Source: Climacium dendroides
Lineage: Eukaryota; Streptophyta; Bryopsida; Hypnales; Climaciaceae
Direction of reading: 5' to 3'
Length of the DNA stretch: 64,000 bases
Assembly: GCA_950106755.1 (NCBI GenBank)
Contig: OX467083.1
Location: forward strand, 161,501-225,500
In this document: piece after piece, positions 1 to 64,000 of the stretch
How positions within the stretch are numbered: position 1 is the first letter of the stretch
Layout: the number at the start of each line of letters is the position of its first letter
The notes under the pieces: model-generated
Told to the model about the DNA's origin: nothing
The model's database searches: none
What the model saw: the letters and a program-made list of their open reading frames with translations, nothing else
Translations under genes and position numbers: made by a program

Positions 1-293
1 CTTAGGACCGGAAGTTGCAAGGTCCTAAGTTGGGAAGTTAGTCAATAAACCAGAAAACTAGTGAAACCAGAATTAGGACAAAATTTGGTCGTAGTCTTCC
101 GGTTGGTTTGGGATGTTCCGGTTTTCAAAGGTAGAACCAAAAGTTAGAATTTAAGGGTTAATTGGGTTTAGTTCCTTATTAGGATTAGCTACTTCACAAG
201 ATCTCGTGGGTTCGATCTTTAGGGTCATTTTGTTATGTTCTAGAGTGATTTTTGTGAGTATAATAGGGAAATTGCTTACTTTGTGCTGCGACA
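1..293 (+). repeat. 3' portion of an E-family LTR
   Basis: Its sequence parallels the last part of the family E solo LTR (about 51295-51522 plus 55093-55154) and ends in the same GTGCTGCGACA, a typical CA terminus. It preserves the uninterrupted target site of the family B insertion, reading GGTCATTTTGTTATG where the E copy is split by B. The left part lies outside the window, so its TSD cannot be tested; TGTAA follows the end. Confidence 0.8.
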
Positions 294-700
294 TGTAACG
301 CCTAAGAGAGTGCGAAGATGTCCACCCGGTTGATGGGAGGCTCAGTGTCGAATTGATGCTAGGATGTCGTTGTAGTCCTTGACCGTCCCTGCGTGACCTG
401 GTCTAGTAAGTATTCCAAATTTGTGAGATGACGGATTAGTAGGATACTTCTGGTCCTTGAAGTTAAGTTAGTATTAGTAGAGAGAAAGAGAGTTATTGTT
501 TCAGGACATGGTAAACATCTGAATGGTGGATCTGGCCACTTGTCACCTCAATCCAGAGATCACGGAAGGGGCAACTGAACGGTTTCCAGACTTTTCCGGA
601 ACCCATTCAGCAGTAGTAGCCGGACCGGACCTCTGGTCCGGATTAGAAAGTAGGTTAGAAAGGAAAAGCTTAGATTGAGTTAGCCTAGATCCGCAACTAC
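294..700. other. Unclassified CCGG-rich flank, probably old LTR sequence
   Basis: No open reading frame of note. The stretch has the CCGGA-rich composition of the LTR families nearby and a phrase resembling the 'GTTGTAGT...GTGACCTG' segment shared by families A, B and E. It could be the internal part of another LTR into which the E fragment at 1-293 inserted. No boundary can be fixed. Confidence 0.35.
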
Positions 701-895
701 GCTAGCGTGCGAGCTTGGAGCGGGGAGCTTGTGAGCGGGGAGCAGGGAGCCTATGAGCGGAGAGCATGGAGCCAAAAATTTCCCATTTTTTTTCCATTTT
801 CTTTTTTTTTGGCAAAAAATATTCAAAAAATTGATTTATTTTGGCTGTTTAGGGTGAATTTGGGACCTATGTCCGTGTACCCCATGACCGTGGAT
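701..895 (+). repeat. Left terminal inverted repeat of the giant element
   Basis: Begins with the 18 bases GCTAGCGTGCGAGCTTGG, continues through GAGC/GGGAGC-rich sequence and a T-rich tract, and ends with CCCATGACCGTGGAT at 881-895. The reverse complement of 26128-26250 contains the same blocks in the same order. The left copy is longer because of extra GAGC-type repeats and a longer T/A tract. Confidence 0.6.
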
Positions 896-1237
896 GTATA
901 GATGTTTATGCAAATTTTTAATCTGTTTTTGTAGAAAACTGGGCAATATTGTCTTGTGAACATTGTCGTGGGAACTCTTTACCGTTTTCAGCACTCATGA
1001 TACTCAGCGTTGCCGTACAAGCAGGAATTTAAAACATTTTGTATTGCAAAGTTTCTTGCAATTAAAAATAACGGCAAAAACTTTAGAGGGTTTGGGGAAG
1101 GTATTGGCCAAAATTGATACGTCAGTGGAAATATGGATGGAACTTTTGATGGGAAAATTTGGCATGAGAATTTTGCAATTGTAATATATAAAGAAGAGTT
1201 CATTACAACTGAAGTGCATACAGAAACGTGTCTATGC

Positions 1238-4200
1238 CTATTTTGGAAGTGTGATCAAGGCAGCCTGAAGTAGCAACAACTTCAATTCATTGAAGCTACA
1301 GCTTGGTGCATGAATAAATTTGTCTTCATTGACATCCATCTTGCAAAAGTACCTGTACAAATAGTACAAGTGTTTGCAGTTCACGTACTGCTGCCGACCT
1401 CTAATTGCAGAAACTGCCATATTCACAAAGTCTGGACATGTGCATGTGGGAAATTGGCCCATTGTAACTCTATATGTATTTTTGTTAGAGTCTGACCCTG
1501 TCTCTAACTCCACAATTGCACCAAGGCTTGGAAAAGGGAGCAGTGTTACTCCCAAAATTTGTCCTTTAACATTGCCTGCGCTTTTCCACTTGTTCCGTTA
1601 CTCGGGAGTAGGCGCATTTGCATTCCTTCAAACTGCTCTGTTGTTTCTCACTATTGGATACACATCTGAGTTTAGTGGCGGAGGGTTGTCATACAAAACC
1701 GGCTTGAATAGCTTAGACATGTAGAATAACCGACGTGGTGATAGAATTGGTTGTTCTTAGAGGTGAAATCCAGCATGTTGCAGCAACAAGGTCTCTTCGC
1801 GGATTAAGTTTGTTCCAAAGAAAATAGGCCAAACTTCTGGCACCTCTGGCCAATCCAAATCCCATTTGCGCTTTGTTCCCTTCACGCATCGCTCAATATC
1901 ATCCCAACAGAACCAAAAATCAGCCACCACCTCTCGCTTACTACCATATTCTTCTTTCCTGCCCCGGTAAGTAGGAGCTGGAGTTCCCTTCTTTCCTTTT
2001 GCAATCTTGCTAATGCACTTGATGTTAGACCTGGACTGCTAAGCTTGACATCTTGCGTTGGATTTGTAGCTGATTCTAGCAATGTGCCAGTTGGATGCAT
2101 CGCAGTCGCTTTCAAATGCTACATTCACATGCCTAGAAGTCTTTGCTTGAATTTGCTTACCTTTGTCTGGAGAAGATTGAGAAGCATTTGTGGTGGATCG
2201 TGTTTTGACACGGGGTTGGGAAAAATTGATCTTGTCTAGTCTGTGTGAGTCTCCTGCATCACCGATGGGCACATCCAACTTCCTCTTAGTACTTCCAAAG
2301 ATTTCTTCTCCTTCCAAGTGTGGCACTCTAGTTCCCATGTCCTCTGCCCCAGGCAATGTGTTTAGTGCCTCTGCAATTTTTTGGGGGTCTCCGCTTCTTC
2401 TTGCAGCTCTCAACCTCAACTCCCCTTTTGATGGTCCTGATCCCACTGCAGAACCTTTCAAGTATGCACGGTAGTTTGTCATTTGCATCCAAGCACGGAT
2501 ACTGTCATCACATGTGGCATCGAACAAGCTGTTGCCTCGCTTCCCAGACATTTGTAACCACTTGTTATGCACCGTTTCGGATAGATTGCATGATGGCAAA
2601 TCCAACATCTCCTCCAAATTCAATTTCTGAATTTTGTAATCAAAGGTATAACAGAGTTAATAACAAATATTCACCACCGTTGTAACTTGTAGCATCTTCA
2701 TAAATAATTTTCATTACTTTTATAGTTCTATACGACGGAAGACAAGTACTGACTTCTGATAGTAGAAATCTATTGCTACCGCCGAACACAACACATCTAG
2801 CCTACTTAAAAACCCAAACCTAAAATAACTGAAAACAATTATGAAATGCAACTATCAAATCAGGTTTAGGGACACAAGTTACAAGAATCAAGGGGGTCCC
2901 CTCCCCACCTCCGATACATGCCTTGGATCCGAGGCACGTACTGGAGGTGGGGAGGGGACCCCTAAGTTTTGTTTCCTAAGAGAGAAAATTTCTCATATTT
3001 TATCAAAAAAATTTGAGAGAACTATAACTGTTGCCCCTATTAAAATTTAATTTAGAGTCTTCCATTTAGAAAACAGATAAGGCCTCATCCAATGGACTAT
3101 TCATGTCTCAAATCGAAGGCATGTTTTCCTACTGTGTGAAGCGTCCCAACTTCTTGATAAATAGAAATAAAATGTTCAACTTAATTAACAAAAAGAAGTT
3201 CAGAAAAAGTTCTTTATGAAGTACAAAGAACATCATCATGCAAAGTAAGCCAGAGATTCCTAAGCACCTAAACACATTTGTGGGAAAAATTGACTCACCA
3301 AGTCCATGAAGCCTCCCCATTGACGGTATCTGAAATGCCAGAAAGCAAGCCAATGGTCTAGGTGATGTAAGCCTTCTTCGTTGGCCGCACCAGATGACAA
3401 CCACCAAGACCGTATTGCGAGATAACGGACCAGCCTCTACTTGGTCCATATTCTTTGAATCTTTGTATTGCTTGCACAAAGTTAAATGTTGTTGTTGAAA
3501 TACTTCCTTGATGTACTTTTGTGTGTGCTTGTGAAGAGAGGTACTCCAATGCAATAAGCATGTCCGCTCATGATTCTCCATTTCAACATTGGCAAAACCA
3601 GTGCCATACACTATCCGCACTGCATTCCAATTGGCCATGGCACTATCTGCCATGAATCCCTTGAAGTTGGGGTTTGGTACTCCATGGTGTTGCATAACCG
3701 CGTTCAAGCTCCGCCAAAACTGTACCTGCACTTCGGTATCTTCGGATTGCATATCGCACAGTGCAATCGTCATCATCTTTTTGTAGTTGGTATTATACAC
3801 GTGGCAAGCCATTGTGGTCCACTCCTTTACTCACTTCACGTGGTCAAACATTAACCACGCATTCTACAGATTCCCATCCGGTTGCATTCGCTTCACGAGG
3901 TCGACTCCACTTCCTGGTCCCTCGGTGAGCATCTTGAAAATGTAAACCTTCTCTTTGCCTTGAACTGGGAAGATGCTGTCATGTATGAACTCAAACTTGG
4001 ACTCCTTCTTCATGGTCATGATGTTGTCAATTATCCCTCCTTGGTTGTTTGAGCGGAAAGAAGAGATGACATTTCAAATACTTAGACTACTCAAGTATTG
4101 GAAGCGGTCCATGACCTCTTCCATTTCGTCAGCTTTTAGCATTTGCTTCTCTCCATCTCCATTGTGGAATAGATAGCTTCCGAGGAAGTCCTTACTAGTT

Positions 4201-5460
4201 GAGAGAGTGATTGCAGAGTTTGTGGCCGTGGGTGTTTTTGCCATTTGTTCTGCAATGAGTCCGTGTATTAGGGTGGTAGAGTCCCTGTACATGCCTGTAG
4301 CAACCGGGTGGCCATGCTCTCCAAAGTGAATAGCCACCCTCGTCATTTCAGAGTTTTTAGAATACACAAAATATATCCTAGCCTTGCATGCGCCTAGACA
4401 CTAGGGAGCCAACTTGCAAACCTTGCACACTAGAGTGGAGTCCTTTGGAGGGGCTTCACCGGGGGCGAAAGAAAACAGTGTAGCCACTCCACTCAGTTTC
4501 GTTTTTCTTCGAAGCTCTCTTCATGTACTCACAATTGGCATTCTCACAAGCAAAATGGCCAGCACAGTAGGACTTACAAAATGTTAGGTTGTCGGAGTTC
4601 TGGATATTGGTAGTCACAAGCTTGCACCATGGATGTCCATCGTAACGCTTGTCCATTCCCTCCAAGTTCTTGGCTCCCAACGAAGATGAAGATGCCCCAC
4701 AAGGAAGCAATTCGAAGATGACATCTCCGTTGAAAACTGCTGGAAGGAATGGAACTCTTTGGTGCTTCACTGTGCTCAAATCCATAGCAGACAACTCGTT
4801 CCGAGAGCGCTGCATACTACCAAGTCCCTTCAGATACTCCATAATGTTTTTCCTGGTTTCAAGAGGATGGGGCGGTGGGGAGAGTGAGAATGAGGAATTG
4901 GAGAGACTTCTTGACAAGATTCTACATGAGGATTTTAGCATAATGGACTGGACAGATGCCATGCAAAATGAACCCTCCTCTCTTTGAGCACTAATATTGG
5001 GGGATTCACCTTCAGATTCACTTGGCAACTCTATGATTGGATCTAACTTCTCCTCTTTCACAACAAAAAGCTTGGAAGGCATATATAGCACACTTGGAAC
5101 ATCTGTCGACGGACTGGGTGACATAGTGTGAGCAGTGACTGGCATATTCACGGTAGAATTATCTGACTGTCGACTTTAGATTTCTGTTGACGCACCTAGC
5201 ATGGAGAGTGGAAGTCCATATGCTCTGTAATTTCCTGGACCAAGATACCAACAATGCGTCCCATCATCGTCAGACCTCACAACCGGAACAGATTGAATCA
5301 CTTCGCCAGTTTTGGACATTTTCTCCTCCTCAACGTAGATGGACGTTTCTACGAACCTAAAACGGACGTGCAGAAGGTGACTAGGAACTCTAGCGTGACC
5401 ACCATGAACAATTGGGAACACTACATGTATATCATAACCGTCTACTCTAATGGAAGCCAT
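1238..5460 (-). pseudogene. Decayed MULE-type transposase gene
   Basis: Reading leftward, several blocks fit one Mutator-like transposase. At 4456-5151 there is a Cys/His zinc-binding region (NLTFCKSYCAGHFACENANC), in the style of the WRKY-GCM or FLYWCH fingers seen in MULEs. The block 4394-3560 stays in one frame and carries DDE-like motifs (IALCDMQSED, FKGFMADSAMANWNAV) followed by a Cys/His patch (RTCLLHWSTSLHKHT). The block 2623-2039 (NLEEMLDLPSCNLSETVHNK) is unassigned, and 1555-1238 carries a SWIM finger (CTCPDF...NCKHLYYL), a hallmark of MULE transposases. An intron probably begins at the GTGAAG donor at 4457. Within 4394-3560 the only breaks are two TGA and one TAG, with no frameshift. 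Exact exons and the true start are not certain. It lies against the left inverted end of the giant element. Confidence 0.65.
2892..2962. repeat. Palindromic hairpin 1
   Basis: An inverted repeat centred on GGATCC. Each arm is GGGGTCC, then 15 bases (left copy CCTCCCCACCTCCGA), then a 13-base block ending in the centre. The arms differ at a few positions (CGATACATGCCTT against the mirrored AGTACGTGCCTC). It shares its constant blocks and spacing with the hairpins at 13334 and 13941 but has different variable bases. It lies inside the transposase pseudogene. Confidence 0.8.
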
Positions 5461-5520
5461 CTTTGCAGCAAAAGGAGAATGTCAAGGAACAAGGAGAAGC
5501 CCAAGCAACCAAGAAGATGA

Positions 5521-6893
5521 GCTCCACAGCAAAAAAGTATGGGTTCTCAATGATAGTGGTGCATCTTTGGGTTGTCCTATAGCAATCATATGTTAAAACC
5601 GATTAGCAAAATCTTAACACCTATTTGCAACATCTTTGATTTAATTTGAAATGATATGGCAGTTGACATTGAAGAAAATTAATTAGTTCAAAGGTCATTT
5701 CAAATTCTTACGTGATTGCTAAGCACAAGGAACACTCTAACAATATAGTGATGCAGAGAAGTATGCCTCCCAAATGAATATTGGGAACAGTACATTTAGA
5801 AATCCAATCAAAATTAATTACTTTAATAATTGAAATGCTCCTTACAAAAGTACTAGCACATATAGCTTGATATGAAGAGGCGAAATTGAATCACAAAGAA
5901 ATTTTGGTGACAATATATACTGGAATCCACTCAATAGAAATTAGTTTTGTAATTAAAACCGCTCCTTAAAAAAGAACTTGCACAATGAGGATGACATGAA
6001 TATGCATAATCACACCCATCAAATTCTATTCCTTAAATTAATGAATGGCATATGTTGAAATTAATAATTATGCTAGGATGCTATTAAATTTACTTTTGGG
6101 AAGATGTCATGAAGTAAGGCACTTAGGCACAGCGAAATATTAGTGATGATGTGCAATACAGAAAATTTAGTCTCTAATAACACGGGGTACTAACCTCCTA
6201 AACAAAAAACTTTGCCAATATAGAGAAATTTTTTATTACCATAATTTGATGACATAGCTAATTTATAAACTACATTTTCACCTTGGACGCCTTCTTCATT
6301 TTAAGGTTCTGATTTAGTCAATTAAAATACCCATACCATAATATTGATTATTGTCTATACAACTAAATGCATACATGGTACACTAAGAAGTTCGTTTATA
6401 TTCATCCAACAACATTGAAGGCACTTGGTACTTTATTTCATAGATTGTAGGGTAAATTGCATGAAATGAAATCCAAATTTAAAATTCATGGTTTAAGAGC
6501 CCTTCAAATTCTAGGCAACCATAATTGGCAGAGCTAATTAAATGGGGAGCAATTCATGAATAGAGCAACACTAATAAGGATTTTTGGCACACCATTAGAG
6601 GGAAGAACAAGTACTTTGTCAAAGTGAACGTTGTGCATTGAGAAAGTAGTTTCACCCTGTCAGGGTTTAATTTTAATGGAATCGGCGGTGCCCTCATGTG
6701 TACTGACAATCCTATTATGGTCAAGGCCAACCTATCAAAAAAGGATTTGATGGCCGACGTCCTTCATAGCCAAAGGCGCCCACAAATGAAGCAAATTCGC
6801 ATGTGTGTTGTCATTGTAGATTCAAATTTAGCGGCTATTGATAGGAATGCTTGGCCAAACGTATAAGGCTTCATGTCCTTCCTTTAGTTTTCA
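5521..6893. other. AT-rich stretch with no recognisable gene
   Basis: About 1.4 kb of AT-rich sequence with no long open frame and no repeat boundary that I could define. It lies upstream of the transposase pseudogene and may hold its promoter or 5' exons. Confidence 0.4.
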
Positions 6894-7316
6894 TTGTCTT
6901 CTGGTTGTTTTCAGTTCTGTAGTATAGTTGAGAGCGACGATGGCGATGCCCTCTCTTTTTCCTTCATGCTTCTAGGGTGCGAGGTTAGTGAGGTTGTTTG
7001 TGTGAGGCCCACACAAAGAAGAAAGAGACCAAGGTCCTTTTACTTTTCTTCAGCTAGAGAACTAAAGTGGTCGAGGATGAAAAGAGGTATACGAGGAGCG
7101 CCAAAGTCCGGGGAGACATCGTCTCCAGATCTTCGTAGAGTTCTGCAGTTCGAGAGCGGGAGTATCGTCGGGCAAGAGGATGCCCCTGGTGAAAATGTCC
7201 AACTTGTTGGAGAGGCTTCAGTAGACAGTTTGAGCTCTAGACGCGCGTGGGAAGAACACAGTCGACGTCTCAAATGTAAGCACATCATCTTTGTGTTTTC
7301 TTTAAAAACTACTTAG
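6894..7316 (+). CDS. Hypothetical open reading frame, 140 codons
   Basis: Not recognised. The frame begins with an ATG and has a basic patch (RPTQRRKRPRSF) followed by a Ser/Glu-rich segment; there is no membrane segment or catalytic motif. A GTAAGC sits in the frame near 7275, which could be a splice donor, so this may be an exon and not a whole gene. It lies inside the giant element, between the transposase relic and the A-family solo LTR. It could equally be a chance frame. Confidence 0.25.
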   Translation: MSSGCFQFCSIVESDDGDALSFSFMLLGCEVSEVVCVRPTQRRKRPRSFYFSSARELKWSRMKRGIRGAPKSGETSSPDLRRVLQFESGSIVGQEDAPGENVQLVGEASVDSLSSRRAWEEHSRRLKCKHIIFVFSLKTT

Positions 7317-8327
7317 CTCCCTTGGTTTCTTTCCAGAGAAAGAACTGTCTTCACTCTATTCTTCTAAAGAAAGCTTGTAGAGTCATGTGGCCTCCTTGTT
7401 TGTTCATGGAACAAAGTTGGAAGGATTGCAATCACATGCAAGTATAATGAAATTCACAGTAATAGTTTAGAAGAGGTAACTACAGGGTTCATGGATGTGC
7501 TATAGAAGTTCAAGAATAGAGAGACTTCATTCGAAACAACTGTAACTCAAATATCTAGAACAACGATCGTGAAGAAAAACACTGTCAGTTTTTTCTAGAG
7601 TAGATTTTAAATGCTAAAATTAGGGACCTTGGAGACATGCACATACATAGTACTGGGTTTCTATGAGAGACCAAATGACAATTTCAAAATAGCCTTGTAA
7701 GTGCACCCTGTAGAATCCAAGTAGAATCTGCAGCTTGTAAGTTCTAACGCACTTATAAATTTCAACCACATTAGTATTGCACTCTTTCTGTCAATACGAG
7801 AATGTTCCTGTTGTTATTTCCTATATGGAAAAACTCCAAAGAATGAAACTAACTTTCGTACTAGAATTCAGAAGACCAAAGGTTAGAATACTATGGCTTG
7901 TGAAATTCGAAAAAGCTTTGGCAACAGAGTCGTTTTGAATCTGAATGTCGTTCTCCCTGTGCCCCTCTTTGTCCCTATTTCTTATATCACATGGAAGGTG
8001 ACTTGAATTTTGTATAGCATTCAAGGTAAGTGTTTCAACATGCAGAAATTCTCTTTTGGCAAGTGTCTTCACTAAAGCTCTATAGAGACTAATGAAAACA
8101 AAAAATTTGTAAATCTCTTACAGTATTCAGGGTGCTAATATGGGGATGACTTGAGGACTAGTCCCTACACTTTGAAGAATTAATATACTTTCACAACCGT
8201 AAACTACAGAAAATAGGATTGTCGATGAGGAGCGGATTTGCACTAGTCGAAATAAAATTCAATATGTGAAAGTTTTCAAACATATTCTCGTGAGCACAAT
8301 TTCTTGGGGCTCAGTTCAATCTTTTTT
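7317..8327. other. Intergenic stretch, nothing recognised
   Basis: About 1 kb without convincing coding sequence or repeat structure. Only short chance frames are present. Confidence 0.4.
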
Positions 8328-8642
8328 TGCACGATGGACGTAAGTGAAAATCTCCTGCTTGTAACTGATCAAAGAATGAGGCCCATTACGATTTAACGCG
8401 AACTCTTGGTATTGATCGTGAATGCATACATTTGATCTCCTAGCTAGCTTATGTAAGTTTGGAAACCACACATTCTGTTTCAAGCACTGCAAGGACATGT
8501 GCATTCAATCGCGCTCGTTGAGGTACTATCATGTGTAAAACAGAGGTAGCTAGCACTACAAATTCGATCTTCTTGTTGGTTGCTCTGTTGGAAATGTGTG
8601 GATGTGATCAATTAGGTGCTTATATGCATGCAGAAATCTCTG
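8328..8642 (+). repeat. 315-bp inverted repeat, left copy
   Basis: The reverse complement matches 13606-13920 along its whole length, with scattered substitutions and equal length (315 bp each). The outer edge reads TGCACGATGG and the inner edge ends GCAGAAATCTCTG. The sequence inside each copy is not repeated elsewhere in the window. The pair encloses the A-family solo LTR and one hairpin, and the second hairpin begins 21 bp outside the right copy. Confidence 0.85.
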
Positions 8643-8813
8643 TTTACCGACCTCATTCAACCGGAGATTTTTATTGAACTGGCTCATGCATGGGGCGGGA
8701 CAAGCGGATGGTGTTATGGGTCATTCGCCGTCTCCCTGTACCTTGGTGAAACTAGGATCCCAATTTCTTAAGTTCGGCAAAAGTAACCAGCAGTCTAATT
8801 TAGAATCACTTAT

Positions 8814-11800
8814 TGTGGGAATCCGGAATCCGGAAACGGATCAATAATACAAGAAGTAGGTGCGAAAAATAAAAAAAAATAAAAAAAATTTAGTTAGAGC
8901 GTGATTTTTTGGACCAGATAGCTTGAATTAGGAAATAAGCGTTCCGGCACAACCCGTAACCGGAACTTATCCGGATCCGGAATCCGGACTCACCCGGAAC
9001 ACAGGAACCTACCGTATAGGTCTCGTAGCTACGGAAGTAGGATATCGTTAATACAACGGACCTGTAGCCGTTGTCCTTAAACCCGTAAAAAGACGGTTTA
9101 GTATTTAAGTTGTCTTCCTAGGGTTTTCCTCTTCACTTTCCTGTTCTGTGCTTCTGAGACTGTTTGTGTGAGTAGTTGAGAGAAAGAGTGGTGAGTTAGC
9201 GACTGAAGTAGAGCTACTTTTCTCTTGTTCTGACTTAGATCTTATGGCATCCGGACCAGTACGGAAGGTAGCAGTATCTGCCCGAGTTATCTCTCCGGCC
9301 ATTCCGGATAACTCGAAACTACACAAGTAGTTAGAGGAGGACTTAACTAAGTTAGGATGTGTCGGTCTACTACACCGACCATGGAACCTCAAGAGTGAAG
9401 ATATGATTCAAGAGCTACTTCACGGTGTTTCAAATCAGTATGAGCTCACTTTGAGAGGGCAGCTAGTCGCGTGGACCGAGGACATCTGGGCGGACGTCTA
9501 TCAGTTCCGGAAGAGTGGGAATGGGTTAGCATCGAGGACGGACCGTTTTGTAGCTGGAAAGTTCACTGGGTCTGCAAACCCTAAGGACGGATTCGCTATC
9601 AACGAATGCAAGGATGAGAGACATAGGCGGATACTAGAGTTTCTGATTCCGATCTTGTATCCGGAAAAGCCAACACGGGTTACCATTACGGTGGCCAATA
9701 TTATTTTGGGGGCTATGGAGAACCGGGTAGTACACTGGGGTAGAGTCATAGCCGGGATAGTGGCTAAATTAGCGGATCACGTGACCTGAGCAAAGGCGAG
9801 TCCAGTTAGCACCTACTTGTTCCATCTGTACCATCAACAGGAACTTTTGAGTGCAGCGGAAGTAATCCAGTATGACACCGGAAAGGCGATCCTGTCATAC
9901 GGACTTTCCGGGGAGGAGGCGGAAGATCCGGTCGAGTCAGATCCAGAGGAACTTCCCGAGGAATGTTTGACCGATTTGAGGACCAAGAAGAGGAAGTCAA
10001 CCAATCCGGGGTCGCGATCCAAGCCACAGACGATGGAGAGGGGGGAGTCCAGCAAGGGACCTGAAATGGAAACGGAATCCGCATTTTTCAATGCGGGGCT
10101 CGAGTGGATACGTGAAGCTAAGGTACTCCACGACAGTCTGGCGGATTTGGTGATAGATACCGCGGAAGTTTTGAAGGTGGAGCCGGATCAGATCGTGGAA
10201 GCTGTCAAGCGATTGCCCAAGCCGGAAGATCTAACGAAGAAGGAGGAGCGGATCTAGGAGTTGGAGGCGGAACGGAACCAACTCCAGGCCCGAGTGAATT
10301 GGGCGGAAGGGGAAATGGCAACTGCAAAAGTGAAAGAGAAAGAGGCTCTCACTCTGGTCAAGAATCTATCCGGAGCAGTCAACATCAAAGCCGACATCAT
10401 CACAAAAGCTGCCTTGTTTGACTCGAAGATGATATCAGAAGGCCACATTACCAGAACCAAGGTAGTAACCATCCTCATAGACTTCACTGCGAGGATAGAG
10501 CGAGTTTTGAAGGAGATCCAGCAGTTATTGGCGGCTATCGACCCAAACCATGCGATGGATTTCTCCACCTTTCCAGAACTTCCTTTTGTCTCAGGTACCC
10601 TAGGGAAACCAGTGGCGGATCGTGCAACTCGGATGGAGGGACTGAGGGGGATACTCACACCAGCCGAGCCTTCCGCCAACAAAATGCGGATGATGGAGTT
10701 GAATTTGAGGCCAGCTTTAGAACCGGAACCTGAGTCCAGCGTGAAATCGGTTCCGGTGCCACCCAAATTCTCAACCCCGGAAGTCCCCAAGTCCCAAACA
10801 ATGCCGAACTTGATGACCGGATCATTCAAGGTTCCGGGACAGCAAGTCAGGGGAGACTTCATCAACCAGATCGGTGGAATGACCAATCCGGCTCGGAAAA
10901 ATCCGAAAGGATTTGTGCACATGCAAGAGACCACGCCGGAGAAAAGAAGCGAACCCGCAACATTGGAGGATACAACGCCAGAGAAGGAGAAGGAAGTTCA
11001 AGTCATCGAAGATTCTGAGGAGGAGAGTGCCCACTCCACTTCCGGAACCGAAGACGACAGCGATCCATCTCCCGCAACGCGCCATATCCAGACTCGGGCC
11101 AGAGCAAAAACCACGCCAACAAAGAATACGAAGGGGACGCCTACCAGCCAAGCGGGGAGCCACTCAAGGAAAGGACGGAAGCCAAAATATTAGAATTCGT
11201 AGGAGAAGAAGTATAGAATCCGGATCGGGTTTTCGAGCATGGACCCGGTTTCCGGAATCTTAGGCGGATAGTCAGAAAATCCGGCAATCTCGGACGGTAG
11301 TTAGTAATCTTTCCGGATATCCCGGGGATTTCAGTGATTGATTGGGTTTTTAGGATTTCCTTTTAGGATTGGGCTTTCAGGCTTTTAGGCTTTCCTTTTA
11401 GGCTTTTAGGATTTCCTTTTCAGGCTTTTAGGAGTTGACTTTGGATTTTTGTGTTAGTATTTTAAGGGCAGGCAAGTTAGTTGTCTGCCATTCCATTCTA
11501 CTCCATTCTGTTTTAGTGCTTTCACGTATGTATTACAATTTTCTTTTCTTAATCTAAGTCAGCTAGGATACCTCTAGCTGCACTTTTGCTTAGACAGGGT
11601 CTTTTGGCTGAGTGTATGCATGTGTATGTAACCTTGTACTGGAGAAAGAGAAGGGAGGGAGAGGAGGAATCCGGATCTTGGGCTACGGATCTCTTGGTGT
11701 TGAGCTGAGTGGGAGGGATGCGGGCTGAGTAAGGGAGTGCAAGTGTGACGTGCTTTTAAATTGCCGGAACGGCAATCCGAGTAAGAAGCTAGAGGGCCCT

Positions 11801-12424
11801 GCGAGTCCAGAACCAGGAGGGTTCTGTGTGGAGATAAACAACCGCCAAAGGAAAGGAACTCCCGCTACTTTGGAAGGTCTACCAACCTCCCCCTTGGTAC
11901 ATTGTCTTCCCCTTGAGACTCTATTCCGTTGGGTCTATAAGTTCGGATCCGTCGTTGTAGTAAAGAGAGGTGTGAGAATTTCTTTGTGTGACCTGATTCC
12001 GGATCGGCCAATCCGGAAACTGTGAAAGAATACTCCTCCCTCCTCCTACAACTGTGTTGTCTTGGGTGTGTTGTTTAGTAGATTTAGAGTACAGAGAGGA
12101 TAAATTGTACAAGTGGTGAGTCCCCACCCCTTTCTAGATCAAGGGCGGACCCTCTAAGGGTAAAACAGAGGCAACAAAAACTAGTGACGGAAGAGAGACG
12201 GAACTAAGTTCCGGAGGTATCCGGATCCGGAACGGAATCCGGAATGTACTAAGTTTCTGGAATAAAGTAGGGAAGTGAAAGAAGGGGGATTAAGTGAGTA
12301 GTCACAATTCGGATGCTTCTAATTCAATCGATATCTTATTAGAAGTTCCCTGGAACGATAATTCGTGTCATCTTGCAACCATTTGTCGTTGTAAGGATAC
12401 TTACGGCTAACTTCGCGTACGACA
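8814..12424 (+). mobile_element. Solo LTR of family A with an internal ORF
   Basis: Starts TGTGGGAATCC and ends GCGTACGACA, the TG...CA form of an LTR. It is flanked by CTTAT (8809-8813) and CTTAC (12425-12429), a 5-bp target duplication with one change. No second copy of the ends is found inside, and there is no PBS, PPT or pol, so this is one LTR left after LTR-LTR recombination. The ends and most of its length match the family B copy at 51523-55087. A TATA-like TATTTAA lies near 9099, ahead of the ORF. Confidence 0.85.
9244..11193 (+). pseudogene. LTR-encoded protein gene of family A, three nonsense codons
   Basis: Same length as the intact family B gene (650 codons with the stop) and with no insertion or deletion. 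It is broken by TAG at 9328-9330, TGA at 9787-9789 and TAG at 10255-10257. The B copy has CAG, CGA and CAG at these three positions, so each is a single C-to-T change. The encoded protein has a conserved N-terminal half (motif TRVTITVANIILGAM) and a charged coiled-coil region, then an acidic stretch and a basic tail. The cellular role is unknown; it has no protease, RT or integrase motifs. Confidence 0.8.
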
Positions 12425-13333
12425 CTTACCAATAAGTTTGGGCGTTCAGTTTGGCCTGGAATGTCATGGGCTACATGATCCACGTTAGTCCACTGTAGAG
12501 GCAATCCAGGAATCCAGTGTGCATGAAATTAGCCGACTTCACCAAGGAAGCACGCCAAGGATCCAGCAACGCGAGCGACAAAATTAGAAACCACTGCATT
12601 TCCGGAGATGACCTCACGTTCTTGAAGCCTTATCTAGAATTCCGTGGTCCTCTGCGCTCCTCCATGCACATCGTAGTTGTACTCCATGATTGAGAGGGTG
12701 TGCACCTCCATTTGCAAACATTCTCGCATTCTACCGAAGTCAATCTGGGAGCAGGTGTGGGAATTGAGTGAACTGTCGTGTGATCTGTAGAATATGACGA
12801 TGAGGAGCACCAGGAGCCGTGGCCGTGGAGGCATTCAAGAACCCGCTCCACCCGCTGCGCTGGCTCGAGCAAAGATAACCTTGACCAGATTTGTTGCTTC
12901 ATGAGATTCGTGAGTCTGGTGCATGAGTACGATACGTGGAGCTTGAGTGTGGCGCGTAAGCTCGTATGTAGAGCTTGAGTGTGTCAATGTTTAGATGGCA
13001 TGTGTTGTTCGCGAATCGCGCATTGATCCTTGTAGCTTGAGAGTGCTGGGGTCAACCTTTTAGATTCACGCAGTCGGCAAAGACTGAAGTTTGATTTCCT
13101 TCTGTTGAACACTGTCGGGAATATAGAATTCCGTTCCATCCTGAGTGTCGAGAGAATAGGATCGTGTAGTACGGGCGAAGAATCTGTGCGCACAAAGGGA
13201 AAAATTTAGAATCCCTGAGCTTCTGAGCTCCTCACTGTATCTCCATGTACCAGTCCGTGAAGAGAGTTCGCGCCCGCAGTGAAGCGTGGATGTGCAGATA
13301 TAGTGTCGACAACGGGGAGTTTTAAAACAAGTA
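12425..13333. other. Interior of the giant element, no gene recognised
   Basis: The continuation of the sequence interrupted by the family A solo LTR. Only short chance frames on both strands are present. A phrase 'GAGCTTGAGTGTG' occurs twice near 12940-12980. No homology was recognised. Confidence 0.4.
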
Positions 13334-13444
13334 CTTTTTTTTTTGAAAATTTGGGGGGTCCAGGTCAGAGTGCTGGGTGGTGCCTCGGATCCGAGGCACC
13401 ACCTGGCACTCTGACCTGGACCCCCCAAATTTTCAAAAAAAAAG
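13334..13444. repeat. Palindromic hairpin 2
   Basis: An almost perfect 111-bp inverted repeat centred at 13389/13390 in CTCGGATCCGAG. The arm order is a T-run, GAAAATTT, GGGGTCC, 15 variable bases (AGGTCAGAGTGCTGG), GTGGTGCCTCGGA, then the mirror. The only visible asymmetry is one base in the A/T run. A transcript would fold into a long hairpin. Confidence 0.9.
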
Positions 13445-13605
13445 TGAAACATAGTCCTGCAAGCGCTTGATCATCGGCCAGCTGACTCGCACGGGCTCTC
13501 GCGGGGATTCCAGCTGACTCTTGCGAAGAATGTAGTGCGTTCCAGGGGGAGGGAATCCGCGCATGCATGAGGGAGGTGAATGAGTATGCCAAAGGGGGAG
13601 GGAAT

Positions 13606-13920
13606 CAGAGATTTCTGCATGCATATAAGCAACTAATTGATCACATCCACACATTTCCAACAGAGCAACCAACAAGAAGATCGAATTTGTAGCGCTAGCT
13701 ACCTCAATTTCGCACATGATAGTACCTCAACGAGCGCGATTGAATGCACATGTCCTTGCAGTGCTTGAAATAGAATGTGTGGTTTCCAAACTTACATAAG
13801 CTAGCTAGGAGATCAAATGTACGTATTCACGATCAATACCAAGAGTTCGCGTTAAATCGTAATGGGCCTTGTTCTCTGATCAGTTACAAGCAGGAGATTT
13901 TCACTTACATCCATCGTGCA
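13606..13920 (-). repeat. 315-bp inverted repeat, right copy
   Basis: The partner of 8328-8642 in opposite orientation and of identical length. Its outer edge (CCATCGTGCA) lies 21 bp before the third hairpin. The copies differ by scattered substitutions only. Confidence 0.85.
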
Positions 13921-13940
13921 CTACATTTTTTGAATGAAAT

Positions 13941-14074
13941 CAGGACAAGTCATTTTTTTTTGGGAAATTTCTGGGGTCCTGGGCAGTTGGCCAAGTGGTG
14001 CCTCGGATCCGAGGCACCACTTGGCCAACTGCCCAGGACCCCAGAAATTTCCCAAAAAAAAATGACTTGTCCTG
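13941..14074. repeat. Palindromic hairpin 3, perfect 134-bp palindrome
   Basis: Every base from CAGGACAAGTCA at the left edge is mirrored at the right edge, about a centre at 14007/14008 in CTCGGATCCGAG. Arm order: CAGGACAAGTCA, nine T, GGGAAATTTCT, GGGGTCC, 15 variable bases (TGGGCAGTTGGCCAA), GTGGTGCCTCGGA. It is the same skeleton and spacing as hairpin 2 with a different 15-base block. Perfect symmetry suggests recent origin or active correction. Confidence 0.92.
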
Positions 14075-14429
14075 TTAATTTCAGGCATGTGAATATGTCA
14101 CTGGTTTTCTCTTGGCGCTCGTGACGGTCGCGGCGCTCGCGATTGCAGTGTGGCGCTTGTTGCAAAATAAGTGAAAAGGTCATTTTTTGTTGCTCTTTAG
14201 TAGGTCCAGCGGGGGTGCACTAGATGACCTCTGAAAATTTAGGGATCCAAGGCACCTCCCATGGTTTAGGATTTAGGGCCAGGGTTGTCATATCGGACGG
14301 GTCGAGGTGATCAGACGGGACGGACGGACGGGCAAACCGGAGCGGACATCCGGATGGATCAGACAGTCCGGACGCCTTTGGGTTTAGAAATTTTCCAATT
14401 CACAATTCTTTGCCCCACTGTCAATCCAT

Positions 14430-14772
14430 ACTAGAACAGGGCGCGGACGTGGACAGTTAGGGCGGGGACTTGAATGTCAGGGCGGGGATGAAGGGGTGCG
14501 GACACGAATGTTAGGGCGCGGACGAAGGGGCGTAGACGCAAATGTCAAGGCGGGGACTCGAATGTCAGGGACGAAGGGGCACGGACGCGAATGTCAAGGC
14601 GGGGTGGGGACGAAGGGGCGCGGACGTGAATGTCAAGGCGGGGACGAAGGGGCGTAGACGCAAATGTCAGGGCGGAGACGTGAATGTCTGGGCGGGGACT
14701 TGATTGTCAGGGCAGGGACGTGAATGTTAGGGCGGGGACGAAGGGGCGCGGACGTGAAGAGGCGAGGATGGG
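14430..14772. repeat. GC-rich minisatellite, left subterminal
   Basis: Irregular tandem array of the words GGGCGGGGACG, AAGGGGCGCGGACG and TGAATGTCAGGGCG. The same words recur at 17775-17895 in the same orientation and, reverse-complemented, at 19655-19820. This symmetric placement is typical of subterminal transposase-binding repeats of hAT elements, though that role is inferred. Confidence 0.75.
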
Positions 14773-15015
14773 ACTTGAATCAAACGCCATTGTTATGAGG
14801 GATTCCTCTTTCCCAAGGATAAGGAAACCATTAATGGAGCCAACTCTTCATTCGAGTCGAGAAATGTCTTCAAGTCAATGGCTGCATTAAGGCTCCAACT
14901 ACTTTTGGATTTCAAAGAGAATGTGTGGAAGCGTGCCTCTCCCTTCTTGGGGCCGGACTTTTCTTCCTTGCCTTCATGGGGCACTTGAAGATTAGGATGC
15001 ACCCCAAAAAATAAA
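14684..15015 (+). repeat. Direct repeat inside the hAT-like element, copy 1
   Basis: About 330 bp that recurs at 17815-18145 in the same orientation with few differences. The shared segment contains AATCAAACGCCATTGTTATG. The duplicated block starts in the GC-rich array and ends in an AT-rich tract (CCCAAAAAATAAAT). Its short reading frames are too small and repetitive to call genes. Confidence 0.8.
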
Positions 15016-15563
15016 TCTAAAAATTGAAATTGAAATTGCAAAGAAGAAGGACAAAATTGGTGTGAGTAGAATCCCAAGGGGTTTGGAGTCAAGGTATATA
15101 TTTGTTTCAATTCTAATTCAAGGATTCATTTTTCATTCTTCTTAATAGAACCTATTTGGGATTTAGGATTTGAGGTTTACAAATCAAATCATAAGAAACT
15201 TATACTTTTTTAGTTTTTTGTTTAAGGTTTTATTTTTGAAATAATTAGCTACAAGGGTTTGCATTGAAATCAATTGCGATTTTTTTTTGGAAGGGGGGGG
15301 GATGGGATCCTAAAGGGTTTTGGAATTCAAATCAAATACTCCTTAAGTTATTTTGGATTCAAGTTGAACGGGTTTTTTTGGATTGGGGAACCCCAAGCGG
15401 TTTGGGATTGAAATGAAATATTAGTCAAGTTATTTTCAATTCAATCATTCAACTAATAATTTTTTGGGGGAATGAAATCGTAAAAGAATTTGGAATTCAA
15501 ATGAAATCTCCTTAAGTTATTTTGGAATTCAAGTTAAATGGGTTTTTTTTTGGATTGGGGAAC

Positions 15564-17300
15564 TGTAGTATAGTTTTTTCTAAGACAAAACCAAGGCAAT
15601 TCCAAAAAGGTTCGTTCAAGGGAAAGCTCAAATTAGCTTAGTGGCTAGTTAGCTAATGTCACTTTGTAGGTAAATTATGTTGTTAATCTTAATGTATTAA
15701 GGTATTTGGTATATTTCATATTCTATTTAGGTATGGGAAAGGAGTTCTCTTTCTAATTTCCGTCCAATTATAAGTATAAATTTCTAACCACTAAGTCCGT
15801 ACCAGTCTTATATTAAAATAAAATGTGGAACTAAATGTATAAATTAAGGGAACTTGCATCCACAAATCTCATACTTTGAATTCACAGAAATATATTACAA
15901 ATATATTTATTTGCAACCTGCATCTCCCAAGATATATATTTGAACTTTGAAAATTCGGTTTAACCGAGAATTCTTTAATTATTTTCACAATTATCGTTTC
16001 AACATCTAAGTTGCTTTAAGCGCTAATGACTCAATTACTTGAAGTAAATGTAACACATATCCTTTTTAGGAATTGAAAACAACCAAGGACATCGCTTTAA
16101 GCGAATACATTAATACCCAAATGCTTTAAGCAATTCTAAAATTTCCCTTAAGGGATATACAATATGCTTTGTTAAATTATTTAAAGAGCTTCGAATTCTT
16201 TCCTTTTCAAGACTCCGGTCTTCATTCGATTTTGTTTTCTCCTATCTTTAGCTTTAAGCTTCCTCGATATGCATCACCGAGTTATTTTGGATCTCCTTTT
16301 TTCTCCAATTGCAATACTAACTCTAAATTATGCTTTCTAAATTTACAATTAAATATAAATTCTAATAAATAAAATAAAATAAATTTAAATGCACATTCAA
16401 ACATTCAATCTTGTACACATGTCTTCAATTGGAATACCATTTATTAATTATATGAATAATCATTCAATATTTAGAATGTACATCATTTGTTTGCAATTGT
16501 TCAATAACTTCTATTCACTAGAAATGTAAAATCATTTTCCAACTCAAAATAAATCTCAATCTTAAGTTTTGTTTTAAACATACATGTCCATTTAAAATAC
16601 AAAAATATTCCAATACTTTAATAAAAATAATTACCGATCGATGGTAAATTATTAAATTTGAAAATAAAGTCCAATCTCTGGATCACTCAAATCCAAATCA
16701 CTCCTTGGTTTATAAACAATTTCCAATCACTGGAATTATTAAGTCAATCACTAACTTAATATTTTATTTCTCTTCTACTTCAAATTTTGCTTTGAGCATT
16801 GACATAAAAATTCTCTTACGAGATAAATTATAACCGATGAACAAAATCCACTCCACACATAATCCAATTCTCTTAAAGAGACTTTCCAAAATAAAAATGC
16901 TCAAGGCAATAAATAATCCTCACGATTAAACTTCATGCTTTTAGCAATAAATACCATCACTTAAGTGATTAATCCACACAAAAACGGAATAACATCTATG
17001 AATCTATAACACAATGCAAGAAAAATGTGACCTCACGTCACTAACACAAGAGAGAATTAAAAAAAGAGAGAGAAGAATGAAAGAAGAGAAACTATTTATC
17101 ATGATCCTCCTTAAACACCCCTTCCAATCTCTTGATAAAACCCCGTCAAAGTCCATAACCGCTCAAGCCAAAAAGTCTTTTCACACTTTAACTTCAAATA
17201 TCATCACATTGACACTTAATTACCCAAAACTTAAAACATATAATCCATTTCACACTTAAAAAACAAAATTTAACTAAAAAATAAAATTGTCTTAACTACA
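15564..17300. mobile_element. AT-rich solo LTR nested in the hAT-like element
   Basis: Starts TGTAGTATAG, ends CTTAACTACA, and is flanked by perfect 5-bp duplications GGAAC (15559-15563 and 17301-17305). Removing it with one duplication restores GGATTGGGGAACCCC, which also occurs uninterrupted near 15380. The ends are TG...CA with an inverted TGTAGT/ACTACA. There is no pol or gag frame, and the sequence is far more AT-rich than the other LTR families here, so it belongs to a different lineage. Orientation is not determinable. Confidence 0.85.
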
Positions 17301-17570
17301 GGAACCCCAAGCGGTTTGCAATTGAAGTGAAATACTAGTCAAGTTATTTTCAATTCAATCATTCAACTAATAATTTTTTTGGGGAATGGAATCGTAAAAG
17401 AATTTGGAATTCAAATGAAATCTCCTTAAGTGATTTTGGAATTCAAGTTAAATGGGTTTTTTTTTGGATTGGGGAACCCCAAGCAGTTTGCAATTGAAGT
17501 GAAATACTAGTCAACTTATTTTCAATTCAATCATTCAACTAGCAAATATTTTTTTAATGGTGCCCTATTG

Positions 17571-17610
17571 GATTTAGGGTTTTTAGGGTTTAGGGTTTAG
17601 GGTTTGAATT
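17571..17610. repeat. Short interstitial TTTAGGG-type repeat
   Basis: A few contiguous plant-type telomere units (GGGTTTTTAGGGTTTAGGG and onward), too short and too interior to be a chromosome end. Confidence 0.8.
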
Positions 17611-17745
17611 TGGCTTGGAGGGAGTTTAAATTTCCCTTGGAGGGAGTTCAAATTTTCCTTGGAGGGAGTTCAAATTTCCCTTGGAGGGAGTTAAAAATTC
17701 CTTTGGAGGGAGTTAAAAATTCCCTTGGAGGGAGTTCTAGTCTGT
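17611..17745. repeat. Minisatellite of about 23 bp, six units
   Basis: Six successive copies of TTGGAGGGAGTT followed by AAATTTCCC or AAAAATTCC variants. It directly follows the telomere-type repeat. Confidence 0.85.
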
Positions 17746-17814
17746 CACTTGGATAACTTCCCGCACATACGCCCAGGTTAGGGCAGGGACTCGAATGTCA
17801 GGGCAGGGACTTGA

Positions 17815-18145
17815 ATGTCAGGGCGAGGACGTGAATGTCTGGGTGGGGATGTGAATGTTAGGGCGGGGACGAAGGGGCGCGGACGTGAAGAGGCGAGCAT
17901 GGGACTCGAATCAAACGCCATTGTTATGAGGGATTCCTCTTTCCCAAGGATAGGGAAACCATTAATGGAGCCAACTCTTCATTCGAGTCGAGGAATGTCT
18001 TCAAGTCAATGGCTGCATTAAGGCTCCAACTACTTTTGGATTTCAAAGAGAATGTGTGGAAGCGTGCCTCTCCCTTCTTGGGGCCGGACTTCTCTTCCTT
18101 GCCTTCATGGGGCACTTGAAGATTAGGATGCATCCCAAAAAATAA
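17815..18145 (+). repeat. Direct repeat inside the hAT-like element, copy 2
   Basis: The second copy of 14684-15015. It differs by scattered substitutions such as GGATAGGGAAACC for GGATAAGGAAACC. Confidence 0.8.
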
Positions 18146-19654
18146 ATTTAAAAATTGAAATTGAACTTACAAATAAGTTGAAGAGGAATTTGAAATTATG
18201 CACTATAAGGTTTTGGATTTATATCAAAAAACAAGATACCCCTTTTTCTTGAAATTCAAATTAATTAATTTTTTTTTGGAATTCTTGCAATACAAACTAC
18301 AAGGATTTAGATATCAAAAAACAAATTAAACATACTTTATATTTTTTTTTAGAGTTCTAATTGAATGTTTTTATTTTTGATAATGGAGGCTATAAGGATA
18401 TGGAAATTAGATTTTACATCAACAATATATTACAATGTTCGCAAATGTAATTGAAAGAATCAAGGATTTGTTTTTGAAAATAGAAGCTACAAGGATTTTG
18501 AAAGGAAACAAAAGGCAAGTTCGAGTGGTTTTGAAGTAAGTTCAAGGTTTTAATCTTGTTACCGAATGCTACAAGGGTTTTGATTTCTTATCAAATAAAT
18601 GTTATTTTTTTTTTAGTTGTAGTTGAAGGCTTCATGGTGTTGGTAAGTTGTTGTTTCAAGTATTTAAAATTCAAATCAAATACAAGTTAAATGTTATGCA
18701 TTTGTTCTTGAAGGGCTTTAATTTATAAGTATGGGTTATAAGAGTTTTGAAATTCTTTCAAATTTAAGTTAATATTTTTGGGTTCCACTTCAAAGGTTGA
18801 TTTGTATTAATGGAAAATAAAAAGATTGGGAATTGAAACCTTACCCAAGTTATTTTGGTCTTTCTTCTATTATGACAATTGTATGAGTTCTGTAATTTAA
18901 TGAAGGAATGTATAATAAGCAAAGTAGCAAACAACTTTGAATGCAAAAGAGCATGGGCCTATGGTAGATTGCTATAGGCACCTCAAATTTTGCCTTAAAC
19001 CATGGATTGTAGCATGCATGAAGGAATGTCTTCGAAATAAATAATACTCTTTAATTTTAAATTTTAAAAAAAAAATCGTATTGTAATTACAAAATAAAAG
19101 CTAATCCTGAGACATTGTATGAATGAAAGATTTAAAAGTTCTAAACAAGACATCTAGCTTATAAATTAGAAGATCAACGTTCTATTTTAGTAATTAATTT
19201 GAAGAATATGAATTCTTCATCAAATGAAATCCGGAAAAATATGGTTTGTACAAGGGTCAAGGGCCTTCTTTTGTTCCCAAAGAAATGAGTTCAATTTGAC
19301 TCCAATTTATGTAAATGAGATTCACATGAACAAGGGTCCCTCCTTATTGCCTATAAATTCAAAAGAAATTAGTATTTGTTGGCCTACAATGCAAAAAGAA
19401 TATGGTGGAATTGAATGACGGCTCCTTTATTGGTTCTTAATAGCAAATGAATTAAATTCATTTGCCTTCAAGGGAAAAAAATACAGATCCATGAAACAAG
19501 GTTGAAGGTTCTTCTTTCTTTACTTTTAAGTTTACAAGGAATTAGTTACACTTGACCCCTCTGGAAAAAGAATATGGTTTGGTTGTACAAGAGCCCCCTT
19601 CATCCCCCAAAATTGTTTCAGTTTGACTCCAATTTTAAAAAATCGTCCGCACCT

Positions 19655-19820
19655 TGACTATTTTCGTCCGCGCCCTGTCACAGTCACGTCCCTGCCCTCA
19701 CCTGGCGTCTGCGCCCTGTCACAGTCACGTCCCCACCCTGACCTGGCGTCCGCGCCCTGTCACAATCACGTCCCCGCCCTAACCTAGCGTCCACGCCCTG
19801 TTATAGTTACGTCCCCGTTG
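19655..19820. repeat. GC-rich minisatellite, right subterminal
   Basis: About four units of roughly 45-50 bp built from CACGTCCCCGCCCT and GGCGTCCGCGCCCTGTCACA. It reads as the reverse complement of the word family at 14430-14772. Confidence 0.75.
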
Positions 19821-20158
19821 TGGATCCTACTTGGCAGGCAGATGGCGTTAATGTGGTGGCCACATCACCTATTTTTTCAATGAAAAAAAGTCAACTTCTT
19901 GTTGACCACATTGGACGGGCGAGACCTCTATCGGACAGGCGAATCGGACGGGCGAATCGGACGGACGGGCGAACCGGACGTCCGTCTAGTATGACAACCA
20001 TGTTTAGGGCCCTAGTACTGCCAAAAAGATTAAGGCATTGTAAATGAAAGACAATATTATAGATGTACATGCGTAGAGATGCCTAGTCCAAAATCTTAAT
20101 TGACTTTGTTGGAGATGATCTTCACATTTATTTTATGTTTTAAGGCTTGCTAGTTTAG

Positions 20159-20707
20159 ATGTTTTTTTATATCCGTTTAAAAATTATATCTAACTCTATC
20201 ATTGGTGACTATCTTCAGACAAGACGAGGCCAAGAAAGAGCTTCACCCACAGTGACACCTATTCAGACACCAGTTAGTGTTGAAGCAGAATCATCTCAAC
20301 TTCTTGCACCATTGCAAGAGACTGAGATGGAGGTGTCAATCGAGTCGGAGGACAAGAACATTGTCGGTGATCAACCAGAAGACGAAGAAGTATTGATTAC
20401 TTTTGATGATGTCCTAGACGCTGTGGACAACTTCCATGACACATTTGAGACCACTGTGCAGAGTCAAGCGTGTATTCAAGGACCTCAGAAGCGTACACAC
20501 CACCATTCCCCACCATTAGCATCAGCTGAGACGGACGATCCAAAACAACCTTGTCGAACCTTTTCGGAATTCCTACCATCCGAGACTGGTGGCAATCCCT
20601 TGGGTATAGAGTTCTGTGACTGCACGTGTAGTAGTGCCCGGAATTTTGGAGATCCAGTCTGCATCTTTTTGAGCTCAGACTCGGATGAAGATGTAGAAAT
20701 TGACTGA
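20159..20707 (+). CDS. Probable 5' exon of the ParB-methyltransferase gene
   Basis: An open frame of acidic, low-complexity composition without recognised domain. A good splice acceptor (ATCTTCAG) precedes 20219 in frame, so the real exon probably begins there and the upstream ATG is not the start. The frame ends in a TGA at 20705-20707, but a GTAGAA donor after GATGAAGAT (20691) would splice in phase to 20913, where a clear acceptor (TTTTAAACTTGCAG) lies. That would make it the N-terminal tail of the next gene. Alternatively it is a separate small gene. Earlier exons were not found. Confidence 0.4.
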   Translation: MFFYIRLKIISNSIIGDYLQTRRGQERASPTVTPIQTPVSVEAESSQLLAPLQETEMEVSIESEDKNIVGDQPEDEEVLITFDDVLDAVDNFHDTFETTVQSQACIQGPQKRTHHHSPPLASAETDDPKQPCRTFSEFLPSETGGNPLGIEFCDCTCSSARNFGDPVCIFLSSDSDEDVEID

Positions 20708-20912
20708 CTCTAGTGAGATACAGGGATGTAGTTTATGAGATAGTTGCATTCCCTTGACATTGGTTTTTCCATGAAATTCTATTACAAGAATGATTGATTG
20801 TATTATTTATTATTTCATTATGGATTTCATCAATTTTTCAATGTCAGTATGTCTCTACATTTATCTTGGCTATTTCAAATGTAATAAAACCTCTCATGTT
20901 TTAAACTTGCAG

Positions 20913-23900
20913 ATGGATGGCACCCCATCAAACTTGTGGCGTGAAGAGACAAATCTCCAGACTCCAACTACAGGAGACTCAACGCAACCGGCCATTGCAG
21001 GGGACGGAGAAAGGGAAGACGAGGGTGACATGATGGAAGAAGACGCACCGGTCATTGTGATGGAGGGAGATGACAAAGATTTTTTGGAAGAAGAACTCCG
21101 CCAGTACTACAAGGTGGATTTGGTGAAGTCTATAGCGTCCCTTCGAATGAAGCCGGACCACCTTTTCAGAATGAACATCCCACTCTGCCGGATGGTGTCC
21201 ATGCCCATCGTAAGGCCTACCTTATCATGCGACCTCGAGTTCCTAGAACACAAGTTCAGCAAGGGCTACCGCGACGGGGCAACGGTTTTCTACGTGACAA
21301 CAACTGACGAGGCTGGAGAGAGCTTCCAATTCACTGAAGGGGAGATGGAGGCGTGGGGGCCGCTATGGAAGGAAAAGAATGACGCGTTCAATGCCTACGT
21401 GGAATCCGTGCCCAAACTCAGGTTTTTAAAAAACCTGAAGTTCTATATTTGCGATGGAAACCATCGACTCATCTCTTGGATGAAGTACATTGGAAAAATG
21501 CATTCCAATGACATTGAATGGCATTACGCGGTGGATGCCATTGTACTTGACACAAAGAAGAGGACGGAGCTCGTCATGCATGTTATGCATGACATCAACA
21601 AGTATGCTTTCTGATACCTTCAAGCCTTTCTTATGTACTTTTGCTTTACATTTTAATTTTTTTTATGTGATTTTTGGATGCTGCAGATGCTGTGATGAAT
21701 CTCACTGTGATTAATTGTTTTCCAGATCCACCGAGGATTCTCACGTTAAAACCAACTTGGTTCACACACTCTATAGGGTGCAAAAGTATGGCCTTCTTCC
21801 CATTGAGCGTTTTCAAGAGATGTTGAGGCCTTCCGAGCTTCGACTGTGTGGGGCACTGAAACCGAAGCTGACGTGGTATTCTATGCCACTACAAGTCTTC
21901 ATGGCATTTGTATTCGGGGTAAGGATGCCCGGGCTTGTTGAATTTGATGTTTTATATTCTCTTCTATTTTATACTTGCTTTATTTGTATTTGAAGGTGTT
22001 ATTTTTCACTTGCTTCTGCAGCAAGAGGTTGCGCAGTCTGCAGATGCAGCTGGTCGCAAATACAATGAGGTGACAGCATAGGAAGACCGTTGCCCCATGG
22101 AACTAGCGCAAGCAATGCGAGCTGGGGCAAACGAGAAACTCGGGAAACTAAACGTCAAGATGTCCAAGTTGGTGGCGGTAGCCAATCCGGTGAACAAGCT
22201 AGGGTTTATTGAGGAGGTACCTCCATCCCCTTGATAGCATTCATATGACATTGCGATTAGGAAGTCTGAAACAGTGACTGACTTTATTTTGTTTTTTAAT
22301 ATCAGATTGAGAGACATTGTAGTGCCAATGAAGTGCCAGAGATGACTCTGGAGAAGCTACAAATGGTGGCCACTTGCAACACCACGGCAGAGCACAAGAT
22401 CAAGTTCTTGAAATGGTGGAACTCATCAACACCATCTCGACATGCCAGGCGATTCCCGCCTAAGCCAGTTTCTGAGACATTACTTGGTCCCTTCTTGAAC
22501 CGCTGTGTGTGGTATGCTGGGGTAAGTGATAATCTTTGTATAAATTTTTAGACGTCATTGGATTTGGATTTTCTTTGTTTAGAATTTCTAGAGTTCATTT
22601 TCTTTCAATGGATGATAAATTTTTGTTGTTCTATGTTTTCTCAGATCGAGGATGCAACGGTGAAGTACTTTGACGACGTTGTCCAGCACGATAGCATTGT
22701 CATCAATATGAACGTCCCGCTGCAGCCGGAGACCTTACAAGAGTACCTGGAGGGATGGAGGAGGAAAATTTGGGATGATGGATATATGAACTACCTCAGG
22801 GGATCAAATTATTTCAAAAAGAACGACAATTTCAAGAAGCATGAGGGGTCCGAACAGGCAGTGAGAAGGGTGCTCTATCGGTATGTCTTACACCACTTTT
22901 GTAAGGCTCATTCAAAAATGCTAATTAATTGGGAACCAATTCAATCTTCCAAGACTTCCATAGCCTGCCTTCAAAGTAGCATATAATTTGTTTCCAACTC
23001 AGGTTCACTTTATCTTGACTCTCATTTGGTATTTGTGATGGAAATGTCTAGATTAAAACTTCACGTGTGGCTCACTTTTCCTTCAATGTTACATTTTTGG
23101 GGGCAATTCAGGTATTTCAAGTTTGAACTTGAGGGAAAAGGTACAATAAAAAAGGATGACTTCCTAGAACTCCTTAGGAGTTTTCTTGATCGCCATTCGG
23201 CAACCTGCATGTACACTTCGAGTCAACTCCAAACATACACCATGGCTCATCTCAGCCGTGGCGCGTGGTACCTCGATTGCCCTATTGGATACACGCATCT
23301 ATCGGAGCAAGCCCTCCGGGGTTCTTTGGAGGGCATTAGTGGGGTTGACTTAAATGTCGATGAGTTCGCAAGTCTCAACGCAGTTCAAAAGGCAAAGGCG
23401 ATTGCCAAGAGGGACAGAGCTGACAGAAAGAAGGCGGCTAAGCTACATTTGGCGCTAGAAACCAAGTCAAAGAGGAAGGCAGACCGCTTGGCAAAGCAAG
23501 AGGAGAAGGAGAGGGAGAAATTGAGAGAGAAGGAGGAGAAAACGAAGGCCAAAGGCAAGAAAAAAGATGAGGGCGATACCGGGGTTCCATTGTCTTCAGC
23601 AGTTGACCAGAGCTCACAGTTGGTGGAAGGAAGCCACACCGGGATGAAGAGGAAGGCCATACTTCCAGAGTGGACGGAGAATATGCTGACCCAAGGCACA
23701 CAAGTCATGGTGATAGACGACGACGACGTCAGAATGGAGGAGCTCATCTTAAACGTGTCCATCATTGATATTATGGAAGATTCTGAGAATTCACCACCAA
23801 ATCCGTATGTTGAAGTCATGGACTTCATTCAAAAGGTATCGTCAACCTTCAAATGTATTTGAATTTTCCTCTCTTTCAATTTCTGGATGAGTTTCTTGTT

Positions 23901-25365
23901 TCTTGTTCAATCCTCTTGTGGCATGGTAAACTTCTTCATTGCAGGTGAATGCAGGGAAACCGCGCTCATTCGACAGCAGGGTCACCAAAGACCCTTTGGT
24001 GGATCTAATCATCTTCGATTGCCAAGAGAACTTGCCTGTGCCTCTTGTCTCAGAGAAGCGTGTTCCCTCGTGGAACGTGGACCCATCATATGCTGGAATG
24101 CAAAATGCATTCCAATTTGCCGAGGAGTATTTACAAGACAACGGTTGTCTCCTGGTGTTTCATTCCTACAGCGTTCAGTCTCGAAGTATGTTTGCAGGGT
24201 TGATGAAGATTTTCAAGAATTTGAAGATGAAGAAAGAGTAGTTGGCATTCAACCAATTGGACCTCGCGTCGGGAATAAACCTTGGCGAAACAGTGAGTTC
24301 TCTAATTTATTTTTCATATGATTTTAGGTTTTCTTTTAGATGTGATTCTTGGTTTGATATATGGTGTGATTGTCAATGGCATTCCCCTCTTTACTAATTA
24401 ATTTTTTGATGCAGACCGTGAAGTTCGGAGTCACCCTTTTCATAAAGGACGTGGGTGGAAAAGTGGCATCACTTTTCCAATTTAGGTAGACCACAGCCAT
24501 GACCAAAGCAAAGTGGAACCTCCAGAGGAAAGACATGGTCATCAATTACATTACTGAGGAGACCATGATGGTAAACAAGGAAACCAAAGCGCCTTGGCGT
24601 GGACCCCGAGAGAAAGATGTGAGGTTCCTACAGTTTTTCATCGAAGGCTGTACCGATGAAGATGATGTAGTTCTCGACTGCATCGCTGCTACAGGTATAA
24701 TACTACTCAGTTTCAAGAAAGAGTTCTAAAATGAATTGTTTATTCTTGTAAAGATGTACTTAAATATTGATCACCACATGCTTCTATTGCAGGGGCGTCC
24801 ATTACGGCTTGTCATGGGACGGGCCGCCATATTGTGGCCTTGGAGAAGGACATCGATATCTTCAATATTGTTCTGAAGCTGATGAAGAAAGCCACTCCAG
24901 TAGAAGGAGTGACTCAAGCTCCAGTGGAAGCTATTGCCGCCTTTGATCTTGATGCCGTACACGTCGAACCAATGGTGTTCACACGCACCGTTAGACCTAG
25001 TAAGTAAGTTTTGCTTTGTAATGACAACATTTTTTTGTTTTGTAATATACGTTGCATACAAAGAATTTCAAGGACCTAAACCTTCTATGTGTGGTTCTTT
25101 AAGGAACGAAGCAGTGAAAGGAACGCATCCAATGAAGAAGATTCGAAGACATATCTTGAGTCCGAAGAAGTCTTACGAACTTCCAGTGTATGCCGAGAAG
25201 ATGGCGACACAATATGAATAGCATGGTTGTAGAGATCCTAAACCTCGCATCCCGAAGTATGCTGCAAATGTGGTTCATTTTGTAGACGTTTCAGCTTCTG
25301 AGGGTGAGGAGACGCCAGAGTCGTCTTCTAGTGAGGTTTCTATGACCGAGTCCACCGCAACTTAG
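20913..25365 (+). pseudogene. ParB-like domain fused to beta-class DNA methyltransferase, ten exons
   Basis: Ten phase-consistent GT-AG exons: 20913-21601, 21726-21918, 22022-22216, 22306-22521, 22645-22880, 23112-23835, 23945-24292, 24415-24694, 24793-25003, 25104-25365. They total 3354 nt (1118 codons). The N-terminal part holds a ParB/Srx-like motif (YICDGNHRLISW). A Lys/Glu-rich coiled coil follows at about 23390-23580. The C-terminal third is a DNA methyltransferase in the permuted beta order, with motif IV (DLIIFDCQENLPVP) ahead of motif X/I (VVLDCIAATGAS, then GRHIVALEKD). Such fusions are known in bacteria and phages. Motif IV lacks the usual DPPY, so N4-cytosine or N6-adenine activity is doubtful. 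Four in-frame TAG codons (22079, 24239, 24487, 25219) interrupt an otherwise frame-perfect gene, suggesting recent loss. An acceptor directly before 20913 shows the true start lies upstream. The gene ends just before the right end of the giant element. Confidence 0.72.
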
Positions 25366-26127
25366 ACTCATAAGATTGACGTATTTTATGAGTTGAACTA
25401 TGTGTATTCCTTTTATGTTTATTTGATTTGTATGTGTTATGGCTACAAATGAGGTGCAATGTGCTTCTTGCTTGATACTAAACTTGCCCTAAAAAATGTT
25501 ATGAAATATACACCCAGAGAGAAACAATGTCTATTGGACAAGTGTGGGAATTATAGAATTTGGAGTTCATTTACAACTGCAGGATTAGGTACTCTGTAGT
25601 GGGGCAAAAATAGAGAAAACAAGGTACACTAAATTATTTATTGCAAATTAGTGAGTAGCGCGAAAAAATGTGATTGGAATAAAAATGGAAAGAAATTATA
25701 ACTCCTTCCAATGGTAACTCCTACATAGTGGACAAAAAAATGGAATGCAAATAAATGTAGTCACCTTTAAACGGCGATAGTCATGATATGAAGTAGTGAA
25801 TAAAATGAGGTCACACTTGCCCTTCTAATGAACACATAGATTTGAATGGGAAGACAAACAAAGCTCAACAATTGAACCACTCTACCTAAACCCCCAACAA
25901 TAAAATATCACTAGTAGATAACATTGCCTTCCTACATCTTTGGCTCATTTAGGTACTTTCACCTTCTTCCAATAGTCCATGTGTGATAAGACACCCTAGC
26001 TCTATTTTATGTGCAACAAAAATCCCTTAAATATAGAAGTATCCTTCATAGTCTACAAATGGCACTACACTCCCTAAATTGCTTTTGCTTTTTTAATCCA
26101 CGGTTATAGAGCCTACAGTCACCCTAA
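25366..26127. other. 3' flank of the methyltransferase gene
   Basis: AT-rich, with no coding frame or repeat recognised. It probably holds the 3' UTR and the space up to the right inverted repeat. Confidence 0.4.
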
Positions 26128-26250
26128 ATCCACGGTCATGGGTTCGTTGCTGATTCTCTATTCAACTTTTGATTTTTGCACAAAATTTTTCTTAAAAAAA
26201 ATTCCCACTCACAGGCTCGCAGGCTCCTGCTCCCAAGCTCGCACGCTAGC
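26128..26250 (-). repeat. Right terminal inverted repeat of the giant element
   Basis: The reverse complement begins GCTAGCGTGCGAGCTTGG, passes through AGCCTGTGAG and an A/T-rich tract, and reaches CCCATGACCGTGGAT, the same block order as 701-895. Confidence 0.6.
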
Positions 26251-26299
26251 AACCCTACCTAGATCCATGAACCTTGAGTCTTTGTGGGAACGATTCCGG

Positions 26300-26800
26300 A
26301 GCGGTTTACTCTAAGTTGGTCTTTAGTGGGAATTAAGGGCTAACTGGAGGAATACTGGTCCAACTAATCACTACACGGTGTAGTGGGAAATCTTCCTACT
26401 GGCAGTTGCTTATCTTTGCACGAAATCACTCTAATTCTAAACTCGCATTGACTTCCATTTTCCTATCTGGATCGCCGTTACGGCAAATTAAAAGTGCGTT
26501 ACTCTCACACTCCTTCACTTAGATTACCTTACTTCACAACTATTCCAACCCAAAGATCTATGACCCACGATCTGGATTCCTTTTTATCCGTCCTTCTCTC
26601 ACCCTAGCACCTAAGTACACACACCAACTGCAATTTTATGCATAAAGTCAAGCCAATAGGTACTCTAGCTCTCTTGGATTAAAGAAGGGAATGAAATAAC
26701 ATAAGAAAACACACTAGGATGGAGTCCAAAGCAACTAACTTGCTTGCCTTTTAATATTAACACAAAACCAAAGTCAACACCCAAAAGCTTAAAAAGGCAC
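26300..26800 (-). repeat. Degenerate A/B-family LTR remnant
   Basis: Read on the minus strand it follows the 3' non-coding part of family A (about 11435-11790): GTTGACTTTGG, then a GGCAAGCAAGTTAGTTG-like stretch, then TTTAATTTGCCGTAACGGCGAT-like sequence. Similarity is patchy, so this is an old copy. Neither LTR end can be placed. Confidence 0.6.
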
Positions 26801-27586
26801 CCGAAAATCCAAGACAACCAATTAGTGAACACCTCGGGATATTCAAAAAATTCATAACTTTTCGTTTTTGCATTGTTAGTTTGTACGTAAGTGTGCTGTG
26901 CATTTGGGAGGGAGTGCGTTTGTGCGCTTGGGAGGGAGTGATTGTGAAGGATTGCACACAGAAGGAGCTCCACGGTCCTTTGTGCTTGGGAATGAGCTCC
27001 AGGGTCATTTGTACGTTGCTTGGGAAGGAGGAAGTGATTGTGAGAGCAAGCTTGGGAGGGAGTGATTGTGAGCGACCTATGTTTGAGTTTGAGTGTGAGA
27101 ACAAGTGAAGTTGTTCGCGGCCATTTCTGTGAGGGTAGAAGTTGCGCGACTTCTGAGGAAGGAGACGCTCGCTGAGGAAGGAGGAATAGCGGACGGTTTA
27201 GGGTATGAACGGTTTAGGGTTCCGTGGCACAGTGCTCCAAGCTTGGTTTAGCAGCGCATTGCTCCCCTTGAAGTGAAGCGTGTGGAGAGGATGGGCTGAA
27301 GTTCACAGCAAGATCACACAACATCTCGTTGAGGGTCCTTTTATACTTTTCACTATTTGGATGTGGCGGGAGGTGGAATGAACGCATTCTTCCGGACAAC
27401 TGAATTGACGGAGTTCTTCTCAACACTTCTTCTTGCGGTAAGCTTCAGATTCACTCAATTTGCATGTAGTTGCTCTCTTCATTTTGGTATTTTGGGTGTG
27501 CATTCAGTTGCTTTGTGAATTGAGGTGGTTTAGTTGATAAGTTCATTTGCGAAGTATCTCTTTGCATTCCGAGGTCTTCTGCATGT
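26801..27586. other. Unclassified stretch, no gene supported
   Basis: Contains a loose repeat of GGGAGGGAGTGATTGTGA-type words near 26920-27100. Frames on both strands are short and look like shadows of this repeat. Confidence 0.35.
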
Positions 27587-27742
27587 TCAGTTTCCAAAAA
27601 CTTGATGTTTGATTTCCTTGCATGATCAGTTTCCAAAAACTTGATGTTTGATTTCCTTGCATGATCAGTTTCCAAAAACTTGATGTTTGATTTCCTTGCA
27701 TAATCAGTTTCCAAAAACTTGATGTTTGATTTCCTTGCATGA
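27587..27742. repeat. 39-bp tandem repeat, four units
   Basis: Units start at 27587, 27626, 27665 and 27704, each TCAGTTTCCAAAAACTTGAT plus 19 more bases, with one or two differences. A partial fifth unit starts at 27743. Confidence 0.92.
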
Positions 27743-29757
27743 TCAGTTGATCTTTGTGTTCATCTGCTTTACAATTCCTTTTGAGTTGTTGTAAATGTTA
27801 TATGAATGATTCGTGCAAACTTATTTTTGTTTTACAACATCCAATTTTTGGATAGGCAAGGTTTTACAGAGGTTCTTCACGACACAGAAGTAGCACTTTA
27901 TTTCATGTAAGTCTGACTGTCAAATTTTTTTTATGTATTTCCTGTTTTCTAACAAAGTGTCATAGCACAAGGAAGCACAAATCCTACCCTTAGGTGTTAA
28001 ATTGATGTAAAACACCTTAGATGACTCGTGGATCGTTCCCACAGGATTTCAACGTTAGTTTCCTCAAGATATCCGGAACAGGATTCGGAAAACACCAAAC
28101 CCAAGCAAAACCGGATCTAAATATTTGCAACATGAAACTCTCTCTCAATACCTTCTCTTCTCCATGTTCTGATTCCCTTACATCCACTCCAAGTCTACCA
28201 CCAATAATCAAACAAGGAGAATGGTCATAATCCTCTACCCCTCCCTATCCGGATCGACTTAGACGGATGCGGAACCGGAAAGAGGATTTCTATCCGATTG
28301 CAGTAACTCACAAAATGTTAGTCTTACCTCTACCAAGAGGGTTCCGCTCTTTGGTTTTAGGAAGGGAACGTAAACCCTATCCTTCAAACGTGTTTAGAGT
28401 GAAATGAAGATCCACTTAGAATAACAACAACAAATACCAAAAAGAAATAGGAAATAGTTACTTCCTCACAACTAATCCGGATGTTGATCTAGACTAGCAG
28501 GTCACTTAAGAAACCCCTATTATCCTCCCAGTACTACAACAACAGACCTATCCGGACAGGACCCCAAGAGCGTGATCCGGCACCCGATAACTGAGAGATC
28601 CTAATTACCTTCCTGTTCCTCTCTTCCGGATCCAACAGGACCTCATCAGACGTCGGCTAGCATTCGTTCTCCCTCTTGAAGAATTTACCCAACCTAAGAA
28701 TGGCTATCCTACTCAGAAGACTCCCAAGGAACTTCAGCAACTAAAATACCCTCTCAGTATACAAAGTTTTCCTTAACCAAATCCTCAAAGCTCTCAAAAT
28801 CAGATCTTGGATAGAATCCGGGGGCTACTTGTCTTCCTCCACACCTGCAAACTAGCTACCTGCACTAAACAATGGTTCTAGCATTGCACGGCATACCAAC
28901 ACAGAACTTAGCCTTTTCAGGCCAGTACTTATGAAGTGGAAATCTGAAATCAATTCGCAAAGTGTTGAAAAACACAAATAAGAAAACACTCGGGGCTTCA
29001 AACTAACTTCAGCCCCCTAAATACACACTCCAGGGAACCCCAAAGGTCCCAAGGAATAAAACTAAAGGACAGGAGAATGACAGGTGTCATTCCTTATCCT
29101 TCTAAGTTGACTTTCCTACCAACCCCATCCGATCCGCAAAATGTGGATCTCAGATCCTAAAAATCCGGAAAGTACAGTCCAAATGCATGCACCTGAAAAG
29201 TACCTCCCAAGCTACTTCCTACCTATCAAAAACTTGAGTTTTTGGCTGACCATGCTAGGGTCGCTTCTCACAAACTTCCTAACAACTTTCCTATCTATTT
29301 CAAAGCCTTCTTTGGAGAAGGTTCCTCTAACTTTGTTGCCCCCTTCCTAGCTGGTTGTTTCCTACTAGCTGACGGTTTCCCACTCAAGGGCGGCTTCCCC
29401 TTAGACGGTGTTGAGGTTCTCCCTTTGAACTTTGCTGGTGAGATTTGCTCAGGTTCCGATTCCTCTTCTGATCCGGTGTCTTCCGAATCCTCTTCTCCGG
29501 ATCTCGACCGACTTTCCTCCCACTCGGATTGGCTTGGAGATTCGTCCTCCGCGGATTGTTGACTCCTTAGAGGCACGTCTCTTCCTTTGACGGGAGTAAC
29601 CTTCTTCACAATCTTCTTAGCGGTTGAGGGTTGAGAGCCTTTACTCTGTGGTGTGCCTAAGTCGGATTCCGACTTCCGGATTCGATCCTTTGATCTGGAT
29701 CCGTGCACTGATCCTTCTTTCTTCCCCTCCATACCCTTAGAGGTTGGTGTCAACTCA

Positions 29758-30480
29758 CACTATAAGAAAACGGTGTCTGCCTGGACATCCAGCCAAAAAC
29801 GACGTATATCCGCGTAGACACGATACGTTGCACAAGACGTTAGGGTGTCAGGTCGAGAAAGTGGAGATTTTGCGATGATGTCTGTGTTAGCATTGTTAGA
29901 TTGCAGTCACAGTATACTGATGCTACAAAAAACGTCCATGCAATATAAGGCATCCAGGTGGACATCAGATGTTTCCTAGGATGTCCACAATAACATGTTT
30001 AGCCACGTCATCATCTTTGGTCAAATATACCTCACAAGTTTAGATAGAATTTTGGTGCGGTCAGAGGTTTAGGGATTGCCCAAGGCTAAAAAGAGGACAA
30101 TGGGCAGGTTGTGACTCCTAAAAGCTTATGTGGCATTTGATGTGGCGAGATGAGGTGGTTATTGTGTGACGTGGACTGACGAGGTGGCAAGATGACGTGG
30201 CTGTTGTGTGACATGGCATGATGACGTGGATATTGTATGATGTGGACAAGGATAATGACGTGGCATGCCACGTCAGCATCCGTGACCAGTCCATGTTCCG
30301 ACCTCGGATGTCTCTGTGGACATCACACTTGACGTTTTGACGTCCACATTGACATCACTTCCAACGTTAACATTTTGTACTTCCTGCGACTGTAACTTCA
30401 AAACACATGCTACCCATGGTGCGTTTCATTACGTCTGACTGGACGTGTGGGCGTTGTAGAAGCAACTGTAGGCGTCCACT
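29758..30480. repeat. Left subterminal repeat region of the CACTA element
   Basis: Dense GACATC, GATGTC and GACGT words in both orientations, e.g. CTGGACATCCAG at 29781-29792, together with many ATGACGTGG words around 30120-30270. In En/Spm elements such subterminal motifs bind TnpA; here the same role is inferred. Confidence 0.75.
30256..30275. promoter_or_regulatory. 20-bp perfect palindrome TGACGTGGCATGCCACGTCA, left
   Basis: Identical to 42391-42410 near the other end. The half-site TGACGTGGC matches the plant bZIP C-box/G-box hybrid type. Followed by GCATCCG, as is a similar half-site at 42351-42358. Confidence 0.7.
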
Positions 30481-30848
30481 TTGATGTCAAAAATGACTCC
30501 AGATGCATGACATTATTTTATGAAAAAGGGTGAATTTGTACATGATGCACTTCCTTCCTATGTAGTACAGGCGGACTTATATGTTTACTTAGGTCAGGGG
30601 CATTTCTGGGCTCTTCAAGTCATACAACTTGTGCACGTTCTTCAAACTTCATTAGGATAAGATTGCAACCTATTCTTATAATGTCACGTGCAGCACCGAA
30701 GTAGACAGATTCTGTCACAAAATGCATGTTCAAGATGCATCAGGAATACTTGGAAGACATGAACATGTTGATGTCCACGTATTTCGCAGACGTCCTATGT
30801 GACGTCTAAATGCTATCACAGCATACACATGTCAATGATGTGAACACC

Positions 30849-33800
30849 CTATGCTTCTTTCTCAGATGCGATGTCATCGCTAACTATGGCAACATACTCG
30901 CCACCATGGTCTATGGGTTGGCGCATCGGGTCCACGACTTGTTGCACTGGTTGTAGTCCATCGAAGTCCCTATCATTCACCAATTGCACCATGTTCGGGG
31001 TTGTCGTTAGAGGGTGCAATGAGCCACGTCTACCCCTCACCTCAGTTCGGCAAACTACTTTCCAACCAGGCCGATGTGGATCGTCGGAGAAAAATACCTG
31101 TTGGCAATACAAAGGAAAGGCAAATGAATCTGCATGGACCGTTCCATCCAAATGGTTGAAGTTTGCCAACGTAAAGCCATACTTATCCTGTTGCACGCTA
31201 GGAGCTCGACTACCTTCTGTGCCCCTCACCCAATCACACAACAACACTATGACGCAGTGATTTCGATAATCCAATACCAAAATCTCTTCAATGTACCCCA
31301 CATACTCCTGCGTGGATTCCAGTGGCCTCCCATTTTGCAAACCCCAACGAAGCTGGCGTGTGAAACTTGCTACCACTCCAGAGTCACGAGTAACAAGCCC
31401 ACGTTCAGAGCTTCGGGCACGGAGGTGCATGCCATGACAGTACATTTGACGGTGGGATGTTGCCTTCCGCTCAGGAAGCTGCGCATAATGTCTGATGTCT
31501 TCATCCACTGGACGTCCAAAATGATTAGTCTCCGTCATCGTTGACGTCAGCCACTACGCGAAGGATGGAAACTCACTTAGTTCAACTGGATAACGGACAG
31601 CTCTTCCTGGATTTGAGCGCCGCCATGCAACACGAAAAGCTTCCCGCTCCTCCCATCTTTGGAACTTTGCTGTAGTGTAGTCCCTGCATCACACTCAGCA
31701 ATAATGAAATTAGGACAACGGATTGAAGATTTGACATCATGTATGTCGGGGCCAAGTATAGTGTGCATGGCACATCTGCAAAGGTGTGCAACAATTCAAG
31801 TAGTCCTTAACAACGATCGTGTGTTGAGGGTTTCCTCTTCTACTGAGATGTCCACATTGGGGCCAAAACAAACATCAAAGCGTCTTCCTACATGACATCA
31901 TTGAACGTGCCAGCGTCGGATATGACGTCTGCTAGGAGTGTATATAAGGCAACGTGATGTCCAAAGTGGCACTGGAAAGCAGTGCCAATTACTTACTCTT
32001 GCCAAGTTTCCAAGCATGGCGCATTGTCAATTACGAACGCATGTGCATACACTCGCAAAGCGTCGGATAATGCCCTCTCTTTTGGTTTCCTGCTACGTAT
32101 CACCTCGTCATTCATGATGGGATCTTCGTCTACATCCCAAACGCGCTCACCAGTTCCTTAAAACTGTCTCATATATTTCGTGCAGAAGCCAAGCGTGTCT
32201 TCAATGCGATATCCCTCTGCTATGCTACCTTCTGGATGCACCAAAGTCCGCACATAATCCTTCAAAATCTTCATGTATCGCTCAATGGGGTACATCCACC
32301 TACAATGCACTAGGCCACATACAAATAACTGTTCAACAAGGTGCATTGGCAAATGGGTCATTATATTTAAGAATGTCGTGGGGAACTCCTTCTCTATGAG
32401 GCAGGTTGCCATAATAACATCCTGCATGAGGACATCTTTGTCAGCTTCCTTGATTTCCTTCTCACAAAGTCTTTAGAAAACCCTGCTCATTTTTATAATA
32501 GCCAAGTGCACATTCTCATCCAAGATGTTCCGGACAGCCACCGGTAGAATCTACACATGAACAACATCTCTGTAAGTCACTCTCCCACTACTACATTTTT
32601 AACACATTTCCCTGTAACTTGCATGAGGGTCACCCGGACATTAATTTTGGACATCCACTACAACGTCTTTGTGCTGAATATGACAGACTACTAGAAAACG
32701 CATCACAGCCAAATGAAACACTATCATGTTCATGAAGACGTCTTCCCGTGCACTGTCATTAACATACTACTGCCTTCAACAACGTTACTAAAGACATATG
32801 ATGTCCACAACGGTTCAGGAGCAATGACAATCTCTGAACGCCCTCCCTTCCTTGGATAAGTTCAACGAACCCTTGTGTCACGTCCCATCGCAACCTCACC
32901 TGCTACATGAGAATGTGATAATCATGCGTCTTCATATACTGTAACGTTCCATTCTGTAGACGTTTATGAATTGCACCAACATAGTTTGTTGGGGTACGGA
33001 TACTTGATACTATATCCACGAATTCCCTGTGCTCATCTACTGTCATTGCATACGACGCATTTGGCATGTAGAAATCGTCTTGGCGTCTTTGTGGGCCTTG
33101 AAGCCAAATATCTCTACGTATTCCAAGCTGTTCTGCATCAATGCGGCTGCCAAGGCTATCGTTCATAGCAAGAAGGGTCTTCACCATGTTCTCGCATAAG
33201 TTTTTCTCGCAATGCATCACATCCAAAATGTGTCGGATCAACAGATACTGCAGAAGGGAACACACGTAAATCTTAAGTACGCTCTACCCTTCGAAAAAAT
33301 GTGTATCGTCACTTCCCGTGTTGTTTGCTAAGAAAACGTACAACGACATTCAACCTTCACTTTGTATTCACGACTACGTCTGAGGGGACATGTAACACAA
33401 CATGAAATATTTACATTGCACGGCTGAATAGGTGGCCACTGTCTACAGCTATTGCAATTTGTGCAGCGGGATGTTTTCTATGACATCTACTTGGACATCA
33501 ACGCACCAGTACTATGACACAGAACGTCAGAGAGGACGTACCACTCAGACATTGGACACTACCTACATGTCAAAGTCAGGTTAGACCACTTTGTACCTTC
33601 TAGTAGGGTAGTTCAAATAGTGCACTCAAGCGTTTCACCCCTGTGAAATGCACTAGGTCATCCTTTCCATCTTCTCTTCCACCCAGATCTAGAAACGCTT
33701 GCCGCCACGCAACATATCGGAGAACATCTTCGGCGGTCATGCCCTTTGGCCTGAAGCGATGCTCTACTTTCTCATTGAAGCGACGATTTCGACAATAAGG

Positions 33801-35534
33801 ATGGTGTCGACTTAAGTACCTTCGTATGCCCCCATACACAATCTTGGACCCTCTAGTACTTCGATCCGCCCTCACATCACCGGTTCTTGCAAGTCGAGAA
33901 TCTGTCTCAAGACCACAATCCGGGCATCCTTTATATCCCTTGCAAGACAAGCCAGAGATCAGAGCATACGCAGGAAAATCGGATATGGTCCACATTAGTA
34001 AGCCACACATGATAAAGTGACGAGCACCTTCAGTCTGTGAGAAATCTTGAGCCACCACACCTTCCCACAATGCATGTAGCTCCTTCAACAATGGTCGCAA
34101 GAACACATCCATGTTCTTAGAAGTTGGGGACTGCTTCCCAGAAATGAGAAGGCTAAGGGAGATGAAGAATTTCTTTGTCACAAACCATGGCTCAAAATTG
34201 TAAATCAGAATGAGCACCGGCCATGTCGATCAATTCGTGTTGCTCAGCTTGAAGGGATTGACACCATCCAGTGCTACTGCCAGACGCAGGTTCCTGTCGT
34301 CAGCACTGAAGTTGTCAAAGTGGACGTCCACGCTGACATGCTTCCAAGCAGGGCTGTCCACCATTGACCGCATGATGCCGTCATTGCTGACATGCCGCGT
34401 CCAACCCGTCAGCATCTGAGCGATCTCCGAAGATCGAAATATGCATTTAAGTCTTGGGATCAAGGGAAAGTGTCGAACGACCCTTGTTGGTATCGAGTTC
34501 GTTCCCTCCACCCACCTTGGTTTAGAGCACTTCGGGCACGTACTTAGATTTGCATGCTCGTCTTCGAATAGCATACAACCACCTGGGCACACATGGATGT
34601 TGTTGTACTCTAAGCCCAACTTCCTAATCATTTTCCTTGCCTTATAATGACTAGTAGGGAGCTTGTTGTTCTTCGGGAGCAAGTTTGATGACAAATACCG
34701 TAGGAGCTCACTAGTGAAATGGTTACTCACGCGGAAGACCACGCACATATTCATGATGATGATTGTTGCTGACAGAATACTCGATGATGCCCCCTCGTAC
34801 AGTGCTGTTATTGCGTGCTCATATAAACGCTGCATGTCTTTAACAATGTCAACGTCAACGTCTGCTTCAGCACCTGACGCTCTGTCAGACGCCAAGGTGT
34901 TCGAATGCAATGCATCGCCACGATCAAAGGCCTCCATGACTTGCCTTTGGATGTCGTGTTCTACATCCAGAGGAGCGTCGTCGTCATTAGCAACGTCATC
35001 GACATCAATGTCCCCTAATTCTGGTCCTCCGTTCACATCCTGCATCTGAATGTCTTCCTCTACTATGTCTGCGTCATTCTCAACGACGTCATCGTCATAT
35101 ACAAGATCTTCCACCCATATGCCATTAGGAGGGTATCCATTGGGTGGGTCCCCCCCAATCATTGACTTCGTCAAAAAAACATCTCGTCCCACCTCTCCAT
35201 GATGCTTCCGAATCACATGGATAGTCCGGCGTCTTCCTCCATGACAATATTTGCCTGGACATGGAAACCTCGTCAAATTCAGCTGCGTTGCCACCCTCAA
35301 CTCGGTTTGTAGAATGAGGTCACCTATAGGAATGTGGTGAAGGACACGGCCATCTGCATTGATAGGCATTCTTACAACACGACGTCCACGCCTGCCCTCC
35401 ATGTCCGTCACAAGCATCAACACGTACGTGCACTTGCTGATATCATGCAATTTGAAATGTCCACTCTTGAAGTAATTAAACTTGTTTCCTACAACATGCA
35501 ATGGGAAAGACGAAGAGAAAGATATAGTAGACAA
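30849..35534 (-). pseudogene. TNP2-like CACTA transposase (Transposase_21) with DUF4218 and DUF4216 regions
   Basis: Reading leftward: an N-terminal region with a zinc-binding segment (NIHVCPGGCMLFEDEH and CPKCSKPRW), then the Transposase_21 core (WPVLILIYNFEPWFVTKKF, MDVFLRPLLKEL, YKGCPDCG). After an intron from 33596 (GTACAA) to the acceptor before 33247 comes LLIRHILDVMHCEKNLCENM. After a second intron (donor at 32899, acceptor before 32550) comes the DUF4218 block (HCRWMYPIERYMKILKDYVR). Last is a DUF4216-like block at 31538-30849 (EEILVLDYRNHCVIVLLCDW). Nonsense codons include TGA at 34230-34232, TAG at 33600-33602, TAG at 32903-32905 and TAA near 32473, all without frameshift. It would cut and join element ends as the catalytic transposase; this copy is probably inactive. 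Confidence 0.85.
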
Positions 35535-38500
35535 TCAGAAGGAAGTCAAGGGTGGTTGAAAAGGAACACTTCTGATCACCCAGTGACAATTTTGAACGTC
35601 TGGATGTTTTTGTGAACATATGTTTGTCACTGTAGACATCTACTTTGACACCGTCATGTCCACTGCACCTATCTGTTCATCACTATCTCTTAGATCGTGG
35701 ATAGTAGTTCGTGCAGTACTGTAGACTTGTGAACCTATAACATCCAACATCACAGTCTATGAATTATTTGTTTTGGTGGCAACCAAATGTATACGTCCCG
35801 AGGAAGAAAGAAAATTTTCCACAAATATTAGGTCCTGTTTCCAAAGAACATGAGCGTAAACTGCAAATGAGGTTCATTTCCTTAGTACTTCAGAATGGGA
35901 TAAAAAAGCAATGCCAAGCAATGAAACCCGACGCCCAAACGCCTACTTCTTGCAAATTGTAATTGATAAGTGGCTTCTATTCCTTGAAATCTCTTTGTAA
36001 CTCTCTTCTTTTAACTACAGGGCATCAATTCAAACAGAGGTAGGACATGTGAATGTGCTGGAGTTGACTTCCAAAGGCCCTAGGTGCGTCCAGCATCATG
36101 TCCAGTAAGACGCATTTATGTCTACAGGAATACCACAATGTCACCCACAGGCTTGTACGTGACATCAACACGTCTGAATAGAAGATAAAAAGGTATTTGC
36201 TACACGTGCTACGTTTGATATGGGGTGCTACGCCTAACATCTTGGAAGGCACCGGAAAGTTATATAAGTTTATTCATAAGGACATTGACATGTTCTGCTT
36301 GACGTTAAATCCTGCGCAGGCAGGTCAGAAAAAGCATTGGGTGAAGCTACGCAACACTACATCCCATGCACTTTAAGGACTGCAGCTCTAAGCAATCAGT
36401 GGTTTCCATGGCTAAGGAGGGCAGTAAGGTTTGCGCTTTGAAATTATAGTACATTATAGGCACTACTTTCTTAGAAGAAGCTAATTTAGTATCATTTAGA
36501 AGCTACCTAGGTAGAGGATAGCCATACAATACAGCAGAAGAAGAATGAATTGTATTGATGGGACTTCGTTACTTCCAAGAAGAAAAAGTGGTTACAAGTT
36601 TCATTTCAATAAGTCCCCCAGAAAAGATGTAGAAAAGATAAAGACAAGGTGAATTCCAAGTTCTACTCTAAAGCTTCTAGTTTTCAAGCTCTAATTTGGT
36701 AGAGCCTCAAAGAAATGACTTAGAGCCAAAAAAAAAATTAAAAGGTGAAAGGCAAGTTCTAATTTAGAAATTGTATTTTGAAGAAGCTTCAAAGAAATGA
36801 CTTAAGGAATACAAATAGAAGGTCAAAGCCAAGTTCCATTTCACAAATTTTATTTTGAGGAAGCCTAATTCAAACTCTAGGATATTCTTTTACTTTAGAC
36901 CCCACTTACAGAATAAAAATAGAAGGTCGAAGCCAAGTTCCATTTCACAACTTCTAATTATTCACTTGGAGAATAAAAATGGAAGGTCAAAGCCACTTTT
37001 GAATTTCCTAAGAACATGTGCAATGAGACGCAGTCATGCCTACTAGGACACGACAGTGTCATTTGTGATGTCATGCAAAACATCATCGCAACATATCCCC
37101 TTGTCCATTTCAAATTGGCAAAAAACGCATTGTTACTAACACCAAGTCAGACATCATGATGTCCGAGTTGATGTCTACATGTCAATTGTGATGTCTGATG
37201 AAGCACACGAATGTTAACTTCCGACCTAAGGGCCCTCTTGAAAAATATAACACCCGATGTCACACATGGGGCTGTCGCTCCGTCATGGGACTTAGACAAA
37301 CCCTAGGCCCACATTCGGCCTTCCTCTTCCTGCAGCCGCTCTTCTTCCTTCACCTACACTCGAATTTGCAAACTTCTAAGGAGTTGAGCATGTTTCACCA
37401 GTTTGTGGACAGCATTGTTGCTGCTGCACTCACCGTAGGGATGGAAAAATCAATAGCTGTAGTAGATGGAAGCCCCCGTCGCAGCAGGCGCCTAAACAAG
37501 ACCAAGCACCGTGTAGACAACTTCCTCCCTCCTTCGCTTCCTCCTCTCCCTCCTCTCCTCTCTTCTCCTCCTCTCCCCTCCCTTCCCCTCCCCGCCCTGC
37601 CCCGCAAGCCTCCATCATGGCCTCCAGTAGCTCCCGTCAATTCTAGGAATTAAAATTGGCGTCATTGAATTGTATAGGCAGATTAGGGTTTCATCCATTT
37701 TTTCCATCCGTGACACATTGAGGCTTCAACTGATGTCTAATTGAACATCACTAGGAGCGTTGGGGAGTTTAAGCTTGACATTGGGATTATCTTTGTTCTC
37801 TTGTTGATGCATCTCTTGTTTGAAGGTGGAGGAGCAACGTGCGGAGGTGGAGCGTGGGAGCGTGGAGGTGGAGCGTGGGAGCATGGAGGCGGAGCGTGGG
37901 AGCGTGGGAGCGTGGAGGTGGAATGTGGAGGCGGTAAGGACTCCAACACCCAAGCGGGGAACCCTGGCACCCTTGCACGGAGCCCCCACGCAAGGGCGGG
38001 GAGCCCTTGTGCCGCGGCGGGGAGCCCCGCACAGAGCCCCCCCGGTGCCGCCCCTGCGGAGAGCCAGCCTGCGGGGAGCCGCGCCGCCCCTGCAAGCAAC
38101 CCCTCTGCGGGGAGCCCCCTCGGCGAGGAGCCCCCTGCCGCGGGGAGCGCCCCTGCCGTGGGGAGCCCTTGCGCCGGAGGAGGGAGCCCCTCCCGCGCCG
38201 CAGCTCCTTCAGCAGTGGGAGCCTTATAGGTTTTTGATTTTTTTTTTTTTTTTGGTTTTGCTTTGTTGTTGTCTTGTGTTGTAGTGAATTTTCAATCTCT
38301 CTCCTTACACTCCAGTACTTTGGGTTCCATTTGCAGGAGTGATCCTAGTGTTGGCCTTTGAGAATAGCATGAGAAAATCCTTGTATTGGCTTTTAATAGT
38401 AATGTTTTTATAAACATGCAGATGTCCAATGTGATGTCCTTCAATGCACCACATGTCACGTTCTTGGTTCTTAAGCGTCTTGTATACAGAGGAGTCGAAC

Positions 38501-38677
38501 GGTGGACGTCCGTTAAAACGTCCTAATGTTAAATTGGACGTCCAGGTGCTGGAATTGATGTCCAGGAAAGCACACCATTCTAGCATGTTAGTTGGACGTT
38601 TTGTTCTTTTAGTTTTGAGCTGTGATTGCCTTGCGCAGGTTTTGGGTGAGGTTTTTCATTGTTGGCCGCTAGCTGAG
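35535..38677. other. Region between the two divergent CACTA genes
   Basis: About 3.1 kb, expected to contain both promoters and non-coding 5' exons. Scattered GACATC and GATGTC words, an A-rich degenerate repeat around 36660-37000 (CAAAGCCAAGTTCCATTTCAC), a CT-rich run at 37530-37600, and GC-rich tandem words at 37830-38200. Long frames here are by-products of the simple sequence. Confidence 0.5.
37830..38200. repeat. GC-rich tandem words GGAGCGTGGAGGTGGAGCG and GCGGGGAGCCC
   Basis: Two adjoining simple arrays: a purine-rich GTGGAGGTGGAGCGTGGGAG type at 37830-37930 and a CGGGGAGCCCC type at 37960-38190. The Pro/Gly/Arg-rich frames in all directions are artefacts of these. Confidence 0.7.
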
Positions 38678-41268
38678 ATGGCCCCCGATTCTCGGAGAAA
38701 GCTGCCCGTGAAATGGGCAGCACCGTCTCGGCATCATGCTGACAGCGACAATGACGATTCTACCGCTGAGGAGGTACACGCTAGAGGTCGGCCACTCACA
38801 GAGCAACGGTCGAAGCAAAGGAACGATCCTCGGCATGTGAGTAGTCGTGTGAAGGACAAGGGCAAAGCTGTAGCAAGTACTCCAGCACCCAAGAGGTGTC
38901 GCACGGGAGTGTCACGCACAAGAAGGAATGAAGCACAGTTGTCTATGAGCGAGGACGACTCCATTGACTCTGAGCCCAGGTGACTCGTGCCATCTAAACC
39001 TCTTATGTGGTGTGTTATTGAAAGGAGGTTGGATGTTTATATTCGATTTTGTGGCACAATTTACACCACAGAGTTGCCCAATTCAAATTCTTTTCATGTC
39101 CGTGGCATGGGGGCTCTATAGCTAAACCGCATGCACTTCAACGTCTATAGTGTTTATGTGGACATTGTGTCAGACACAGTACGCTGGCTTCTGCATTTCA
39201 ACGTCTTAGTCTTCTGTCTAAGTAGATGTCCAAGTTGATATCTGAGTTGATGTTCTAACGAAGATCGAGTGGCCGTTGACTTGCAAGTGCTGTTTGTATT
39301 TGAGGTTTCATAGGACCACATCTCGATCTCCTAACACGGACGAGGAAGAAGAATCAGACGACGTAATGGTCATGGAGAAGGAGCCTACCACACCTCTACT
39401 TCGCAAGATCAATGTGAAGAAGGAGTGCAACAACAAGCGCAAGCAATATGTAGAGGTGAACGAACGTGGTTCTTCCCGTGGGAAGGCAAAAAGCTATTTG
39501 ATAGCAGATGTGAAGGCTTTTGCCAAGGGATTGAATCCTTTGTTTGGGTGGGCTGACCAGCCATTGGATGAGAGACAACGATTCTTTGATAGAATCTACG
39601 CAGGTAATGTGACGTGACCGAAATTGCTTGAGTAGGTTGTGAGTTCTTTTTTTGAATTTGATGTCCTCCTAGACGTCATGATGTTGAATATGACATTTGG
39701 ATGAGCATCACCATGCCTTTTGTATTGACGTCTGCAGTGGTGTCCAGATGTCTATAATGATGTTTGTACAGACATCATTGTGTCTGCGAAATTAAACTAT
39801 CTCGGAAGTCTTATCGTTTGTAAGTGTCTTGTATTGTGACTGTCTTATTTCAGACTAGGAAGTTGGAGGCGACCAAGTGGAGATAAATCCTTCTTGGTTT
39901 CCGAAGCATGTGACGAAGACTTTGATCAATGTTCGCCATCATTTGATGAAGTTGATCGATGGGGACTGCCCTAAACCACCAGAAGTTGATGCCTCCGTGT
40001 GGAGGAGGTTGCAAGAGAGGCGCAGCTCGTCAAACGCCAAGGAGAAGTCCGCGCAGATGCGTACAGTTTCTAAGGCGAAGGGGTTCAAGGAGGCACAATT
40101 GAGGCTCATTGAAAAGAATGTCATAGGTGAATTGGTGAGAGTCCTCCACTTCCATTTGTTTCGGATGTCCATTCAGACATCATGTTGCTTTGTATGATGT
40201 CTGCATTTATGAACCTCATGTTTGAAATGATATTTGCGTGGACATCAATGTCGAGACCTTTAATTGTTTTTGTGTGCTAGACCCTACAACTTGGACGCAT
40301 ACCTTATGAGTCGGAGGTGAAGGAGGCAACGGACAAGGAGTATACTCGGCGCCAAGCGGAGACCCGCAACTCACCTCATGACTACAGTCTAGATATACAA
40401 GAACTGCAGACGTCGAATGCAGAGTTGGGAGGGCGCCTTGGTCGAGTAGAAGAGCTTCTCCAACAACTCCTTCATTCCCTTGGAGGCAACAATCTTCAAA
40501 GTCATGTTGTCTCAAATGTAGGAGGTGGTGGTCAAAATGCTGGATGCGATGTCACTCTTGTAAAGAAGGTAGCTGTTGAGGACGTCCCCACAAACGTCAA
40601 GGGGGATCTTTACGTCAATGCTGACGTCGGTGGTGACGTTGCTGAAGACATCGCATATAACGTTGAAGAAGAAGTGGACTACCTGAAGGACACTGTTTTG
40701 GACGTCCAGACTGACAACAACGCTGGTGCAGACGTCCAAGAAGACGTCCAATTGTGCATTGTGCAGACCATTCCCAAGCACAGCGATGCTTCAGTAGACA
40801 TCGGAAAGGACGCGGAGAAGTCCTCCACAGACCCATATGCCATTTCCGTGGATGAAGTTCCCCCCGCCGAAGTGCAGACGTCTGCTCTTGCAGCACAAAC
40901 CGGTAGAGTTCAAGAGGTATTTTACACACCCTAAACCGTATGACAAGAGGTCATTGGATGTCATTCATGTTTTTTTCCTCATAAGAATTAGGCTTTGTGT
41001 CCTTGCATCCACATGTAGCCCAAAATGTGAGGAGTCCACATTCTCTAAAGTGTTTTATGTTATCGCTTTGTTCTAGGTGGCAAATATGCAATCCTCTAGG
41101 CCGTCTACCCGTTCCAATCGGGTCACAAGGACTGTACCAAGTGTAAAGCCGTCCAAGTTTGTGGCCCCAACAAAGCCCTTGAAGGCAAGTGCACCGAAGT
41201 CTTCGAAGGCAAGCCCTTCTATGGTGGTAGATCCCCCTAAGAAGGGAGAGGCACCACGCAAGAAATGA
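38678..41268 (+). pseudogene. TnpA-like CACTA gene (Transposase_24 type), five exons
   Basis: Phase-consistent exons: 38678-38979, 39314-39603, 39854-40134, 40281-40916, 41077-41268. The protein begins MAPDSRRKLPVKW and is basic and Ser-rich, and includes KSYLIADVKAFAKGLNPLFG. It then has a block like the En/Spm Transposase_24 domain (PEVDASVWRRLQERR, then NAKEKSAQMRTVSKAKGF), a coiled coil (LGRVEELLQQLLHSLGG) and a Lys/Pro-rich tail. One TAG at 39856-39858, immediately after the third acceptor, fits a CAG-to-TAG change; otherwise the gene is open. In En/Spm the equivalent protein binds subterminal repeats. Unusually, exon 4 is rich in GACGTC words, giving repeated Asp-Val in the protein. Confidence 0.7.
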
Positions 41269-41699
41269 ACACACAATGAGATTCTTACCAATCTTGAAGT
41301 TTGTATTGAAATTATGCCGTTCTCTGACGTGGACAGTGGTTCCAAGAACATGGAGTCGTTGATACCTGTGTCAAATGGAATGCAGAGCGCGTTGCAGAGG
41401 ACGCCCCGAGAGACAGGAGGACATTAGCCCCAGCAATGGGACGTCGCTGCAGACATTCGCGTGTTTGGAAAGTAGCGGACGGGAAAAGAAACTGAAGAGG
41501 TTGCCTTCATACGAAATTCTCTTATATGTGTTTTGCTTTGTGTTGATTTCTTTATTCGGCTTAGTCTTCATTTTCAGCTTTGACTTTGTGTTCTACCGTG
41601 ATCCTCCTTTGTGAGACATGGTTGTTTTTTGTATTGGATTTTCTATTCTATGAATATGGACATACTCCTATTTCAAGTCATTGTCAATTTGTGGATGTT

Positions 41700-42699
41700 G
41701 TTGATGTCTGAAGCAGCATCCCGTATCCCGCCAAGCAATTAATTGTAACGTCAAAATGTCCAATACAATGCATTCATTAAGCATGACGTGTCTCATAGCA
41801 CACATCCGCTCAGACATCTTCATGTCCAATTCAATGCAAATACAAAGCATCGGAGTGTCCCAGACAACAAATCCATCGGACATCATAATGTCTAATGCAA
41901 TGCACACAAAAAACATCCAAATGTCCAACACAATGCACACAGAAAACATCGGAATGTCCAATAAAATGCATCCGCGAAAACAGTGGAATGTCCAACAAAA
42001 TGCATACATGCGTTGCAGAAGATGTCCCATGAAACAAGTGTGTTCATAATTGCATCTCCTCCTACTTAGATCTTCTAACGGGACGTTACCGCTGACATCC
42101 TACAATGCATCCATCCATCTGCTACCCTACCATGTAGGTGTGCTGCCTCGTGCAAGTAGACATCTCCTATGACAGTGACTGCTTTGAGAAGCACGCATGT
42201 GCAAATTCCACACGTCAGGATGGACATCTCATTCAACATACAAATGTTTCATTTGACATCATAAAAGCCATGCAGATGTCCACAGCAATGTCTCAGCAGA
42301 CATCCGGAATTGCTAGGGAGACCAGACAAGTGGTCCCAAAAATGCCACGTCAGCATCCGCGGATGCCACGTCAGCCGATTCCGTCAGCTCTGACGTGGCA
42401 TGCCACGTCAGATACACGTCAGATGCCACATCATAGACGGGCAATGGATGAAAAAAATGACACTCTGGCTTTCCCGCGCCTATGTGGCAGCCACAAGTCA
42501 ACTTCCTAAGCCCCCCGTTGACCAAAGTTTTTTTGGACATCACGATGTCCAGCCTGAAAATCTGCGTGGACGTAGCATGCAAAATGCATGTCCACGGCAG
42601 CATGGTCTAATTGGACGTCCACCCTGACGTAGACACGTCAAGTGCGATGTCCGGATGTCAAAATTGCGATGTCTCGGCGGATACAGTTTTCTTATAGTG
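41700..42699. repeat. Right subterminal repeat region of the CACTA element
   Basis: An irregular array of about 30-33 bp units at 41755-42005 (e.g. AATGTCCAACACAATGCACA), followed by GACATC, GATGTC and CCACGTCAG words up to the inverted terminus. Half-sites lie in both orientations, mirroring the left end. Confidence 0.8.
42391..42410. promoter_or_regulatory. 20-bp perfect palindrome TGACGTGGCATGCCACGTCA, right
   Basis: Identical to the palindrome at 30256-30275. It lies 289 bp from the right terminus; the left copy lies 498 bp from the left terminus. Further half-sites GCCACGTCAG lie at about 42348 and 42364. Confidence 0.7.
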
Positions 42700-44762
42700 T
42701 CATCCTCCTACCTTTCCCGCTTGGCTGGCGTCTTTGTTGGAGTCTTTGTGGGCGCATCCTTTTTGGTTGGCTCCATCTCTTCATCCTTCTTCTTTATTCC
42801 GGATTCCGAAAACCGTTCTGTTTGGTGAAGAACATCTCGGACTTCAAATATGAACCTCTCCATCTCCTCGGAATACTCTGCCAAAACTAAGACAGCCTTA
42901 CCTGCGGCTTCCGGTCCTACCTCATGGATTCCCTCATCATAGAGTTTGGCTTTGTTTACAACATCCGCAGTGTTGAAAACAAAGGCCCCAACTCTCCTAA
43001 TGGCCCCCTTAAACTCTACGGTAAGCCGTTCCACCTCTCTCTTCTTTTCCTCACCCTTCTCAATTTGCCGCTGGAGATCCGCATTCCTCTCAGTCAACTC
43101 CTTGATGCGGGTCTCCCACTTCCGGTTTTCACTATCCCGGATCAACCCTTCTACTTTCTCCGCGAGTTTTGACACATTGATCCTTCCAAGTAGTCCACAT
43201 ACATTCTTCACTGCTCCTCTCTCCGTGTCAAGCTCCTCCCGGACTCTCCCTAAGTCCGAAATGATCCTCCCCAAAGTATCCTCTCCTAGAACTTTCGGTT
43301 CCGGCGAGACTTTCCTCTTCTCTCTCGATCCCTTCTTAGAAGAGATTGAAATCCTCTCAGCCTCTGTCCTCCTTTCGGAAGGCTCCTTCCTTCTCTCTGA
43401 GGATTCCTTCTCAGATCCCTCATCTGGTCCCTCCTTTCTCTCTTCTTCCTCTTCCTCTCGGGGTGGAGTAAGATTAAGTTTCACTAGGGTGGCTGCGGCC
43501 TTGTACATGGTCTTTTCTGAAGTTTTCAGAGTACCTAGGAAGTCATATAGGTGAAAGAGGAATGACCCAATGGGGGTGGCCTTTGCGTTTCCTAGGGTGT
43601 TCACCATCTTCCCTACCAGATCTTTCACTATTCCTCCCCAAAACACTTTCCTTTTCCCACTCAACGCTCCGAAGATTGTATTGGCCCAAGTTATCGTGAC
43701 CCGGTTTGGCCGTTCCGGATACATGATCGATACTACAAATTCTAATATCCTCCTCTCTCTTGCCACCTTGCAATCTGCTACTGCATAGCCATCCTTAGGG
43801 TGAGGAGGATTAGAGAATTTACCTTCCGCGAACTTGTGTACCCGCGAAGCCATCCCCTCTCCAGGTCGAGGAAAGTCGTAGACCCTCTTCCAGATGTCCA
43901 CAGTCCACCTTCCGGGCAGAGCTCGGATGGTCTTGATCCAATCGTTCGATTACTCCTTCATCAGCTCCTGGATCATTTCCTCGCTCTTCAAGCTCCATGG
44001 TCGGCAAAGGAATCTCGCACACCCGAGTTGGCCCAGATCCTCCTCCAGCTGCTTCCTTTCTCCGTCATCTTTCGGAATCACTGGACAGATGCTCTTGATC
44101 TTAAAAGAAAATGACCCGCTTGCTTCCGCCTTCACCATGGTTGCAAAACTCTCCAAAACACTCACCACTCAAACCTCCTGCCTTTTCTTGCCACAGCTCC
44201 CGGTCAATCCTTTTCCTCTCCACGACAGGATCCGGAAAGTAAGATCATCCAATCCTCTCACACCTCTAAAGGCAGACCTTGCTCTGAGAGCGTTTCCAAA
44301 CCACAAAGACACAATGAGGTTTGAGGAACCAAACCCCTGCGTATCCCTTCCTAGCAGTCACAGCCGTTGGGAAAGTAGCCGTTTCCGCAATCATCGCGGA
44401 GGAAACTAGCCGTTAAAACGGTCCTCCGTGATGTATGGGATTACCGTTGGATCTGGGATTTCCTCTTCCCGATAATCTTCCGGTAGCGTGCGGATGCGTT
44501 TGCTTCCGGCCCCGGTATATTTTTCGACCCCTGTTCCGTTCCTCGGATGTGGATCCGGTTCCGGATCTTTAGGAAAATAGGAATCTTACAATATCTTTTT
44601 TAACCAAATTATGTATCTACTACTAATCCAATAGTGAGGTAGGGTTAATATTGGTAATATAATTAGTTTGTCATCTTGCAAATCAAAATTTTTTACCAAT
44701 GTCCACTCCTTACTTATATATTCTATATAACCATCCTCATCCTCTCATTTTGGTCTATGACA

Positions 44763-44775
44763 TCACCCCATTTTC
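44763..44775 (-). other. Polypurine tract of element C
   Basis: On the minus strand GAAAATGGGGTGA directly abuts the 3' LTR start TGTCATAGACC. Position and composition fit a plus-strand primer. Confidence 0.8.
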
Positions 44776-47700
44776 AAATGTAAGCGTCTCTACGAACACT
44801 AAATTCTAGGACTCTAAGGTTGGTCAGGATTAGAACTATCCGGATCCGAATCTGGTTCAGAAAACGTCTCTAGGTTGTATCGTTTGATCCTGGATCCATT
44901 GGTCCGAGTATCAAGCCATACTCCTTGAAGATTCTCAAGCTGGAGTGAACCATTGGGAAAGATTTGGCTTACCCGGTAAGGTCCCATCCACCTTGTATGG
45001 AGTTTCCCCGGAAACTCCTCATGACGGTTGTCATATAGTAACACTAGTCCTCCTTCCAACACACCATGATCTTTTGGTAACCTGGCATCGAAATCCTTTT
45101 TTCTCTGGTGTTGGACAACTATGGTACGCTCCAGAGCATCGATTTGAGTTTCCTCCAAATCCTCAATTGCCAGTAACCGGAACTTCGGATCCGGAACTTG
45201 ATCTCCTCTTCTGGAGGCCATGACCCTCAATGTCTCGATCTCCATTTCGATTTTGTGCAATGCTTCTTGTCCAAACACCAAAAAGAAAGGACTCTTACTA
45301 GTGGTAGTTTTATCTGAAGTGTTGTAGGCATGGACTGTGGAAGCTAATTTCCGATCCCAATCCGTCTTGTGTGCGGAAACCATCTTGTTCAAATTCTTCC
45401 CTACAATCCCATTTGCTCTCTCAGTGAGACCATTTGCCTTTGGATTGTAAGGTGTCGTTTTTCTGTGTTTGATTTGGTAAGTGGATGTTATCTTTTCAAT
45501 AACATCATTGAGGAAATGAGTTCCTCTATCACTGACCAATTCTAACGGATGACCAAATTACATCATAATTTCTTCAAAAAGGAAAGAGGCTGCAGTAGAG
45601 GCATCATTCTTCCGAGTCGCCCTTGCTTCCACCCATTTGGTCGCATAATCTGTCGCTAGAATGATGTACTTCTTCTTCCGGATGCTGGCCGGATTGATTG
45701 GTCCAATAAAATCAATTCCCCACTTCTCAAACGGAGCAAGCGGAATGATTGGAGTTAGAGGCCAGTGATTTTTGAATGCAGGACCTTCCGTCCTCTGGCA
45801 CTGATCACAACTCTCCACAAACATCTTCACATCTCGGATCATGGAAGGCCACCAATATCCGGATGTGCGGATTCGGTTCACAGTCATCATTGCTGCAAAG
45901 TGTCCACCTGAGGATCCCGAATGTAGAGCACTCATCACTTGCTTCCTTTCCCTTTTTTCCAAACACCTTCTGAGTTGTTCATCTGGTCCTATTTTGAACA
46001 ACACCCCATGGATCAAAGAATAAGGAGCCACCTTTTGATGAAAGATGATCCTCTCTTCTCTGGAAAGACCATCCGGATATCGATTCTCCATGAGATAATC
46101 GATAATCTCTTGGTACTCTGATTCAGCTCCTCCTTCGAGATGGTATACCACTGCCTCTAGTGTAGAAACAGATTCGGGCTGCAAGACCTCCTCGTCCTCC
46201 TCCGGAAACTCATCCGGAAAGTTTGCGGAAATTCCCTCTACTGCTTCCGGTCCTCTTTGCCTGGAGAGGAAATCAGCATTGGCGTTTGCCTTGCCAGATT
46301 TCACTACTACCTCGTAATTGAACTCCTGCAGCAAAAGTATCCATCTAGCTATCCTCCCAGAGAGATCCGATTTATTTACTAGATACTTCAAAGAATCATG
46401 ATCCGTGTGAGAGATGATCTTGTATTCTAGAAGGTAATGCCGGAACTTCTTGCAAGCATAGACTACCACAAGTGCTTCCCTCTTGGTTGTGGTATACTTC
46501 CTTTCAACTAGACTCATTTGCCTACTGGCATAATAGATAGGGCATTCTTTCTTTTCCTCATACTGCCAAAGAATCGCCCCTAAACACCATCCGGATGCAT
46601 CTACGGTTACATGAAATTCCCAGATCCAATCCGGTGGAGAGAGGATAGGAGCTTTCACCAATCTGCTTTTCAAATCCTCAAAGGATTTCTGTCTCTCCTC
46701 AGTCCAGACAAACTCTGTCTCTTTCTTCAGAAGTTCAGTCAAAGGAATAGCCAGTTTGGCATAACCCTCTATGAATCTTCTATAGTAACCTACACATCCT
46801 AGAAATCCTCTAATTTCCTTTACACATGTTGGAGCAACTAAAGTCAATATAGCCTTGACTTTATCCACATCAACCTCCAGCCCATTCTTGCTAACAACAT
46901 GTCCTAACAAAATCCCGGATTTCATCCCCATGAAACACTTACCTGGATGTAACTTCAATCCGGTTTCCTTGCAGCGGATGAAGGTCCTCTCCAAGAACTC
47001 TAGGTGTTGATCTTCATCACTGAATATTGCAAAGTCGTCAATGAAAACTTCCAGAAAATGTCTGAGGAAGTCACGGAATATGTCCATCATCAATCTTTGG
47101 AAGGTTCCGGGTGCATTACATAATCCGAATGGCATCCGGTTGAATGCAAAGGTCCCCCACTTCGTTGTAAAGGTAGTCTTCAACTGGTCCTCTAAGCGGA
47201 TGGACACTTGGTTGTATCCGGAAAATCCATCCAGGAAACTGTAACATTCCTGACCGGAAACTTGGTCGAGGATGATATCCGTGAATGGTAAGGGGAAATA
47301 ATCCTTCTTCGTGGAGGCATTCAGTTTTCGAAAGTCTTGACAGACTCGGATCTTAACTTTTCCATCTGCCCCTACCTTCTTGGGAACAACCACAATGGGT
47401 GAAACCCATTCTAAATTGTTCACCGGATAGATGAATCCGGCTTCCAACAATCGGTCTATTTCCTCTTTCACCATGAGGGAGTACTTCGGATTCAGTCTGT
47501 ACTGAAGTTGCCAGATTGGAATCGCTCCATCAACAAGGTCAATCCGGTGTTGCCCTAGATCCGGTGGAATCCCAGTAAAATCCGTTGGAGTCCATGCAAA
47601 CACATCCTTGTACTTCCTCAACAACCTAACATAATTCCTCCTTTCATTTCTGTTCAGTGATTTCCCTAGGAAAAATGATTTTCCTGGTTCAATCTCTACC

Positions 47701-48449
47701 TTCTCATAATCAGAAGGATTGACAACATTCTTGATCCGTTCTGGTCTCAGTTCCTCTGATTGTACTTGGAAATCACTCCATGGAACATCAGTCTTGCCCT
47801 CAGTCAAATTGACTGTAGACAAATTTCCTTCAAGAATCTGTTGCCTAATCCAATCTGATGATAGCGGAACACTGCCCTCTCCAAGTAAACGATCCTCTGT
47901 TTGACTGACTGTAGATCCTCTTTCCGCATCTGGTTTCTTCTCGGATGTTAGCTTGCCTAACTCTTCCACGACTTTAGGAAACATGAAATCTACCTCCGTC
48001 ATTCCACTGAATTCTTCCACCACATGTAATGATGCCAATGAGTAATCCTCTGGTTCTATCCAGTCTGAGGTGTAGCCTTCCGATTCACTTGTTTCTCCCA
48101 TATGTTCCTCATTCTTCCAAGGGATCCGGACACCAGGATTCCCAATGATGAATTCCTTATGTCCCCTGTGACAACTCACATTTTTTATTTTTATTTGTTT
48201 ACCTTTTTGAGTGGACCGGAAATTAGAAATAGGTATCCGGATTCATCTAAAAGAGAAAGATAAATCCAAAAATAGTCACAAAAGGACCTTACGGAACTAA
48301 TCCGGTTTTAGGTAGAAGCGGATCGGATTAGATTTCCAACCGGATAGTATTTCCAACCGGAATCTCGTTGACCGGATTGGAGAGAAGCGGATGTCAAGAA
48401 CCGGACCGGATATCCGACCGGTCATACAGACAGTCCAGGGCGTCAGGAC

Positions 48450-48457
48450 TATATAAA
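48450..48457 (+). promoter_or_regulatory. TATA box of the family E LTR
   Basis: TATATAAA about 315 bp before the ORF start at 48772, within the LTR. A start site near 48480 would put the ORF inside the transcript made from each LTR. Confidence 0.6.
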
Positions 48458-48771
48458 GCCTGACCCTGACCATTTTCAGGTCTCTGGTTTTCCACGTGTT
48501 GTCGTTTCTTGACTTAGCACCTGACGTTTTTCCGTTTACCGCGGCAAGGAGAGAAAGTACAAGAGGGCCCGGAAGTGAGTGAGGGGTGTGAGACGGAGAG
48601 ATCTCCTCCGGACATGAGTGGGTGAAACATTGAGAGAGAGCGGATACGGAACCGTGAGAGACTAAGAGTGTGAGCACGCCAGGAGGCTGGTTTGCATGTG
48701 GAGCGGAATATCAGAGTGTCAGCGCTCCCTTGTTAGGATCGTAGAGAGTGAAACCGGGTAGAGCTACCCTC

Positions 48772-50439
48772 ATGCCGCGGCTGAACCGGAAGAGAGGTTC
48801 TAACACCCCGCCCCCGAGTGAAGTAAAGCTTAGAAAAGTGGTTCCGGTCATGCCGACCAAGGAACCGGAACAGGGAGAACTCAGAGAGGATTTATCGTTG
48901 ATGGGTTGTCAAGGGTTAGCTTTGAAATCTTGGGGTTTCAAAGATGGTAGAGAAATCCTGAGTGGCGTATCGAATCAGTTCGATAACACCCTGAGAGGGA
49001 ATCCGGTCCAATGGATCGAGGCTTTGTGGCGGGACGTATACGGATTCCGGTCAGGAAGACTCGGGCTTGCCAACCGGAAGGATGATTTCGTCCAAGGCAA
49101 GTTCGGAAGCGTAGTGAATCCGAAGGACGACTACGCGGTAGAAGACTGCCTCAATGACCGGGAGCGTCGCTTGCTCCAGTTCCTGGTTCCGGTTCTGCAT
49201 CCGGAAAAGCCCACCAGGGTGACTATCACCCTAGCTAACACGATCTTCGGAGCACTGAGCGGAACCCGGAAAGTAGACTGGGGCCGGATCTTCTTTGATC
49301 TGGTGTCCCAACTTACTACAAGAGTGGGGAGAAGTAGGGCTACCCCACTGTGCCCTTATGTGTACCACCTCTACCAGTAACAGGAACTGCTGACGGAAGT
49401 GGAGCTGAAGGTGTGGAAGGCCCAAGAGCGGACCATGAAGTACGGTGAATCCGAGTCCGATCAAGAAGCGGATTCCGGAAACGAAATCGAGGAGGAGGAA
49501 GAAGAAGAAGAGGAAGAGGAGGAACCGTATGTCCCCTCCAAGAGGCAGAAGACCACGCCGCCTCGGAATCGAGGAACGCCTCCGGGTCACCCGCGGCCGC
49601 GCAAAGAGGATGCTCCAGCCGGACCGGATGTGGCATCCGGATTGGGAACAGGAGATCTGTTCGACGATCTGGTTGGGATCCTCTGCGGAATCCGGGCGAA
49701 TTGGGAAGTTAAGAAGCGGACGCTCGGGGAGATCGTGGAATTAATTGGAGCGAAACCGGACAGTCAGTTGCCACAGCGGGTAGCTGAGAGTGTCATCAAT
49801 CCGGATGAGCTCCGGAAGATGAAGGAGGACAGCAAGCGGCAACACGATGAGGTGGACACCCTTAAGGCTGAACTTTTCGCCTTGCTCGAGAACGCCACTG
49901 CGACAAAGGAGATGGCGGAGGAAATGAAGAGGTTGGCCGCAGAGGTGAAGGACGTACTTGGAGAACCCGGAGCCGCGGTCACCAAGGCGCGCCTGTTCGA
50001 AGAGGAGGTGCACAAGGACAAGAAGATATCCGGAACCAGGGTGGTGCACATCCTCACCGATTTTGAGGAGCAGATGGAGAAGCTCCTATCCAAGGCACGG
50101 GAGTCAGCGGACCGGATCGTGGAGAGCAGCCAGAAGTTGATAGAGATTCCGGTTCGGCTCTCTGAAATTTCTCTTCCGGACTTGTTTCCGAAAGACATAG
50201 CTCATGAATCGGGAAAGAACAAGACGCCCCAGTCAAGTAGGGCACAGAAGAAGACGCCCTCGACCAGACCGTAGCCGATCGATTTAGACTCCCCGGAAAC
50301 TGAGGAAGATCACCCGGCTCCATCTCCGGATGGGGAAAGGAACCGGAATCTAATTGAGGTGTTCGAGCAGTTGGAGAGACCTGATGAGAGCCCTACCATT
50401 GGATCCCGAGTGTATGAGACGGAACAGGAAGGATTGTAA
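48772..50439 (+). pseudogene. LTR-encoded protein gene of family E, two nonsense codons
   Basis: Starts ATGCCGCGGCTG (MPRLNRKRG) and runs in one frame to TAA at 50437-50439, 555 sense codons, broken only by TAA at 49378-49380 and TAG at 50272-50274. The aligned family B position for the first is CAA, so it is C-to-T; the second fits CAG. Conserved blocks include LANRKDDFVQGKFG, TRVTITLANTIFGALSG and a C-terminal helical region (GTRVVHILTDFEEQMEKLL), between which lies a long Glu run. An earlier GTG at 48748 is in frame but the ATG is preferred. No enzymatic motif was recognised. Confidence 0.8.
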
Positions 50440-51522
50440 AAATAGGAATTATAAGACAGGAACCAGAATAGAATTCGGTTAGGATAAGGTAGGACCGGAT
50501 TGTCAGCGCCTTCAGAGGCGGAAATCATGTATTCACTTTTTGCTTTTTGCTTTCTGTATATAAAACAGTCTCTGAGTTGGAGACTGGGAGAGTTCTTTTG
50601 GCATTTCCTTGTGTACTTTCCTTCGACCTGACTTTTGTGAAATTTTCCCGAGTGTTGGCAAGAGTGCACGGAGTTAGAGTAAGAAGGTGGGTACGGAGGT
50701 GTTGGTAGAGTTCTCCCTTTGATGTATGTTTTCGATTCTAAGTACATGTGAGCAGGTTATGAAGAGTTAGGAGTGGATTCCAGTGCCTCAACAGCTACAG
50801 AAGTTTAGCATTCCGGGTAAGAGATCCGTTGATTAGGCTAGGCGAATAGGGAGGGATTCCTTAGCTGCGCTAGAACTCCGGGGTGGGAAATCCGGTCGAG
50901 TATCCTGACTCTTGTGAGGTCTTGCCACCGTTGTAGGTAAACGGAAGAACTTTTGTAGGTGTTGGAATGGACAGGTGCACTTGTAGCCACCTAACTTTGT
51001 ACGGACCGGACCAGCGTCAAGGTCGTTGTAGTATGAGAGGATCGTACGGGGGTCTTTGTGTGACCTGTGATTCGGATTGCTATCCGGATTGCTGTGAAGG
51101 ACCAAACCGGATCCGTGTTAGTTAGGGGATCAACGGATAGGCGAGTGGGTCTTCAGCCACTATAAGTCACGGAAGGAGTGGTGGGCCTACCACTTTCAAA
51201 AGCAAGCAGCGAACCCTCTGATGGTAAAACAGAGGTAAAACTAAACCGGGTACGAAAGGGTGGACCGGATCGGATCCGCCCAGGAGGATACATAGGACCG
51301 GAAGTTGCAGGGTCCAGAATTGAGAAGTCAGTCCAGAGACCGGGGAACTAATAAAACCGGAAGTAGGATACAGTCCGGTCGTATTCTTCCGGTTGGAGTT
51401 TGACGTTCCGGTCGTCAGAGGTAGAACCGGAAGGTAGAATTGAAGTGTTTAATTGTGGTTATCTCCTTGTTAGAGCTAGCTACTTCACAGGATCTCGTGG
51501 GTTCGATCTTTAGGGTCATTTT

Positions 51523-54500
51523 TGTGGGAATCCGGAATCCGGAAACGGATCAGTAATGCAAGAAGTAGGTGCGAAAAATAAAAATAAAATAAAAAAATAA
51601 TAGTTAGAGTATGATTTTTGGACCAGATAACTTGAATTAGGAAATAAGCGTTCCGGCACCACCCGTAACCGGAACTGATCCGAATCCGGAATCCGGACTC
51701 ATCCGGAACACAGGAACCTACCGTATAGGTCCCGTAGCTACGGAAGTAGGATACCGTTGATACAACGGACCTGTAGCCGTTGTCCTTAAGACCGTAGAGA
51801 GACAGTTTAGTACTTAAGCCGTCTTCCTAGGGTTTCCTCTTCACTTTTCTGTTTTGTGTACCCGAGACTGTTTGTATGAGTAGTTGAGAGAAAGAGTGGT
51901 GAGTTAGCGACTAAGGTAGAACTACTTTCCCTTCGTTCTCACTTAGATCTTATGGCATCCGGACCAGTACGGAAGATAGCGGTATCTGCCCGGGTTATCT
52001 CTCCGGCCATTCCGGATAGCCCGGAACTATACAAACAGTTAGAGGAGGACTTGACTAGGTTAGGATGTGTTGGTTTACTACACCGACCATGGAACCTCAA
52101 GAGTGAGGAGATGATTCAAGAGCTACTTCACGGTGTTCCGAATCAGTATGAGCTTACTTTGAGAGGACGACCAGTCGCGTGGACCGAGGACATCTGGGCG
52201 GACGTCTATCAGTTCCGGAAGAGTGGGAACGGTTTAGCATCGAGGACGGACCGTTTTGTAGCTGGGAAGTTCACCAGGACTACAAACCCTAAGGACGGAT
52301 TTGCTATCAGCGAGTGTAAGGATGAGAGACATAGGTGGATCCTAGAGTTTCTGATTCCGATCTTATATCCGGAAAAGCCAACGCGGGTTACCATTACGGT
52401 GGCCAATACTATCTTTGGGGCTATGGAGAACCGGATAGTACACTGGGGTAGGATCATAGCCGGGATAGTGGCTAAATTAGCGGATCACGTGACTCGAGCT
52501 AAGGCGAGTCCAGTTAGCACGTATTTGTTTCATCTGTACCATCAACAGGAACTTTTGAGTGCGGCGGAAATAATTCAGTATGACACCAGAAAGATGCTCT
52601 TGTCATACGGACTTTCCGAGGAGGAAGCAGAGGATCCGGTCGAGTCTGAACTGGAGGAACTTCCCGAGGAACGTCTGACTGACCCAAGGACCAAGAAGAG
52701 GAAGTCAACCGATCCGGGGTCGAGAATCAAGCCACCAACAATGGAGAGGGGGGAGTCCAGCAAGGGACCTGAGATGGAAACAGAATCCGCATTTTTCAAT
52801 GCGGGGCTCGAGTGGATACATGAAGCCAAGGTACTTCACGACGGATTGTCGGATCTGGTGATAGATACCGCGGAAGTACTGAAGGTGGATCCGGATCAGA
52901 TCGTGGAAGCTGTCAAGCGACTGCCTAAACTGGAGGATCTGAAGAAGAGGGATGAGCGGATCCAGGAATTGGAGGCGAAACGGAATATACTCCAGGCCCG
53001 GGTGAATTGGGCGGAAGGAGAAATGATAGCTGCGAAGGAGAAAGAGAAGGAGGCCCTCGCGCTGGTCAAGAATCTAACCGGGGCAGTCAACATCAAAGCC
53101 GACATCATCACGAAAGCTGCCTTGTTTGACTCCAAGATGATATCAGAAGGCCACATTACCGGAACCAAGGTAGTTACCATCCTCGTAGACTTTACCGCGA
53201 GAATAGAGCGAGTTTTCAAGGAGATCCAAAAGTTGCTGGCGGCCATCGACCCAAACCATGCGATGGATTTCTCCACCTTTCCGGAACTTCTTTTTGTCGC
53301 AGGTACCCCAGGGAAGTCAGTGGCGGATCAGGCAACCCAGATGGAGGGCCTGAGGGGGATACTCACACCAGCCGAGCCTTCCGCCAGTAAGATACAGATG
53401 ACGGAGTTGAATCTGAGGCCAGCCTCGGAATCGGAACCGGAGTCTAGCGCGAAAACAGTTCCTGTGCCATCTAAGTTCTCCACTCCGGAAGTTCCCAAGG
53501 CACAAACAATGCCGAATTTGATGACCGGATCATTCAAGGTTCCGGGACAGCAAGTTAGGGGAGATCTCATCAACCGGATCGGTGGGATGACCAATCTGGC
53601 TCGGACTAATCCGAAAGGATTTGTGCACATGCAAGAGACCACGCCGGAGAAAGGAAGCAAACCCGCAACATTGGAGGATACAACACCAGAGAAGGAGAAG
53701 GAAGTTCAAGTTATTGAAGATTCTGACGAGGAGAGTGCTCACTCCACTTCCGGAACCGAAAGCGACAGCGATCCGTCTCCAACAACGCGCCATATCCAGA
53801 CTCGGGCCACAGCAAAAACTACGCCAACTAAGAACACGAAGGGGACGCCTACCAGCCAAGCGGGGAGTCGTTCAAAGAAAGGATGGAAGCCAAGACATTA
53901 GAATTGGTAGGAGAAGAAGTATAGGATCCGGAATAGGGTTCCGAGCTTGGACCTAGTTTCCGGAATTTTAGGCGGATAGTAAGGAAATCCGGTTATCTCG
54001 GACAGCTGTTAGCTATCTTTCCGGATATTTCGGGAGGTTCGGGGATTGGTGGCCTGGATTTCCGGGTTTTCCTTTTCAGGCTTTTAGGAGTTGACTTTGG
54101 GTTTTTGTGTTAGTATTTTAAGGGCAGGCAAGTGAGTTGTCTGCCATTCCATTCCATCCTACTCCATTGGATTTTAGTGCTTTCACGTATGTATTACAAT
54201 TTTCTTTTCTTAATCTAAGTCAGCCAGGATACCTTTAGCTGCACTTTTGGTTAGACAGGGTCTTTTGGGTTGAGTGTATGCATGGATGTATGATCTGGTA
54301 CTGGAGAAAGAGAAGGGAGGGAGAGAAGGAATCCGGATCTTGAGCTACGGATCATCTGGGGGTGGAGCTAGTAAGAAGGAATGCAAAGCTAAGTAAGGGA
54401 GTGTAAGTGCAACGTGCTTTTAAACTACCGGAACGGCAATCCGGAATAGAGGGTAGAGGTTCGTGCGAGTCCGGAACCAGGAGGGTTCTATGCGGAGTTA

Positions 54501-55087
54501 AGCAACCGCCGAAGGAAAGGATCTCCCGCTACTTCGGAAAGTCTGCCAACCTCCCCCTTGGTAAATTGTCTTCTCCTTGAGATTCTATTCTTTTGGGTCT
54601 ATAAGTTCTGATCCGTCATTGTAGTAAGAGAGGTGTGAAAAGTGCTCTGTGTGACCTGATTCCGGATCGGCCAATCCGGAAACTGTGAGAGAATACTCCT
54701 CCCTCCTCCTACAACTGTGTTGTCTTGGGTGTGTTGTTTAGTAGATTTAGAGTATAGAAAGGATAATTGTACAAGTGGTGAGTCCCCACCCCTTTCTAAA
54801 TCAAGGGCGGACCCTCTGAGGGTAAAACAGAGGCAACAAAAACCATTGACGGAAGGGAGACAGAACTAAGTTCCGGGAGTGTCCGGATCCGGAACGGAAT
54901 CCGGAATGTACTAAGTTTCCGGAACGAGATAGGGTAAGTGAAATAAGGGAGATTAAGTGAGTAGTCATGATCCGGATACTTCTAATTCGATCGATATCAT
55001 ACTAGAAGTTCCTTGGAACGATAATTCGTGTCATCTTGCAACCATTTGTCGTTGTAAGGATACTTACGGCTAACTGCGCGTACGACA
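51523..55087 (+). mobile_element. Family B solo LTR with an intact ORF
   Basis: Starts TGTGGGAATCC, ends GCGTACGACA, and is 3,565 bp long. It has perfect duplications ATTTT at 51518-51522 and 55088-55092. The empty site is preserved in the E-family copy at the window start (GGTCATTTTGTTATG). Close relative of the family A copy at 8814-12424 and the youngest LTR insertion in this nest. Confidence 0.95.
51952..53901 (+). CDS. Intact LTR-encoded protein, 649 aa
   Basis: The only full-length member of the LTR-encoded family here. Residues 1-210 form a conserved N-terminal region, with KQLEEDLTRLGC at about 28-39, RPWNLKSEEMIQELL at 45-59 and TRVTITVANTIFGAM at 144-158. Then comes an acidic/basic linker, a coiled coil (from about residue 330) with NIKADIITKAALFDSKMIS, a Pro/Glu-rich stretch and a basic Lys/Thr/Ser tail ending KKGWKPRH. 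No signal peptide, membrane segment, zinc knuckle or catalytic site is evident. It lies wholly inside an LTR, about 430 bp from its start, in the LTR's own sense. It could be a structural or regulatory accessory protein; a distant link to the 'putative plant transposon protein' domains is only a guess. Confidence 0.85.
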   Translation: MASGPVRKIAVSARVISPAIPDSPELYKQLEEDLTRLGCVGLLHRPWNLKSEEMIQELLHGVPNQYELTLRGRPVAWTEDIWADVYQFRKSGNGLASRTDRFVAGKFTRTTNPKDGFAISECKDERHRWILEFLIPILYPEKPTRVTITVANTIFGAMENRIVHWGRIIAGIVAKLADHVTRAKASPVSTYLFHLYHQQELLSAAEIIQYDTRKMLLSYGLSEEEAEDPVESELEELPEERLTDPRTKKRKSTDPGSRIKPPTMERGESSKGPEMETESAFFNAGLEWIHEAKVLHDGLSDLVIDTAEVLKVDPDQIVEAVKRLPKLEDLKKRDERIQELEAKRNILQARVNWAEGEMIAAKEKEKEALALVKNLTGAVNIKADIITKAALFDSKMISEGHITGTKVVTILVDFTARIERVFKEIQKLLAAIDPNHAMDFSTFPELLFVAGTPGKSVADQATQMEGLRGILTPAEPSASKIQMTELNLRPASESEPESSAKTVPVPSKFSTPEVPKAQTMPNLMTGSFKVPGQQVRGDLINRIGGMTNLARTNPKGFVHMQETTPEKGSKPATLEDTTPEKEKEVQVIEDSDEESAHSTSGTESDSDPSPTTRHIQTRATAKTTPTKNTKGTPTSQAGSRSKKGWKPRH

Positions 55088-57838
55088 ATTTTGTTATGCT
55101 CTAGAGTGATTTTTGTGAGTATAATAGGGAAATTGCTTACTTTGTGCTGCGACATCCCCAATCCACGATTACCCTGGCAGCATACAACCAAGGTCTTCCT
55201 AAAAGCATAGGAAATGGCCTTCCTTGGTCTACCCGGATAATGACAAAGTTAAGAAGATAAGTTACCTTCCCTACTTGGATTGGTACTTGGGATAATCTTC
55301 CAACTGGAACAACTCTGGACTGATCCGCCATCCGCAATACTTGGTTCGTAGTTTTAAACGTGGTAAATCCCAAGTCGAATGCCGTATCCTACAACATCAA
55401 GTTTACTCTAGATCCTCCATCCACCAAAACTTTGGGAATGGAACATCCTTCAATCTCTACGACCAGCTCAGGTGGTCCATAGTCTTCAACTTGAGCAAAG
55501 TTAACTACTACACCCAAAAGCTTAAATCTTCTTTTCCTCCTCTTGGTCCATGCCTCCCGGATCAGCTTCTAATAATTGGCATTATCATGAAGAAGCTGAC
55601 CAATCGTGACATTGGCCTTCTGGTCTTTAATATCCTGAAGGATATTATACTCGTGCTCTTCCTTTCTCTCAGGTTCAATAAAAATGGGTTGATCATTGAA
55701 CTTCACCTTCCGGGGTGAATGCGGAAATGCGGAACTCGGAAACTCCCCATCCTATCGACTGGACTGGGAACCTCTAAGTTCTTTTCTGACTTCTGCACTC
55801 ACATCCTCAGGTATTCCCTTAGGTTGTACCCCATTTTCAAGAGGTACTACGGGTTGAGCTAGATCAGGTTCCTCCGAGTGATTAGAATCACTAGATTCCA
55901 GTTCCTGTTTTATCCTAATCCTAGATTTTCTACCTTTATTCCTAGCTAACTTCTGGTTCTTGGTGGAGCTACGAGTATCTACTCTAAGAACCATATTTCC
56001 TACTGTTTTTGGCAGTTCCACCGCTACAGGTCATTTATCCGGATTTTCAATCCCTGTTTTGGATCCGTAGTTGAGGGTTGTTTGATCTCTAGGAGGAATC
56101 TCTACTTGCTTATAGATGATCCTATTCTGTTGGGGTTTGGGACACTGGTGTAAACCATGCCCATACTCCTGGCAATTCTGACAAGGGAGGATCATGGGTG
56201 CACCCTGCCCTTGTCCTTTGAATTGACAATTGTTGGCATAGTGACCCGGTCCTCCACAAATAAAGCAACACCCGAAGAGTTTTGGCTGAGCCATCATACC
56301 TGGGTTCATTCCAAGTGGGACGGACCTTGGTATGACATTGGCTCGTACCAACTGTTGAGGTGGCTTTCCTCTTCCATATGAGGACTGGATCTAAAAAACA
56401 GGATTCAAATCCGCATCTTCCTCTTCCATCGTGACGTACACTTCTCCTTCCGGATCAATGTAATGAACTTTCTTTAAAGAAGGTCTATTACATTCATTTG
56501 GATAATGTCCTCTTTCTTGACACCTTGGGCACCAAACATTGGCTCGAATTGAACGAGTAGTCCTTCGAGGATTCCGGTTTTCGGCCAAATTGACCTTGAT
56601 AGCCTCAAGTGACTCCTGGATGCTCTTCATGAATTTCTTGGAGTCGTCTTTCTCCACCTTCACCTTCACAACGCCCTTCCCTTTATCCGCCTTGGAGCTT
56701 TTGTGTTGATGATTGTGTCTGTGGCGCGATCCGGATCCGGATCCGGATCCGACACCAGGATTCGAATCCGAATTCTCTGATTGAGAAGTTGGTGTGGTAG
56801 ATCCACTGCTCAAACTTGAGCTGTCAGAGTATCTTCTCCTTCTTCTCTCCTTCTTGTAATGCTTCTTACTCTTCCGCTCACTTCTCTTCAAAGCATTCCG
56901 GAGGGATTGAGCCGAATCTTCATAATTTTGGGCTGCCTCCATAGCCTCCTTCAATGTAGCTGGGCGAGCTTGACGGATCTGGAATCCCATCTCTTCCGGA
57001 AACCCTGCAACATACCACTCAACTTGCACACTAGGAGCAATGTCTGTGGTCAATTTTAGGATCAGAGCTTTCACCCTCTGTCCATATTTCCTCACTGACT
57101 CATCCGGCTTCATGGTCATCCTACTCAAACGTCCTAAGGCTCGGGCCTCACCTCCTGCTTCTCTAAAAGTTTTCACAAACAGGTTAGTGAGCTGGTTCCA
57201 GTTATCCCAGATCTCTTCCGGAACATCTTGGTACCACTTCAGAGCTTCTCCTTTGAGTAAGCCCTGGAAAATTCTTCGTTTGGCATCAAAGTCCTCCTGA
57301 TTTGCAGTAGCAATGGACTCGAACTCACAAAGCCAATCGTCAACATCCTATACTCCATCTCCCTTAAATCTACTATACTTCAAGCGAGTGGAGGGAGCCA
57401 TGATAATGTGTTCAGGCTCAGAGTCGACTTGTTCCTCTTCCTCGTCTACCGGAACCGGAAACTCTCCGGTGGTAACCGGATCTGGTTCCGTGTCAGGAGT
57501 ATCAAACACTTCTACAGCTGTATCGATGGCAAACTCTTCTTAAACTTCAAACACAGAACTAAGCCTCTGCTCTGTGTTTATACCAGGTATCCCGTGAACA
57601 AGAACTTCACCTCTTCTAATCCGGCCAGATCTTCTTTCCGAAGTTCCTCCTTTCTCCGTCCTTTTCATGAGGAAGTATTCCTCTATAACCTCCACTTCAA
57701 GACTTCTCTCAAAAAGAAAGGATTCTAACAATGTTTCGTACGTAAAGAAGAACAGCCTTACACTATCCGTGACAGAAGAACCAACAAAAATGGCGATTCC
57801 TAACACAACCCGGAATCTCTAGGATGCTATTCTAGAAA

Positions 57839-57856
57839 TCCCCGACAACGGCGCCA
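57839..57856 (-). other. Primer binding site of element C
   Basis: Minus strand TGGCGCCGTTGTCGGGGA, the type reported in plant Tat/Athila elements (tRNA 3' end complement). It lies 8 nt inside the 5' LTR edge, a longer gap than the usual few bases. Confidence 0.85.
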
Positions 57857-57864
57857 CTTCGTCG

Positions 57865-60800
57865 TGTTATAGCACAAGGAAGCACAAATCCTACCCTTAG
57901 GTGTTAAATTGATGTAAAACACCTTAGATGACTCGTGGATCGTTCCCACAGGATTTCAACGTTAGTTTCCTCAAGATATCCGGAACAGGATTCGGAAAAC
58001 ACCAAACCCAAGCAAAACCGGATCTAAATATTTGCAACATGAAACTCTCTCTCAATACCTTCTCTTCTCCATGTTCTGATTCCCTTACATCCACTCCAAG
58101 TCTACCACCAATAATCAAACAAGGAGAATGGTCATAATCCTCTACCCCTCCCTATCCGGATCGACTTAGACGGATGCGGAACCGGAAAGAGGATTTCTAT
58201 CCGATTGCAGTAACTCACAAAATGTTAGTCTTACCTCTACCAAGAGGGTTCCGCTCTTTGGTTTTAGGAAGGGAACGTAAACCCTACCCTTCAAACGTGT
58301 TTAGAGTGAAATGAAGATCCACTTAGAATAACAACAACAAATACCAAAAAGAAATAGGAAATAGTTACTTCCTCACAACTAATCCGGATGTTGATCTAGA
58401 CTAGCAGGTCACTTAAGAAACCCCTATTATCCTCCCAGTACTACAACAACAGACCTATCCGGACAGGACCCCAAGAGCGTGATCCGGCACCCGATAACTG
58501 AGAGATCCTAACTACCTTCTTGTTCCTCTCTTCCGGATCCAGTAGGACCTCATCAGACGTTGGCTAGCATTTGTTCTCCCTCCTAAAGAATTCACCCAAC
58601 CTAAGAATGGCTATCCTACTCAGAAGACTCCCAAGGAACTTCAGCAATTAAAATACCCTCTCAGTACACAAAGTTTTCCTTAACCAAATCCTCAAAGCTC
58701 TCAAAATCAGATCCTGGACAGAATCCGGGGGCTACTTGTCTTCCTCCACACCTGCAAACCAGCTACCCGTACTAAACAATGGTTCTAGCATTGCACGACA
58801 TACCAACACAGAACTTAGCCTTTTCAGGCTAGCACTTATGAAGTGGAAATCTGAAATCAATTCGCAAAGTGTTGAAAAACACAAATAAGAAAACACCCGG
58901 GGCTTCAAACTAACTTTAGCCCCCTAAATACACACTCCAGGGAACCCCAAAGGTCCCAAGGAATAAAACTAAAGGACAAGAGAATGATAGGTGTCATTCC
59001 TTATCCTTCTAAATTGACTTTCCTACCAACCCCATCCGATCCGCAAAATGTGGATCTCAGATCCTAAAAATCCGGAAAGTGCAGCCCAAGTGCATGCACC
59101 TGAAAAGCACCTCCCAAGCTACTTCCTACCTATCAAAAACTTGAGTTTTTGGCTGACCATGCTAGGGTCGCTTCCCAGAAACTTCCTAACAACTTTCCTA
59201 TCTATTTCAAAGCCTTCTTTGGAGAAGGTTCCTCTAACTTTGTTGCCCCCTTCCTAGCTGGCTGTTTCCTACTAGTTGACGGTTTCCCACTCAAGGGCGG
59301 CTTCCCCTTAGACGGTGTTGAGGTTCTCCCTTTGAACTATGTTGGTGAGATTTGCTCAGGATCCGATTCCTCTTCTGATCCGGTGTCTTCCGAATCCTCT
59401 TCTCCGGATCTCGACCGACTTTCCTCCCGCTCGGATTGGCTTGGAGATTCGTCCTCCGCGGATTGTTGACTCCTTAGAGGCACGTCTCTTCCTCTAACGG
59501 AAGTAACTTTCTTCACAGTTTTCTTGGCGGTTGAGGGTTGAGAGCCTTTACTCTGTGGTGTGCCTAAGTCGAATTCCGACTTTCGGATTCGATCCTTTGA
59601 TCCGGATCCGTGCACTGATCCTTCTTTCCTCCCCTCCATACTCTTAGAGGTTGGTGTCATCTCCTCCTCCTGCCTTTCCCGCTTGGTTGGCGTCTTTGGT
59701 GGAGTCTTTGTGGGCGCATCCTTTTTGGTTGGCTCCATCTCTTCATCCTTCTTCTTTATTCCGAATTCCAGAAACTGTTCTGCTTGGTGAAGAACATCTC
59801 GGACTTCAAATATGAACTTCTCCATCTCTTCGAAATACTCTGCCAAAACTAAGACAGCCTTACCTGCGGCTTCCGGTCCTGCCTCATGGATTCCCTCATC
59901 ATAGAATTTGGCTTTGTTTACAACATCTGCAGTGTTGGAAACAAAAGCCCCAACTCTCCTAATGGCCCCCTTAAACTTTGCGGTAAGCCGTTCCACCTCT
60001 CTCTTCTTTTCCTCACCCTTCTCAATTTGCCGCTGGAGATCCGCATTCCTCTCAGTCAACTCCTTGATGCGGGTCTCCCACTTCCGGTTTTCACTATCCC
60101 GGATCAACCCTTCTACTTTCTTCGCAAGTTCTGACACATTGATCCCTCCAAGTAGTCCACATACATTCCTCACTGCTCCTCTCTCCGTGTCAAGCTCCTC
60201 CCGGACTCTCCCTAGGTCCGAAATGATCCTCCCCAAAGTATCCTCTCCCAGAACTTTCGGTTCCGGCGAGACTTTCCTCTTCTCTCTCGATCCCTTCTTA
60301 GAAGAGACTGAAACCCTCTCAACCTCTGTCCTCCTTTCGGAAGGCTCCTTCCTTCTCTCTGAGGATTCCTTCTCAGATCCCTCATCTGGTCCCTCCTTTC
60401 TCTCTTCTTCCTCTTCCTCTCGAGGTGGAGTAAGATTAAGTTTCACTAGGGTGGCTGCGGCCTTATACATGGTTTTCTCTGAAGTTTTCAGAGTACCTAG
60501 GAAGTCATATAGGTGAAAGAGGAATGGCCCAATGGGAGTGGCCTTTGCGTTTCCTAGGGCCTTCACCATCTTCCCTACCAGATCTTTCACTATTCCTCCC
60601 CAAAACACTTTCCTTTTCCCACTCAACGCTCCGAAGATTGTATTGGCCCAAGTTACCGTGACCCGGTTTGGCCGTTCCGGATACATGATCGGTACTACAA
60701 ATTCTAACATCCTCCTCTCTCTTGCCACCTTGCAATCTGCTACTGCATAGCCATCCTTAGGGTGAGGAGGATTAGAGAATTTACCTTCCGCGAACTTGTG

Positions 60801-61728
60801 TACCCGCGAAGCCATCCCTTCTCCAGGTCAAGGAAAGTCGTAGACCCTCTTCCAGATGTCCTCAGTCCACTTTCCGGGCAGAGCTCGGACGGTCTTAATC
60901 CATTCGTTCGATTGCTCCTTCATTAGCTCCTAGATCATTTCCTCGCTCTTCAAGCTCCATGGTCGGCAAAGGAATCCCGCACACCCGAGTTGGCCCAGAT
61001 CCTCCTCCAACTACTTCCTTTCTCCGTCATCCTTCGGAATCACTGGACAGATGCTCTTGATCTTAAAAGAAAATGACCCGCTTGCTTCCGCCTTCACCAT
61101 GGTTGCAAAACTCTCCAAAACACTCACCACTCAAACCTCCTGCCTTTTCTTGCCACAGCTCCCGGTCAATCCTTTTCCTCTCCACGACAGGATCCGGAAA
61201 GTAAGATCACCCAATCCTCTCACACCTCTAAAGGCAGACCTTGCTCTGAGAGCGTTTCCAAACCACAAAGACACAATGAGGTTGGAGGAACCAAACCCCT
61301 GCGTATCCTTTCCTAGCAGTCACAGCCGTTGGGAAAGTAGCCGTTTACGCAATCATCGCAGAGGAATCTAGTCGTTAAACGGTCCTCCATGATGTATGGG
61401 ATTACCATTGGATCCGGGATTTCCTCTTCCCGTCCCGATAATCTGCCGATAGTGTGTGGATGCGTTTGCTTCCGGACCCGGTATATTTTTCGACCCCTGT
61501 TCCGTTCCTCGGATGCGGATCCGGTTCCAAATCTTTAGGAAAATAGGAATCATACAATATCTTTCTTAACCAAATTATGTATCTACTACTAATCCAATAG
61601 TGAGGTAGGGTTAATATTGGTAATATAGTTAGTTTGCCATCTTGCAAATCAAAAAATTTTACCAATGTCCACTCCTTACTTATATATTCTATATAACCAT
61701 CCTCATCCTCTCATTTTGGTCTACGACA
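57865..61728 (-). repeat. 5' LTR of element C
   Basis: A 3,864-bp LTR, TGTTATAGCAC to GGTCTACGACA on the plus strand, matching the 3' LTR base for base apart from scattered changes and a few 1-4-base gaps. It provides the empty site for the CACTA insertion near 59665. Confidence 0.92.
59202..61100 (-). pseudogene. LTR-encoded protein gene of element C, 5' LTR copy
   Basis: Starts ATG at 61100 and would end at 59202. Nonsense codons: TAG at 61011-61013, TAG at 60930-60932 and TGA at 60828-60830. The 3' LTR copy has CAG, CAG and CGA there, all C-to-T. A fourth, TAG at 59337-59339, corresponds to AAG in the other copy, an A-to-T change. Different stops in the two LTRs show that the ORF was open when the element inserted. 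Residue blocks as in the 3' LTR copy (NRVTVTWANTIFGALSG, then NTADVVNKAKFYDEGI). Confidence 0.8.
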
Positions 61729-62044
61729 ATATTACGAGATCCAGTCAGAAGTATGAAGTTCCGATTTGGTTCTTGTAGGATTGTCGATCGAGTTTGATTC
61801 GGGTCAGTGTTAGTCTGGACCGGATCAATTTTATAGGAGGATCAAGAAATCAACCGGTATTTGGGAAAAAGGGTGAAAGAGGTATAAAGAAGAATAATGG
61901 GATTGGGAAACTTTCCTCAAATCATATAGTAATACAAAACACTTCACAAAGTCTCTTGGGTTCGAACTTTAGAGTCACTTTATTATGTTTTAAAGAGGTT
62001 TTCGTAAGTATAATAGGGAATTTCACTTACCCTGTGCTGCGACA
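61729..62044 (+). repeat. E-family LTR fragment
   Basis: The 3' part of an E-type LTR, ending CTGTGCTGCGACA, placed inside the RNase H region of element D. Its left part is missing; element C begins directly at 61728 instead. If C had simply inserted here, the left part should lie before 27958, and it does not. Confidence 0.75.
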
Positions 62045-64000
62045 CTACTGCCAAAGCCTCCCGTTCCGTAGTGGTGTACTTCCTTTCCGCTAGACTCATT
62101 TGCTTGCTAGAGTAGTAAATGGGGCATTCTCTCTGGTTGTTGTCGTATTGCCAAAGGATTGCTCCTAGGCACCATCCGGAAGCATCTAAGGTAACATGAA
62201 ACTCCTTGGACCAATCCAGTGAAGACAAAACAAGGGCTTTGACTAAAGCTGATTTCAAAGCTTCAAACGCGTCTTGCCATTCCGGACTCCACAGATACTC
62301 AGTGTCCCTCTTTAATAGCTCTGTGAGCGGGGTAGCTTTCCGGGCATATCCTTCTATGAATCTTCGGTAATAACCTACACATCCTAGGAACCCTCGGATT
62401 TCCCGTACACAGGTTGAAGCGGACAGGGTGAGTATGGCTTTGACCTTGTCTAGGTCTACCTCTAACCCTTTCTGGCTCACTACATGTTCCAATAGGTTTT
62501 CGGATTCCATTCCGAAAAAACACTTTCTGAGATGTAGTTTGAGATTCATCTTTCTACACCTCTGAAAGGTTTTTCATAGATATTCTAGATGTGAATCCTT
62601 AGAACTACATATCGCAAAGTCATCAATGAATACTTCTAGAAAATGTTGTAAAAAATCTTGAAAGATATCCATCATGAGTCGTTGAAACGTTCCGAGGGCA
62701 TTACATAATCTGAAAGGCATCCGGATGAATGCAAAAGTTCCCCATTCCGTCGTGAATGTCGTCTTCAACTAGTCCAATAACCGGATGAAAACCTAGTTGT
62801 ATCCGGAAAACCCATCCAGGAAACTATAACATTTGTTTCCGGAAACTTGGTCAAGAATGATGTTTGTAAAGGGAAGGTGAAAATTATCTTTCCGAGTTGC
62901 ATCATTCAGTTTCCGAAAGTCTTGACATACCCAGATCTTGATTTTTCCTCCCGGTCCTAATTTCTTTGGAACAACAACAATGGGTGAGACCCATTCTGAG
63001 TTGAGGACTGGGTAAATAAACCCGGCCTCCAACAAAGCATCAATTTCTTCTTTCACCATCAGAGAGTACCTTGGATTTAACCGATGCTGTTGCTGGCGTA
63101 TCGGAACTGCTCCTTCTATAAAGTCGATCCGGTGTTCTTCCAGTTCTGCTGGTATCCCACTTAGATCTGGTGTCCAGGCAAAAACATCTAGATATTCTTC
63201 TAGAAGTTTTCTATAATCACCTTTCTCTAGAGTAGCCATTGCTTTACTCACAAAAAAGACCTTCCCTGGAGTAATGCTCACCTCTTCATACCTTGTTGGA
63301 CTTACAATCACTACAAGAGAAACGCGTTTGAAATGACAAAAATCAGCCCCTCCTAATCTACAAAAATTTGACGAATTTCAGTCAATTAGGACAAAAACTA
63401 TCCGAATTGACAGAAAATTGTCTAAATTGACAAAAAACTGTTAATTTTCTATAGATTAGGAGGGGCTGATTTCTGTCATTTCGGACCAATTTTGTCATTT
63501 CGGACAGGTTTTCTTGTAGTGAATCGTCTTGACCCGTTCCGGTTCCGGTCCGACTTCTTCATTCTGTAATTCACTCCAGACAGATTCTTGATTCGCCTGG
63601 TTAAGTCCAACCGCCAAAAGATTCCCTTCGCTCAGTTGTTGCCTAATCCATTCGTAGGATAGTGGAACGTTCATCTCTCCCAAAGATCGGTCTTCCAATA
63701 TAGCCGGTATCTTAATCTCCATTTCTTACGTCGCAATTTCTAGAATGGGTTCTAGAAACTCGAAATCTGGTTCCGTGATAGATGTAAAGTAACTAGTCAC
63801 GGAATCTGAGCTCTCCTGATCGGACCAGTCCGTGGTATATCCGTCAGATTCACTAGTCTCTCCCAAGTGATCAACATGTTTCCAAAGAATCTAGATGGTA
63901 GATTTCCCTACCACAAACTCTTTGGCTCCCCAGTCTATCAGAACTCTGGCTACATATAACCAAGGCCTCCCAAGTAGCATGGGAAAAGGCCTTCCCTTGG
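62045..64000 (-). pseudogene. Partial gag-pol of element D (related Ty3 element)
   Basis: Reading leftward from the window edge: end of protease (WLYVARVLIDWGAKEFVVG), a linker, RT (EEIDALLEAGFIYPVLNSEW, VFIDDFAICS) and the start of RNase H (TLDASGWCLGAILWQ), cut at 62044 by the E-type LTR fragment. It parallels element C block by block but is clearly diverged. It is broken by several stop codons and by a MITE at 63309-63521. The 5' part lies beyond the window and the 3' part is absent. Confidence 0.8.
63309..63521. mobile_element. CACTA-type MITE, 213 bp
   Basis: Ends CACTACAAGAGAAA and (reverse-complemented) CACTACAAGAAAAC, followed by long inverted arms containing AATCAGCCCCTCCTAATCTA. 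The 3-bp duplication AAT lies at 63306-63308 and 63522-63524. Removal restores the frame RVKTIVSPTR of element D. It differs from the big CACTA element in its terminal bases (CACTACAAG against CACTATAAG). Confidence 0.92.

Follow-up and report, generated by a model that had tools for sequence, protein, structure and literature searches.

Does the genome of the moss Climacium dendroides house a giant Mutator-like transposon with a ParB-DNA methyltransferase gene inside it, and what might such a gene do for its carrier? The question was raised by the window, a 64,000-nucleotide stretch of contig OX467083.1 in which related inverted ends enclose a transposase relic and a methylase-like gene.

Ends, copies and transposase of the element

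Comparison with other copies placed the outer ends of the element at 694 and 26257, each seven bases beyond the 701 and 26250 first stated. The relatedness of the ends was real, since local alignment of the termini (80 and 81 nt) scored 26, a value to be compared with at most 16 for 2000 shuffles and at most 20 for 3000 random window segments; the inverted ends of the window element matched at 81% over 36 nt. The element and its transposase gene were delimited as follows:

694..26257: complete MULE-type element as found in the window (25,564 bp, both later insertions counted), with ends common to other copies
684..693: left target-site duplication CCTAGATCCG, a direct repeat with 26258-26267 with one mismatch
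26258..26267: right target-site duplication CCTAGATCCA
694..748, plus strand: left terminal inverted repeat, beginning CAACKACGCTAGCGTGCGAGC
26203..26257, minus strand: right terminal inverted repeat, beginning CAGGGTTGCTAGCGTGCGAGC in other copies and TAGGGTT in the window
3299..5460, minus strand: transposase exon 1, with N-terminal region, GCM-like region and DDE core, bearing stops and indels here
1238..2626, minus strand: transposase exon 2, with SCNLSETVHNKW including the presumed catalytic E, and a SWIM-like CxC...CxH near 1380-1445
8799..12505 (approximate): later insertion that the copies used for comparison lack, containing retroelement-like ORFs
14281..20002 (approximate): later insertion that has inverted subterminal repeats of its own as well as tandem arrays

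The ends were searched in the element's own genome, which measures 412.6 Mb and whose size and introns mark it as eukaryotic, and where at least 41 matches to the left end and at least 40 to the right end were identified (92-100% identity among the matches listed). Pairing used the 40 left and 40 right ends listed, with one 43-base left-end fragment left out, and yielded at least 21 inward-facing pairs at 15.9-31.3 kb, the window copy included, so that the ends do not occur only as solitary repeats; 19 left and 19 right ends were without a partner among the matches listed. Truncated and nested ends occur, such as a left fragment joined to the right end of another element (L005). Ten further copies with the same ends were fetched whole (15.9-18.4 kb each), and all ten contained both genes, the transposase and the ten-exon ParB-methylase, each intact or broken, with both intact in one of the 11 copies. 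Most of the complete copies measure about 16 kb. The description of the window copy as giant was overstated: its 25.6 kb are explained by two stretches that the other copies lack, which make up approximately 9.4 kb, and a small inverted duplication. The window copy, dead and enlarged by insertions, belongs to a multi-copy Mutator-superfamily DNA transposon, and the family is recently active, with noncoding divergence between copies of approximately 3-4%.

The target-site duplication of the window copy is 10 bp with one mismatch, and exact duplications of 9-11 bp flanked all ten further copies when a gap of 0-2 bases after the right end was tolerated; the sequence-only reading had called for a duplication of constant length at other insertions. 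These lengths fall within the 8-11 bp given for MULEs in the available text of a MULE survey (PMC6446971), and the terminal inverted repeats of about 50 bp are likewise as in MULEs. The transposase comprises 1182 aa where intact, encoded on the minus strand by two coding exons (5460-3299 and 2626-1238), and is intact in three of the 11 copies and broken in eight, including the window. A structural model of the transposase, the fold being examined on the homolog P0001, gave ISCth4 of the Mutator/IS256 group as best match, which marks it as a DDE transposase of the Mutator/IS256 type, as is characteristic of MULEs. A CxC...CxH pattern is present, for which Pfam listed SWIM with an E-value of 0.37 in the window ORF and none in the intact exon; the SWIM zinc finger is described as common in plant MULE groups (PMC6446971, available text). 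Assignment of the element to the Mutator superfamily is supported by the target-site duplications, the IS256-like DDE fold and the SWIM-like pattern taken together.

A ParB-methylase gene within the element

The pair of outward-pointing genes reported from the sequence, a transposase relic next to one end and a ten-exon methylase gene next to the other, was borne out; both are broken in the window and intact elsewhere. The ParB-methylase gene, bacterial-looking in character, runs divergently from the transposase (20913-25365, plus strand) and encodes 1117 aa in ten exons, with a putative small two-exon gene between the main genes:

20913..21601, plus strand: ParB-methylase exon 1, a ParB/Srx-fold domain with CDGNHR
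21726-21918, 22022-22216, 22306-22521, 22645-22880 and 23112-23835, plus strand: exons 2-6, with a stop in exon 3 of the window copy
23945..24292, plus strand: exon 7, with VDLIIFDCQEN at the motif IV position and NGCLLVFHSY, and a stop in the window copy
24415-24694 and 24793-25003, plus strand: exons 8-9, with the motif I region DDVVLDC(T/I)(A/T)ATGAS and a stop in exon 8 of the window copy
25104..25365, plus strand: exon 10, the C-terminus, with an internal stop in the window copy
7078..7275, plus strand: first exon of the putative middle gene, followed by a GT donor
20216..20707, plus strand: last exon of the putative middle gene

The intact methyltransferase copy that had been sought was found: two of the 11 copies are without internal stops and have all splice sites, and the other nine are broken, among them a copy without an internal stop but with one broken donor and the window copy with its four internal stops. 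At least 37 distinct methylase loci were identified in the genome; among the matches listed, right ends accompany 26 of them, left ends 20, and at least one end 32. When the surroundings of the remaining five were fetched, each showed the left end; four also had the outer right end, and in the fifth the match to the right-end region was confined to an inner stretch of 40 bases. Every one of the 37 listed loci therefore has at least one element end at the expected place, and for these loci a methylase gene independent of the ends is rejected. The adjoining transposase was checked in the ten copies fetched whole and was present in each, so that the methylase gene was not found without ends at any listed locus, nor without the transposase in any whole copy. 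The evidence supports a Mutator-superfamily element that carries a gene of the ParB-methylase type within its own body, as the sequence-only reading had proposed, with intact copies elsewhere in the genome.

Exon 1 encodes a ParB/sulfiredoxin fold with the conserved DGxHR of that superfamily, and the C-terminus shows homology with DNA methylases of the beta class across the AdoMet-binding (motif I) region, where the Pfam match to PF01555 (7.5e-5) lies under the cut-off of the family; fold matches came from second looks at Foldseek matches, and further families are possible. The whole methylase of the window had no match at E<=1e-3 among 5.8 billion proteins, because its relatives are presumably stored as single-exon ORFs. 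Exon 1 (ParB) alone retrieved 230 relatives at E<=1, the best 120 of the 230 being 46-83% identical. The ParB part had no match in phages, Pfam, PHROGs and NCBIfam, and profiles A2 and A3 detected nothing related among viral contigs, nor any relevant sequence match in the PDB. Pfam hints among the relatives of the ParB part were DUF1015 in six of 74 and DndB in three of 74 (best E 0.02-0.03).

Beta-class methylases are recognized by a catalytic (D/N/S)PP(Y/F/W) such as DPPY (motif IV), and by the FxGxG of motif I (DPFxGxG). Motifs were read in 11 copies, of which one per site was without a match, in both cases a frameshifted copy. In all ten readable copies DCQE rather than DPPY follows the strand VDLIIFD, a placement made by eye and spacing, and the glycine pattern of motif I is DC(T/I)(A/T)ATG or a variant rather than FxGxG, the region aligning to (F/N)(T/C)(M/F)GS(G/C) of phage methylases. 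MAFFT placed the phage motif IV instead at a downstream DP(A/T/P/S)Y, and no profile match spans the DCQE site; the downstream DPxY differs between copies, with x being A, T, S or P and the combination DPPY occurring in one copy (g3_46547). As both signature motifs look degenerate, methylation is doubtful and a pseudo-methylase with a degenerate methylase half is predicted, with the placement of motif IV as the weakest link of this prediction: the methylase is perhaps alive in some copies, given that motif IV was placed by eye, that MAFFT picks the downstream DPxY and that g3_46547 reads DPPY. Judged from these motifs, a DNA-binding and perhaps anti-silencing role appears likelier than methylation. 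The suggestion that the element marks its own DNA is consequently weakened, the AdoMet-binding and catalytic motifs looking degenerate among the ten of 11 copies read per site.

Selection, methylation scars and palindromes

The pairwise dN/dS of the ParB-methylase had a median of 0.30 (range 0.14-0.52 among 55 pairs, which are not independent) and that of the transposase, as a simple ratio, a median of 0.37 (0.22-0.60). Since deamination distorts dN/dS, additional controls were built for the methylase gene, with the majority base taken as the ancestor. Using the noncoding substitutions of the element, omega was 0.51 (expected 381 N : 151 S, observed 220 : 172). Transitions account for 0.87-0.90 of substitutions at coding sites compared to 0.51-0.52 at noncoding sites, making the noncoding control imperfect, and a transition-only control with rates by CG, CHG, CHH and A/T context was therefore added. 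The overall omega was then 0.62 on noncoding rates and 0.63 on those of fourfold sites, showing that the simple ratio exaggerates the constraint (0.30 vs 0.62). Variants common to at least two copies had an omega of 0.38 (44 N and 60 S, neutral ratio 1.95; 0.39 with fourfold rates), and singleton variants were near neutral at 0.76 (148 N and 99 S; 0.79 with fourfold rates). Purifying selection acts on the ParB-methylase gene, less strongly than the simple ratio implies and most clearly in the shared variants, and by simple dN/dS it acts on the transposase as well. The simple ratio and both controls speak against the methylase gene as a dead passenger, and the concentration of constraint on shared (older, propagating) changes fits a gene that is needed while the element moves.

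Cytosine methylation at CG and CHG sites has left its mutation scars in the element copies. In the right module, C-to-T variants occupied 0.41 of CG, 0.36 of CHG and 0.10 of CHH sites, and in the left module 0.37, 0.37 and 0.11, respectively, compared to a baseline of 0.02-0.03 for A-to-G or T-to-C variants. Such a CG and CHG signature is known from land plants and their relatives, making a host of this kind probable. Introns of the element also contain palindromes:

2921..2934: palindrome CCTYGGATCCGAGG in the transposase intron, with one mismatch in the window and exact in all ten other copies
13383..13396: palindrome core CCTCGGATCCGAGG in the intron of the putative middle gene, within a hairpin with 54-bp arms (96%)
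14001..14014: second palindrome core, within a perfect hairpin with 67-bp arms

Across the 11 copies, 28 exact occurrences of the 14-mer CCTCGGATCCGAGG were counted (1-3 per copy), with one occurrence in the transposase intron and up to two in the intron of the middle gene, some of them inside perfect hairpins. Outside the element it was absent from 38.4 kb of the window and 31.1 kb of other flanks. Palindromic parS sites are the targets of ParB proteins, making the palindromes of the element candidate binding sites; they could instead be independent fold-back elements, the outside comparison covering 69.5 kb in total.

Proposed role, known systems and meaning

We give roughly even chances to the ParB-methylase serving the element as an accessory factor that binds DNA, has a degenerate methylase half and helps its carrier to stay expressed and mobile in the face of silencing. 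The transposase, encoded on one side, would move the element, and the ParB-methylase would most likely bind DNA of the element, with the intronic palindromes as possible loading sites and the degenerate methylase half as a DNA-binding or scaffold module; once bound, it could shield the expression and mobility of the element from host silencing, the model being VANC from the VANDAL elements of Arabidopsis. The proposed anti-silencing role is compatible with the CG and CHG scars and with the intronic repeats, which recall VANC. A more specific version, a second and independent VANC-like machine in which a ParB clamp with a pseudo-methylase would load at parS-like intronic palindromes, spread and exclude the CG/CHG methylation machinery, is distinctly unlikely.

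An active N6-adenine or N4-cytosine methylase that marks the element's own DNA, as suggested for the Ectocarpus Sola1 protein, is judged unlikely; the significant homology through the AdoMet-binding region, the purifying selection and the one copy with DPPY where MAFFT aligns phage motif IV speak for it, against which stand DCQE after VDLIIFD and the changed glycine pattern of motif I, each in all ten readable copies. The constraint by simple dN/dS, as strong as that on the transposase, and the presence of the protein gene in all ten whole copies would also suit a transposition cofactor instead of an anti-silencing factor, one that binds the ends, helps to assemble the transpososome or nicks DNA through its ParB domain, and nicking by the bacterial ParB-methylase Bce_0392 is reported in the available text of PMC5512222. 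A cofactor is nonetheless somewhat unlikely, the palindromes being in introns and none at the ends. Broken copies (nine of 11 for the methylase and eight of 11 for the transposase) and near-neutral singleton variants (omega 0.76) are what a gene captured once and carried without function in Pack-MULE style might leave, yet this passenger reading is disfavored and very improbable, as the variants common to at least two copies are constrained (omega 0.38) and the 230 relatives of the ParB exon, the best 120 at 46-83% identity, show a long-kept gene.

VANC carries DUF1985, and no match to this domain was found at E<=1 (Pfam) in residues 1-1029 of the window protein (two pieces) or in two pieces of an intact copy; unlike in VANDAL elements, anti-silencing is proposed here by analogy. 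The likeness lies in Mutator elements with extra genes, repeated intronic motifs and methylation of the element by the host, the VANC targets often forming tandem repeats with introns among their locations (PMC5735166, available text). Bce_0392 shares a ParB domain fused to an adenine-methylase-type domain (PMC5512222, available text), but the element protein described here has 1117 aa, ten exons and degenerate-looking catalytic motifs. Other mobile elements with DNA-methylation enzymes, the DIRS elements with Dam-like enzymes and SymbioLINE and SymbioDIRS with DNMTs, differ in being retrotransposons with other enzyme classes, according to the available text of PMC5890265.

Giant DNA transposons with a ParB-methylase gene have been published before, in the available text of PMC12477816, which describes an accessory protein of 1104 aa with ParB-like and N4C/N6A-methylase domains in the Ectocarpus giant DNA transposon Sola1-1_Ec32, predicts that the Sola1 methylase makes N4mC or N6mA with self-marking as a suggested function, and cites green and red algal transposon precedents for such proteins as its references 50 (Iyer 2011) and 51. 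Compared by description, the two systems share a giant DNA transposon and an accessory protein of similar length (1104 vs 1117 aa) on the strand opposite to the transposase, whereas the carrier is Sola1 in a brown alga there and Mutator here (PMC12477816, available text). A full-text literature search returned no paper on a Mutator-like transposon with ParB and methyltransferase, and methyltransferase does not occur in the available text of the MULE survey (PMC6446971). As far as these searches show, the Mutator-superfamily carrier, the CG- and CHG-scarring host, the selection evidence, the degenerate motifs and the element-borne palindromes are new.

The combination of degenerate motifs and purifying selection turns a vague idea of self-marking into a sharp and testable alternative, a DNA-binding pseudo-methylase, for which intact copies and candidate binding palindromes are at hand. 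The presence of a ParB-methylase in a recently active Mutator family, in a host that leaves plant-style scars, suggests that this module has been carried by different transposon superfamilies.

Methylation scars in the element copies

Comparison of the Mutator-superfamily element at window 694-26257 with ten other copies from the same genome revealed an enrichment of C-to-T variants in CG and CHG contexts (0.36-0.41, against 0.10-0.11 for CHH). The rate of A-to-G or T-to-C variants (0.02-0.03) was far below that of C-to-T at CG/CHG. Judging from this substitution pattern, the C-to-T excess at CG/CHG across the copies is a plant-type methylation scar.

Nested insertions and other mobile-element-like ORFs

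Several further features resembling mobile elements were identified in the window:

14281-20002, second insertion inside the element, with a GC-rich unit in tandem arrays in inverted orientation near both insertion ends
33600-35534, minus strand, ORFs resembling a CACTA/TNP2-type transposase
44814-48242 and 61983-63377, both minus strand, long ORFs resembling gypsy-type retrotransposon pol
9331-11193 and 51880-53901, gag-like ORFs of a first repeated family (similarity judged by eye)
42708-43949 and 59337-60827, gag-like ORFs of a second repeated family (similarity likewise judged by eye)

The insertion at 14281-20002 may be a non-autonomous DNA transposon. One copy of the repeated gag-like ORFs falls within the element's first insertion.

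Methylase loci and relatives of the element genes

Elsewhere in the genome, the methylase loci C37:27989753 (+) and C37:28009323 (-) were oppositely oriented, separated by ~19 kb, and had equal scores among the matches listed, possibly representing an inverted duplication. The transposase and ParB exon had numerous relatives across public genomes and metagenomes (P0001-P0177; 46-89% identity among the matches listed), and no good match to any Pfam family was found for the homologs scanned from this set. These homologous sequences point to a widespread, apparently undescribed group of elements.
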